A stretch of DNA of 64,000 nucleotides from Escallonia rubra. Its lineage: Eukaryota > Streptophyta > Magnoliopsida > Escalloniales > Escalloniaceae. This document shows positions 1 through 64,000 of the stretch, piece after piece. Within the stretch, counting starts at the first letter, position 1. The number at the start of each line of letters is the position of its first letter. The position numbers were made by a program, and so were the translations under genes. The notes beneath the pieces were generated by a model. It did not search any database. It was given only the letters and a program-made list of their open reading frames with translations, and had not been told where the DNA came from. The DNA lies in contig JAVXUO010000129.1 of the NCBI GenBank assembly GCA_033065855.1, positions 1-64,000 of the forward strand, in the 5' to 3' direction.

Positions 1-554
1 CAAGCTCTTCCCGCAAAATTTTCTTCTCCTTCGGATTCACCTGGCTTCCATTTCCGGCTCCCCTCAAGCTTCTTCGAGTAAAACTTGCTTCAATCTTCTT
101 CACTCAAGCAAGGTAAGTTTCTATCTCAGATATTTTCTGGGTGGATTGACTGATAAAGTATATTTTTTATTTTGGGCAAAAAAATATAAATTTCTGATGA
201 TGTTCTAGAAATTAATTTGTTAACTTTAAAGAAGTTTATTGTAATTAATTTATGATTTTTTTGAGGGGCGCTAACTTCGGCACATCTATCCTATTTAAAT
301 TCGAATTTTTTGAGATACGTTTGTTGTATTTTGGCATGATGAATTTGTCTAACGCTCTTAGTAATTGTAATTTGTTATGTTCAATAAATCTATAATTAGC
401 AAAATGGGAGACTTTTGAGATTATGTATATGGTATATTTGTCATCTTAAATTTGTCTATTTGTCACGATAATTTTAAGGTAATATTTTCAGTTGAAAATG
501 TCATTTGATTGTTCAGCGTAGTCTATATTTCTACATATAGGGAGCTGTTTCACA
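1..554 (+). other. Leader and 5' UTR intron of the transposase gene
   Basis: A pyrimidine-rich stretch is followed by AAG|GTAAGT at 111-116, a strong splice donor. An AT-rich stretch then runs to possible acceptors at 490-491 (TTTTCAG) and 515-516 (TTCAG), just ahead of the ATG at 555. This looks like a noncoding first exon and a 5' UTR intron of about 380-400 bp. The promoter would lie at or before position 1. Confidence 0.45.
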
Positions 555-2851
555 ATGTCTGATTTCGTGTCGAGCTCCAACACCCCCGTAGATGCTAGTG
601 ATCCGTATCTAGGACGAACCTTTCAAACATTGGAGGAAGCTGGAGAATGTTTCCGAGCGTATTCAATGAGGGTTGGATTTGGCATTAGAATAAAGACTTC
701 AAGAACGAGCAACATAACGAGAAAGATATGCTCTCGTATGTACGAGTGCCATAGGGGCAGAAACCCAGTGCAAAATGAGACACGCGTAGGCAACGAGGAC
801 AGTGATGACGAAATAGGCTATTCGCGCAGAAGACGGGACTCTTTGCGCGAACGAATTGCCAGGTCAAGATGTTCGTAAGCTATAAACCCAAGCAAGATCA
901 TTGGCTTATTAGCAGCCTGGAACTGGCACACAATCACCCGTTAGTAACCCCTTCTAAGGTGAGTCAGATGCATCAACACAAGAAGATGGGAAAGGTCGCG
1001 AGGAGCCTCATTCACACAATGAGCGATGCGCGTCTAGGACCTACCGACATGATTAATGTTCTTGCTGAACAGGCCGGGGGAATTCAAAATTTAAACTTTA
1101 ACACGACAGACGTTCGCAACGCGGTCCGAACCCATAGACGAGCCGCGTATGACCTCAATGATGCTCAAGCCACAATGAGCCTATTGAAGCGGATGCAGAT
1201 GGAGGACCCGCAGTTTACCTTCGATTATAAACTTGACGACGAGCATCGAGTTAGCACAATTTTTTGGGTCGACGGTCGTTCCAGGCTTGCTTATAAGCAT
1301 TTTGGGGATGTCGTGACTTTCGACACCACATACCGTACCAACAAGTACTCGATGCCGTTTGCCCCTTTCACGGGGGTCAATCATCATTATCACTCCATCC
1401 TGTTCGGGTTCGCCTTGTTAAGGGACGAGAGCGAGAGTTCTTTTGAATGGTTGTTTAGTGTGTGGCTGGAAGCCATGAACTTCAAAGCACCCAACGTTAT
1501 CATCACCGATCAAGATTTGGCAATGAAGAAGGCTATTGCCACCGTCTTCCCAGATACTCGACACAACTTGTGCACTTGGCACATAAGCAACAAATACCCC
1601 GAACGTTTGCATCACGTGTACGCAAAGTTTCCAGAATTTAAACAGGATTTTGACACGTGCGTTAGCAAGTCGTTAACTATTGAGGAATTTGAGGAGAGGT
1701 GGGAAAAGCTTGTTCAGGATTACTCATTGCAAGACAACGGGTGGCTCCAGCACTTGTACGAGCTCAAAGAGCAATGGATTGGCGTTTACACGATGAGGCA
1801 TTTTTCTGCGGGCATGAGAACGACGGGCATGAGTGAATCTATGAATGCCACTTTCGATAGTTACGTGGGTACAGCTACCAATTTGAAGAGTTTCGTCACA
1901 TCCGCACAGAAAGCGGTTGCGTCGTTGTTCGTGAAAGAAAGGGCTGCAGACTTTGCAACCACGTACAAATAGAGGAGAAGGTTGCTTGAGACCCCGCTGG
2001 AGCTGAACGGTGCCAAAGTCTATACGAAGGAGATCTTCTTGCTATACCAAGTAGAGCTGCAGAAATCGGGACGGTACTGTATAAACAAGGTGGCGGAGAA
2101 GTCTACGCGTGAGTACAAGGTTTATTCGCTCGTGAATGACCTCGTTCCTGAGAAGCTGCGCAGAATGTATATGGTGAGCCACGACACATTGACGGACTCG
2201 GTGACATGTGTTTGCAAGAAGTTTGAGTTCCATGGCATCCTGTGTAGACACATTCTGCGCTTTTTCACCCAGAAGAATATCAGGACAATCCCCGATAAAT
2301 ACGTCTTGCCACGGTGGACGAAAGGTGCAAACAGGTTGCACGCTACCATTGCCTTTCCGGAGCACCCGTATACTGACTTTGAAGAATCGGAGACGTTGCG
2401 GTATAATCATCTGGTGACGAGTTTCACCCGTTTGTCCGTAAAGGCTGCTGCTTCAATGGACGGTTATAAACATCTCCTCGAGGTAGCTCAGCAGCAAGAG
2501 CCCATCATCGACCAGTTGGAAGCAGCCGCTGTCACCAGTGCGATTGACACCGAGCCTACGACGGGGGTATCAGAAGATGACGAGCCGGGGGAGGAAGACG
2601 ACAATGATATTTGTTTGTTGGACCCAATTATATCGCAAACGAAAGGCCGCAAGAGATCTACGCGGATGAAAAGCTCTATTGAAACGGCAACTCAACCTAA
2701 AAAGCTGCGAAGGTGTGCATTGTGCAACAAAATGACCGACCACGACAAGCGGAACCATTACAAGGCACTGGGGATAAGTTCGGGGGGTTTGCAAGACGGG
2801 GAAGAAGGTGACGCCGAAGACGAGGACGAACAAGCTGCAGTGGACCTTTAA
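555..2851 (+). pseudogene. FAR1/FHY3-type Mutator transposase, frameshifted and with an in-frame stop
   Basis: Order of parts: an N-terminal FAR1-type zinc-binding DNA-binding region (555 to about 960), a MULE DDE transposase domain (about 1,240-1,620) and a C-terminal SWIM zinc finger (about 2,205-2,260, CVCKKFEFHGILCRH). Candidate catalytic acidic residues lie in FDTTYRTN (about 1,320) and ITDQD (about 1,502). An acidic, lysine-rich tail follows. The reading frame is broken twice. Between about 820 and 868 it shifts from the frame of 555 to that of 869, where RTNCQVKMFVSYK continues the FAR1 domain. A TAG at 1,970-1,972 then splits THE same frame into 869-1,972 and 1,982-2,851; homology is continuous across it. 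It is probably an inactive copy, although a small intron at the first break cannot be excluded. Confidence 0.85.
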
Positions 2852-2997
2852 TTTTTTGTACGACGTTATGACATTTGTAATAATTTTGGGAGGGATAATT
2901 TTTCCTCCGAATGCTGGAAATATTAAAAAATGGAGAGCATGAGAGGCCCTCGAATTAAATGTATAGTATCTTATTTTTAAATTTTTTTTTAAGCCCC

Positions 2998-3366
2998 GTC
3001 CGCTATAAAATATAGCGGACCGCTATAAAATATAGCGGACGTCATCGAAGAAAAACTTTTGGTCTGCTTTCACGTCCGCTATACCATAGAGCGGACCTCA
3101 TGACCATTAAAACTTTTGGTCTTCATTCACGTCCGCGATACAATATAGCGGACGTCATCGAAGAAAAACTTTTTTTTTAAAGACCCGTCCGCTATAATTT
3201 ATAGCGGACGTTATCGAAGAAAAACTTTTGGTCTTCATTCACGTCCGCTAAACTATATAGCGGACGTCATCGAAGAAAAACTTTTGGTCTGCTTTGACGT
3301 CCGCTATACCATATAGCGGACGCCATCGAAGAAAAACTTTTGGTGTCCGCTATATAAAGTGGCGGA
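2998..3366. repeat. Tandem array of GTCCGCTATA palindromes (array 1)
   Basis: About eight copies of a palindrome of the form GTCCGCTATA-N3-TATAGCGGAC are spaced roughly 55-60 bp apart. Most are separated by a conserved spacer containing CATCGAAGAAAAACTTTTGG. Individual copies differ in one or two bases. The array starts about 145 bp after the transposase stop codon and ends about 175 bp before the B3 gene ATG, so it lies in the presumed B3 promoter. Confidence 0.9.
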
Positions 3367-3542
3367 TAACTCTATCCTACTATATATATTAATCATATCG
3401 CTAAATCAGCTGTTATCAGTCCTATCTGAGGGCACCTCTCTCTGTCTCGAACATCTGCTGCCGCTACTCCGTCTCCGGCACCCACATCTCCGGTGGCCCA
3501 GAACTCCGGCGTTAATCCGTCCTCCCCTCAACGCCGACCTCG

Positions 3543-4011
3543 ATGGCTTCTGGATCGGAGACCACCAACGATTTTATTGGCAACTTGCACCTGGCAGGCA
3601 AACACTTTTTCAAAGTCATGATGCCGGGGTTTGAGAATGAACTTGTAGGCCATCCCTATTTCTCTGTATTTTCGTGTGTTAAAGGTTTGATGTTTTGGTT
3701 AAAAACTAACGTATTTTCTGTGTTGTGTTTGTTAGGACATACCGGAAGCCTTGACCAATCAATTTACAAAAATTCATGACAGTGCAAGATTATATAGCCG
3801 CAAGGGGGCATGGCAGGTTGAAATCAAGCTGAAGCCCGGCCGACCCCAAAAAAAGCAATTCGCAGAGGGTTGGAACGTCTTCGTGCGCCAGCATGGCCTC
3901 GAACTCGGGGACTTTGTAGTGTTTGAACACCTTGGGTGGTGGGATTTTCAAGTTGTAATCTTTGATCGGAGCACTTGTGAAAAAATTTCTTTCCCCCAAT
4001 GTGAACCCTAA
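3543..4011 (+). CDS. Small single-B3-domain DNA-binding protein, two exons
   Basis: Exon 1 is 3,543-3,644 and exon 2 is 3,736-4,011, with a 91-bp GT-AG intron in phase 0. The joined protein is 125 aa and is almost entirely one B3 domain. It begins with the typical KHFFKVMMPGF strand. Across the splice junction it reads NEL-DIPEALTNQF, the usual B3 hydrophobic-IP motif. It continues with GAWQVEIKLK, the FAEGWNVFVRQHGLELGDF helix-strand segment and VFEHLGWWDFQVVIFD. B3 domains bind DNA in the major groove in plant transcription factors (ARF, REM, ABI3 classes); this one looks REM-like and has no dimerisation or activation domain. The ATG at 3,543 was chosen because it starts just before the domain. 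It sits right behind palindrome array 1, which suggests (inference only) that it could bind the element's own repeats. Confidence 0.8.
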
Positions 4012-4080
4012 TTTATTATTAATAAAATTATTTATGTTGTTGTTGAATCACCTCGAAATTTTTCCTCGCTTAATTGTGCT

Positions 4081-4198
4081 CAATTGTGTCGTTTGAGATT
4101 CCCTCGATATATTGAGATCGTTGATTGTGAATCGTACGTTAATTGTGTCGTTTGAGATTCCGTCGGTATATTGAGATCTTTGATTGTGAATCATACGT
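4081..4198. repeat. Two-copy 59-bp direct repeat
   Basis: Two adjacent copies of a sequence starting AATTGTGTCGTTTGAGATTC and ending near ATCGTACGTT (4,081-4,139 and 4,140-4,198) differ at a few positions. They lie downstream of the B3 stop. No function is visible. Confidence 0.8.
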
Positions 4199-4350
4199 TC
4201 TTTATTGTTTATCGATATTGAGGTTGTTGATTCTGACGCCAAAACAAGTCTTCGGGGCGCCAATTTATTAAAACAGCATTATGCTACAATGCGACTAAAA
4301 CAAGCCAATTTATTAAAACTGCAGAACGCTACAACTTCTAGCTCTACTAC

Positions 4351-4729
4351 ATAGCGGAGATAAGGGCCTCCGCTTAGGCCGGGGTTCGGGAAGGTCGGAA
4401 CTAAGTGTCCGGTTCGTGCCAACCATTTTCTGGTCCAAGTTGCAGACAACGGTCTGCTGCACCACTATGACGTAAGCTTCGTACTGTATTGTGCGGGCGT
4501 AGAACCACCTCTGCGGAGCTGTCCGCTATACTATATAGCGGACATCTCGTAGGGACAATCAACTGTTCGAGACTTTGCCTCTGCGGGGATGTCCGCGATA
4601 CTATATAGCGGACCTAGGAGAGAAAAATGGTTGTCTGCAACTTGGACCAGAAAATGGTTGGCACGGACCAGACACTTAGTTCCGACCTTCCCGAACCCCG
4701 GCCTAAGCGGAGGCCCTTATGTCCGCTAT
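4351..4729. repeat. Near-perfect 91-bp inverted repeat around two palindromes
   Basis: The arm at 4,360-4,450 is the reverse complement of 4,630-4,720 with two mismatches by eye. The match extends outward about nine more bases (ATAGCGGA) with one extra mismatch. The 179-bp spacer holds two 23-bp palindromes at 4,521-4,543 and 4,591-4,613. Element B has only one such arm (45,407-45,495), beside ORF1. The duplicated, inverted arm fits a rearrangement hinge. Confidence 0.9.
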
Positions 4730-4741
4730 AGAACTCGATCT

Positions 4742-5173
4742 TCAGGTATCTTCTTCTGAAACTGGAGCATCGGAAACATTTCCTTCTTCGAAGCTCATGT
4801 TCCAGTATACTTGTGCTTCATTGTTGTTGCCATCTTCATGTGCATCACGTGCCATACGACGTAAGTTATGCCTACTTTGACGAACTCGCATTCTATTATT
4901 TTCCTCGCGTATTCGATGAAGTGCCCTTTCAAGCTCCATGTGCGTAATTCGAGGCATGTTGATTGCCTTTTGTCGAGGTATGGGTATATTCATGCTCCGT
5001 GAATCAGCTACTAGGACCTCGTGTTCATTCATCCGATAAGACCATTCTGCACGTAATGTATTCACATAGCTTGATGAGTAACGCAAACTTGGACGCAAAG
5101 AATAGTAAAATTCATCTTCGCCCGCCCAGTAACGACCCATTGCTTCAAAAATATCTCGTGGAGTATATGACAT
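4742..5173 (-). CDS. ORF1: small uncharacterised element protein (copy A)
   Basis: A 143-aa intact single-exon ORF with no recognised domain. It starts MSYTPRDIFEAMG, has a central LRAEWSYRMNEHEVLVADS block, then a basic, probably helical stretch (RALHRIREENNRMRVRQSRH, about residues 86-105), and ends in an acidic tail. The copy in element B (44,954-45,385) keeps the same length and frame, with about 18 substitutions, many conservative. ORF2 on the other side of the shared promoter is a diverged paralogue with the same LRxEWxYR...ExL...P.P...MxR...IRxENNRM layout. The charge pattern would suit nucleic-acid or protein binding, but that is a guess. Confidence 0.65.
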   Translation of the reverse strand: MSYTPRDIFEAMGRYWAGEDEFYYSLRPSLRYSSSYVNTLRAEWSYRMNEHEVLVADSRSMNIPIPRQKAINMPRITHMELERALHRIREENNRMRVRQSRHNLRRMARDAHEDGNNNEAQVYWNMSFEEGNVSDAPVSEEDT

Positions 5174-5551
5174 TTCCAGAGTTGTTATGAAATTGGGAGT
5201 ATATCACTCTATGCCCCTTGCAATGAGCAATGCATGTACTTATATATACTTTGAAACGGGACCACTTTATGAAAGAGCTACAGTTTCAACTTTATGAGAT
5301 GTGACCCAACGTTGGCAATAGACTAGAGACTTGTCTTGTCACCAAAGAGAATTGTCTTGTCACCAAAGACTTGTCAACTTTATGACACGGGCATGCTAAC
5401 TATTGTCATCTTCAATGTCCAGCGACTTGTCTTGTCACAAGAGATAGACAGACTATTGTGTAGCTATCACACCAATATATTGTGTATGGGTGTGTGGGCT
5501 TATTTATATATGTTAGCCATGCTCATCGCTTTAGAACCAAAACAAAGTTAA
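5174..5551. promoter_or_regulatory. Shared bidirectional promoter of ORF1 and ORF2 (copy A)
   Basis: The 378 bp between the two divergent start codons carry repeated copies of ACTTGTCTTGTCAC or parts of it (about 5,330-5,385 and 5,422-5,440). The same motif recurs, mostly in the opposite orientation, in the matching gap of element B. Divergent genes with a short shared gap and a repeated motif suggest co-regulation. Confidence 0.5.
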
Positions 5552-5986
5552 ATGGCAGGAGTTCCTGGGAGTTCTAGTCTGCGGGGACGTGAGACTGTGT
5601 GGTTGTTGTGTGAAAGGAACGACGACTACAAAGAAGTGAAGTACACGGATCCCAGAGAGTATTATTGCGGTTTACGGAGAGAATGGGCATATCGAGTTAA
5701 GGAATCAGAAGCGCTACACCAAGATCTCACCACGCTGAGTGCACCTGTGCCGCAACGTCGTTCACTTACTATGTCGCGGCGTAATGTTAAGCAGTGTAAG
5801 AAAGCTGTGCGCCAAATTCGTATGGAGAATAACCGGATGTTGCTGCGTAGAAAACGATTTTATATGCTTCAACTTGCGGAAGAAATGGCCGAGGCTAGTG
5901 GGAGGCAGCTCACATCAAACGAGAGAAACAATATTTTAACCAATGATCAGTACTTATCTGATGAGTATATGTCAAATGAAGAGTGA
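5552..5986 (+). CDS. ORF2: small uncharacterised element protein (copy A)
   Basis: A 144-aa intact single-exon ORF starting MAGVPGSSSLRGRETVWLL. It has a central GLRREWAYRVKESEALHQDL block and a strongly basic stretch (VRQIRMENNRMLLRRKRF, about residues 88-105), then an acidic C-terminus ending in DEYMSNEE. It aligns over most of its length with ORF1, which is divergently transcribed 378 bp away, so the two probably arose by duplication. The matching gene in element B (44,211-44,535) is truncated and has a nonsense codon. I do not recognise the family. Confidence 0.6.
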   Translation: MAGVPGSSSLRGRETVWLLCERNDDYKEVKYTDPREYYCGLRREWAYRVKESEALHQDLTTLSAPVPQRRSLTMSRRNVKQCKKAVRQIRMENNRMLLRRKRFYMLQLAEEMAEASGRQLTSNERNNILTNDQYLSDEYMSNEE

Positions 5987-6358
5987 TATATATATCTCTT
6001 TCTACTGCATGCTAGGATTTCATTCCAACCGGCACTCATCCACATGTCATTCTAATTGGTGTATCCCGTCTTTTGAAGCATGTAAAATGTTGGGAATATA
6101 TGTTTCTAACTACATCCGTCATACTATAATGGGGTAACTAGCATGCCTAAGGTACAATGAGAAAAAAAAGTGACATAAAAAATTATAACATTTTTCGCAA
6201 GCTATGAATTTGGCGCTAAAGTGTGCGCGAATAGGCCCTTCATAGAAAAACCAAAAAAATAAATTGTCTCGTTTTTCGCCGAAATTCATAGAAATTGGCT
6301 ATATAGCGTGCCTAAGGTGCAATGAGCAAAAAAAGTGACCAAAAAAATGACATATCTA

Positions 6359-6964
6359 CGTCCGATAAACTATATCGCGGATAGCCAAGCAGAATCTCCC
6401 CAGCACTTAGTTTTTTTGGGGCCCTATTTACGTCCGCTAAACTATATCGCGGACAGCCAAGCAGAATGTAGCCTCCCCAGCACTTAGTTTTTTTGGGGCC
6501 CTATTTACGTCCGCTAAACTATATCGCGGACAGCCAAGCAGAATGTAGCCTCCCCAGCACTTAGTTTTTTTTGGGGACCTATTTCTGTCCGCTAAACTAT
6601 ATCGCGGACAGCCAAGCAGAATGTAGCCTCCCCAGCACTTAGTTTTTTTTGGGGCCCTATTTCTGTCCGCTAAACTATATCGCGGACAGCCAAGCAGAAT
6701 GTAGCCTCCCCAGCACTTAGTTTTTTTGGGGCCCTATTTACGTCCGCTAAACTATATCGCGGACAGCCAAGCAGAATGTAGCCTCCCCAGCACTTAGTTT
6801 TTTTTGGGGACCTATTTCTGTCCGCTAAACTATATCGCGGACAGCCAAGCAGAATGTAGCCTCCCCAGCACTTAGTTTTTTTTTGGGGCCCTATTTCTGT
6901 CCGCTAAACTATATCGCGGACAGCCAAGCAGAATGTACCCTCCACAACACTTAGTTTTTTTTCG
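6359..6964. repeat. Tandem array of eight ~78-bp units with a GTCCGC/GCGGAC palindrome (array 2)
   Basis: Each unit holds GTCCGCTAAA-N3-TATCGCGGAC, then AGCCAAGCAGAATGTAGCC, CTCCCCAGCACTTAG, a T-run and GGGGCCCTATTT. Units are almost identical, so the array expanded recently. It lies between ORF2 and the 3' end of the PMD-ULP1 gene. A degenerate form with AGCCTCCAACACTTA and two intact palindromes sits at the matching place in element B. Confidence 0.9.
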
Positions 6965-7188
6965 GTCATATCTAGTCTCCCCTGCTGAAAGCAAATCACA
7001 CAGAACAAATAAAACACTCAGCTGAACAACACAACGATATCACTGAATCAAATCAATCGCATTCAACAACGATCACATCTCAGTCAACACAGATGAAATC
7101 GTCAATCGTATTCAAACGATAAGATTGAAGAAGTTTAAGGACAATTAATAAAAGTCAATATAGCGGACGTTATTATACGCAAACATTG

Positions 7189-10100
7189 TCAATTACACGG
7201 ATTTACAATATATCTAATAGGTCTAGGCCGGCCATTGATAATTTGCCAAGCCATCCTATACCTAAAGCAGTCTATGCAGTCTTGGGTCCAGACGGTCTTC
7301 TTGAGGCTCTCCGACCGACAGATGTAATCCATGTACATGCAGAGGTAGACGCCGCAGTCCGAGGTATTAAGTTGCTTGGGCCTAGTCCTCTTCAATCGGA
7401 AAACAACCTCCCTATCGCCCGCTGCCCTCATTTGGGAGGTCTCTTTTTTACGCTCTCTACCGACCATGGCAGCAAATAGATTCTGCGAGTAACAGGATAA
7501 GCATTAAACATTAAACATAGCAAACATAATACGATTAATCAGTTCAAAATTATGCAAGTTACAATAAGAAGTAAACATGCTCTTACCATTGGATTCAACA
7601 TCCCTAAGCCTACGTACATTTCAATCACACCAATCGCGTCCGTATCATCGTAGAGACTGTCAAGGACTGATACGGTATTCGTTACCGGTTCATAGCAAAT
7701 CAAGAACCAGTGGGCATTAATTATAGCAGGGAGTAGAAACACATCCGCCACACTTGCACGCTCTGGACTCGGCCGACCAAGATATGCGAGTAGGTTAGCG
7801 GACGGTCTCCACTTGATCTCGGCCTTTGCCTTTCTCGCCTGCTTCCTCGCCTTGTCCCACTCGTTAAAGTCTTGTACTAGCATATTGTGAAAGTAAGCGT
7901 CGAGAATAAAAATGCGCGGACTGTAGTTAGGCTGCTCCCGACTCCTTTGCCGCAGAATTTGCACGTAGTGCGAGATGACGAAGTTGTCTAACCACATCCC
8001 TGGCGCCAGCGTGGACAGTTCTTTCCACGAGACACTGTAATCCAAGCCCTGCGGGTTTTTCACGGCATACGACTCTTCGTCTGGGGGGGCCCGCTAAAAT
8101 AACGGTGATGGATTAGGTGGTGTTTATGCGGCTTCAGGGGCCTGGCTGGATGCCCTTTCGGATATTGCCCTCGGGGGTCGACCGGTTGCTCTTGCCCTCC
8201 GCCGGGGGGCAAGAGCAACGGAAGAAATTGGCCTCCAACCAACGGATCGGCCGGCTGATAGTCGCCTTCGGGGGCCCCGGCCGGCTGATAATCGCCTTCG
8301 GGGGCGCCTGCCGGCTGATATTGCTCGCCGGCCATTTCTTCCTCCGGCTGATATTGCCCTTCGGGGCCGCCAATCGGTCCCGCCCACGGGACAATGGGCA
8401 GTGCCTCGTTAAAACCGTATTGCCACTCTTGCGTGACTTGACTCTGAGAGAGGGGTTGGGGTTCCGGGAACAAATCGAAGGTCGGGCCGCTGTAATCGGC
8501 CCACGACGCTTGAGCATGTCCCATCCCCGGTACAGAGGGACCACCAACTCCCTGGCTCACCCCTGAAGCTTGCCCGGAGGGATCAACGTTATACGGGCTG
8601 GCGCCCGTATAACCCATTCCCGGGCTGTCGACCGAAGACTGTCCCGATGCTTGCCGCACAAAATTCCCGCAGCCTATAGCCAGTGCAGCAGCCTGTTGGC
8701 GAAGATCCTCGCCCATTGCGCTCATCAGATCCTTCCGCTCACTCAACTTCTGGAAGAATGCAAGCGAGGCATTAACCTACATCCAAAGAGATAACAAATA
8801 AGTAACTTTAATACGTTCTGATATATTGAAGACAAGTTGGGCAACTTACGAGATTGTATGCCATCTGCTCGTCGATCTGACCCCTAGGCGCATACCTCGC
8901 CCCGCGTTCAAAGTTGACTGGGGCTACTCTCCTCCGCGTGATGCAGGAGTACCACTCATCATACTCCGCGATGCTGATAACGGGGTCCGGCTCCGAGACG
9001 ATGGCCGCCAGTGTGTCCTGCCAAGAAGTCCAGAGCTCTAGTTCGGCCGCGCACAATTCTTGCGCATTGGCCTTGCCAAACCGCCCGACATCCGGTGGGT
9101 CCTTGTTAACCCTCATATCTGGGGCACCGGCGGGCAAACCCTGCTCCAACTCAAAATGGCGCATTGCTCGGTCTGGCAGCTGCCACTCTGCGACCTCGAA
9201 GTGGATGAGGGGTGTGCGCTGCAACCCGGATAGCGTGAAGACGAACGACTCTTCAACCCGTCGCGCCAAACCTATGTACGGTGCCCAACGCAATTGGCCC
9301 GGAGATAGGCGGTCGAACTCCCCTCGATAGAACGTGATGTTGTGATGGGGATCGACTCTCCTGCGGTAGTGGCTATTATTTCGGCTGTACTCCCAAGCAC
9401 GCAACCGAGGCCACACTCTATCGGTTCCATCCCTACGCGTCGGTGAACCGAGAGCAAGATGTTCATAAGACCACACCTGAAAAAATGGACAAATTATATT
9501 TATTTCGTCGATTCAACAAAAGCGAAAACAAAAAAATACAATAACAAAGACAGGATTTATATGATATACCTGCAATAGCGAGAGACATGCACATATGGCT
9601 TTGGAGTCGGGCCTCGTTGCCTTGTGCAATGCTCGGTACAGATACGAAAGAACCGCTGCACCCCATGCATAATCTCCAACCTCAGCCAGGTTACTCAACA
9701 ACGGTAAATATTTCACGCTGGCCGTGTTCTTCGACGTCGTTGGGAATAAAATTGCCCCCATCACCCACCAGAGGAAGGCTTTTGTGTAAAGCACAAGCTC
9801 ATGGCCCGTATAGTTTTCCGGCAATACCCCGTACGTATCTACCAACCACTTCAACTTTATACCACCACTGCTAAATTTATCCTGGGGTATCGAATGGAGG
9901 AAGTCCCTAGCGGTTCTCGTCTTCGTTGCTTCTGACGGAGGAGCAATTACCGGCAGCCCCGTCACCGGCAACCCTAAGATGAACCCTACATCTTCTAGGG
10001 TAATTGCCAGCTCTCCGAGCGGGAAGTGAAACGTATTCGTTTCACTTCTCCACCTCTCAACAAGGGCACCTATCAAAGCCCGGTCAAGCTGTTGAAATAT

Positions 10101-10390
10101 CTGCCCATGCGTGAAAATCCCAAACCCAATTCCACGCAATATCCTCTTCTGGGCGGTGTTCAGTTTCCACGATACTATATCGCGAGATACTTCTACGGTG
10201 TTGACAAGTTCTCTTTCCTACGAATTAATAAATACAATTTAAGCGCTCTCAACGGTATATACAACGTTCGTAAGAATAAGAAAAGTTTATAAATAATGTA
10301 TCTTACTCCACCATCCCATATGAGCGTACTGATATGGTTAGCTTGGTCGTATAACACGGATGGGTCTTCAGGTCCAGGGTTAAATTCCAT
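7189..10390 (-). pseudogene. PMD-ULP1 gene, copy A: plant mobile domain fused to ULP1-type cysteine protease, one frameshift
   Basis: Read on the minus strand. Exon 1 starts at ATG 10,390 (MEFNPGPEDPSVLYDQ) and ends near 10,313. The others are about 10,192-9,570, 9,476-8,850, 8,776-7,587 and 7,482-7,189, with GT-AG borders. The first half is a plant mobile domain (ALIGALVERWRSETNTFHFP, LGELAITLEDVGFILGLPV, LRWAPYIGLARR). The middle is a Gly/Pro/Gln-rich linker with QYQPAGAPEGDYQP-like repeats. The C-terminus is a C48 (ULP1/SENP) peptidase, with His in NAHWFLICYE, Asp in VLDSLYDD, Gln in RPKQLN and Cys in TSDCGVYL, so the triad is intact. The frame shifts at about 8,060-8,075, beside a C-run. 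Element B has one more base there and stays in frame, which points to a 1-bp deletion in copy A. ULP1-like enzymes usually remove SUMO; the substrate here is unknown. Confidence 0.8.
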
Positions 10391-10840
10391 TTTTTGCAAC
10401 TGAAATTATGGAAAAACCTTCTCAGTTTGGATTTTACGTTTTGGATTTTGATAATAAGAAGCGAAACTACGACGCTAGCACATGCATAATACATATAACG
10501 AGTTAGCACATGAATGATATGTACAATGTTAGCATATGTACTCATATGTATAAATATATATACTATTACGGAATCGGATTTTGCAAACGCTTGCACAAGA
10601 ACAAGAACATACATATATAAAACGCAATATTCATCATAACCGAATATTACAGACAAAAAATCGTAGATTTTGTGAACTTACGTGATCGATTTAGGGTATA
10701 TTGAACACCGGAATGTCGCCGATATGCTTGCCAACGCCGGTTGTAAAGACTGGATATTGCGTAGAAAGTGTATATTTTGTGAATAGAAAGAGTGGAGAAG
10801 AGTGGTGCCATAGTTACTCCCGTTTGCAAGTATACTGAAC

Positions 10841-11150
10841 GTCCGCAATACAGTATCGCGGATGGCTATTACGTCCGCGATACAATATCCCGGATGGCTA
10901 TACGTCCGCTAAACTGTATAGCGGACACTGTTGACGTGACAGATAAGGACAAGATAACCGTCATTGCCGAAAAAACTGACGGGACAGGCCCTGACATGTG
11001 TCAGGCTAGGGGACGTCCGCCATACTGTATGGCGGACGACTTTTTGCTGTCTCCCATCAGGACATTAATGCCCTCCGCGCTACTGTGTAGCGGACAGGCG
11101 CGGAGGGGCAATTTGGTAAAAAAACCCGTCCGCCATACTGTATGGCGGAC
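10841..11150. repeat. Palindrome cluster upstream of PMD-ULP1 (array 3)
   Basis: Six palindromes of the GTCCGC...GCGGAC class, not in a regular tandem array. Two (11,015-11,037 and 11,128-11,150) read GTCCGCCATA-N3-TATGGCGGAC: the T-to-C change in the left arm is matched by A-to-G in the right arm, so symmetry is kept. The cluster lies about 450-760 bp upstream of the PMD-ULP1 start codon. Confidence 0.85.
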
Positions 11151-11171
11151 GTCTGATAGGTTCTGAAAAAG

Positions 11172-11262
11172 GCGCGATCTGGACCGTCCATCTTTCGGGA
11201 TGGACGGTCAGATCGCGTTTGCAACTTCTCCTATTTTGCTAACGCTCTCAACGGATCAGCTC

Positions 11263-11264
<2 letters not shown>
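11172..11264. repeat. Right terminus of element A with hairpin
   Basis: A fold-back pairs GCGATCTGGACCGTCCATC with GATGGACGGTCAGATCGC, leaving one bulged base. A degraded second fold-back (TATTTTGCTAACGC) follows, then CTCTCAACGGATCAGCTCCC, where similarity with element B stops and an AT microsatellite begins. In the reverse direction the element would start GGGAGCTGATC, which fits a Mutator-like terminal inverted repeat. The target duplication cannot be read because of the AT repeats. Confidence 0.6.

Positions 11265-11315
<51 letters not shown>
11265..11315. repeat. AT dinucleotide microsatellite
   Basis: About 50 bp of uninterrupted (AT)n directly follow the element A terminus. Element B also ends against a short (AT)n run at 50,148-50,162, so both insertions are in, or gave rise to, AT repeats. 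Confidence 0.95.
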
Positions 11316-11318
<3 letters not shown>

Positions 11319-11319
11319 T

Positions 11320-12460
11320 CCACAAATAATTGAAATTCAATTTCCCTTTGGTTATTGCCAATTACATGATTCCTATTGGTGCCTTCTTCAGAGTATATGC
11401 ATGAAAGTTTACATGTTCTTCTTTTTCAATTCATCAAAATTGCATGATTTCCATGCACTTTGTGATGTATATTGTGAGCTGTGCAATTTATGTTTGTAGG
11501 GGTTTCATGCAGATGATTTACTTTTATTTGTGGCTGTAAATTTTATTTGACCAGAAGAATTTAGTGGTTCACCAGGGATTTGAAAAGTTCTGTTTTCTTC
11601 TTATGATTTATTATGTAAAGAAGAAATGGTACAACTTAGAATCACGTATTTTGCATTCTTGCATTTTTTGTATTGAATTTCATAATTTTTCCAATTAAGT
11701 ATGAAGTGTGATACAATGGGTATATATTTTCCTAAAGATGTTGGAAATTCATGGAAACTCAATGATTGAAATAGTTGAGGTGTAAATACACATACAAGGA
11801 TGCTCGCTTCACACTAGGTTTACAATTGTGGGGGGGGGGGGGGTTGTTTATGGCCAAACACCCCCCCCCCCCCCCATTAGTCTCCCTTGTTCTTCATGTT
11901 CTTGAGTGTTCTGTGAATCTTCAAACATATCTCGACATAGATTATTTTCAAGTAAGTTCTCATACTCTTTTTACTTGGTAGTTATTCTAGGGTGAAAACG
12001 CTCATAGGGTGAAATGTTTCTATGAATTGGATGAAATCATCTCTGCTCTAACTTAATCAAATGAGCTCAATATCTAGCATATAAAGAGAAGTTTTAAACA
12101 TTCGAAAGTATTAGAGAGACATCTTTAAAATTGTTTTTAAAAGTACCAATGAATGATTATGCCTTCAAATCGGAATTTTAAGTATAGAAAAAATTTGACA
12201 ACAGTGGGAGCGAGTCGCTTATGATCCTTCGCCCATGTGTGGCATCTTGACCGATAAACTAACCCATGCCTGAGTCTGTTTTAACATAACCTAATTTTCC
12301 ATCCGGCATCTTGATTTATACTCTTTTTCTAAAATCGTCCCATAAACTTTACCTGCCCACAAACTTATAATGAGTATGTGAATAGTCATCTTCAACGTTT
12401 ACATTTTTGGTCGCCGGGGGGAGTGAATCCAAGTACAAAGAGCCTTTTATAATTTTCTTG
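11320..12460. other. Spacer between element A and TKP1
   Basis: AT-rich DNA with no gene I can support. The only notable structure is the poly-G/poly-C hairpin at 11,830-11,875. Similarity to the second duplicated unit begins close to 12,465, just beyond the TKP1 stop codon. Confidence 0.6.
11830..11875. repeat. Poly-G/poly-C hairpin
   Basis: A run of 14 G (11,830-11,843) and a run of 15 C (11,861-11,875) flank TTGTTTATGGCCAAACA, whose TGTTT and AAACA also pair. The whole can fold into a stem of roughly 19 bp. It may be a minimal fold-back transposon with GGGTGTTTGGCC-type ends, or an assembly-prone homopolymer. Confidence 0.85.
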
Positions 12461-12504
12461 CAACAAAAACAACAAAAAATATAACTCAGAAGACATGTTG
12501 GACG

Positions 12505-15500
12505 TCATGCTTGGCTCTGCAATGTCGGATGTTGAGCAATAGTGGTGAAGTTCATAGATTTTGTTTGAATGGCATGTATTTGTTCTAAAGTCTCCAAAAC
12601 TTCTTCCACCCCAGGCCGGTTCCTAGGACGATCTTCAAGACATTTCAGTGCAAGTGTAACCACAGCTGATAAAACTTCATCTTTTGGACGACAGTCATGT
12701 TCCAGTCGTTGGTCCAATATACTTCTCAAATTTCTTTTGCCAGTTAAGAAACGCTTGACATATCTTACCAAATCAAGCTCCCCGTTGGGGCGATCCATAT
12801 CAAGCACTCGCAGGCCTGTTAGAATCTCCAACAATGTCGCTCCAAAACCGTAGATATCACTCTTCACAGTCAAATAACCTGCCAAATTTAGAGTGGTTAA
12901 CTTTCATGATTTTCCAATGTCATTGTCGTGATACATAATCGGTCCAAACCAATCAAGATCTAGAGTTACCCCATGATAAACCATTATTTACGCCATTAAG
13001 AGAATAGAAAAGGAAATGTCCAGTACAAAATACATAGAGTTAAGCTCGTAATTACTCTGCATTCAATAAGAACTTGGGGCCTAGCAGGAACCCTACAAAA
13101 CTGGTGGCTTAGAAGACCCTCTTGACAATTGTTGAAAAGAGACTCCAATTTTGGTACTAAGATAGACTTAAATCTACGTTCCGTATAATTTGGATCCTGG
13201 GATGACTCGTGTTATTTTGGAGAGGGCTTTAATCGGATGGAATAACAGATTGCTTGATTTTGAGATATGAAAATAGAATGATTATGATAAATATGGTAGC
13301 TCTAAAGTAGTGCTGGGACCATATGAATGTTTGATGTGTTTTTGAAAAAGATGCAGAATTTGTAACCTCCTTCCGTGCCTACTTTGTCCTTGCTAAGAGA
13401 ACATGCGCGCGAGGGCACATCAAAAAGTAAGGCAACTTACCAGTGGCAATATACTCGGGATCTACATAACCAACGTCCTTTCGCGGAAAGTCTATAAACC
13501 CAGTGTCGCCCTCAATTAATGTTGAAAAGACTGACGGGCCGCCTGTTGGACTCGAGTTGGCCAATCCAAAATCCGAGAGCTTTGCATTGAAATCCTAGAA
13601 AAAGTATTTGACAGGTGGAACGGGGAGCTTAGTAAGTAAGATAGAACCACATGATGGTCAAAATTGTTTAATCAATCACATGTCCAATGTACCATGTCAA
13701 GCAATATATCAGAAGCTTTAAAGCTGCGGTACATAGCTTGCTCCTTTGTTCTGTGCAAGAAGGAAAGGCCTCGAGCTGCTCCTCTCGCTATATTAAGACG
13801 TGTAATCCATGGAAGAAGATCCGCATTATCTGCAAATGCAACATTTTATATCTACATCAATTGCTATATTATTCAACTAACAACCATTTATTTAATCAGT
13901 ATCTGCAAATTTTGACGTATTGGCTTACGATTAAAAAGGTGATGTTCTAGGCTTCCCTTCTGCACGTATTCAGAAACAAGGAGGAAATCTTTGTCTTCCA
14001 AGCAGTATCCCAAGAGTTTAACAAGATTGGGATGACTAAACTTTCCCATGAACTTTACCTGTCCACAAATGTATGAGGATAGTACTCGAGACAACAAATT
14101 AGTAAAACTCATCTTCTTTATTTATGGCCGCGAAAGGGAGTCAACCCATGTAAATAAGAAGTACAAGAAACACTACGAAAAATTGGAACCTGCTACAACT
14201 AGCATGGAGCTTGAGAGGCATCAAAAGCTTGTTAAAGTTTATCCTCTTACTACACATTCTCAAGGTAAATATTGCTTTACTGGTTGTTATTCGTTTGTAC
14301 CATCTTCTCCACTTCATTCAAGACTGATTTACGTTTCGCTCAAATATTTTCCTACATTTTTCTTTCTTTTCTTGTGTCCTTCCAAGAAAGCATAAAGGAG
14401 ACAACTCTTGCAAAATTGACAATTTTAAGTTTGTCAAGATAGGAGCAATAAAGATGTACTTGAGCAAGATCAGGTATGTCGTTACCAGTCTTCAACATTC
14501 GTCCTCCTCATAGATTAGACATTATTTCAGTATAACCAACATTTCCCCTGTTATTAAGAACATCATGTATGTATGTATGTATGTCAAGTAGCAATGTGTC
14601 AGTCCTTACTATTCAAGTTGGGTCTGGTATGTGAGATCAAAACAAAATTGAAGTCCAAAACAAAGCGTAGCAGGAGAACCACTGCCCTAAGATACTCGAT
14701 CTTGTGAGATTGAGTGAAATAAAGAAAAGAAAAGATGAGGCCACTCAAAGATTTGATATAAACTCTGCCTTACTTGGATGTCCATGATCAAACTGAAATT
14801 TCTTCAAGGAGCTGGCCATTTATTTAATGTCTTTCGCAATTAAATTAATTAAGATGGCTAACATGGACTTTGAAAGCAAATTTACCTTTGCCTCTTTAGG
14901 TCCTACATGGCCATTCAGATTTAATTTTTTAACAGCGACGGCCATTCCAACACCAGCCTGAGACGGAGCATATGTTTTCTCATGAACCCAACCTTTGAAA
15001 ACTATTCCAGAATCTCCCTTGCCTAACACCATGTTGGATCCGAAGTTGCCAGTTGCCCTTTTCAATTCAGTGAACGAGAACACTCTGAAATTTTGAGCCA
15101 CAACTTGGCCACTCGACATTCGGCTGTTATAGCCATTGCTTCCGTTGCTTATGCCATTCTTTGATGATTTTACACCATTACCTGAAGCATAAATATAACT
15201 AAATATAAGATATACACTAAAAGTACGACACTTTTGAGAATGCCAGTGCAAAAGCTCAACAATTTATGCATTCGATCACAGACCAAAAATCCATAATGTG
15301 AATCTAATGGAAATTCAGGAAAAGGCCTACTCGTATTGACACATTTAGTCTACTAGATGGTCAGTATAAGCAGATATAATAAATCCTGGAAACAACAACT
15401 CCGAGGATCCCTGAAAAACTGAGACGTTTCTGTGTAATTTTTTTACAGAGTGATCTGCTTGAATGAAAGAATGTTCCATGCGAAAGCTAACAACAATATG

Positions 15501-18500
15501 AACAGGCCACTGGGTGCTCTTGGGACAACACAATAGCAGGGAGAAGAAAACCAAGGTTAATCCTTTATTTCCTTTCTTTCAACTTAAAGGAAAAGAGAAA
15601 AGGAAGAAATAATGATGCAAAAGGAGATGTTTTTGGCTCTAAGGGCATAAAATATATGGTCCAGGAGGCACAACGAATGATCGATTCTTAAGTCTAGAGT
15701 TCGAAGAAAAGCTCTCCGACATCATAGTCTTTCCATCCCCGTGTTTTTTCTGATCATTTTCCCTTTCATTTGAGTAGTGGAGGTTTAAGGTAAGGGAACA
15801 TCCCATTTCATAGTGAAATTATGTGGCTTAAGGAGCCAGCTTTTTTTGAATATGGTGAGGAGTGAAGGCCTAGTTGGATGAGGTTTGGGAGTGTGAGCTA
15901 TACATTGCCAAAGAAATTAAACTTATCCACATACAAGTAGCAAGGGATATGGTAAGATTTAAGAACATTGTAGGTAGTTTTTAGAGTGCCAATTGTTTCT
16001 TCGGATCACTTATAAAAACACCACTGTCATATCTTTGAATTGAATGGGGTTGAAAGTGGGGACATTCTTATAACTGTAGAGGTTATTTTGACTCCCAACA
16101 ATATCATCGCTACAAGAAATGACTATCATTGTACAGAAAATAAAATGGATATTGAATGATATTAAAAGTCCTAAGTTAATATTTTGAACTTTAGTACTGA
16201 TGCTTGCAGGAAAAATAAAACTCTAAAAGTGAACGATAGAAAACTTTAAAAAGATCTTTAAAGTTGCAGCCGCTAGATTTGTTACCTAAGCAATTGAGCC
16301 TTCATATGTGACCTACTAGATCTCGAGTTCATTTGATTTTGGATTTTAAAGATGTAACATTTAAGCTCCTAAATTCATTTCGTTTTACAAACATTATTAT
16401 ACATTTATTAGTCATATCTCCTTCCCATAAGACACTTTACTTTCGACAATCCTTTTTGGCTAGATTTTTGAACTTTTGTTAATATCAATTATAATTCAAA
16501 CTTATCCTCAGTTTCACTTCTTAGACTTATAAACATGCCATAGAAAATGCATTACAAGAAATTTGACAACTCTAATATATATACTTGACATTAATTGTCT
16601 CTAAAGCACTTTTTTTACTTTTATAACTGTAATGTCAAACTTGTAGTATTTGGTGCGAGTTAGATATTTGTGAAAAATGTTTGAAACTGATTTCACTCAG
16701 TCTACGTTGGATAGCAAGACATAATATAGAACAGTCAGGATTCTTTTTAGCGGCAACTTGATGTGACATAAGAATAAGTATGCTATAAATATTAGTGATA
16801 ATTATCATAAACAATTCGGGCTTAAAAATAAGACCATATTTTGTGCAATGAGCTTTCCGCTACTTCAAGTCTTTGATTAATAGTTAGTAACTGATTTACT
16901 TATTATGATTTAATTATTATAATTGTATTAATTAACTTTAATTGTGTTTTTCATCAAGGTTTATAACATTTTTATCTTCGAACTACTATATAACGTACAA
17001 AATACGTGATCATTACTAGTAGAATAAAAAAGTGTAAAAATGATAAATATAAAAAACATCAATTTTTTTAAGCCAGCCCCCAAAAAAAAAAAATCTAATA
17101 AATTTGTTGAGATGGAGGAAGAGCAAGTATTAGCTAAAGACGTAGCACTAGGTGAATATAAAACGCAAAAGTTTGTTAATAGTTAAAGACGTTGCAGTAG
17201 ATGAAGGGTTCAGTTTTAACCTGAGGAAAGCGAAAATAAGCAGCTAGACAACAGCTCCTTCCATGAGAATTTCAGGCACCGAGCCGCACCGCAAAAATCT
17301 AAACCCGACAGTGGAAGCAAAAGCAAATCACCCTCATCCACGCGACCCGCACTAAAGTGGAGGTCCAAAGACAGCTCGTCAAAAGGCTCACTATTATCAC
17401 GACAATCATGAAACTCTTCCTGGTCATGCCCCCAATAACCAGGATCACCTGTTTCCCGTTCCTCGGAAGAACTAATATTCTCTTGCTCCGCATAAGCCTT
17501 GCTAGTGTCGCTACTCCCACTACCAGCATCGACCAAACCCAGTTCCGTAAGAGATTCCAAACCTTTAAGCTGACTAATCTGATCAGTCAGCTCATCGTGA
17601 TGCCCACCATAACTAGTTTCAACAACCTCCTGTTCTTGCAAAGCCAATGTAAACTCGAGCTTGGCCACGACCTCGGCCATAGTAGGCCGTTCCATCGCTT
17701 GCACCCTCAGACATTGCTCCGCAATTTGCATAAACTCACACAAACGGTCGGCCGAGATCTGCCCCCGTATCTTAGGATCAACAATTTGATCCGTTCCTTC
17801 GCTAATCGAAGATAAGGCCCATCTCGCTAGACTCCGTTTTTCCTCCTCATCCACTTCTGAATCCACGGCTGGTCTCCCGCACAATACCTCAAACAGCACT
17901 ACTCCAAATGCGTACACATCGGATTTAGTCGTCGCTATGTTTGTCAAGATATACTCCGGGTCTAGGTAACCAAAGGTGCCCTCAAGCGCTGCTCTGCTAG
18001 GTACATTATTCTCAATCCCAGCTATCTGGCATATCATGGACAAACCGAAATCTGAAACCACAGCTTCATAATTATCGTCCAGTAAAATGTTGGAGCTCTT
18101 CACATCACGGTGTACGATCGGGCACCCCGCACCACTGTGAAGGTAATCTAGTCCACGCGCCACGTTCACGCATATCTTCAGTCGCCGTACCCAAGACAGA
18201 AAAGAATCGGGGTTTCCGCTGCCGTGGAGGTGACGAGCTAGGGTTCCGCGAGGCATGTACTCCTGAACGAGAGCCAGCTCGCGGTCGTCGCAGTAGCCGA
18301 TCAGAGAGACCACGTGGCGGTGGCGGATCTGCGACAGGACCGCAATCTCCGACCTGAATGTCTCGAGTCCCCGGCAGGACACGGACTTCCACCGCTTTAC
18401 GGCGACGGTAGTCCCGTCTCCGAGCGTTCCTCTGTACACCATGGCGGATCTGCCTCCGCCGATGAGCAGCGTGTTGTCGAAGTTTTTGGTGGCCGATTTG

Positions 18501-18604
18501 ATCTCGGAGAGCGAGAATCGGCGGCAGATCTGGTCGGGCGACCATTCCAACGGCGGTTGGTTCTCCCGGCGTGAGTGGAACTGGTTTTGCAGTTGAGCAA
18601 GCAT
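12505..18604 (-). CDS. TKP1: cytoplasmic tandem kinase (CrRLK1L-like kinase + RLCK-VII-like pseudokinase)
   Basis: Six exons on the minus strand: 18,604-17,221, 15,181-14,886, 14,058-13,929, 13,829-13,693, 13,594-13,441 and 12,878-12,505. All introns are GT-AG, phases 1-0-1-0-1, giving 824 aa. Kinase 1 (about residues 30-325) is CrRLK1L/FERONIA-like: Lys70 in VAVKRW, HRD at 165-167, DFG at 185-187; the third P-loop Gly is Ala (GGGRSA). A linker with [11 protein letters not shown]-type motifs spans about 330-461. Kinase 2 (about 493-800) is RLCK-VII/PBS1-like: LGKGDSG loop, Lys546 in AVAVKK, DFG at 657-659. Its catalytic loop reads YRSFKASD, so the catalytic Asp is Ser639 and the metal-binding Asn is Asp644: a predicted pseudokinase. 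No signal peptide or membrane segment is seen. Without splicing of intron 1 (2.04 kb), translation stops one codon past the donor and only kinase 1 is made. The alternative is two separate genes. Confidence 0.75.
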
Positions 18605-18664
18605 GACTGAATGTGTTTGGTCAAGAAAAGCTGATCTGCCAATGGTACTCTTATAAGGTCAAGG

Positions 18665-21600
18665 GCATCCATTTCCGCGTTGCTTCAGTGTAATTTCCTT
18701 ATTCCCAGTTCCTAGCCTCTCTCTCCAGGTTTGAGTTTACAACGCGGATCGGCACACCTAAGCCGCAGGTTGCCTTTTTTCTAGAATTGGCTTTGAGCGT
18801 CAGCAAAGGAACCCAATTGGGCTTCAGCAAACAGTCACCGCGTAGTCCACTGCTTAGACGAAGAAAAATGGGTAAAAAATAATTCAAGACCCACTATCAA
18901 GTATATCCCATCATTTAGGACCATAGTAAGCTTAATGAAGTCTCTTAAGATTACATAATCACCTTAATATACTATAAGCTTAGAACTTAATGAACAATCT
19001 ACAAATCAAAGATAAAGTAAGAACATTCACCGCCATAGAATTGTTTAACCTCAAACATAAAAAAAAAAGGTTTTGTAAAATGATATGACATTTTTATAAT
19101 CATTCAGACAATAATTAACTGTACAATACACACGTATTTTCAAATTAATTAATTGTCTTAGAAAATATTTAAAATTAAATAGATAATCAAAAGAGCACCA
19201 AACATGACCATGAAGTGAAGCAATTAGAATACAGATATTGCCACTACAACACTATAGTTTCTCTTTTCAGGATTATTTCTATATTTTAAAAGGTTGGTTG
19301 TCTGAAAGGAAGTAAAATAGCTCAACTTACTTCCATTTTTTCCCTAAGGTTTTCATGGCATATTTTTTAGTAGGTTTATTCAGTCTAGAAAATAATTTAC
19401 TAAAAAAATTGTTTATGCCTATTTTTGTACTTTCTTTGATAAATTTTAAATTTCATTCTAGAAGACTGAAGTAGATGTCTAATTTAATATAAGGTAAGGA
19501 GTTCTATCATAAGTATTTATAAAATAAAACTGTTGATCAACGATGATGCACCATATAACATGAAAAACTAAAAAAAATGTCTCACACTTATTTAGATATG
19601 GTAAGCTAAATGAATAGCGTAAATATAATTTTGTGTCTAAATTCTTGAAATTTAACTTTTTCGTACAAAAATAAAATTACTACCTAAAATACTAAATAAC
19701 AAAGTAACATTCTAATTTGATGTGAAATAATTGATTACTCATTGTATGCTTCATATTTTGAATACTTTATTTTGAACTTCTGAATCTTACTAATTTATTA
19801 AGCACCATAGCATGATTTACTATTTTTGAAACAATTTTGGGATTATGCTTTCATTGAATTTTTCTTGATTATGATACCACTTATATGTGAAATGTATGAA
19901 CTTGATATGTTTTGAATTCGATGGTTCACTTCAAGTGGATACAAATAAATAATAATGCTAAAAGTCAAACATACTCACACGGTTTAAATAGAACTCAGGC
20001 TCGGGTTACTGAACTAGTGTGTGTGTGTGTGTGTAGCTGAAGAAGTCTCTTCTAATCGCGACACATAGGATTTTTAATCTTTGCGCCACGTTGGATTTTT
20101 TTTATGAACGTTCTTCTTCTACCACGTAAGCTTCAACTTTGCATGTGATAGTCCCCAACTTAATTGATCTCTTCATTGAGAGTCCAATTTTTATAAATTA
20201 GATATATAAAGTTCAAGAATCCTATTTGTTTTGGTTTCTTTTCTTTCTCTATTCTATTTAACTCTTTGCTATGATTTATTATTAGAAAATTCGTAGGTAT
20301 AATTCGCCTGATATTTAAAAACTTTATAAAACTAAGAAGCCAATTATACACCTTCTAAAACTCTATACCCAATCAAAATACTTATATATTAGGCCTTAAC
20401 TTTGACCATTAACACCTCAAAATCACTTTTGGATAGCAAAATAAAGTCTCTTAAGGTATGGATATTAAAGATCAATATTGCACGAATTATAAAAAAAATC
20501 TTCTTTTGACATAAGCAACATACAAACTAAGAATGACTTAATTTATAATAAACTTAAATATCAAAATAGTAGTTTATGCACAAAATTGATATAATTAATA
20601 AAATTTAAGCTCTAAAATAAAAACCAAAAAATACTCCAACAAATGCAAATAATAAACACTACACTGAATATGACTTAAAGTACTGTTACACTCCTACTAA
20701 AACCTAAACTCTGAAGGTTTATGTATTCTTGATCTCTTTATTCCATTCACTCTCATACCAGGCATTTTTCTTCCTAAGCCCAATCCATTCTTATTTTCTC
20801 TCCCATCACAATAATGCTGCCTCCTTACCATCAAGTTCATCCATTATTCTTTTTATTCTAATAGTGTATCTGGTCTAACCTTCTCTTTATTCTAATAGTG
20901 TAGTTGCCTTATATATATAGTCGAATCCAATAGTTAGTGTGTACATTTCGACAATGAAACTTTGTTGTGTCTTCTTACCATTATTCTTTTTATGTGGCAC
21001 CATAATATGCTTATGCTTATATTGTGGGTTAAATCTTTAAATCTCGGTAATTGAAGAACAATCCAGAGCTTCCAATATACTTTTGTGTGAGGCACTTTAT
21101 CTTATTTACACACACTTTATGTTAAGAGTTATTTGCACTCACCTGAAATTTTCTCGCAACCCTATTTTTGCTACAAATAACCATGCATAAAAGAGTTAAA
21201 TAACGTCTCAATTTTACACAAGATGCTATTACATTTTAGCTTAAGGTGATAAGAACACAATGCCATTCGATACATGATAGATTACATGCAACTAAATGAA
21301 TAATAGAACAATTTTATTAATAATTTGATAGCACTAGCTAACAGACCCATGCAACGCACATGACGTTCTCTAATTTCTCAAAAATTGTCTAATATTTATT
21401 TCTATAGATACTTTACAACTGTTAAATTTCCTAAATTTCTCAAAATATTTTTTAAAATGTGTTTTTATAAATTGTTTATAACTATTATTGTTTGAATTGC
21501 TGGCAAGAAATTTACTATATAGAATATTGCCTTTGAATAGAACGTTTGGAAAATTAGCATTATAAAAGCATACATTAACATCAAAGGTAGAATGCATGAT

Positions 21601-23038
21601 TTAATATGATCAGTTTTTACGCACAAATAAGATGGAAACGTTATAATTAAAAGAAAATCACCTTATAGACTTAGGATGTCTTTTCAGTAACGTTTGGCGA
21701 CGACATATGACGACAATCTCGTACTACTGTTTAACTGAATTTAAACTTTTTAGTTTAATACTTAGAGCATTGTAGATATAATCGCTAGCATATATCAATG
21801 ATATATCCGGAACCAATATGATTATAAAAAAAAGTCAATTATTTGTACCCTCACTTCCCGTTTTTGTGAGTAATTTAATCTAGTAAAGATTGTTATAACC
21901 TATTTTACTGGTGGTTTATATAAACCTCAATTTTTCTATAAGCATAAATGTCAATTTCACTCACCTTCTTTCTTCGTGAGAAACTCTTTATGTGTGTTTT
22001 TTGTCCCATGCATAATGAAAAGAAAAAATAGCATTGAAAGTGTTTCTATCTATATATAACTTATTAAAGTTTCGCTAACATGACTTAATGAAAACACCAT
22101 TGGAATATTAGATTAGTGTAGCCTAGGGCTAGAAAGTGGTTAACCACAAAAACATGGTCTTGCCTAATTAACGAAACTTTAAGGAATCAAAATGTGGGAC
22201 CGAAATCAAAATCGGAAGATAAAAGTCATTCTAGGGAAAAAAAATTACTGCTTCTAGTCTTGGATATAGTTTATGTACCTTCAAGTTGCTGGTAGAACTA
22301 ACCTAAAATCATTATGTTTTTATTTAAGTTCATATCTTGTCCGCTTAAGATTCTTGGCGTAACCCGTTCGTGAATACTATACTAACACTACCTCTAAGTA
22401 CCTTAGCGCTATCATTGCCACTACAAATGCAGTTACCTTCACCATAGCCATAACTTTTGCTCGTGTGTGCACTTTCATGTTTCTATTGTCAACTTTTTTA
22501 GGTTAATCACTTGTTCAATCCATATTTAGATCATAACTTATCAATCAGTACTGTAATGTACATTAGTATTATCTCGAAACACCTTAATGCTACCACTACA
22601 ACAACTCTAACAACAACCATCACCTCTTGTACTACCACCATTTAGTTATGACTATCACCACCACAAGCATCAGCATACTACACGCCAACACCGCTCCAAC
22701 CACATGTTGTCACTACATAAACTTTTGTGGATATACAATAGATATTGCTCATAGACTTTTGTGGTAATAAGTGCTCTCGTTTTTTTATTTTCTTTTAACT
22801 TTCAAGGTTTAATTTATTTGGCTTTGCTTAGTACCATGTTTGTGAAAATGCCTTTAACTGAAAATAAATTAACATATTGTTCCTAACCTATCTTGGCCGC
22901 ACCCATAGACCCACTGTGAGCAATGTTTACGCGACACGTCGATATTGTCAACAGTCAATTTTTCAACGCTCCCAAGTCGGTCAAACTAACACGCACACTC
23001 AAGTCGCGTGCATTTCTCTCACTTTTTCATAAAATCTC
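18665..23038. other. AT-rich spacer upstream of TKP1
   Basis: About 4.4 kb of AT-rich sequence with no ORF or domain I can support. It holds a (GT)n microsatellite at about 20,017-20,034. It has no counterpart upstream of TKP2, where the matching distance is under 1 kb, so most of it was probably inserted after the duplication or lost from unit 2. The first ~200 bp upstream of the TKP1 start do resemble the TKP2 upstream region (shared AACGCGGATCGGCACACCTA). Confidence 0.5.
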
Positions 23039-23058
23039 TTAGCGAGATGACCTCGCGT

Positions 23059-23188
23059 GCCTCAACCTTCGTAGCCCCTTTTTGCTCAGCCGATCGCACA
23101 TCTTCCCCCTCGACGGTCGGCATGCCTCAACCTTTGTAGCCCCTTTTTGCTCAGCTGATCGCACATCTCCCCCCTTGGGGGTTGGCGT
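23059..23188. repeat. 65-bp direct repeat at the edge of a GC-rich island
   Basis: Two tandem copies containing TAGCCCCTTTTTGCTCAGC and GATCGCACATCT (23,059-23,123 and 23,124-23,188). The sequence is unusually GC-rich from here to about 23,570, in an AT-rich setting. Long ORFs exist in several frames on both strands, but they are low-complexity Pro/Arg/Ala reading frames and match no family I know. It may be part of a decayed retroelement. Confidence 0.6.
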
Positions 23189-23825
23189 GCCTTCCCCTTG
23201 AGGGTTTGCGCGCCTTCCCCTTGGGGGGTCGGCCCCCTTCTCCCTTTGCGGGTTGGCCTTGGCCTCCCATCTCCGCTCACTTCCTTCCTTTTCCTTTGGC
23301 CAAGCATTATGGGAGCACCGCCCCCAAGCCGACTCTGCGACGCCCATCGCCTGGGGCTGCACGCCCACTCCGCGACCCCTGTCGCGGACTCCACGACACC
23401 CGTTACCGCGCTCGTGTTCCAACTCAACAATGCCCGTCTCCCGCGCCCGCACGCCAACTCCACGACCCCCTTCACCCGTGCGCGCGGGCCATTTCCATTG
23501 CCATTGCCATTAAGAGGACGTACACCCCATTGGAGGTTGGAGTCCGAGCGTCCATTGCCATTAAAAGGTTATATATAAATGGCTCTTTCACACTGAAAGA
23601 AGCACAGGTAAGTTGCATTGAAATCACCCATGTCGATGGAAAATCTCTTGCTAAGAGGAATCATCTACGCTATCTTGACACTATTTTTATCTTCTATTCT
23701 TTTAGGCAATGCACAAGATAGTTATGTTATGTCTTATATCATGCCCCGATTTATACACTAACAAATGTTTCACATTATACTAACTATCGGTGAAAAGTTT
23801 CACTTCAGTCCTTCTATGTTTAGTC

Positions 23826-24174
23826 AGAGTTTTTGCCCTAAATAATCCTTTTTTAATACTTAATTACTCATCTACTCATTTTCAACCTTATTTACCTATC
23901 CAACCTACTTTTGGAAATCTTGGTTCCAAACAAAGATTTCAATTGAAGAAAACGTAGTTCCAAACCACGTTTTCAATATATTTGTCTAATTTAAACAAAA
24001 TTGAAAGAAATCTTAGTTTCTAACAGAGATTTCATAGTAACGTTTGCTTGAAAACGAGCTTGAAATCTCTGTTTGAAACTGAGATTTCTAAAAGTGGGTT
24101 AGATAGGTAAATAAGGTTGAAAATGGGATAGAGGAGTAATTAAGTAATAAAAAAGAATTATCTAGGACAAAAAC
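23826..24174. mobile_element. Fold-back MITE with 11-bp target-site duplication
   Basis: Arms of about 110 bp (roughly 23,828-23,942 and 24,062-24,174) are inverted copies, by eye close to 90% alike. The left arm begins GTTTTTGCCCTAAATAATCC. Both ends are flanked by TATGTTTAGTC (23,815-23,825 and 24,175-24,185). A duplication of this size is closest to Mutator-like non-autonomous elements. It is too short to encode anything. Confidence 0.75.
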
Positions 24175-24209
24175 TATGTTTAGTCCATCAACAAAGTGAC
24201 TCGAGTCAA

Positions 24210-24366
24210 CCCTTTGTCTGGTTTGACAAAGGGGTAAAATATGGAATGTTGCAACCCTAATTGCCCACACAAGGCCACTCAAGAAAGGTCCATAGATTGG
24301 CCTTATGTGGGCCATTACGGTTGCAACATTACATATTCTACCCCTTTGTCAAACAGACAAAGGGTT
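24210..24366. repeat. Second fold-back, ~68-bp arms
   Basis: CCCTTTGTCTGGTTTGACAA at 24,210 pairs with the sequence ending ...CAAACAGACAAAGGG near 24,365. The arms include GGTAAAATATGGAATGTTGC and its complement. The loop is about 18 bp, so an RNA from here would form a long hairpin. It begins about 25 bp after the MITE target duplication, so two fold-back elements lie back to back. Confidence 0.7.
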
Positions 24367-24479
24367 CCTTAGACCTAGTTATCACTTTTGGACATATTTA
24401 AATTTAAACATAGCTAGAACTTTTCATTGATAGAGGACCATTTCGGCAAACTTTAAGGATTAAACTTGTAAGCCGTCTT

Positions 24480-24707
24480 TTAGAAATCTCTCTTTTGCAA
24501 GTCCAATATCCAATATCTAGACTTGTACACGGAAATGTAGCTGTCGCGGCCGATGCGTATGGACTCGTGGAAGTAGTTGGTGGCGCGTCTGATCTCGTCC
24601 AAGGAGAAGCGGAGGTAGATTTGCGACGACGACCATTCCGGCGAGAGCTTTGACGACTCGCTATTGTTCTTGTTGCGGCAGAACTTGAGAAGTAGGCGGT
24701 CGAACAT
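24480..24707 (-). pseudogene. Kinase-1 N-terminal remnant (unit 1)
   Basis: The minus-strand ORF starts MFDRLLLKFCRNK and runs through PEWSSSQIYLRFSLDEIRRA, matching the [20 protein letters not shown] region of TKP1 kinase 1. It reaches a degraded P-loop (IRIGRDSYISVYKSR) and then loses similarity and stops. About 60 codons of kinase 1 remain, with no catalytic core. A corresponding remnant lies upstream of TKP2 at 33,989-34,371, so a truncated third copy was part of the duplicated unit. Confidence 0.75.
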
Positions 24708-24944
24708 GGCTCGGCTTGTGCTTCGTCAACGTCTCGCAAGATGAATGTGTTGCCAAAGTAGTGGAGAGTAGCCATTTCTTTTTGCTTTCTTCTGTATGCT
24801 TGATTGCTCGTTCTCCTTGCCTTTGTCCTGCTTTACTTTTCAAGCGGGATAGAGAATCGAATAAATTATTCTCAAAAAATAAAAATAAAATAAAGAATCT
24901 AATAGAATTCGATTTAAATGATTGATTTAAGAAGCTCATCTAGG

Positions 24945-26810
24945 TGGATTTTATCTTTATGCTACATCATGTTATTTCTTTTAGTAAACATAGAAAATCA
25001 TTGACGAACGCACTTATAAAGTTAAAAAAGTGAAAGCAATCATTCACATGAAAGTTAGACCATGATTGATAACTCTTTTCATATTGAGGTGCTCTTAGTG
25101 TGCTTTCTCTGATTGATGGACCAACGAAGTTAGGCCCGGATTTGGAGCCCTTTTCAAAACGGGTCGGGTTTTGAAACAGAATATTCTCTCTTTATTTAGT
25201 TATCGGCTGGACTTTATATACATCATTATAACGTGTATATATATATATAACAAAAATGAGGTTGAAAATACTTGAAAAACCCTAAAATCATTTACTTTGG
25301 AGGTTTAGATCTAGAAGAGAGTCGTATAGGCTCACAAGAAAGTACCCTATAAGTCGGCTGTTTGCCCGCATGGTGGTAGGGTTGTTCATGGTTCAAGTCT
25401 CTTACGCGCATGCACAAAAAAGTTGTAGTTTAAAAGCTGGCCCGGCCTAGCCCAACAGAACGCTAGTCCAAGCAAAATTAATCCATCTAATATCTTTGGT
25501 AACTTCGAATTTTCAGTAACACAGGCAAAGTAACAAATTTTTCTGTTTCAGAAACATAACTTCAATTGCATTCAAGTTAAAAGAGCTCGACACACGCCGA
25601 GACATACATACACACTGGTTTCGCCACCCCCTCCCCGATTTCCCCCAAAATCCCATGTCCTCCGGCCCGACGGCGACCGTTGTTCGGCAGTTAAGACCTC
25701 AAGATCTAGTCTCCTCCAATTCGACGGCGACCAGTCTATCAAAATCGGCGAGTGGCGTCAAAATGCTCTGACCCTTCCACACAACCTTCTCCCGTACCAC
25801 CCCTACCCAACACCTTCAGATATTTGTTTGATGATCAAATGCTACGGCATGGATGAAGTGAGAACATCTTTTGAGAAGGAACTTGGGACAGGAGCCAGTT
25901 ATTGAGAACGAACCAAAAACATCAGATGTCGTTTCTGTAATGGGCTAAAACTTCGGAGGGTAGAACCGTTTATTCTTATTTCTTTAGCCAATAATTTTTT
26001 TTACACCTAATTATAGTTATCAAGAAAAATTCAAGAATTCTATAAAAAAAAAAAGCACTAGTACTTTGGTTGGCAAAGACCTTATCAATTGAATCCAAAT
26101 ATATATATAGTATAGATTATAGATAAAACTCCAGTATAGTTTAGTACATTAAGGACTTGACATTTTAAAAGTATCAAATCTATTCTATTTATAAAGAAAA
26201 AATATCTTTTAATATAACACCTCTTTGGTGTTTCATAACTAACTATCTAAAACAGTGATACTTGACAATATGAAAAACTTCCTAAAAAATGACTACCTAT
26301 CTAAAATTGTGGTGTATAAAATTTTTAAAACTGACACAAATAACTACCTATTAAGGCTATATTTGGTTCCTAAAATTTATAGTTCGTTAAAAGAATATTC
26401 TTAAAATAAATTTTAAAGGTTAAGTTTGATATTATAAATATATCACATTGTAAGCTTTAGCGACGGTAAACTCTTTTTGAATCAAATTAGCCCGAAAGCT
26501 AACGGAAGTTGAAAGGCGTTAAAAAATTCAGGGGTTAGACTCATTTTAAAAAAAAAACGTGGATTGAAAATATGAAAATCACAGTGCTTTAACTCTCTCC
26601 TCTGCTGTCTCATTTCCTTTCCCAAATTTGGAGCCCTCTCTCTTCTTTTTCTTCAAATTACATAAATCCACCATACCAACACCACCACCAGCCACCCGAT
26701 AGATATCACGGCCAACCACCATCGAACCACCACAACCATTACTATCCAGAAGTTGTCCCTGACAAAAATGTTGGAACCCCGGGCCCAACCATTACTATCT
26801 TCAACTTTCT
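24945..26810. other. Spacer without recognised genes
   Basis: AT-rich sequence with a slightly GC-richer patch at about 25,600-25,830 that has no long ORF. No domain, tRNA or clear repeat was recognised. Confidence 0.5.
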
Positions 26811-26814
26811 TCTC

Positions 26815-27065
26815 TGGCTCCAGCTACATTGCTCTGCAGCAACGGTGTTACAGCACAGGGGTCAATGAAGTTTGGGGTCGACGTCGCGATTCCTAACCTT
26901 ACTAAGTCTTGATATGCTTACTCCTTAACCTTCACTTCGAATTTCGATTTGTTAAATCTCCAGCCTCCATTAAGGCTCTGCAAGATGAGCAGAATACTTT
27001 TCAACACATTTCTCAGCATTTTACTTAATTGGGTGGAGTCCAACTAGTTCACAAGTACTTCATTT
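26815..27065. repeat. Segment shared with 35,000-35,249 (duplicated unit, copy 1)
   Basis: The two segments share long runs such as GCAGCAACGGTGTTACAGCA and GGGTGGAGTCCAACTAGT and differ throughout by scattered substitutions. Both end at the same point (after CATT), where a different transposable element begins in each. The segment marks the outer edge of the duplicated TKP unit. It has no evident coding frame. Confidence 0.75.
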
Positions 27066-27821
27066 ATAGCCTGTTTGCTAGTTTTGAGATGAGAGAAAAG
27101 AAAAGAAGTGAAGGGAAGACAATTATCATTTCTCTTGTTTGTGAGTTTAAGAGAGAAAAGAAAGTATCATTATTTTCTCTTGTTTGTGATTAAAGCAGAA
27201 AAGAAAATAAAAGACACCTAATTATGTATATACATTTATATTACGTTGTGATAATTCTAACAAACACTATGAATGTATAATCCTAAGGAAAAAAAGTGAT
27301 TTCGTTGGGAAAACAAATTAGTTTACGATAAATCATGCAAATTATATACCATACTAATGTCATAAGCTTTACATAGCTGATTAATGTTACCATGTAAAAA
27401 ACAAAAATAGCCATCAGTTGACTACAAGTATCCCAACATCCAAATCTAATTAATGTCATGCCAAAAATAAAATAATCAATTATGAATTAACTCTACCATC
27501 TAAAACAATCATTTCATTGTAAATAAAATGATAAACTCCTATAAGAAACCCAAAAAACAAAGTCATTTTAAATTTAGTCTTCATCGACTCAAGGGTAGTA
27601 TGGACATTATAAAAATGTTACTTATGAGAGCTCCCTTTCTCTCCATTTCTTCCCAATTTTAGGAGGAAAGATTTAGAGACAAAAGAAGCCCAAACTTTCC
27701 TTCCCTTTCTCTTCTTTTCTCTCTTTAAAAAAACTCACAAACTAGAGAAAATGGAGGAAAGTAATCACTTTCCTTTCTTTTCCTTCCATTTCTCTCCTAA
27801 AAAATACTCGCAAACAAGCTA
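27066..27821. mobile_element. Probable non-autonomous TIR element
   Basis: The left end TAGCCTGTTTGCTAGTTTT and the right end CTCGCAAACAAGCTA are imperfect inverted copies. The inner ends are rich in GAGAAAAG and its complement CTTTTCTC. There is no coding capacity. The ends suggest a hAT- or Tourist-like MITE, but the target duplication (perhaps TA) is too short to be sure. Confidence 0.45.
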
Positions 27822-27900
27822 TTAAACATTTATGGTATGTGTTTCTCATTCATCCTTAAAACATAAACAAAAACTTATAACTCAGACGACATGTTGGGTG

Positions 27901-30900
27901 TCACGCTTGGCTTTGCAACGTCGGATGTTGAGTACTAGTGGTGGCGTTCATTAATTTCGTTTGAATGGCATGTATTTGTTCTAAAGTCTCCAAAACTTCT
28001 TTCACTCCAGGCCGGTTCTTAGGATAATCCTCAAGACATTTCAAAGCAAGTGCAGCCACAGCTGATAAAACTTCATCTTCTGGAAGACAGTCATGTTTCA
28101 GTCGCTGGTCCAATATACTTCTCAGATTCCCTTTGCCAGCTAAGAAAGGTCTGGCATATTGTACCAAATCATGCATCCCATCGGGGCGATTCATATCGAG
28201 CACTCGCAGGCCTGTTAGAATCTCTAGCAAAATTGCTCCAAAACCATAGATATCGCTTTTCACAGTCAGATGACCTGCCAAATTTAGAGTTAACTTTCAT
28301 GATTTTTCATTGATATTGTTATGATACATAATCAGTCCAAACCAATCAAGATCTAGAGGTACACCATGATGAAACATTATCTACGCCATTAAAAGTACAG
28401 AAAATGAAATGTCCAGTACTGAACATATAGATCAATTAAGAGCACCTGAAAGAGTCAAGCTCTTCATTACTCTGAAGTCAATAAGAACTTGGGACCCAGT
28501 AGGAATCCTGCAAAACTGGTGGCTTTAAAAGACCCTCTGACATTTGTTGAATGTGTTTAAAAAAGGCTCCAAGTGGTACTAGGTCAGACTTAAATTTATG
28601 TTCTATAATTTGATTCCTGGGTTGACTCGTTAGATTTTAAAGAGGGCTTTAATTGCAAGGGGTAGCCGATTGCTTGCTTTTGAGGTAAGAAAATACTATC
28701 ATGTGTATCATTTCATTCTTGGGCTTGTTAAATATGATAGATCTAAACTAGTGCTGGGATCATATGAATGTTTGACATGCTTTTTAAAAAGATACAGAAG
28801 ATGTATAACTACATGTAACCTGGCTCCTGCCTACTTTCTACTTGCTAACATAACATGCGCAAGCGGGAACATTAAAAAGTAAGCAACTTACCACTTGCCA
28901 CGTACTCGGGATCTACATAACCGACGTCCTTTTGCGGAAAGTCTATATACCCAGTGTCGCCCATAGTTAGTGTTGAAAAGATTGACTCGCTGCCTGTCAG
29001 ACTCAACTTGGCCAATCCAAAATCCGAAAGCTTTGCATTAAGATCCTAGAAAATGTATTTGACAGGTTAAAGGGGAAACTTAATAAGTGAGCTAGGACCA
29101 CATGATGACCAAAATTGTTTAACCAATAACAGCGATTCAGTGTACCATGTCAAGCAATATATCGGAAGCTTTAAAGCTGCGGTACATAGCTTGCTCCTTT
29201 GTTCTGTGCAAGAAGGCAAGGCCTCGAACTGCTCCTCTCGCTATATTAAGACGTATAACCCATGGAAGAAGTTTGGCATCATCTGCATATGCAATATTTT
29301 ACATGTACATCAGTTACTCTATTATTTAACTAAGGCATTTCTTTATCAGTATCTGCATATTTTGACGCATTGGCTTACGATTGAAAAGGTAATGTTCTAA
29401 GCTTCCCTTCTGCACGTAGTCAGAAACAAGGAGAAAATCTTCATCTTCCAAGCAGTATCCCAAGAGCTTAACAAGATTGGGATGACTATACTTTCCCATG
29501 AACTTTACCTGCCCACAATACAAATGTACGATGAGTAGAAATCAAGACAACCAATTAGTGAAACTCATCTTTCTTTAATTTTTTGGCACCAAAAGGAGCG
29601 AACCCATGTACATAAAAAGCATACAAGAGATACTAAGAAAAAGTGAAACCAGCCTAAAAAGCTACACAAGGCTGTCGCTAAAGGCCAACAAAGAATCTGA
29701 AGAAACCATCCCTGAGCCAGACACCCAACACAACTAGCATGGAACATGAGAGGCCCCAAAAGCATGTTGAAGTAAGTTTATCCTCTTATTTGTACAATTT
29801 TCTCCACTGCATCCAAGATTGATTTACATTCCATTCAAACATTTACCTACATTTCCCCCTCTTTTCTTACGTCCTTCCAAGAAACCATGGAGGAGGCAAT
29901 TCTTGCAAAATTCTCAATTTTAAGTTTGTCAAGATAGGAGCAATAAAGACTGTACTTGAGCAAGATCAGGTACATTGTTACAAGATATCAACATTCATCC
30001 TCCTCATAATTTCCTCATTAATTGATTACAAACAACATTTCCCCCTGTTGTTAAGAACATCATGAGTGTACTTCAAAGAGCTACCGTCAGTCTTCACTAT
30101 TTATGTTGAGTCTGATATGTGTGATCAAGATAAATTTGAAGTCCAAAACAGAGCGCAGCAGGAGAACCACTTCCCTAAAATACTCAATCTTGTGAAATTA
30201 AGTAAAATAAATAAATGAAAGGATGAGGCCAGTCAAAGATTTTATATAAACTCTGCTTTGCTTGGATTTCCATGATCAAACTGAAATTTCTTCAAGGAAC
30301 TGGCAATTTTAATGCCTTTTGCAATTAAAATAAGGTGGCTAAAATGAACTATGAAAATAATTTACCTTTGCCTCTTTAGGTCTTACATGGCCATTCAGAT
30401 TTAATTTTTTAACAACGACAGCCATTCCAACACCGACCTGCGATGGGGCATATGTATTCTCATGAACCCAACCTTTAAAAACTATTCCAGAACCTCCCTT
30501 GCCTAACACCATGTTGGGTCTGAAGTTGCCAGTTGCCCTTCTCAATTCAGCGAATGAGAAAACTCTAAAACTTTGAGTCACAACTTGCCCACTCAACATT
30601 AGGCTGCTACTGCCATTGTTGTTGTTGCTTTTGCCATTCCTTAAGGGTTTTACACCATTACCTGAAACAAACACGTAACTAAATATAAGATATACACTAA
30701 AAGGTAGGACACCAGTGCAAAAGCTCAAACTTGTGCTTCTATCACAAACCGAAATATCTTAATGTGAACCTAATGAGGATATTCAGGAAAAGGCCTATTT
30801 GCATCGACTCATTCAGTCTACTAGATGGTCAGTATAAGCAAATTTAAATTTAATAAATCCTGGAAACAACAAGTCTGAGGATCCCTGAAAAACTGAGACG

Positions 30901-33117
30901 TTTCCGTTTAAAGTTATTACAGAAAGACATTAACAGGCCAGTGGTTGGTCTTGGGACAACATAACAGCAGGTAGAAAAAAAATCAAGATCAATCTTTTAT
31001 TTCCTTTCTTTCAACTGAAAGGAAAAGACAAAACTCAAAAGGAAGATATATTGATGCAAAAAGAGAAGTTTCTGGCTCTAAGGGCATTAAGTATATGGTC
31101 CAGGAGGGACAAGGAATAATCGATTCTTAAGTCCAGAGTTTCCAGATAAGCTCTCCGGCATCATAGTCTAACCCTCACCTTGTTGTTTCTGATCATGTTC
31201 TCTCTCATTTGAGTAGTGGAGGTTTAAGGTAAGGGAACATTCCATTTTATAGTGAGATTATGTCGATTAAGGGGCCAGCTTTTTTAATATGGTGAGGAGT
31301 GTGGGCTTTACATTGGCATCAAGAGACAACTCAGTGGAGGACCCCCCCGGGGGGAGGGGGGGGGTGGTTGGTTTGTCGCCTTTGGCAGAGGAAAGTGGAT
31401 AGGGATTTGGTAAGATTCAAGAACTCCGTAGGTAGCTTTTAGAGTACCAAATGTTTCTTCCGTTCACTCATACTGGTGATACATTTATTTGAATTGTATG
31501 TGTTGAAAGTTGGAAGTTCTTGTATAGTCTCTTCCCTCAAACCAGCTTATCAGGACCTTTTCCTAGTTGTATTTGATTGACATATTGAGGCATGCTATTG
31601 TACTTGGCAGACATGCATAGTATAGTATTTAAGTTCCTTCAAGAATATCAGATATCATTGCACCAAGTTAAAGTTTGTTAATATTTAAGGGCGTTGCACT
31701 AGATGAAGGGTTTCAGTTAACCTGATATAAACGAAACTGGGCTGCTAAAACACAACAGCATCTTCCTTGAGAATTTAATGCTCTGAGGCACAACGCAAGA
31801 ATCACCCAACTGTAAATTATCGTCAACCTGCTCCTCATGATGCCCACTGGTACCAACATTGATAACCACTTGTTTCAGAAATTGCTCGCGACAAGCCTCA
31901 CTAGTATTACTAATCCCTCCAATCTGTTCCTGGTCATGCCCACAATAACCAGGATCACCTGCATCCTGTTCCTTGGAAGAATCAATATTCTCTTGCTCGT
32001 CGTAAGCCTTGCTAGTATCGTTACTCCCACTACCAGCATTGACAACATCCTGTTGTGTAGGAGAATCCACATCTTCAATATGGCTAATCTGATCAATCAG
32101 CTCATCGTGATGCCCACCATAACTAGCTTCAACAACCTCCTGTTCTTGCAATGCTAATATGAGCTCGAGCTTGACCACGACCTCAGCCATGGAAGGGCGT
32201 TCCCTCGCTTGCAGTCTCAGACATTGCTCCGCAATTTGCACAAACTCCCACAAACAATCAGGCGAGATCTGCCCCTTTATTTTGGGATCAACAATTTGAT
32301 CCGTTCCTTCGCTAATCGAATTCACGGCCCATCTTGCTAGACTCCGTTTTTCGTCCTCATTCACTCCTGAATCCACGGCTGGCCTCCCGCACAATACCTC
32401 AAACAGTACTACTCCAAACGCATAGACATCGGATTTAGTTGTCGCTCTGTTTGTCAAGAAATACTCCGGGTCTAAATAACCAACTGTGCCTCTAAGCATT
32501 GCTCTACTAGATGCATTATCCTCAATCGAAACTATCTGATCTATCACGGACAAACCGAAATCCGAAACCCTAGCTTCATAATTATCGTCCAGCAAAATGT
32601 TGGAGCTCTTCACGTCACGGTGTATGATCGGGCACCTCGCGCCATTGTGAAGGTAGTCTAGTCCACGCGCCGCGTTCACGCATATTTTCAGTCGCCGCGC
32701 CCAAGGCAGCAAAGAATCAGGGTTTCCGCCGCCGTGGAGGTGACGAGCTAGGGTTCCGCGTGGCACGTACTCCTGAACGAGAGCCAGCTCGCGGTCGTCG
32801 CAGTAGCCAATCAGAGAGACCACGTACCGGTGGCGGAACTGCGAAAGGACCACAATCTCCGACCTGAATGTCTCGAGTCCCCCGCCGGACACGGAGTTCC
32901 ACCGCTTTACGGCGACGGTTGTCCCGTCTCTGAGGGTTCCTCTGTACACCGTGGCGGATGCGCCTCGGCCTACGAGCAGCGTATCGTCGAAGTTTTTGGT
33001 GGCTGATTTGATCTCGGAGAGCGAGAATCGACGGCAGATTTGGTCCGGCGACCATTCGAACGGCGGTCTGTTCTTCCGGCGTGAGTGGAACAGGTTTTGC
33101 AGTCGAGCAAGGGCCAT
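27901..33117 (-). CDS. TKP2: cytoplasmic tandem kinase (CrRLK1L-like kinase + RLCK-VII-like pseudokinase)
   Basis: Minus-strand exons: 33,117-31,722, 30,661-30,366, 29,508-29,379, 29,282-29,146, 29,045-28,892 and 28,274-27,901. Exons 2-6 have exactly the TKP1 lengths (296, 130, 137, 154, 374 nt) and phases. The product is 828 aa from the Met shared with TKP1 ([14 protein letters not shown]); an in-frame ATG at 33,183 would add 22 aa, but that frame is not open in TKP1. Kinase 1 has Lys in [14 protein letters not shown] and DFG; its P-loop is GRGASATV (third Gly replaced by Ala). The linker carries [22 protein letters not shown] and GHHEEQVDD motifs. Kinase 2 keeps Lys (VVVKK) and DFG, but its catalytic loop is YRSFKASD, the same loss of catalytic Asp as TKP1. 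Intron 1 is 1.06 kb and contains a poly-C/poly-G tract. An unspliced message stops one codon past the donor. No membrane anchor is seen. Confidence 0.75.
31342..31364. repeat. C-run/G-run tract in TKP2 intron 1
   Basis: Seven C are followed by six G, an A and nine G. The tract can fold on itself or form a G-quadruplex. TKP1 has no such tract at the matching place. It may be a remnant of a fold-back element like the one at 11,830. Confidence 0.8.
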
Positions 33118-33988
33118 GACTGAATGCGGTTGGTCGAGAAGGGCTGATCTGCCAATGGTGTACTGTTGTAACGTCAAAGGCATCCATTTCTGCGTTGCGT
33201 TAGTGTAATTTCCTCGTTCCTACCTTTGTTCTCCGGTTTCAGGTTTCAACGCGGATCGGCACACCTAAGCCGCCGGTTGCCTTTTTGTAGTCGGCACGCG
33301 TCAGATCTAACGACAATGCATCACATCTGTAACCTTTCGAATCACAGTATAATTTATACTGTGAAAAGAAGAAATTTGACAGGAAAATATACAGAAATAG
33401 GGTAGAGAGATCAAAAAATAGGGAAGTTAGAAAACATGTCTTTCAATCGTGTAGCTATAAGCTATGAGATGAGAAAGGCTTTTGATGGTGTACATTATAT
33501 TGACTTTATGTGATGAAGGGTGAGATCATTTAAAAGACAAGAGGAAAAAAAAAATACTTAAGTCATATACACATGCAACTAATATAGATAAGATATACAT
33601 ACTAAATAAAAGCGAGACGGACATTCCTTATGGGTTTGGCGGGCTTTTAGAACCTCTGCCCATGCCTAAACTATATTTTTGAGTTGACAGGCCAATGTCC
33701 ATCACATTCAGCCCATGCCATATTTATACTAGTTGACACAGGTTGTTCAGTTCAAATTACACACTTGACTTGTATTTTTTACTCTCGTCATTCTTGAAAC
33801 CTTGCTAAGGGGAGTTTTTGGGAAGGAAATTTTTTTTTTTTTTGGAAAGACTTGACTAGCAGCTTATTAAGAGAAAATGAGAGACTTGTTTGCTCTGTAC
33901 ACCTTTCATTCCACATGTTTTTGTTTGCTTTTTGTTGACTTTACCTCCGCTTTTTTCTTTTTTTTCCTTCCAAATTTAGAGTTAGAAT

Positions 33989-34371
33989 TCACATAAACAT
34001 TGGAACTGTAATTTGTATTCGCTTACTAGGATCCAAGACTTGAAAAGAGATGGCAGAATAACTGATAACAGAGACGACATGCCTGTATCGAATACCGGAA
34101 AGAAGCTCAACCTCTGACCGAAACTCGGTGGTTTCTTGTCGGGAGTGGGAGCTCCTGCACTTTAATTGCAACATTGGTTTCATTCTCCAGGACTCCTTCT
34201 TATACCGGCCCATAGCCACTCCTGCCGGATGAGCATTGCACTGTCGAAGTTGTTGGTAGTCCATTTGATCTCATCGAGTGTACGTAAAACAACGACATAT
34301 CTATTTAGGCGACCATTCTGCCGGCTTGTTCTTACGGCAGAAGTTCACTATATTCGCTACTCGGTTAAACA
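33989..34371 (-). pseudogene. Kinase-1 N-terminal remnant (unit 2)
   Basis: From an ATG at 34,371 the minus strand reads MFNRVANIVNFCRKNKPAEW and SPK, then a stop codon, then ICRCF, matching the start of kinase 1 ([12 protein letters not shown]). A second stop follows. Further on, TTEFRSEVELLSGIRYRHVV matches the alpha-C region of kinase 1, with the P-loop part degraded. The catalytic half is missing. It corresponds to the remnant at 24,480-24,707 in unit 1. Confidence 0.75.
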
Positions 34372-34659
34372 TGCTTTAGTACTGCTAGATGGCAGTTGAA
34401 CAAAAAATATTGTGCAGCAGGTCCGAGGGGATGACTAGAGAGCTGCAAGTCAGTGTCCTCCAGGATGAGATACTCTTGTTCGTTCTACTGTCAAAAAAGG
34501 TGCCAATTCCTGTTCTGCCTCGGAAGTTTCCAATGTTCAGATGGTGGTTTTGACCTTTTGTTTATTGTTTTCCAAGAACAACTGAATGTATCTCAGTCAA
34601 ATATAGAAAATGAAGGAGAAAAGTCTTCTTTCTCGGGATGATCATTCGGCACTCCCCAT

Positions 34660-34999
34660 ATCACTTGAAAAAGAAATAAACCAATCTAGGATAGTCGTCC
34701 TAAGGTTAGAAATCAACATTCGTTTATTTAAAATAATATTTTACACTCAGTAGCATGTCAAAGGTCTCTCTTCAAGACGAGAAGTCTTAGTAAGAAACTA
34801 ACTTGACAAGAAATGAAGAAAACACAAAAGCACACATGTGTGATACAAGACCCAAACCCCGCATATATTCTTGGTAACATTGCACAATTGTGGAATATCA
34901 CCTTGAAAGCTCACAAATTTTTCAGATTGACACAAGCCAAAATTGAAACCTTTGAATAGACAATCTTCAACTTCCTGGTCTGCAGATGAGGTATTGAGG
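34660..34999. other. Spacer between kinase remnant and duplicated segment
   Basis: I see no gene or structured repeat here. Confidence 0.4.
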
Positions 35000-35249
35000 C
35001 TCCAGCTACTTTGCTTTGCAGCAACGGTGTTACAGCATAAGGGTCAATGAAGTTTGGGATCGACTTCGAGATTCCTGACCTTACCAAGTCTTGATATGCT
35101 TACTCCTCAACCATCACTTAGAATTTCGGTTTGCTTAATCTCCAGCCTCCATTAAGGCACTGCATATTGACGGGCAGAATACTTTCCAACACATTTCCCA
35201 GCATTTTACTTAATTGGGTGGAGTCCAACTAGTCCGCGAGTACCTCATT
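35000..35249. repeat. Segment shared with 26,815-27,065 (duplicated unit, copy 2)
   Basis: Counterpart of the segment at 26,815-27,065, cut off on its right by the CACTA-like terminus at 35,250. It marks the outer edge of the second TKP unit. Confidence 0.75.
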
Positions 35250-36555
35250 CACTACAACAAAAATGAGCTGTAAGGACGCCTTCTAGCGTCCTTACAAGTA
35301 TCATGTAAGGACGCTTTTGACGTAAAGGCGCTTTGGATAGTGTCGTAACGTTGTCCCATTAGAGGCCGTCACAATAAGTTATTATGACGCACGAAAGCGC
35401 CTCAATAGGGGTAAGGCCTAACGAGACGCAAATGAGCGTCCCATAAACTGAACCAAATCAAACCCTATTGGGATGCTTTTTAGCGTTGTTTTGGATCTTT
35501 TAGGACGCTTCTTAGCGTCCCAAGATAAATCTGTTTTTGAAAAAAATATATTTATATAATATTTTCTATTACAACTTTCAATATTCAACAAATGAGCTAG
35601 CAATAAATCATTTCAAAGTACAAGAACTTATAATTGTAATATCTACAAATTATGTTATTCCTCACTTGTAAAAGGTACAACTCATAAAACCATCCTCTTT
35701 GTACAACGCCTAATACGTAAGATAAACAAGTTATAAGCACATACAATACAAAGTTTCTTGTCAATCATATTAACAAGTGAACAAATTCAAAGATCTACTT
35801 GGACAAGACAAATTGTTCCAAAGATGTACAAAACAATGCTATAATATCGATAAATGAAGATTACTCCAAATCTTGCAAAGTACCATTAGGGACTGCAACA
35901 AAATCTCTGCTCAACTTCCATCAGCATTTACACGTCTGTCAAACAATTCAGTTCAATCGAATCAAACTACAAGTAAAATGCAAAATCGGACAAACGGACA
36001 TACAACAGAAATTGATAATAGGAAGATTCTCATTCTTCCGTGTAGATAGTATTAGAGCTGATTTGATATTTTGGATACAAACTTTATAAATTCTACCAAA
36101 GTGTTTCAAAAAGATTTGACAACTCGTAACTCTATAAAAATAGTCATAGATGCATTCCATATGCTTAACAACTTTACTTTTTCCTACTGAACTAGGTCAA
36201 TAATGATTACGAAATAAAAAACTTACCACTCCATGATGGTGGCCAATGCCCTGGATGATGATTTGATATGCTTGAGCATGTCGTGGTTTGGATTTTGAAA
36301 TGACCATTTTGCTGAAACAAAGAAACAAGATTAAGGAAAAAAAAACTAAATCAGCACTAAATCAACATATATTCTCCTCAAAGCATAATCTAAAGGCTAT
36401 AAAACTGTTAATAAAGAACACGATAAGCAACTACATAAACCAACTTCTTAAAGCAAAGCATACAAAGGTTTTAGTTCATTCTGTACAAAAAGTTCCGCAC
36501 ATGTTAACAGCTTATTGTGGCTTCAGCTGTAGCCTGATTATAGCGCTTTGGGTCC
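35250..36555. mobile_element. CACTA-like element, left end and subterminal region
   Basis: The sequence begins CACTACAACAAAAATGAGC, a typical CACTA (En/Spm) terminus. It is followed within 300 bp by a series of short inverted motifs such as GGACGCCTTCTAGCGTCC and GGACGCTTCTTAGCGTCCC, as in CACTA subterminal regions. Coding-like minus-strand sequence (TEEPVIIEAHGIGASVETAK, 41,915-41,990) resumes on the far side of the nested LTR element, so the CACTA element probably extends past 41,914. No right terminus (ending GTAGTG) was found, so it may be truncated. Confidence 0.5.
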
Positions 36556-36946
36556 TGATATATCTCAAATATACTCCCAATAATTGGGAAATACCGGCAC
36601 TCTCAGTCATACTAGGACATTGGGGATTATCTTATCAGAGATCGTGACGTGATCCTCAAGGAACCTAACACGATCCTAACACATCTAGCCTACGGCCCAG
36701 TCCTACTATGACTCTTCTTCCTACCATTATATAAAGGGGTCTACCCCCCAGGTAAAAAGGACGACTACACAACTACACACATACATGCTTTTTCAGAGTT
36801 ATTATCATGTAGCTGCGTTCTGACTTAAGCATCAAAGAGTTCTCCGCCGGGAACCCCACCCGGCGGTCACTCGTTTTCTGTCTTGCAGGTCATCGGTCCA
36901 GGCTCGGGTTCCACAACGTACGCGGGACATATTTTAAGCAGCAACA
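36556..36946 (+). repeat. 5' LTR
   Basis: A 391-bp LTR starting TGATATATCTC. It contains ATTATATAAAGGGGTC, a TATA-box-like sequence about 140 bp into the repeat, which would place the transcription start inside the LTR. Confidence 0.9.
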
Positions 36947-39900
36947 TTTTGGCGCCATCCGTGGGACCCGTCAGCCTAACCGTTTGACCTCAAGAAAATT
37001 CAACAGTTGTATCCCAAATTGCCGGCGACAACGTGTCGGAACCACCGACATCACCGCCGCCGTCTCAGTAAATTATCGTCCATAATTTTTCTTGAAAGTT
37101 TAGAATTTTCAAATTATTTGCCAAGAGTTTCAACCGTCCGGCCGGAACAGCGATCGACAGCACCATCACCAACGTCCGGCAGCGGTCAGGTAGCATCGTC
37201 ACAACCAAAATTATATTCAATCAGTCATGGCGGCCATGATCGGCCGTGCCACCACAGTGGGGCTGCCGTATCAACAAAGAAGAAAAAGAAATTTTATACA
37301 AACGGCCCACCATAGCCGAAAGCAATTGGGGGAGCGCCGCCTCTGTCCACCCTGTTCGGTGGCCACCTTTGCCGTCACGGCAGGAGACGAAGCTTATCAT
37401 CGCCGCCCATGGCGAAACTTGTCAGATCTGAATGCTACGGCGCTACCACAACCGCCGACGGTGGCGACAAGTCCCACTTGTCGGAGTTCCTCCGAGACAA
37501 ACTGTACGACGGGCATGGCCTGATCTAGCGGCCTTCCAACTAGCGGCGCCATCGCGGCCACGCGCCAGTCAACCGCCACGCCGTCGCACGGTCGCCACCG
37601 TCCAAGCAATCTGCTCCACCAAATCAATAGCAACGGCGCTACTACGCCGACCACCGTCATCGGTTGCACAAACATCGCTACAACTACCGGCGCAACCACC
37701 TCAATCAAGATTCTCACCGGACAACCACTTCGACCTCCGACGTCACAAATAGCCGGCGTGAAGTTGCCGGAGCAGATACAACAACCACCCAAAAACAAAA
37801 CAAAAAACAAAAAAGGGATAGAGATCGCCGCCGCTGTGCATCGGTGCCGCACCGTCGCGGCCTCACTGGGCCTTTCACCATGATCAGCAGTGGCGACGCC
37901 TCCAGGCGACTGCCACACCAGCCAAAATCAAGCCCATCCCGTACACACCGGCGCCTTCCTCCGAGATCTGTTTCGCTGGCCTCTGCAGCGGCGCCGACTC
38001 CATCGGCCACCGGCATGGTGCTAACTGCTCCAGCCGCCACCATCCGTCCAGACAGGAGCTCGCTTGCCGTCACAGGCAACAATCCGCCGGTCCAACGCGG
38101 CGCCATGAGTCCTGTCGGTCCAGTCAATGCCATCCTTGCTCGAGATCTGCATCACCACAGCCATGGGAGGTCGCCCTCACTGCAGCGCCGCCGTAAAATT
38201 TGGACGTCACCTCCAGATCTTCGCCATCGAGACGCGCACCACCGCGACGCCATCGGCCCTATCGCCACCATGAATAGCGGCAGCAACAATCGGTTCCTTC
38301 GTACCGAGGCTGAGACGAATCACTCCGTCAAGATCCTGCCCGTTGAGACGACGGCAAGCATCGCCACCACCGTGACTAGCGGTCGACTCCATCGCCATTA
38401 TCGCAAGCTCCGGCGAAGGGTCACCACCACGATCAATGGCTCCAATCGGCGCCACCGTCGCCTCACGATTACGGCCTTACAACTATGCCACCTACCCAAC
38501 ATCAACCACCAGAGCACCACCATCGGTGGCAACTGCATCAACCCGAATACAAAGCAAACGGCAAAAGAAGAAGTCACAACGCCGCCTCCGGATCACTGTT
38601 ATCGTGATATGCACCATCGCGATGCCAGCGAACCCGTCACCACGGGTCAAAACTCCGACTAATCACCGGTGTGCCTTGGCCTTGCAACCTTAGCGTTGCA
38701 AAAGGCACCACCGCCATGCCGTCGTCGCCTTTCTCAAACAGGCGCTACCCATCAATCCATACCGCATCGCCTTCACAGCCACAAATGGGACATGTGCAAT
38801 TGCCGCCGCCAGCATCAGGAGGTCCGATCACCGGTCGCCGCCAGGGACCTCAATCCTCGCGCCAACAATGCCGTCGCCACCGATTGCGGCATCCTTCACC
38901 GAGCTACGTCACCGGCCTCCTCCTTCGAGATGCGGGCCACCGTGACCACCAGCAAGATAGTGCCATCACCACCACGATGGGCTTGCACCATCGCGCCCAC
39001 CGGTGTGATCGTCGTCGTTGCAAAGGCCAGATCTGCCCTTCTGTCAAAAAAAGGAAGAGGCAGACCAATTAATCAGGTGCAATCCATCTTTTTGAGATTC
39101 TGCACTACCCCATAATTATGCATATTTAAATTTTTGACCCACAGGGTCTTTTGTATTTTACATATGCCACATCTAGTAAAAGCATGACAGTTTCTACCTC
39201 ATAGAAATGCATTTTTGCATTTTAGACCCGCAGGGTCTCATTTATTTAACATATGCTGCACAATCATAAAAAATGGTGTATATTTCATTGCATATTTGTC
39301 GCTAAAAAGAATTAAGTGACTACTCTTTTAGGCACTAACAAGCCTCATTAAAGGTTGTTTCTTGTGCGCTTCTTTAACCTAGACCTATGTAATTTATGGT
39401 TTAGCATTATGCAATTGCAGCAGTTCACGCAAGCACGTCGCATGTAGGGTCTTACCAACTGCTATGACTTTTAAAAGCTCGCTTGTGACACGCAGTGCAG
39501 CACATTAGTCACTCAACCAGCAAACCCCTACTGGGGCTGTGGCGTTTGAACACCGCCTTTAATTCTGTGTTAAAAATATATTTGCATTTTTATATGCTTT
39601 ATTGCTTCAGAGGTTATTTTTTCAGTCACGTACTTTTATTTCTTGTAAGGGCTTTTACTGCGCTGATAAGCAAGGAACAAACAAATTCACAGCCGGCCAC
39701 GCACATGTCACCGGAGCCACCGGCGACGCAAAGTTGCTGGAAGATCGTGATGGGCACCATAAGCCGCCGGCCACCGCAGTCCAGTTGCAGGAGCAAACAA
39801 CATCTCAGCAAAAAATCAAAAAAAATTGCATCGGCGTCGGCGCTAGGCAACGCCATACGACCACCGTTGGTAACAAATTGCGAGCGCCATTGCACCGCCC

Positions 39901-41518
39901 TCCAGTCAAGATTTATGCTGCCACAGCCCCAAGAGATTGGTTGCCACTCCCAATCGTGCCGTCCACCACGGTCAGCGGCAACAACTCGTCACCGGTCAAA
40001 CACTCCAGTCACCACCGTGACTATCGGCAGCGCTATTAGCGTCATCGCCACCATCGCCGTCATCGCGTCACTGTCTCACCGCTACCAGCTTCCAGATCTG
40101 CACCACCGCGGCCATGGGAAAAACATCGTCGCTTCATACCCGGAGGAGACCAACGATCGCCGCGAGTTTACTTCAGGTCGGCCGCTAACAAGCAACCACT
40201 ATCGCCAACTGCAACTCCGGCGACACGCACCGTCCTAATCAGACCACACCGCCGGCGGCAAAAGAAAAAAATCGAAGTAGGAAGAAGAACACTGCGAAGT
40301 AACCGATGCCACCAGTCACACAAACATCACCGCCGCTAAGCTGCCGGATCAGCCACACATCGGAAACAACAACCAAATCCGCAAAGACAAGTAGCGCCGC
40401 CAGCGCGCCACCACGCAACCACCCCTCTATTGCGCCACTTCAAGTTCGGTCAAAGAGAAAGTGGAGCAGACCCAATAAGGGTTTATACTGCGCTCATAAG
40501 CATCAACAATGACGCAAAACCACTTCACAAGCAATGAACAAATTCACAACACCCGGCGACTTAAAGGTCACGCCTAGGGTTTTTGCGGCAGTATCCTGCC
40601 GTCTCGACATTATATATCCGGTCATACAGTGACCGACTGTCAAAGGCCAAACATTCACACCAGCGCATGCTACCAATGCAACTAGTGAATCAGAGCACTT
40701 TGCGCTCCATCCGCCCCCAAGGGCACATATGATGAGAACTCTAAGTTTCGTCAACCCTCCGAGGGTATTTACATGAGCTCCATGCTCCATTCCCCCTCAA
40801 AGGCACTTATCAGAACTTTATGTTCCACTAGCCCTCTAGGGCGGTCACCCTCAAGGGCGGTCACCCTCAAGGGTGATAGGATAGCACACAAGTGTTATCT
40901 GACACGGTCTAGCTTTAGTTCTAGCCCGAGAAACGGCAAAACCACGTGGGAGTTCGTCGCCCTACCCTGTTTTGTTAATTCGAAACCTGGCCGAGCGTGA
41001 GTGCGAGGCTTCTTTGTCAGCCCTTAGCTGACGATAAGGGTTCGCGTCAAAGTAAAACGCAAGCATGATGTGGTCAGCTCAAGTTAAAGAACACACACTT
41101 GCACAAAATAAACACCCTCCACAGGAGAGGTGACCCCTCAAGGGGACATTCAAACACTTAGCACATGCAACAACTTGCATGCACAGCTTTGTGTCCTCTC
41201 TCTAGAGAGGCTAACGTGGGGCACATCCTTTAATGGATCCCGAGATCCCATTATTCATCTTCCCAAAGATGATTCCGAATAGCCTACTTAGGCGACATTC
41301 GAAAGACCTAGCTCTCAAGAGCTAGAGTTCTAGCATCCTACTCGGGCAAAGTTCCAAGGCTTAAGCTCCCAAGAGCTTAGGTCCGAGTACATGGAGTAGA
41401 GAAATATTATTACCCCTACAAGCGGATGGAGAATCCCTTACAAATCTAACATGTGTCTCAAGACACCAGGTATAAACTTCCTCAGCCAAACATTTTGGCT
41501 AAGGAAGTGGGGGGCTTA

Positions 41519-41909
41519 TGATATATCTCAAATATACTCCCAATAATTGAGGAATACCGGCACTCTCAGTCATACTAGGACATTGGGGATTATCTTATCA
41601 GAGATCGTGACGTGATCCTCAAGGAACCTAACACGATCCTAACACATCTAGCCTACGGCCCAGTCCTACTATGACTCTTCTTCCTACCATTATATAAAGG
41701 GGTCTACCCCCCAGGTAAAAAGGACGACTACACAACTACACACATACATGCTTTTTCAGAGTTATTATCATGTAGCTGCGCTCTGACTTAAGCATCGGAG
41801 AGTTCTCCGCCGAGAACCCCACCCGGCGGTCACTCGTTTTCTGTCTTGCAGGTCATCGGTCCAGGCTCGGGTTCCGCAACGTACGCGGGACATATTTTAA
41901 GCAGCAACA
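41519..41909 (+). repeat. 3' LTR
   Basis: The 391-bp partner of the LTR at 36,556, about 98% identical by eye, ending at CA before the target duplication GGTCC. Confidence 0.9.
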
Positions 41910-41914
41910 GGTCC

Positions 41915-43560
41915 TTTTTCGCAGTTTCTACACTAGCACCAATACCATGTGCTTCTATTATAACAGGTTCTTCGGTAGTTGAGTCAAACTAAAGCAACAA
42001 CGGCGAAAGGTAACTAAAATGTAAAATTAAGTTTATCACCTTAGGATAAGAAGAACCAAGTTACACAACTTGGGATAGCACATCACATGGCGACTAACTC
42101 CAGTATACTGTATTGCCTAGCAACAAGAAACTAACTTAAATAGTGGCTTTAGAATAACTGAGACATGCCAGCAAGGTGCCTTCTTAACACAATTCGTTTT
42201 TTCCTTTTCAACCATTAATAGCCAGTTCCAGTTCCCAAAGTAAGAAACTATCTCTCCAACAAGTGAAGCCTCGCAATCTCAAGTGTAAAGAAGTGTAAAA
42301 AGAAGAGAAGTCCACTGATGGACATCGTCGTCTAAGCTGGGAAAAGGAAAAAGTATAGAAAAAGCTGTGGGAGACTAACCAAATGCAAAAAAAAGTCCAT
42401 GTTAACAACTAAAATAAGAAATTCAGCAATGTTTCCAACTCAACTACGGCGCTAGAATACTAGATTAAGTCGTTCGGACTTGTAAGTGTGTCTACAAGGT
42501 GAAAATGAGTCAGGTGCAAGTGCTTAAGAATGCTGGAATTGATGCTTATACAAAATATATAAAAGCATAGAAAAAATTTAGTTCTTATGATCCCATTAGA
42601 AGTTCAATAGGTGGACCATACATTATAAATCTCTATATTGCTTTGACCCTCCTTAATATTCAGAGTCCATCGGGGAAGCTTAGGCTTTATTTACTCTCAT
42701 GGTCCATACATATTTATGACAAGAATTACCAATTGCCTTTTTTGAGAACGTCGTTGCTTTATTTGCTAAAACTCATTTAATTTTTCTTTTTGAGCATGTC
42801 ACTTCATTTATTTGTCAAGTTACCTAAGTTAAACTTGTTATAAAGAACTCTCACACTTGGAAACATGAAATTATCATGGGTTTAGTTCCACAGGTGAAAC
42901 TGAAAGAATGAAGTAAGAAAGAAGAAAGTTACAAACAGAGAGATACCCAGAAACACACCAAAATCACATCCAACAAGATAAGAAATCCAAGGTATACACC
43001 GACTCAAATATTCTCGGGCGTAATTCTAACATACAAAAGAAACCCACTCTCTTCCTTGCCAAACTCACAAGATTTGACATATTTAATGTAAAGTCTTTTG
43101 TTTTCCGGTTTAGTAACTGCCAGCTGCTAATTAATCACCTCCCTAAGAACAAATTTGGATTATCATGCAGCAACATACATACATGTATGTCTGGATATAC
43201 CTCTTCTTAGGCGGGCATGTCATAGACAAAGTAACTGTGATTAAAAGGAGATTTCTAATTTGGTAAAGACGCATGCAAGAGTAGCTCAACACAAGTATAT
43301 GGAATATACTCAACAATGGTTGTATTATAGTTTTTAGCAAGCTAGCTCTTACAGGAGGCCCTCCATCACAGAATTCAACAACACCTCGGCCAAATCAGAC
43401 CAAATTCTACCCTATATGGAAAAAGCCCCAAATTTCCACCGGAGTAAGAACCCTAAAGGTGATACAAACTAAAGAAGGAGGACTGTCTACAGGGTTCAAA
43501 TAGTAGAAGCATTTTATTTGGCATTTCTTTATCTAGAATTAACAAAATTAACCTAAAATC
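41915..43560. other. Probable continuation of the CACTA-like element and unassigned spacer
   Basis: The first ~75 bp on the minus strand read as protein (TEEPVIIEAHGIGASVETAK) and continue the host sequence interrupted by the LTR element. The rest is AT-rich with no long ORF or domain that I can support. Confidence 0.35.
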
Positions 43561-43749
43561 ATCTATTAATGCAACCAAATATTAGAACAGTAGGAATAAT
43601 TCGTTACAAAGGATATGTTGATTACCTAAGAATTGTAATTGAACCGCAGATTGAGAAGGACATAGCTCAAAAATGGTGGCGGCGGCGGCATGTGGGTGTT
43701 TGTACCGCTGGTTCTGTTGTGATTTGGATGATTCTTTGTATGATCATTT

Positions 43750-44210
43750 CCTATTTTGTAGAGAAGACTTTCCTGTATTGTAGATAATGACTGCTTAATT
43801 ATAAGAATAGTTATATGCTTGATTATAAGATTTTGAGTAATTGTAGGATCTAGATTGGTTGTTCCATTAGTCTATATACATGTACACACAATGTAAAGAG
43901 TATAAATGAAAACATTATTCTACCTTTGATTTTTACTTAGTATTAGAGCTTCAAAACTTGAAGCCTGAATTACTTGAATCTTGAATCCCGCTCTCAACCA
44001 TGACCAATCCAGATTTTGAAACATCTGAGACCAAATCTTCTCACATTGTTATTCAATCCGAAGGTTCATCGTTTAAAGCAGGGATAATACTCAATGATAT
44101 AAATTATGATTTGTGGTCTCAAATTATGGAGATGCACATTGCAGAGAAGGAGAAACTTTCATTCATCCGAGGTAATTCTCAACCACCAACTAAGGAGGAT
44201 GATTTGTACT
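43750..44210 (+). mobile_element. Copia LTR end and gag fragment
   Basis: The stretch to about 43,935 resembles the 3' part of a Copia LTR. It is followed by TTAGTATTAGAGCTT, a degenerate form of the TGGTATCAGAGC primer-binding site. From ATG 44,000 the plus strand reads MTNPDFETSETKSS, then NDINYDLWSQIMEMHIAEKE, a Copia gag N-terminus. The gag stops matching at 44,210, where element B ORF2 begins in the opposite orientation. No pol is present. The open frame 44,000-44,326 runs through the junction and is chimeric. Confidence 0.65.
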
Positions 44211-44535
44211 GCAAGTTGAAGCATGTAAAATCGTTTTCTACGCAGCAACATCCGGTTATTCTCCATACGAATTCGACGGACAGCTTTCTTACACTGCTTA
44301 ACATTACGCCTCGACATAGTAAGTGAACGACGTTGCGGCACAGGTGCTCTCAGCGTGGTGAGATCTTGGTGTAGCGCTTCTGATTCCTAACTCGATATGC
44401 CCATTCTCTTCGTAAACCTACATAATACTCTCTGGGATCCGTGTACTACACTTCTTTGTAGTCGTCGTTCCTTTCACACAACAACCACACAGTCTCACGT
44501 CCCCGATAACTAGAACTACCAGGAACTCCTGCCAT
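44211..44535 (-). pseudogene. ORF2, copy B: truncated, nonsense codon and frameshift
   Basis: The start codon is at 44,535 (MAGVPGSSSYRGRETVWLL). Compared with the intact copy at 5,552, an AAG codon has become TAG after KEV, and one base is missing in the codons after YRV, changing the frame. The frame of 44,159-44,341 restores VPQ/MPQRRSLTMSRRNVK similarity. The 3' end is cut at 44,211 by the Copia fragment. Confidence 0.8.
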
Positions 44536-44953
44536 TTAACTTAGGTACATCTAATGCGATGAGCATGGCTAACATATATAAATAAGCCCACACACACACA
44601 TGTCCGCTATATTGGTGTGATAGCTACACAATAGCCTGCCCATCTCTGGTGACAAGACAAGTCTCTGGACACTGACACCCTGCTTAATTGGTAGTTGGAG
44701 ACAATAGCATGCCCCGTGTCAGTGAGAAGACAAGTCTTTGGTGACAAGACAAGTTTCTGCTTTTTTTCCCAGCGACTTGTCACATGACAAGACAAGTCTC
44801 TGGTCTAATGCAGCAAATTGTCACATCTCATAAAGTTGAACATGTAGCATCTCATAAAGTGGTCACGTTTCAAAGTATATATTAGTACATGCATTGCATG
44901 AAAGGGCAAAGTGCATAGAGTGATATACTCTCAGTTTCATAACAACTCTGGAA
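44536..44953. promoter_or_regulatory. Shared bidirectional promoter of ORF2 and ORF1 (copy B)
   Basis: The 418-bp gap carries several copies of GTGACAAGACAAGTCTCTGG or parts of it (about 44,650-44,800), the reverse of the ACTTGTCTTGTCAC motif in copy A. It also includes CGACTTGTCACATGACAAG, which is nearly self-complementary. Confidence 0.5.
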
Positions 44954-45385
44954 ATGTCATATACTCCACGAGATATTTTTGAAGCAATGGGTTGTTACTG
45001 GGCGGGCGAAGATGAATTTCACTATTCTTTGCGTCCAAGTTTGCGTTACTCATCACGTTATGTTAATACATTACATGCAGAATGGTCTTATCGGATGAAT
45101 GCATATGAGGTCTTAGTAGCTGATTCAGGGCACATGAATATACCCATACCTCAACAAAAGGCAATCAACATGCCTCGAATTACACGCATGGAGCTTGAAA
45201 GGGCACTGCGTCGAATACATGAAGAAAATAACAGAATGAGAATTCGTCAAAGTAGGCATAACTTACGTCGTATGGCACGTGATGCACATGAAGATGGCAA
45301 CAACAATAAAGCACAAGTATACTGGAACATGAGCTTCAAACTTGGATCTGTTTCCGATGCTCCAGTGTCAGATGAAGATGACTGA
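44954..45385 (+). CDS. ORF1: small uncharacterised element protein (copy B)
   Basis: An intact 143-aa ORF starting MSYTPRDIFEAMGCYWAGED, with the same length as copy A (4,742-5,173). Most differences are single residues, and the LHAEWSYRMNAYEVL and RIHEENNRMRIRQSRH blocks are kept. The acidic end reads PVSDEDD. The neighbouring ORF2 and PMD-ULP1 genes of this copy are broken, yet ORF1 is open in both copies, which hints at selection or at trans-use. Function is unknown. Confidence 0.65.
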   Translation: MSYTPRDIFEAMGCYWAGEDEFHYSLRPSLRYSSRYVNTLHAEWSYRMNAYEVLVADSGHMNIPIPQQKAINMPRITRMELERALRRIHEENNRMRIRQSRHNLRRMARDAHEDGNNNKAQVYWNMSFKLGSVSDAPVSDEDD

Positions 45386-45406
45386 GGATCGAGTTCTTCT
45401 AAGGCT

Positions 45407-45495
45407 ATAAGGCCTCCGCTTAGGTCGGGGTTCGGGAAGGTCGGGACTAAGTATCTGGTTCGTGCGAACCATTTTCTGGTCCAAGTTGCAGACAA
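45407..45495. repeat. Single arm homologous to the 4,351-4,729 inverted repeat
   Basis: This is the only copy in element B and lies just after the ORF1 stop. It is followed by GAGCTGCACCACTATGACGT, the flank that in element A follows the left arm rather than the ORF1-side arm. This asymmetry indicates rearrangement between the two copies. Confidence 0.8.
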
Positions 45496-45689
45496 TGAGC
45501 TGCACCACTATGACGTGAGATCCTCAGCTGTGCACCTTTTGTTTGTGTGTGGGTTTCCGTGGTGCGTGGATGTATTACGATAATACTTCCTCGCTAATCA
45601 TGTATTGTGTTAGCGTTTATATGTGCATTTGTCTATGTTGTGAGACTGGTCTACTGCGGCTCCTCCAATGGTTCAATGTGTCAACGCTT

Positions 45690-45950
45690 CTTTGTAGAGC
45701 GGACTGCCCAACAGAAAACCAGCCTCCAACACTTATTTTTCCAATTTTGAAAACTGAAAAAAAAAGGAAAAAAAAACCGTGTCAAACGGTCCCTTATTAT
45801 TTTTTTTTTTTTTTGGTTTTTCTCTACATCCGCTATATAGTATAGCGGACGTCCAAGCAGAAAGACAACTTCCAACACTTAGTTTTTTCTTGGTTCTCTC
45901 TACGTCCGCTATACTATATAGCGGACGGCCAAGCAGAATCCAACACTTAG
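45690..45950. repeat. Palindrome repeats, copy B (counterpart of array 2)
   Basis: One degraded unit is followed by two palindromes (45,827-45,849 and 45,904-45,926), each followed by CCAAGCAGAA and CCAACACTTAG. Copy A has eight units here, so copy number is variable. Confidence 0.8.
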
Positions 45951-46183
45951 TTTTTTCTTGCCCACACGTTTTTTCCCACCGGTCAATGACAACTACATAT
46001 CAGTCAATGAGCCAAAATGCTATATTTGACCACAAATCAAACACTCAACTGAATTCAACAACACAAAGATATCGGTCAATCAAATCAATCGCATTCAACA
46101 CCGATCAACTGATGTCAACACAAATCAAATCAATCGCATTCAACGATAAGGACAATTAAAAAAGTGAATATAATGTTACAATG

Positions 46184-49100
46184 TCAATTGGGGCCCTCAT
46201 CCCTTGCGGGATCCTCATCATTACACGGATTTACAATAAACCTAATAGCTCTAGGCCGGCCATTGATAATTTGCCAAGCCATCCTATACCTAAAGCCTTG
46301 TATGCATTCTCGGCTCCAGACGGTCTTCTTGAGGCTCTCAGACCGGCAAATATAATCCATGTACATGCAGACGAAGACGCCGCAGTCCGAGGAATTATGT
46401 TGCTTAGGCCTACTCCTCTTCAATCGGAAAATGAGATTCGGCCTGACCGCTGCCCTCTCTTGACGCCTACCATTGACCAAGGCAGCAAATAGATTCTGCG
46501 AGAAACATAATAAGCATTAAACATTAAACATATCAAAAATAATAAGATTAATCAGTTTTACAATATGCAAGTTACAATAAGAAATAAACAAGATCTTACC
46601 ATGGCATCCAACTGGCCTATGCCTCGGTACATTTCAATCACACCCATCACGGAGGTATCATCGTAGAGACTGTCGATGACTGATACCGTCACCTTTACTG
46701 GTTCATAGCAAACCAAGTACCAGTGGGCATTCCCTATAAATGGGATTAGAAACACGTCGGAAACACTTGCGCTCACTGGACTATCCCTAGCAAGATATGC
46801 TTGTAGGTTAACGGACGGTCTCCACTGGGGCTGGGCTCTCCCCTTTCTCCCCTTCCTTGAATTGCTCCAGTCGTCCCACTCTTGTACTAGGATGCCATGA
46901 AAAAAGCATCAAAGAGAAAAATGAGCGGACCGAAGTTTGGCTGCTCCCGACACCTTTGCCTCAGAATTTGCACGTAGTGCGAGATGACACCGTTGTCTAA
47001 CCAAACTCCCGGCGCCAGTGAGGCCAATTCTGTCCACAAGGCAATGTAATCCAAGCCCTCCGGGTGATCCACATCATATGACGCTCCGTCTTGGGGGGGC
47101 CCGCTAAAATAACGGGCTCGAATTAGCTCAAATTTATGCGGCTTTAGGGGCCTGGCTGGATGCCCTTTCGGATATTGCCCTCGGGGGTTGATCGGCAAAT
47201 CTTGCCCTCCGCCGGGGGGCAAGAGCAAGGGATAGTGGCCTCCAAAAAATGGTTCGGCTAGCTGATAATCCCCTTCGGGGGGCCCCAACCGGCTGATATA
47301 GCTCTCCGGCCATTTCTTCCACCGGTTGATATTGCCCTCCGGAGGCGCCAAGTGGTCCCGCCCACGGGACAATGGGCAGTGCCTCGGAGAAACCGTAGTT
47401 TCCGAAAGGCCAGTCTTGCATGACTTGACTCTGAGAGAGGGGTTGGGGTTCCGGGAACAAATTGAAGGAGGGGCCGCTGTAATCGCCCCACGATGCTTGA
47501 GCCTGCCACATCCCCGCTACAGAGGGACCACCAACTCCCTGGCTCACCCCCGAAGCCTGTCCCGAGGGATCACCGTATCCCTGGTTGACGCCCGTATAAC
47601 CCATTCCCGGGCTGACGACCGAAGACTGTCCCGATGCTTGGCGCACAAAATTCCCGCAGCCTAAAGCCAGTGCAGCAGCCTGTTGGCGAAGATCCTCGCC
47701 CATTGCGCTCACCAGAACCTTCCGCTCACTCAACTTCTGGAAGAATGCAAGCGAGGCATTGACCTACATCCAAAGAGATAAAAAAATAAGTAACTTCAAT
47801 CAGACATTTATATTCAACAAATTCAAGAGAAGTCAGACTGGTTGGGCAACTTACGAGATTGTATGCCATACGCTCATCGATCTGACCCCTAGGCGCATAT
47901 CTCTCCCCGCGTTTAAAGTTTACTGGGGCGACTCTCCTCCGCGTGATGCGGTAGTACCACTCGTCGTACTGTTCGATGCTGATAACGGGGTCCGGCTCCA
48001 AGACGATGGCCGCCAGTGTGTCCTGCCAAGAACTCCAAAGCTCTATTTCGGCCGCGCACAATTCGTGCGCATTGGCCTTGCCAAACAGTCCAACATCCGG
48101 TGGGTCCCTGTTAACCCTCATATCTGGGGCATCGGCTGGCAAACCTTGCTCCAACTCAAAATGGCGCATTGCTCGATCTGGCAGCTGCCACTCTGCGACC
48201 TCGAAGTGGATCAGGGGTGTGCGCTGCAACCCGGAGAGCGTGAAGACGAACGACTCTCCCACCCGTCGCGCCAAACGTATGTACGGTGCCCAACGCATTT
48301 GGCCCGGAGATGGACGATTGAACTCCCCCCGATAGTACGTAATGTTGTGATGGGAATCGACTCTCCTGCGGTAGTGGCTATCCCCCGGCTGTACTTCCAA
48401 GCACGCAACCGAGGCCACACTTTATCGGTTCCATCCCTACGCGTTGGTGCACCGGGAGCAAGGTGTTCATAAGACCACACCTGAAAGCACGGGCAAGTTA
48501 TATTGATATCGTCGATTCAACAAAAAAAAAAAAAAACAATAACGAAGCCAAGATTTATATGGTATTCCTGCAATAGCGAGAGACATGCACATATGGCTTT
48601 GGCGTCGGGCCTCATTGCCTTGTGCAATGCTCGGTACAGATACAAAAGAACCTCTGCACCCCAGGCATAATCCCCAACCTCCGACAGGTTACCCAACAAC
48701 GGTAAATATTTCACGCTGGCCGTGTTCTTCGACGTCGTTGGGAATAAAATTGCCCCCATCACCCACCAGATGAAGGCTTTTGTGTAAAGCAGAAGCTCAC
48801 GTCCCGTATAGTTTTCCGGCAAAACCCCGTAGGTATCTACCAACCACTTCAACTTTATACCACCACTGCTAAATTGATCTTGGGGTATCGAAGTGAAGAA
48901 GTCCCTAGCGGTTCTCTTATTCGTTGTTTCTGACGGAGGAGCAATTACCGACCTCCCCGTCACCGGTAACCCTAAGATGAACCCTACATGTTCTAGGGTA
49001 ATTGTCATCTCTCCGAGTGGGAAGTGAAACGTATTCGTTTCACTTCTCCACCTTTCAACAAGGGCACCTATCAAGGCCCGATCAAGTTGTTGAAATATCT

Positions 49101-49378
49101 GCCCATGCGTGAAAATCTCAAACCTAATTCCACGCTTTCTGGGAGGTGTTCAGTTTCCATAATGTGAACTCGCGAGATACTTCTACGGTGGTGAGAAGTT
49201 CTCTTTCCTACGAATTAACACTTACAATTTAAGCAAAACAAACGGTATACAATTGTTCGTAAGAATAAGAAAGTTGATAAATAATGTATCTTACTCCACC
49301 ATCTCATATGAGCGTACTGATATGGTTGGCTTGGTCGTATAACACGGATGGATCTTCGGGTCCAGGGTTAAATTCCAT
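46184..49378 (-). pseudogene. PMD-ULP1 gene, copy B: at least two frame disruptions
   Basis: Same exon plan as copy A. ATG at 49,378; the plant mobile domain runs through about 49,074-48,517 and 48,477-47,862. The linker/protease region runs 47,770-46,601 and the last exon about 46,494-46,184. The C48 triad is present (NAHWYLVCYE, VIDSLYDD, SSDCGVF). One extra C at about 47,283, in a run where copy A reads GGGGCCCCCGAAGG, shifts the frame in the linker. A deletion of about 8 bp near 49,135 disrupts the start of the mobile-domain exon, and the frame between the 46,887-47,372 and 46,558-46,776 segments also breaks. The site of the copy A frameshift is intact here, so the lesions arose independently. 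Confidence 0.8.
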
Positions 49379-49780
49379 TTTTTGCAATTGAAATTATGAA
49401 AAAACCTTCTCAGTTTGGATTTTACGGTTTGGATTTTGATAATCGCTCGCAAAAATATGAGGCTAGCACATGCATAATACATACAATGTTAGCATATACA
49501 CTCATATGTATAATATATATATATACATATATAGAATCGGATTTTACAAATGCTAGCACATGAACAAATACATACATATATAAAATGCAATATTCATCAC
49601 AACTATCGATTACAAACAAAAAAAGTATAGATTTTGTGAACTTACGTGATCTATTAGGGTATTAAAGGTGTTCTTAAGAAGGAATTGCGCATATCTGCTT
49701 GCCAACGCCCCTGGGAAAATTTGTGAGTAGAAACAATGGAGAAGAGTGTCGTAGTTACTGTTTTTCGAATATCAATTACA

Positions 49781-50033
49781 CGTCCGCTACACTGTATCGC
49801 TGACTATTACGTCCACCACATTGTATAGCGGACTCTGTTGACGTGACATGGCCGTGGCGGGCGACGGGACAGGACCTGACAGATGTCAGCCTAGGGGACG
49901 TCCGCGACACTGTATAGCGGATGCCTTTTTGCTGTCCCGTGTCAGACTTCAATGTCGTCCGGGATACATTATAGCGGACAGGGCGGAGGGGCAAAAAGGT
50001 AAAAAAGTCCGTCCGCTATACAGTGTGGCGGAC
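49781..50033. repeat. Palindrome cluster, copy B (counterpart of array 3)
   Basis: Five degenerate palindromes of the GTCCGC...GCGGAC class, including GTCCGCTATA-N3-TGTGGCGGAC at 50,011-50,033. They lie upstream of PMD-ULP1 and about 400-660 bp upstream of TKP3. Confidence 0.8.
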
Positions 50034-50057
50034 AACTGACAGTATTCGAAAAAGGCA

Positions 50058-50147
50058 CGATCTGGGCTGTCCATCTTTCAGGATGGACGGCCAGATCGCG
50101 CTAGCAAAATAGGCTATTTTGCTAGCGCTCTCAACAGATCAGCTCCC
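50058..50147. repeat. Right terminus of element B with two adjacent palindromes
   Basis: CGATCTGGGCTGTCCATC pairs with GATGGACGGCCAGATCG. Directly after it comes a perfect 31-bp palindrome at 50,098-50,128 (15-base arms GCGCTAGCAAAATAG and complement around one G). The end reads CTCTCAACAGATCAGCTCCC, followed by an AT run, as in element A. Confidence 0.7.
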
Positions 50148-50445
50148 ATATATATATATATATCAAAAGTCAAAAGTGATATTATGTTTTATCAAAAGTC
50201 AAAATTATTTTGATAATCCGAACAAGTCACTATTTTCTTTTAACAATTATCCATCCGCTCTAAAATTTCACGGGCATAAGTGTCCTTTTCTCTGTTCAAG
50301 TCAACGCGGCTACTTTTAAAGCCCGAGTCAAGACGCGTAATTCCGATTACCGACGGTCTACATTCCACCGGAAACGGCGACTACAATCTCACTTTTATCT
50401 TCGTTAACATCCGGGAGCAGCTATTGCTGTTTCAATTCGGTAAAT
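50148..50445 (+). promoter_or_regulatory. TKP3 upstream region
   Basis: Only about 300 bp separate the element B terminus from the TKP3 ATG. The region has an AT run, then CAAGTCAACGCGG and GAGTCAAGACGCG. The GTCAA core is the complement of the W-box core TTGAC bound by WRKY factors. TKP4 has a similar upstream sequence (AGTCAAGTCAAGCCGCG at about 59,194). WRKY control is a guess from short motifs. Confidence 0.3.
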
Positions 50446-52521
50446 ATGCTCCACCTTCACATAATATATCTGCTCCTCCTTCTCTCGTGTCCGATGATTA
50501 CCTCCGCCGCCAGCAACTGCCGTTGCGCCGACACCAACACCGCAGCCATAAAAAATGTGTGGCTTGTCCTCAAGGCAATTGCCTATCGCATAGTGATCGA
50601 CGTTCTTATTTTGGATATAATCGTTTATGAGCTCAGGAAGTTCTACGAATCGAAGTTCCGCGAGGAACAGAAACCGTCGATACTGCCGCCCGAGAATCTC
50701 TGCCGTCGATTTTCGATCGGTGAGATCCAGTCGGCTACTAACGGCTTCGACGATAGATTGTTAGTCGGACAGGGCGGATTCGGACCCGTGTTCAAGGGGA
50801 TTTTGGATAACGGTGCCACCACCGTTGCGGTAAAGCGGCTGAGTCCCAAGTCTAATCAAGGAGCGCCTGAGTTTTGGAATGAGATCGAGATGCTATCGAG
50901 GTTTCGGCATAGTAACGTGGTTTCGCTGGTAGGTTATTGCTGTGATTGCTATGAAATGATTCTCGTTTATGAGTATAGTCTGCTTGGTAGCCTTCATGAT
51001 CATTTGCATAAAATGGTTAAAAACGGTAATCCTAGTCTGTCTTGGGTGAAACGTCTTGAGATATGCATTGGGGCAGCGCGTGGGCTGGATTACCTTCACA
51101 CTGGCACGGGTGTAACGCGCGGAGTCATACATCGCGATGTGAAGAGCTCAAACATTGTGTTGGACGAGAATTGGGCTGCTAAGATTTCAGACTTTGGGTT
51201 GTCCAAGGTAGGCCCAGCAAACCATTCGTTCTCGTATGTCAGCACGGATGTGAAAGGCACATTCGGCTATCTGGACCCAGAATATTTTGTGACGGGCAAA
51301 CTGACGACTAGATCCGATGTCTACAGCTTTGGGGTGGTGTTGTTAGAAGTACTGAGTGGGAGGCCTGCGGTGGATATGAGTCTCGATGAGGAGCAATGGG
51401 GTCTAGCTAGATGGTCGCAACGTTGCATCAGAAAAGGAGTGCTAGACCGGATTATTGATCCAAGTTTGAAAGGGAAAATCATGCCAGATTGTTTGATGGA
51501 GTTTGCAAGAATTGCGGAACAATGCTTGCATAATCATCCCAAGAAACGCCCTAAAATGACTGAGGTCGTGGCCAGGCTTGAGTTTGCATTGGCAATGCAA
51601 GAGAATGTGAATTTTTCTGGTGAGGTAATTTTTGCTGGTTGGCCTCATTACAACCAAGAGAAAGCGGATTCTTCTAGAGAAGATGAAATTGCCAATGCTT
51701 GTAACGGGGAGTATCACAACGAGCAGATTAATGGGATTAGTGATTCGCGTGGGGCTTATGAACACGAAAAGAATGAAGATCATTCTACAGGACATCGCAT
51801 TCTGAGTGTTAATAGCGATGGGCATCATGACAAGCAGATCGATGGGATTAGTGATTATACTTCAGCTTTTGACAGCGAAGAAAATTCATATAATTCCTTT
51901 ACACCACAGAAACTTAGCAGTGCTTGTAATAGTGAAAAGTATGACGAGCAGATTGATAGGATTAGCAATCACAGTTGGGCTGGCGGCAATGTAAAGAAAA
52001 CAGATTTTGTTGCGGGTAGGATAAAGGACAAGCAGATTGATATCAACCAAGATAACAGAGATCTGAATATGGAACAGGAGGCTGTCAATGTTGCACCCTC
52101 CTTGCAGACTCCTGCAATTTCACGATTGGGCGACGCAAGTGGCGGGCAATTACACATTGAGCTGTCCAAGGTGAAGATTAGTCTGCTTTTTACACACACA
52201 GTTTGGCAGATTATGGGTAAAGCTGAACTCTTCATCTGTAATATTGATATTGTGTAGATGCGGAGCTTATGGCAATTTATCAATGAGTACAAAAGGCAAA
52301 GAACAAACAATGTTCCAAAAGGTAAGCTTCAGTATAGATCATAGTCCAGAAGGTAAGCTCCAGTATACATTATGATTTCAGAAAGGTAAACTCTGCTCTA
52401 CGTGTACTGGTATCCAGTAATTCTATTGCCAATATTGACTTGGCACTTGATTCGTATGGACTATGTAAACCTAGATCTTTACCCCTAGAAAGTTGAAATA
52501 GAAATTAGCTACATGTATATT

Positions 52522-52562
<41 letters not shown>

Positions 52563-55500
52563 CACAGAGGCGGTTCAATCTTTTCAATACATGTTCATCA
52601 ATTTCATGTGTCAGGTTGTGATGCGAAGCCATCAAGAAACTGCACTGATGATAGTTTGTTTCTGAGTGGGAATGGTATGGCTCCATATTTGAAGGAGTTT
52701 ACACTTGCTGAATTGAAAATGGCGACAAGGAACTTCAAGCTGGAGGAGAAATTGGGCGATGGAGGTTTTGGCAAGGTTTTCAAAGGCTGGGTCGATTGCA
52801 TGACATATGCCCCCTCAAAAGCCAGCATTGGAATGGCTGTCGCGGTTAGATATCTATGTGGCTTTCACATATCTAAGGAGGTGGAGGTAAACAAACACAT
52901 ACCTTAAGTTTGAAGAGAGAATAAGATGCAAATCTTTTATCGTTCATTTTGTTCCTTAATTATCGTTCTTCAACTTGAAAACAAGTCATCTACATTTATA
53001 TTTATCATTCCTATCTTATGCTTCATGAGTCTATTCTAGATTCTAGAAGTATCTGTAATACTAATTTGATATGAACAAGCTGAAAGGTTAGGGAGGTCAG
53101 AACTACTTTACCAAATAGCATATATGTACTGTTAAGCCCACTCATGGAAATACTTGTACGTAAGAAGTTGCATAATTTTCACTCCTTGAGAATGACACTT
53201 GGCAGTGTATAAGTAGTTCAGAATAACTGTAATCACGGATCTCATGTGTTGCTTGGTAGTGCAGTTTCACAAGCAGTTTCGCTTAAGATCTGAATTTAAG
53301 CGTGCTTCTTGTCACAGAATCAGTTTTAGTTTTAGCAACAGAAATCTCCTGCTCCAATGCTTTTCAAATATGGTGCTTCTTGGATTTTCTTGCACATAGA
53401 CTTGAAATTCTTTAGCATAAATTATTGAAGCATAATTTTTAGTTCCAATTTCTATCAAGATAAGTTTTTAGAGGGCATCGTGATACAAACAGGTCATCAA
53501 TGCTATGATTTCACTGGTCGTCCCACTTGCATCTTATTTCTCTTCGTACTTGTGCAGCTTGCCATTTGTTTCCTGGGCAATTAGTGCACATTGCTTGTCT
53601 TTTGTTGAAATGTCATGCCATACGCGGCTCGGCTGCATTTAGGGATGTCAAAGAGTGACATACATCTTTGGCCCATCAGTTCGGCGGACATGACCCTTTC
53701 AGTTTCGGATAATTTCCTTTATGTACCGTCTAGACATCTGTAGAAAGATTAATAACAATATTCAGGGAAAAGTTTCACGTAGATAAGAGTTACAAATTGA
53801 ATGGAGTGGAATCAATCCCTTAGTTAGGTTTGAAACGAGAACTGCAGCTCGCGAGGAAATTGCCACAAGATTGATTTGTTTGAATTTTTATTCAAAATAC
53901 TAATGCTTATGCACGTATTAGTAATATGTTTTCTGGTATTGAAAGAGCACATTGAAAGGAAAAGTCAAGGAAAAAATGATTGTAGTGCGAACAGTACGTG
54001 ATTTTAAAATGTCTTTGTTTGTGGAAACAAAATCATTCATTTTGCATTCTTGAGGAAGGAAATATCATGGAAATAATATAAAATCGATCTAATCTGGAGG
54101 ATCATAGTAGTTGAATCACAGTACAATCTTCATTAACTAGTCAATTTGTTTGATTTTGGCGGTAAATTTTTGCCTGCAGTCAGAGGCAAAGTTCTTTGGA
54201 AAGTTTAATCATCCAAACCTTGCTAAGCTCTTGGGATACTGCTTCAAAGACAGAAATTTCTACCTCGTTTATGAATACATGCCAAACAGAAGCTTAGAAA
54301 GCTGCCTTTTCAGAAGTAAGATATAATTGAAAATATCTAAATACTAATTCTCAATAGAGACAAACTGTGTGAAAGCAAGTTGCATTTGCAGGAAACTTAA
54401 CACTTCCGTGGGATGCCCGGATCAAAATAGTGGCGGGAGTAGCTCGAGTTCTTGCTTTCTTGCACACAACAGAGGAGCATATCATTCACCGCGACATTAA
54501 AGCTTCCAATATATTGCTAGATGCGGTATATTTGAGCTGTTTGGATTGCTTGTTGGTTTTTATGTGAAGCCATATTAATCACCCAGGTGGCTTACTGCTA
54601 AATCTCTATCTTTACTGTATTATTTTAATTTTCCAGGAATTCAATGCAAAGCTTTCGGATTTTGGGCTGCTGCCTAAGTTAGATCCAGCAAATGGCCAGT
54701 CACATGTTACTATGAGAATGCCGGGCAGCTATAGTTATGCAGCTCCCAAGTGTCTGGCAGCAGGTAATTTACCTTATCTTCTTCTCTCGTGCTATAGCAG
54801 CATCCCCATGCATGTGACAATTTAAGGGCTGGTAGAGGGTAATTTGTTTACATCTAATTCTTCACCTTTATTCAGCGTATGCAATTTTATGGTTTCTTAA
54901 AATGTTGGCCATGGCTTCATCTCAGCTATGTCTTTGTCTGCGATAAAACCTTGATAAGGCTTTATTTATATCCATGGTTAACTTTAGTTGCCACCACATA
55001 TTGCCCACAGTTTCGCCCCATCACATTTTCTCATACCTTTATATCTTGTAGTTATGCAATATCTTGTTGTAAACTTCTTTCTCCAGCACTACCACACCAC
55101 CAAACATCTGTGCAATGAACCATGACCACCATATCATTACCTCAATCCGCTTTATCAAAATAACTTCACTTCTATGATTCAAAGGCCAATACCCTCCTAG
55201 TTGTATGAGCACCTAGACAATTTTCCATTATAAGAACCACCTCTTCCTAGCTCCACTTCTCCCCAGTTGCTCCCTCAGCAAATTTTTCTCAGTTTTAGCG
55301 ACTGAATACATAATCGATTAAGAGCGAGAAGCCACCTATTGACTTCATCTGTACTTGTAGTGTTGCTGTGAAGTGTAACCATAAAAATGTTCATGTTTCT
55401 ATGTATGTTGTTCCCCATGTAATGAGCAAAGCATTGCAACCCACTGTTTAAACACTTGGAACAGAGTATCCACATCATACGAGTAGACAATTCTTGGGAG

Positions 55501-56375
55501 TAGGACGAGTTCCTGGTCTTTTAATCCTTTATGCTTGTCTTTCACTTCTTTTGCATTTTCGTTCACATACATAAGCACTAAGCAGAATGATGTTGCACAT
55601 ATGCATGGGCACACTCATATTTTGCACCTGATAAAAGCAGACCTTTTATACAGAGGAGAGCTGCGGTGACGATATGCATGAGTTGAGGGCTTTAGATGTG
55701 GGAATGGATTATGGTTGCTTACTAAAAAAAGAATGACAAAGAAATATATACATGACTGAAAAACAAGAATAAGGTTGGCTATACTAAAAACTTTTATGAG
55801 AATATTATTCTCATAAAAGAAGGGGCGAACCTATGCGCATTAGAACGTTCACCGTGCAGAATACAGAAGGTGGCTATGCTAAAAACTTGATGTACGAGCA
55901 TATATCCTGCTATAATAAACCTGACTGGTTTGACATTATCTTTCTTGACCACGAATTATTTGGAAAATCATGATAATTGACCCAGTCCACTTGGGCAGGT
56001 CAGCTGACTAAGAAGAGTGACGTTTATGCTTTTGGAGTGTTGTTGCTGGAAGTGCTTATGGGCTTGCGGGTGATTGACATAAATCGGCCTCCTGGCAAGC
56101 ATAATGTAGTGAATCTACTGAGGCCTTTCCTAGATAGAGGAGAGCTGGGTACTATAATGCACCGGAGGCTAATAGGCCACTACTCTCCAAGAAGTGCGTT
56201 CAAAGTGGTACAACTAATTCTAAAATGCCTAGAAGGTGACCGTAGAAACCGGCCAACAATGAAAGAAGTCTTAAAGATCTTAGAGCAGATTAACGACGAT
56301 GAATCCAAAGGAGAACTCCAAAGCCAGTGCATGCCAACCCACTGTGCAATGATAAGAATGGCGCCCGACCGATGA
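50446..56375 (+). CDS. TKP3: membrane-anchored tandem kinase (CrRLK1L-like kinase + RLCK-VII-like pseudokinase)
   Basis: Exons: 50,446-52,216, 52,615-52,886, 54,180-54,315, 54,392-54,525, 54,637-54,763 and 55,999-56,375; GT-AG, phases 1-0-1-0-1, 938 aa. A signal peptide (residues 1-22) and a hydrophobic segment (about 38-61) leave an ectodomain of only about 15 residues, with no malectin domain. Kinase 1 (about 88-385) is CrRLK1L-like and looks active: GQGGFG loop, Lys130, HRD 229-231, DFG 249-251. The linker (about 390-590) has three to four repeats of about 38 aa with cores such as [25 protein letters not shown] and [11 protein letters not shown]. Kinase 2 (about 617-910) is RLCK-VII-like with GDGGFG, HRD 759-761 and DFG 779-781. 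However, the ATP-binding Lys is Arg669 (VAVRYL) and APE is APK, so it is probably inactive. The donor after exon 1 is ATGG|GTAAAG; reading through it stops at 52,257, giving a kinase-1-only protein. Confidence 0.75.
52526..52560. repeat. TA microsatellite in TKP3 intron 1
   Basis: About 17 TA units lie 54 bp before the exon 2 acceptor. Length variation here could affect branch-point spacing and intron 1 splicing. Confidence 0.9.
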
Positions 56376-57580
56376 TTATCTTGCTTTCCTCGCACAAAAC
56401 AGCTATAAGTTGTGACAATGTCATGGGAATCTTTACTTCCTCTACTCTTGTTCTCTATCTCGTAGAGTGGGGTGCTTTCCCTATCTTATGTAGATAATAC
56501 GTAGCATCTACCCGTGCATTATAAATCGTGGTTTCTCATTGTAAAGTTCAGGATACATAAGATCGTATGGAATCTTAGGAATATGTTGAAATGAAAGGTA
56601 AAAGTGATTTTCTAGGGCCTGCTTGGCACGCTCTCTGATATTTTTGTTCTCGTTTTGTGTTTCTATTCTCTGTGTTTCTATTTTTAAGAGAGATTTGTGT
56701 ATAAGTGGTCAGTGTTTTTGGAAAATATATCTGCGAAGGTAAGTTCTTTCAAATGGGATTTTCATGTCGTAAGATGTATGATGAGTGTTTTGGGGAAAAG
56801 AAATTGAGATTGTTTTTCATGATCTTCTTCCAATTTTGCCCATACTATTCTTAATTATGTAACATTTTTGCCTTGTACATTCATTTTAATCACAAGTTGA
56901 CCACGCTTTTATTATTGAAATCGAAGGGAAAAATGCTTTCTGACACTGATATATGCTCTGTCTTCATTTTCTTCTCTTTTGCTCTCATCCCAAACACGCT
57001 TCTTCTCTATTCTCCCTCATCACACCCCATTCTTTGCCTTCTTTGTCATTTGATTGGTGGTGAAGGTTTGAGGTGAGCACAATTCACTTTGTTTGGTTTG
57101 GTTTGGTTTGGAGGTCGAATACGAAACTACCATCGGTTTGAAAAAAAAAAACCTTAGTTAAACGTGTTGGTTTTAACGGTTTGGACTAATCAAATAGATC
57201 AGTTGGGAAGGATCGGCCGATCTGGGCTTTAGCAGTCATTTTTTGGACTTCTTTGGGCTTATCCCTGAACTATTGGGCATTTGTTATATTCATAACCACA
57301 AGTTTTTGGAGCTTACCTGTACATGTTGGTGGTTAAATTATAAGCATTGTAAAAGCCAGATAGTAACTAACGCTGAACTAAACTTTGATATAATAATTGT
57401 ATATATTGGGTATAGTTCGATTTGGTTCGGTTTGAAATAGTGAAAAATCGACCGAACTAAACATTCAATTAGGGAAGAAAATCAAACAGATTTTTTTTTA
57501 AAATCGGTCTGTGGTCTGACGGATTGGTAGATTCGGTTTCACTGGTTGGATTAATTCGAACGGTTTGAATGCTCACTCTT
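56376..57580. other. Spacer after TKP3
   Basis: AT-rich DNA with a short GGTTT repeat at about 57,085-57,110 and several ACCGAAC/GGTTCGG-like words around 57,100-57,560. Such words are common in decayed plant retroelements. No gene is supported. Confidence 0.4.
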
Positions 57581-57581
57581 A

Positions 57582-58110
57582 GTGAAGGTGATGGTTAGAT
57601 CGTTGTGAGATGGCGGGTGGTGGTTGTGATAGTTGACGGTGGCTAAAGAAGAGTTGGTCACGGCAGATCGGGTCATTTTTGGTTTGCGGTGGCGGTTAGG
57701 TGGTTGTGAGATGTCGGGTGGTAGTTGATGATGGCTAAATAAGAATTCGTGGTGGCAGATCAGGATTATTTTTTATTTTGTGGTGTGGCTTGGAGGTTGT
57801 GAGGCTAAGGGTGGTTCTTGTGATGATTAGTGGTGGCCAAAGAAGAGTTAACAGTGGCAGATTGTGGTTATTTTTTGTATTGTGGTGGTGGTTTGGTGGT
57901 TCTGAGGTGGTGAGTTGCGGTTTTGTGGGGGTTGTAGTGGAGGGTATGTTGTCGTTGGTTTTGAAATGATGGTCGATGATTCTAATGGTTTGGTGAAGGC
58001 CGAGTGATTGTAGGAGGTGGTGTGGTGGTTCAGCGTTGGTGCTGAGATGGTTGTTGGTGGAGGGCAATGGTTGTTTGGTGGTGGTGTGCATGGTGGATTG
58101 GTTTGTAAGA
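57582..58110. repeat. GT-rich imperfect minisatellite
   Basis: Irregular units of roughly 90-110 bp share words such as GGTTGTGAG, GGTGGTTGTGA, GTGGCTAAAGAAGAGTT and GTGGCAGATC. The G-rich strand is the plus strand. A 132-aa minus-strand ORF here is the Thr/Pro/His-rich shadow of the repeat and is not taken as a gene. Confidence 0.7.
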
Positions 58111-58129
58111 GGGAGGAGGGCGTAGATTA

Positions 58130-59190
58130 GCAATGAATTATAGCCTTGTCCCTTTTCTCAGGCAAGTCTTTGGTCTATTCGAGAACATGTTTTTTTGAGA
58201 ATAATTTTAGAAACATGAAGAATAATTGGACACGGGAAACAAGGATAATACCTCGTGGTATTTTCTAAAATGGGCACTATTCATCTTTTCGGAGAATTGT
58301 TTTCAAAAGCACGAAAAAGTCAACTGATGTCAAACATATTGGGTTGACATTTTTCATGCTAAATTGAAAAGACCAAAATAAATAGGGATGTCAAGCAGGG
58401 TCACGATACATCCATTTAGTGTTTCACTCGTCTCAAAAGTTTGGTATTAGTGGTCATAAGTTCGATCATTCATCGAGTTTCCTCAAAGTTTTAAAGGAAA
58501 ACCTTGGGTTGTTCCGATTATAGCGGGTGAAGTTCTCCACATGGATCCTTGACAATGCATAAAATTCTTTTCGACCGGTGCTTCTTTTGTTAAAAAGTTT
58601 GGTCCTCAACCTCACATTGCAATGCAATTCCTAATCCATATTTGTTATGTCAAATTACATGCTTTTTAAGGAACTTCGAGCTTCAAATAAAAGAATTAAA
58701 GAAATGAGCCATCAAAAGTTTTTGAAACGCCCTCCCAAACTCTATTCTTGGCATAATACCATTCTGTTTGTCTCAACAATGAATCATTCTTAATCACGCT
58801 CGATATGTCAATCTTACTCTATGTCAACAAACCCAAAATGACACCTACAGATTTATAAAAAAGAGTTGGTTTCAATTAATTAACGGGTCAATAAGTAATC
58901 ATATGCATTACAACTCACATCTAATCTATTCACATTGAAACTCTTGGATTTCCTTTTTCGTATACTTTTGATATAATACTGTATTATTAAAAAATATCGT
59001 CAAATGTATTTATGATAAAAGTTGTCACTAAAAAAGAAAATTTAATAGTGACACGAAAAAATTTATAGTAACATTTCATCACTAAAGTTCGGTAATTACC
59101 ATGCTTATGGAGACGTTTATTATTGTATGGAGTACTACGTAAACTCTTTTTTTTTTCTTTTTGTTGAAAATGGAAAGTCTTTAGCGCGGT
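58130..59190. other. Spacer before TKP4
   Basis: AT-rich, with no gene or repeat recognised. The last ~130 bp before TKP4 hold AGTCAAGTCAAGCCGCG (about 59,194), similar to the TKP3 upstream region. Confidence 0.4.
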
Positions 59191-59326
59191 TAAAGTCAAG
59201 TCAAGCCGCGTAATGCCGACATGGAAAGAGAAACAAGAAAAAAAAAATGGCAACGAGAAAACCAGAACTACGTTCACGATCGGAACTACATTCTCCGATC
59301 TCACAACCATTTTCCGACCAACAAGA

Positions 59327-61117
59327 ATGGATACTTGTACTACAACCGTGTTCTTTGCCGCTATCCACGCTTTCATCTTCCTCCACTACTGTCCAACCTC
59401 TGCGCTCGCCGGTAACTTCGCCGGCGACGGCAACACAGTCTCCGACACTGACCTGAGAGGCATTGTTAACGCTCTCGTGTCCGGCCTGATAGTTGCGATC
59501 GTCGCGCTAAACATCGTTGTGTTCGCGCTGAAGCAAGTCTTCGGCGAGAGAGAAAAGCCGCCGAGCTCCTCCTCGTCGTCTTACGAACGACTCTGCCGCC
59601 CGTTTTCAATAGCCGAGATCAATTCGGCGACGAAAAATTTCGATACCGGCCTCGTGATCGGACGGGGAAGGTTCGGTAACGTGTACAAGGGGACCATTGC
59701 AGAAAAGGCCGTGGCGATAAAATTGTGGGATTCGGCTTCAAAGCAAGCAGCCCGTGAGTTTCGGACCGAGGTTCAAATGTTTGCCTTGCACGGATTCCGG
59801 CACAGCCACGTCGCCAGTCTAGTAGGTTACTGCGAGCACTACAGTAACTTAATCCTTGTGTATGAATTTATGCCTCTTGGAACCTTAGCTCATAATATAC
59901 ACAAAGTTAGTGATAGTGCTGATTGTAGTGATATTAGTACTCGTCTTTCATGGGTGGAACGCGTTAAGATATGCATTGGGGCGGCGCGTGGACTGGACTA
60001 CCTTCACACCGGCACGAGCTTCGAGCACAGGGTGATGCATCGCCACGTAAAGAGCTCGAACATTTTGTTGGATATGAGTCGTACGGCTAAGGTCTTCGAC
60101 TTTGGATTGTCGAAAATTGGCCCTGCGAACCAGTCGTGTGCGCTTGTCAGTACAAAGATTAAAGGCACGTTTGGGTATTTGGATCCTGAGTATCTCGTGA
60201 CGGCCAGGCTGACTGTGAAGTCTGATGTGTATGCTTTCGGGGTTGTGCTGTTTGAAGTACTGACCGGAAGGCCTGCGGTCGATTCAAGGCTAGATGAGGA
60301 GGAGCGGAGTCTAGCCAGATGGGCAAAACAATGCGTTAAACGAGGAACTATAGGCCAGATTGTTGATCCTGTTTTGAGAGAGGATCGCATCTGTTTGGAA
60401 AGTTTAGAGGAATTTGTTAGGATTGCAGACCAATGCTTGCATAAGCATTCGAGTAAACGGCCTATAATGGCGGAGGTCGTGGTTTCTCTTGAGTCTGCCC
60501 TGAGATTGCAGGAGGGCACTTGTTCTCCACTAGTTGAAGTGATTACCAATGCTGGTAATCGTGGGGCTTCTAACAACCAAAACATTCTGGATTCTTCCTT
60601 ACAGGAGGAGGTTGTCAATGCTTGTAATGGTGGGCATAACAACGAGCAGATTGATAGGACTAGTAATGGAGGTGGAATCTATAACAACCAACAGGATGGA
60701 GATTTAAGAACGGGACATGAGGGTGCGAATGGTAATGTTGCGTGTCATGAGGAGGATACAAATGGAGCATATAACAACCAGCAGAGCAGAGATTTTATTA
60801 CGGAACAAGAGGTAATAGGTGGCAATGTTGGGCATCATGACAAGCGAATTAATGGGAATAGTGACACTGATCATGCCAATAACATCCAAGAGCATGCAGA
60901 TTCTTCTGCGGAACAAGTGGCTGCCAATACTGTTAATGGTGGGCATGACTTGCAGACTGATGGAACGATAAGATTGGGTGATGCAAGTGGCAAGCAGTCT
61001 CGTAAAAAGCCTGCCATGAAGACTCTCACAAAGTTTTTCTCTGATAGAGCTGGGATGATTTCAGGTAACCCCAAAGACTTCATCATTTGTCATTCGTTTT
61101 CTCCATCTCTGCACTAG
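59327..61117 (+). CDS. TKP4: membrane-anchored CrRLK1L-like pseudokinase, second kinase missing
   Basis: The ATG at 59,327 is preferred over the in-frame 59,213 because it directly starts a signal peptide (MDTCTTTVFFAAIHAFIF). This is followed by a ~16-residue ectodomain and a transmembrane segment (about 45-68). The ORF gives 596 aa. The kinase domain (about 90-390) has GRGRFG and Lys132 in VAIK, but the catalytic loop reads HRHVKSSN (238-240), so Asp is replaced by His; DFG (258-260) is kept. The linker has GHNNEQIDRTS, GHHDKRINGNS and RLGDASGKQ motifs as in TKP3. At 61,064 there is a phase-1 donor (ATTTCAG|GTAACC) at the homologous place to the other genes. No kinase-2 exon follows within the 2.9 kb to the window end. 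Either it is lost, it lies beyond 64,000, or the stop at 61,117 is the real end. Confidence 0.75.
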   Translation: MDTCTTTVFFAAIHAFIFLHYCPTSALAGNFAGDGNTVSDTDLRGIVNALVSGLIVAIVALNIVVFALKQVFGEREKPPSSSSSSYERLCRPFSIAEINSATKNFDTGLVIGRGRFGNVYKGTIAEKAVAIKLWDSASKQAAREFRTEVQMFALHGFRHSHVASLVGYCEHYSNLILVYEFMPLGTLAHNIHKVSDSADCSDISTRLSWVERVKICIGAARGLDYLHTGTSFEHRVMHRHVKSSNILLDMSRTAKVFDFGLSKIGPANQSCALVSTKIKGTFGYLDPEYLVTARLTVKSDVYAFGVVLFEVLTGRPAVDSRLDEEERSLARWAKQCVKRGTIGQIVDPVLREDRICLESLEEFVRIADQCLHKHSSKRPIMAEVVVSLESALRLQEGTCSPLVEVITNAGNRGASNNQNILDSSLQEEVVNACNGGHNNEQIDRTSNGGGIYNNQQDGDLRTGHEGANGNVACHEEDTNGAYNNQQSRDFITEQEVIGGNVGHHDKRINGNSDTDHANNIQEHADSSAEQVAANTVNGGHDLQTDGTIRLGDASGKQSRKKPAMKTLTKFFSDRAGMISGNPKDFIICHSFSPSLH

Positions 61118-61596
61118 ATATTTTTCTCGCGAATTAACTCTAATATAGGGATATAGGTATTATCAGTAGTTTGTTTCTAGGCATATGAGAGCAGGTCTTC
61201 TGTAGCAATATGGATATCTGTCAGTACAGCTAGGGGATATAAACAGAGACATTAAACTAAAAGCAAGTTACAGATACCAAATTCAGATATGATGAATGTA
61301 ACAAAGTAAGATGTGTCTCCTTAAGAAGCCTGCTGAATCCCATCTAAGCCATCTTCTAAATCATGAACAAGGGTATGTATACAGAAAACATTGAACATAA
61401 TTGAAAAACAAGAAGCTAATTTACTCTACTAATCAGAAGAGGAGCCTGCTACATGAATATTTTTGGTCTTCCACATGCTATCAGGATCCTTTTCCACAGC
61501 TCTACTATCATCAGCTGCCCAAATTTTGTACAAAGCACATTTATTGGCATTAGTGTTATACGGAGTACATAGGACGTGCACTTGGTGTAGGCGACA

Positions 61597-62640
61597 TTAC
61601 ATTCCTACCTGGTAGGTTCTATATTGCAGGGTTTTTGTGTACAAGGATGTGCTTTGCTGATGTCCTACACTATGTAAATGCTCATAAATTTGACTAGGCC
61701 AAGCACTTTGTAAAGGTGAAAGACTTTGAACTGGTTGACCTCTGTCAGTCGGCTGGTTCTTTTGAGAGTTACTATCCGACCAGTTGCTAGAGTTTTTGGC
61801 GGACTGCTGAATGAATTCATGAGTGGAATCGGAGCCTTGGTAGCAGGAAACTCCTGACAAGGTGATGCTTTTCTCTCGAAAACTCGTTTTTGCTCCATGG
61901 GATCGCGTTCCAAGCTAACATGGGAAATCAATTTCGTCAGCTGGATAGAGGTGCATAGAACAAGTGAGATAGTACCTGGAAATCAAGTCCTTAAAGCCTC
62001 CTTGTCCATTACTGACTACCCTCGTCGAGAGAATAGAGCTTGTCAATCAGTGTGCTCTCTCTCTCTCTCTCTCTTCAACTCATTTTTGGCCCCATGTCTA
62101 ACGCTATTAGATGGAAGATATGCCGTCTAGAAATGTCTCAAGAAGTGAACAGAACAACTTTACTTTTGTTATTCTCAAAGGCAAGTAGCTACTAGCCACT
62201 TGATGTGACGAGTACAAAGTAACAACCGCCGACGCTTATGGTATTTCAAGGAAACAAGTGTGTACACCATAATCAAGCATAAGATGTATTAAACAAAGGT
62301 GTAATACTCGTGCAACTAAGATCTGAGCGCATCCCCTGTTTTAGTGCTGAGGGGAATTGTATGCCTGAGTGAAGTACGAGTTACTGGAATTACTGAACAT
62401 AAGCTTTGGATTTACAGTTTAGGGAGGAGGCACTCTGGAAGTCCTTATCAACACGATTAGTTTCTTGCTTTCCGCATTCCACAAAATTCGAAGGCTGGTT
62501 ATTGGTTGAGAGTGCTCGATTCTGAAAGCTGAAGCCACTCCACTCTTCTTGCTGCCCAGAATCGCTGCTAGAAGCTTCTGCAAAACAGCAGACTGCGTAA
62601 GAGCATTCCAGCTTCCACTTTGAACAAAGGATACCAAATG
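61597..62640 (-). pseudogene. Decayed fragment of an unrelated Ser/Gln-rich plant gene
   Basis: Minus-strand protein-like sequence in two blocks. At about 62,640-62,400 it reads SGSWNALTQSAV, then in a shifted frame AEASSSDSGQQEEWSGFSFQ, which joins if two bases are removed. At about 61,913-61,597, after an AG acceptor, it reads SGVSCYQGSDSTHEFIQQ and more Ser/Gln-rich sequence to a stop. From memory this resembles a large uncharacterised plant protein family with a QSGSWxALMQSAVAExSSSD motif; that match is unverified. It is probably a dead insertion between TKP4 and whatever once followed it. Confidence 0.45.
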
Positions 62641-62649
62641 AATGATCTA

Positions 62650-64000
62650 CATATAATTCTCGTTAGCTAGGATTGACTCATTGGATTTGCCTTTGTTTTA
62701 ACTTGCAAAAAAGAAGATATCATTCCTCATCCTGTCGACGAACTAGAACTTGCTATGAACTCTCCCCAGATGTGAGAAGCTTCTCTTGCTGCAAGTTCTA
62801 TCGACCCGTTCCACTATACCAAACTCAAATAAGGCATCCTAGTGCTCAGATTTGACCATGGGGTGGCCTCCAGAGGTAATCATACAGTGAACAATTGAAT
62901 CAACGGGGTTCTAGCTAATGTTTATCAGTTAGAAACCTATCACGCCTAGCAAACCACTAGAGGATTATGCTTGCCAACACTCTTAGCATCCAAGATTTTT
63001 GTCCAATGCTGTAGTTAACCTTTTGCTCTATTTACACTGAAACATTTTTTTCAATGTTCTACTGATTAGCACTAATTATTACTGAACACGATATTTGACA
63101 TTACTATTCCACTCAAAGATTCCAATTCTAATCGTATGTGCAACTGGAACAATCAACCAGTCATGAATTTATGCAAGGTATCACTCTCCTATGGTTTCCA
63201 GTTCTCAGTCCATTGTCCCTTATAAAACTATATCACCTTTAAATACCCCCTTAAAGTAGCAGATAGTAAGGCCTCAAAGGAAACCACAAACTTTACTTGT
63301 TATTTAGATATGTACTACTGCGGATATAATTCCAGAGACACTAAGTCAGTTCACCACTCTCTGTCCTTGATTTGCTAGAAGGGCATCATTGACTCATTGT
63401 AGTTGACATTTTACAAGTCTCAAAACATCCTTTGTACACTCAGTAAGCAACTGCACCTGTCCTCACGATACCCACCAGAACGCATTGCTTGGAAGCTATC
63501 CTAGCAGGGGCTTTGTGGATTTCTTCATTACATTGGTAGAGGTCCATAAAATTCTTTCTGATGATGCTGCATTGGCATATATTGGAAATCTGAATCGTAG
63601 GTGTAAGGTACATTGTAGGTAGTTAATTTGTTTCAAAATGAGTAAAGTATGTGATAGGTTATCGGGAAAGGCCTTTGGACATGCTATAGGCCCTTTGGAA
63701 GCAAATACTTGCCAGTTCTTCTGGATGATCTCCGTTTTTCACATGCAGCAGCAGCCTTTGGAGTCGCAGAAAATTGTTTACTCATGTGCCTCCTGCACTC
63801 AGCTTAACTTTGATCGTGAAACTGCTGCAACATTTCGGGGGTCTTCTTATATGCCAAAAGCTGAGTGCCCCTTTTCTTTTAGGCCAAATAGTTCCTTAAC
63901 TTCCTTTTAGGGAGCCCTGAAAGAGGTTATCGAAGTAACGTTCAAATTGATCTTCTTATTTTCCCTCTTGAAGACTTGGGGCTTTGTCTCTGATTATGCT
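62650..64000. other. Spacer to window end
   Basis: No gene is supported. The 90-aa plus-strand ORF at 63,638-63,910 shows no known motif. A short (TC)n run lies just before this region at about 62,055. There is no sign of an RLCK-VII-like kinase exon on the plus strand. Confidence 0.4.

Follow-up and report, generated by a model that had tools for sequence, protein, structure and literature searches.

The analysed window, a stretch of 64,000 nucleotides at the start of contig JAVXUO010000129.1 (C2762) of Escallonia rubra, contains three genes in which an exon encoding a CrRLK1L-like kinase (kinase 1) can be joined in frame to five exons encoding an RLCK-VII-like kinase (kinase 2). G1 lies on the minus strand (18604-12505) and has six exons with an open frame of 2475 nt encoding 824 amino acids; G2, on the same strand (33117-27901), has six exons, 2487 nt, and 828 amino acids; and G3, on the plus strand (50446-56375), has six exons, 2817 nt, and 938 amino acids. 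In all three joined models the introns are GT-AG with phases 1-0-1-0-1 and there is no internal stop, which reproduces the coordinates, phases, and open frames of the original prediction. Each of its three joined models was confirmed, but it did not include exon 1 of a further unit, G4 (59327..61064, plus strand). This exon encodes a CrRLK1L-like kinase 1 and ends in the phase-1 donor CAG|GTAACC, with kinase-2 exon 2 located just beyond the window end (C2762:64454-64740).

Exon 1 of G1 (17221..18604, minus strand) encodes kinase 1 and a linker and ends in the phase-1 donor CAG|GTTAAA, with a predicted RLCK-VII-like pseudokinase encoded by exons 2-6 (15181-14886, 14058-13929, 13829-13693, 13594-13441, and 12878-12505). 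G2 has the same layout on the minus strand, with kinase 1 and linker at 31722..33117, the donor CAG|GTTAAC, and the predicted pseudokinase in exons 2-6 (30661-30366, 29508-29379, 29282-29146, 29045-28892, and 28274-27901); its kinase 1 is 83% identical to that of G1. On the plus strand, exon 1 of G3 (50446..52216) encodes kinase 1 and a repeat-bearing linker and ends in the donor TGG|GTAAAG, and exons 2-6 (52615-52886, 54180-54315, 54392-54525, 54637-54763, and 55999-56375) encode its RLCK-VII-like kinase 2. The N terminus of G3 is hydrophobic and signal-peptide-like, with a transmembrane (TM)-like segment at residues 37-63. The G4 exon 1 product also combines a hydrophobic N terminus with a TM-like segment, as do U6 and U9 from elsewhere in the genome with regard to the segment, and none was seen in the G1 exon 1 product. 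Decayed 5′ fragments of kinase-1 copies are found at 34058..34372 and 24519..24692, both on the minus strand.

The proposed family assignments hold by sequence comparison. The best solved match of kinase 1 is FERONIA for G3 (355 bits), G1 (288 bits), and G4 (285 bits), and a small tree with few references (FERONIA and Pto versus BIK1 and PBL2) agrees with a CrRLK1L kinase domain. A Pfam scan of the G1 and G3 proteins detected kinase domains only and no malectin-like domain. The main catalytic residues of kinase 1 are retained in G1-G3, with the third P-loop glycine replaced by alanine in G1 and G2, and the HRD motif is altered to HRH in G4 and, in both U6 and U9, to HGD. For kinase 2 the best solved matches are BIK1 and PBL2 (G2 and G3), with BIK1 scoring 300 bits versus 154 bits for FERONIA in G2 and 281 versus 169 bits in G3, and kinase 2 groups with BIK1 and PBL2 in the tree. 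Duplication of a single kinase domain was rejected because the two kinases come from different families.

Kinase 2 is predicted to be a pseudokinase in all ten units that read in frame, a degeneracy absent from the earlier reading. The catalytic aspartate and asparagine are gone from nine of the ten, and the VAIK lysine is missing from G3. In G1, YRD has become YRS, the catalytic-loop asparagine is an aspartate, and the αC glutamate is a lysine; G3 retains HRD, but has arginine for the VAIK lysine and lysine for the APE glutamate. The idea that a receptor-type kinase and a member of its partner class are combined in one chain is supported with a qualification: an active partner is unlikely, and a kinase with an RLCK-VII decoy or scaffold would fit these residue losses better.

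Ten further units, three of them broken, lie on three other contigs, giving 14 in total with the four on C2762; contig C774 was covered for 16.5 kb, and C3004 and most of the intron-bearing C3135 unit were left out. Thirteen units have a readable kinase-1 tail, and 12 of them end it in a phase-1 donor; the phase-1 acceptor of kinase 2 occurs in 14 of 14. These counts come from related units and are not independent trials. The one exception at the donor is U10, which is out of phase owing to a 1-nt shift at the junction; U7 is unreadable there and is not among the 13. Chance joining was rejected because donor and acceptor are common to many units. Three units (U4, U7, and U10) are broken, U2 has a frame shift in exon 6, and the start of kinase 1 found in G1 is missing from U1; six units (G1, G2, G3, U5, U6, and U8) are open from start to stop. 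A possible triple kinase on C195, following two units, was rejected, as it proved to be stop-ridden kinase-2 fragments.

Genomic evidence places the two kinase domains on what would be a single transcript. The same arrangement could arise if kinase 1 stopped past its donor and kinase 2 were a neighbouring gene with its own promoter and a short first exon in intron 1. RLCK-VII proteins typically begin with an MGxC acylation site encoded by a short exon 1. Several features would suit separate genes: the unspliced frame stops immediately after the donor in G1, G2, and U1, so a kinase-1-only product is possible from these units; intron 1 contains two AATAAA motifs in G1 and two in G2; G2 and G3 each contain one possible ATG-bearing exon whose phase-1 donor is fair, with 11 phase-1 ATG...GT candidates in G3 versus 4.5 in shuffles; and there are internal ATGs within kinase-2 exon 2. 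However, none of the three introns of G1-G3 contains a phase-1 MG..C first exon, the nearest in G1 being one two-residue MG candidate with a poor donor, and the donor has the same place and phase in 12 of 13 readable units, with frames that extend beyond it for different lengths. The halves have also diverged almost equally, with dS between G1 and G2 of 0.233 for kinase 1 and 0.228 for kinase 2.

An intronless copy on C2594 bears on the same question. Here a kinase 1-kinase 2 frame runs from 7460 to 9311, with homology reaching 9548 and one in-frame stop, and its junction at 8555/8556 coincides with the CAG|GT donor position in all three kinase-1 paralogues read and with the kinase-2 acceptor position of the C3135 copy. 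The C3135 copy has lost its donor region, so donor and acceptor are observed in different copies, and kinase 2 was not found within the 1.1-2.0 kb read downstream of the three donor-keeping kinase-1 relatives. Target-site duplications around the copy are unconvincing, with only A-runs and one 10-mer match. Because kinase 1 passes straight into kinase 2 at the splice junction, the copy indicates that a fused, spliced mRNA was once made, at least in the C2594 branch of the family. It is the strongest evidence for fusion. With the junction frozen in this copy and no MGxC first exon in the three introns of G1-G3, separate neighbouring genes were rejected and appear highly improbable; the fusion claimed in the original prediction stands on the conserved splice sites, the matched divergence, the missing first exon, and the C2594 copy.

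Between G1 and G2, ω is 0.38 for kinase 1, 0.38 for kinase 2, and 1.25 for the linker, and for kinase 2 it lies between 0.19 and 0.51 in 13 of 13 unit pairs. On these substitution ratios, kinase 2 is evolving under purifying selection despite the loss of its catalytic residues. We consider it rather probable that these are tandem kinase-pseudokinase genes formed by exon fusion, with a function that we infer to be immune and a built-in RLCK-VII decoy. In such a scheme, a single large CrRLK1L-type kinase exon without a malectin ectodomain would have taken the place of the first exon of a BIK1/PBL-type RLCK-VII gene and be spliced through a phase-1 intron to RLCK-VII exons 2-6. The TM-like segment of G3 and G4 would hold kinase 1 at the membrane, the fast-changing linker would carry an RLCK-VII pseudokinase resembling BIK1 and PBLs, and kinase 1 or a partner NLR would pass on the signal when an effector touches the decoy, so that defence begins. 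The RLCK-VII class, including BIK1 and the PBLs, is a target of pathogen effectors. A more specific version is tentative: an immune tandem-kinase lineage, arranged in arrays and possibly also present in sunflower and lettuce, in which a receptor-type CrRLK1L kinase keeps a conserved RLCK-VII pseudokinase in cis, and this integrated decoy would attract effectors directed against BIK1 and PBL kinases.

A real fusion could instead serve growth or cell-wall signalling, with the pseudokinase regulating the CrRLK1L-like kinase allosterically or serving as its scaffold. The founding members of CrRLK1L function in growth and fertilisation, and purifying selection on a dead kinase suits scaffold and decoy equally, but by analogy the clustered arrays, decayed copies, variable linker, and variable N-terminal anchor are more like resistance-gene evolution, making a non-immune role rather unlikely. 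That the family is a functionless relic, formed once and now mostly decaying, would agree with the damaged units listed above, the fragments at 24.5 and 34.1 kb, and the stop in the C2594 copy; the six open units and the constraint on kinase 2 in every pair argue against it, and we regard it as improbable. If the immune-decoy reading is correct, the tandem-kinase class would gain a new pairing, of FERONIA-type kinase and BIK1-type pseudokinase, and the integrated-decoy idea would become directly testable because RLCK-VII effector targets are already known. The genes would also show clearly how splicing over a phase-1 intron can create a new protein, an event recorded by a processed copy.

Kinase 1 resembles FERONIA and other CrRLK1L kinases, and kinase 2 BIK1 and PBL2, in their best solved matches. 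Unlike CrRLK1L proteins, the models have no malectin-like domain (G1 and G3 scanned), and unlike RLCK-VII proteins they have no N-terminal MGxC and have lost the kinase 2 catalytic residues. A cis-decoy would be the single-chain counterpart of the NLR-linked RKS1-PBL2 pair. The earlier statement that no description of this combination is known was too strong. Dual-kinase CrRLK1L-1 proteins of sunflower and lettuce, including those of the OrDeb2/OrAnom1 loci, are clustered and described as having a first kinase without a malectin domain and a second kinase domain without active-site signatures (PMC8866362), and in the sunflower kinome 67 CrRLK1L-1 proteins contain multiple kinase domains (PMC11646777). 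A Helianthus anomalus gene classed as RLCK-VIIa-2 is 91% identical to part of one such protein, with misassembly or annotation error left possible by its authors (PMC10884359). As described, the dual-kinase proteins have 662 amino acids, no TM segment, and both halves homologous to Arabidopsis CrRLK1L kinases; the descriptions compared do not state an RLCK-VII identity for the second half or exon joining, and none of the sources found gives an explicit account of CrRLK1L fused to RLCK-VII. In the literature found, all named resistance genes of the tandem-kinase class are from barley or from wheat and its relatives. Tandem kinase proteins include WTK1/Yr15 (WAK + RLCK-VIII), Sr60 (DLSV + CR4L), Rpg1, Pm24, and Sr62 (DLSV + DLSV), and some are fusions of different RLK families (PMC6170490, PMC8956640). 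A kinase-pseudokinase make-up is typical of those conferring resistance, and RLCK pseudokinases have been proposed as decoys (PMC6170490). The predicted Escallonia proteins share the two kinase domains per chain, one of which is usually catalytically incomplete in the described proteins, and the predicted kinase-pseudokinase arrangement; they differ in the CrRLK1L + RLCK-VII pair, the clustered arrays, and the N-terminal TM-like segment of some members. WTK7-TM/Pm36 is a tandem kinase with a TM segment that is located at the plasma membrane (PMC11006675). In contrast to the Escallonia units with an N-terminal TM-like segment (G3, G4, U6, and U9), it is described as having a C-terminal TM segment and two LRR_8B kinases, probably derived by duplication.

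The three gene models of the original prediction, each joining a CrRLK1L-like kinase (kinase 1, in a large first exon) through a linker to an RLCK-VII-like kinase (kinase 2, in exons 2 to 6), were borne out exactly, with six exons, GT-AG introns in phases 1-0-1-0-1, and no internal stops. G1 (18604-12505, minus strand), G2 (33117-27901, minus strand), and G3 (50446-56375, plus strand) have coding lengths of 2475, 2487, and 2817 nt, respectively. The kinase-1 exon of a fourth unit, G4 (59327-61064, plus strand), ends with a phase-1 donor, CAG/GTAACC, with no kinase 2 after it inside the window. An array of fused genes would be expected to carry kinase 2 there, and the part of contig C2762 past the window (1,474 of its 65,474 bases, in a 566 Mb genome of 3,222 contigs) does hold kinase-2 exon 2, at 64454-64740 behind a phase-1 acceptor; no later kinase-2 exon was found in what is left of the contig. 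Leaving out two short decayed fragments, all four kinase-1 genes on the contig thus have kinase-2 sequence downstream. Past the kinase-1 donor, G1, G2, and G3 resemble one another over approximately 20 bases (17220-17190, 31721-31690, and 52217-52240), with the frame not kept, and CTTCATC is common to all four units (G4: 61065-61095). The window also holds a MULE transposase (809-2848, plus strand) that has FAR1-like and SWIM domains and is split by a stop into two frames, and two copies of a plant-mobile-domain element (7542-8093 with 8811-10217, and 47729-49149, both minus strand), the first adjoined by a Ulp1-type protease domain.

Among solved structures, FERONIA is nearest in sequence to kinase 1 (355 bits for G3, 288 for G1, and 285 for G4), while kinase 2 scores 300 bits with BIK1, 274 with PBL2, and 154 with FERONIA in G2, and 281, 274, and 169 bits in G3. 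In a small tree the kinase-1 group is apart from the kinase-2 group, and the kinase-2 copies cluster together (support 0.87) beside BIK1 and PBL2, which suggests a single origin of kinase 2, put no more firmly because these are the only two RLCK-VII references in the tree. In the G1 and G3 proteins, the two scanned, Pfam found no domains other than kinase domains. Elsewhere in the genome, contigs C2763, C695, C3135, C3090, C968, and C969 carry big clusters of CrRLK1L-like kinase frames, some 340-600 amino acids long, which recall the CrRLK1L expansion reported in sunflower.

A genome search with kinase 2, which scored the best candidates only and gives counts that are lower bounds, pointed to contigs C774, C195, and C1402 as carrying close relatives. 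In 16.5, 150, and 30 kb of these contigs, respectively, we read 10 further tandem-kinase units (U1-U10), with exon limits that rest on similarity to G1-G3 and on GT/AG sites close by and are less sure than those in the window. Kinase-2 copies with no visible kinase 1 (C195, ~14-16 kb; C774, ~56-58 kb) and a kinase 1 with only a kinase-2 fragment (C195, ~102-105 kb) were excluded from the count. A phase-1 donor follows kinase 1 at the homologous place in 12 of the 13 readable kinase-1 tails (14 units in all), U10 being out of phase by a single base and U7 broken ahead of the donor, and the kinase-2 acceptor, read by eye, is phase 1 in all 14. Unspliced read-through past the donor would meet a stop at once in G1, G2, and U1, and after up to ~20 codons or more elsewhere. 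The joined frame is open from start to stop in G1, G2, G3, U5, U6, and U8; it is open through kinase 2 in U9, with an altered end, and in U3, with an end not settled; it is open in U1, where the start present in G1 is missing; it is shifted in exon 6 of U2; and it is broken in U4, U7, and U10. U5/U8 (dS ~0.04) and U6/U9 (dS ~0.005) are near-identical pairs, perhaps two haplotypes, and the number of independent units is therefore lower. Stop-ridden kinase-2-like fragments directly follow kinase-2 exon 6 of two C195 copies (15999-16844 and 56647-57489). The U1 linker (C195:50830-52303) consists of short LNAADDS-type repeats in series, unlike the linkers of G3, G4, and U5, whose repeats are of GHHDEQI type.

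On contig C2594, one uninterrupted frame runs from 7460 as far as the in-frame TGA at 9311, with homology on to 9548 and no kinase-2 introns; it encodes first a CrRLK1L-like kinase, then a short tail, and then an RLCK-VII-like kinase. The same sequence is present at the end of C2593, as far as that contig extends. Relatives of its kinase 1 on C3090, C1861, and C3135 (91-94 kb) match it through ...ACAG and then show a donor, GTACTC..., which in all three falls where the C2594 copy passes into kinase 2. On C3135, at 36.1 kb, a kinase-2 copy that has introns starts at the same junction base after ...TCTCAG, and its exon 2 ends ...CCAG/GTAAAT, where C2594 continues without a break. The plain explanation is that an mRNA holding both kinases was spliced and left C2594 as its processed copy. 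An A-run lies 3' of the copy, and no convincing target-site duplication was found around it. The 36-kb C3135 copy has lost its own donor region, so this donor and acceptor are seen in different copies. No kinase-2 exon follows the three donor-keeping relatives in the 1.1-2.0 kb read downstream, and some of them may therefore be orphaned. The C2594 junction is phase 1 and alignable with that of the window genes, and it records the junction of its own branch, not theirs. By search matches alone, C3004 has kinase 1 and kinase 2 in the same order.

RLCK-VII genes normally begin with a short exon coding MGxC, and no phase-1 ATG exon of this MG..C kind is present in intron 1 of G1, G2, or G3; in G1 there is a single MG candidate, two residues long, whose donor is poor. 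Generic phase-1 ATG...GT candidates in intron 1 number 33 in G1 (shuffled mean 24), 13 in G2 (14), and 11 in G3 (4.5). One candidate each in G2 and G3 has a fair donor, with unrelated sequences; for intron 1 of G3, no alignment was obtained to that of G2, and to that of G1 only the first 20 bases align. These candidates, together with AATAAA in intron 1 of G1 and G2 (two each; none in G3), leave room for minor separate transcripts. The predicted fusion itself is supported by the C2594 copy and by the donor (12/13) and acceptor (14/14) phases. At the level of genomic sequence, the data show a fused gene family with a past fused message in one branch.

Between G1 and G2, dS is 0.233 for kinase 1 and 0.228 for kinase 2, with omega 0.38 for each and 1.25 for the linker. 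Across unit pairs, some with tiny or saturated dS, omega is 0.19-0.51 for kinase 2 in all 13, indicating that kinase 2 is kept as a protein; it is 0.14-1.22 for kinase 1 and 0.25-1.38 for the linker (each defined in 12 of 13). Kinase 2 is predicted to be a pseudokinase: in nine of ten in-frame units (G1, G2, U1, U2, U3, U5, U6, U8, and U9) Ser or Thr replaces the catalytic Asp of HRD/YRD and Asp replaces the Asn that follows, with the alpha-C Glu also lost in G1 and G2. G3 keeps HRD and the Asn, with VAIK Lys changed to Arg and APE Glu to Lys, and C2594 keeps the Asp and Asn, with Phe for the Arg before the Asp. Judged from these motifs and rates, kinase-2 sequence is conserved with its catalytic motifs broken. 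Kinase 1 of G1-G3 has the main residues, although in G1 and G2 Ala replaces the third Gly of the P-loop; its catalytic motif reads HRH in G4 and, in both U6 and U9, HGD. By hydropathy only, a hydrophobic N-terminus and TM-like segment precede kinase 1 in G3, G4, U6, and U9, and none is seen in G1, G2, U2, U3, U5, or U8.

What appears new here is the pairing of these two families, together with the pseudokinase state and the arrangement as an array. No CrRLK1L + RLCK-VII fusion is described among the literature matches listed (including the best 25 of 202 and the best 20 of 28), an absence that is weak because these are best matches only and because a 2025 atlas of tandem kinases lies outside them. 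To that extent the combination stands as undescribed, but dual-kinase CrRLK1L-1 proteins are known: in excerpts of the reports, OrDeb2-region CrRLK1L-1 proteins of sunflower likewise have two kinase domains, with active-site signatures in only one and no ectodomain, as do their lettuce relatives in having two kinase domains (PMC8866362). Further excerpts give a 91% match between an H. anomalus gene classed RLCK-VIIa-2 and part of one OrDeb2-region protein (PMC10884359), and 67 sunflower CrRLK1L-1 proteins with several kinase domains (PMC11646777).

By analogy with tandem kinase proteins (TKPs), we infer an immune function for the family, in which the RLCK-VII pseudokinase would serve as bait, and the part of relay would fall to kinase 1 or an NLR. 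PBL2 and RKS1, which occur together in the names of solved-structure entries, act with the NLR ZAR1. Excerpted reports on TKPs propose a decoy role and name BIK1 as an effector target (PMC6170490; PMC8956640), and another reports NLR activation by a wheat tandem kinase (PMC12839735). As described in the same TKP excerpts, WTK1 pairs a kinase with a pseudokinase, as the Escallonia units appear to do, but from WAK and RLCK-VIII rather than CrRLK1L-like and RLCK-VII-like kinases (PMC6170490; PMC8956640).
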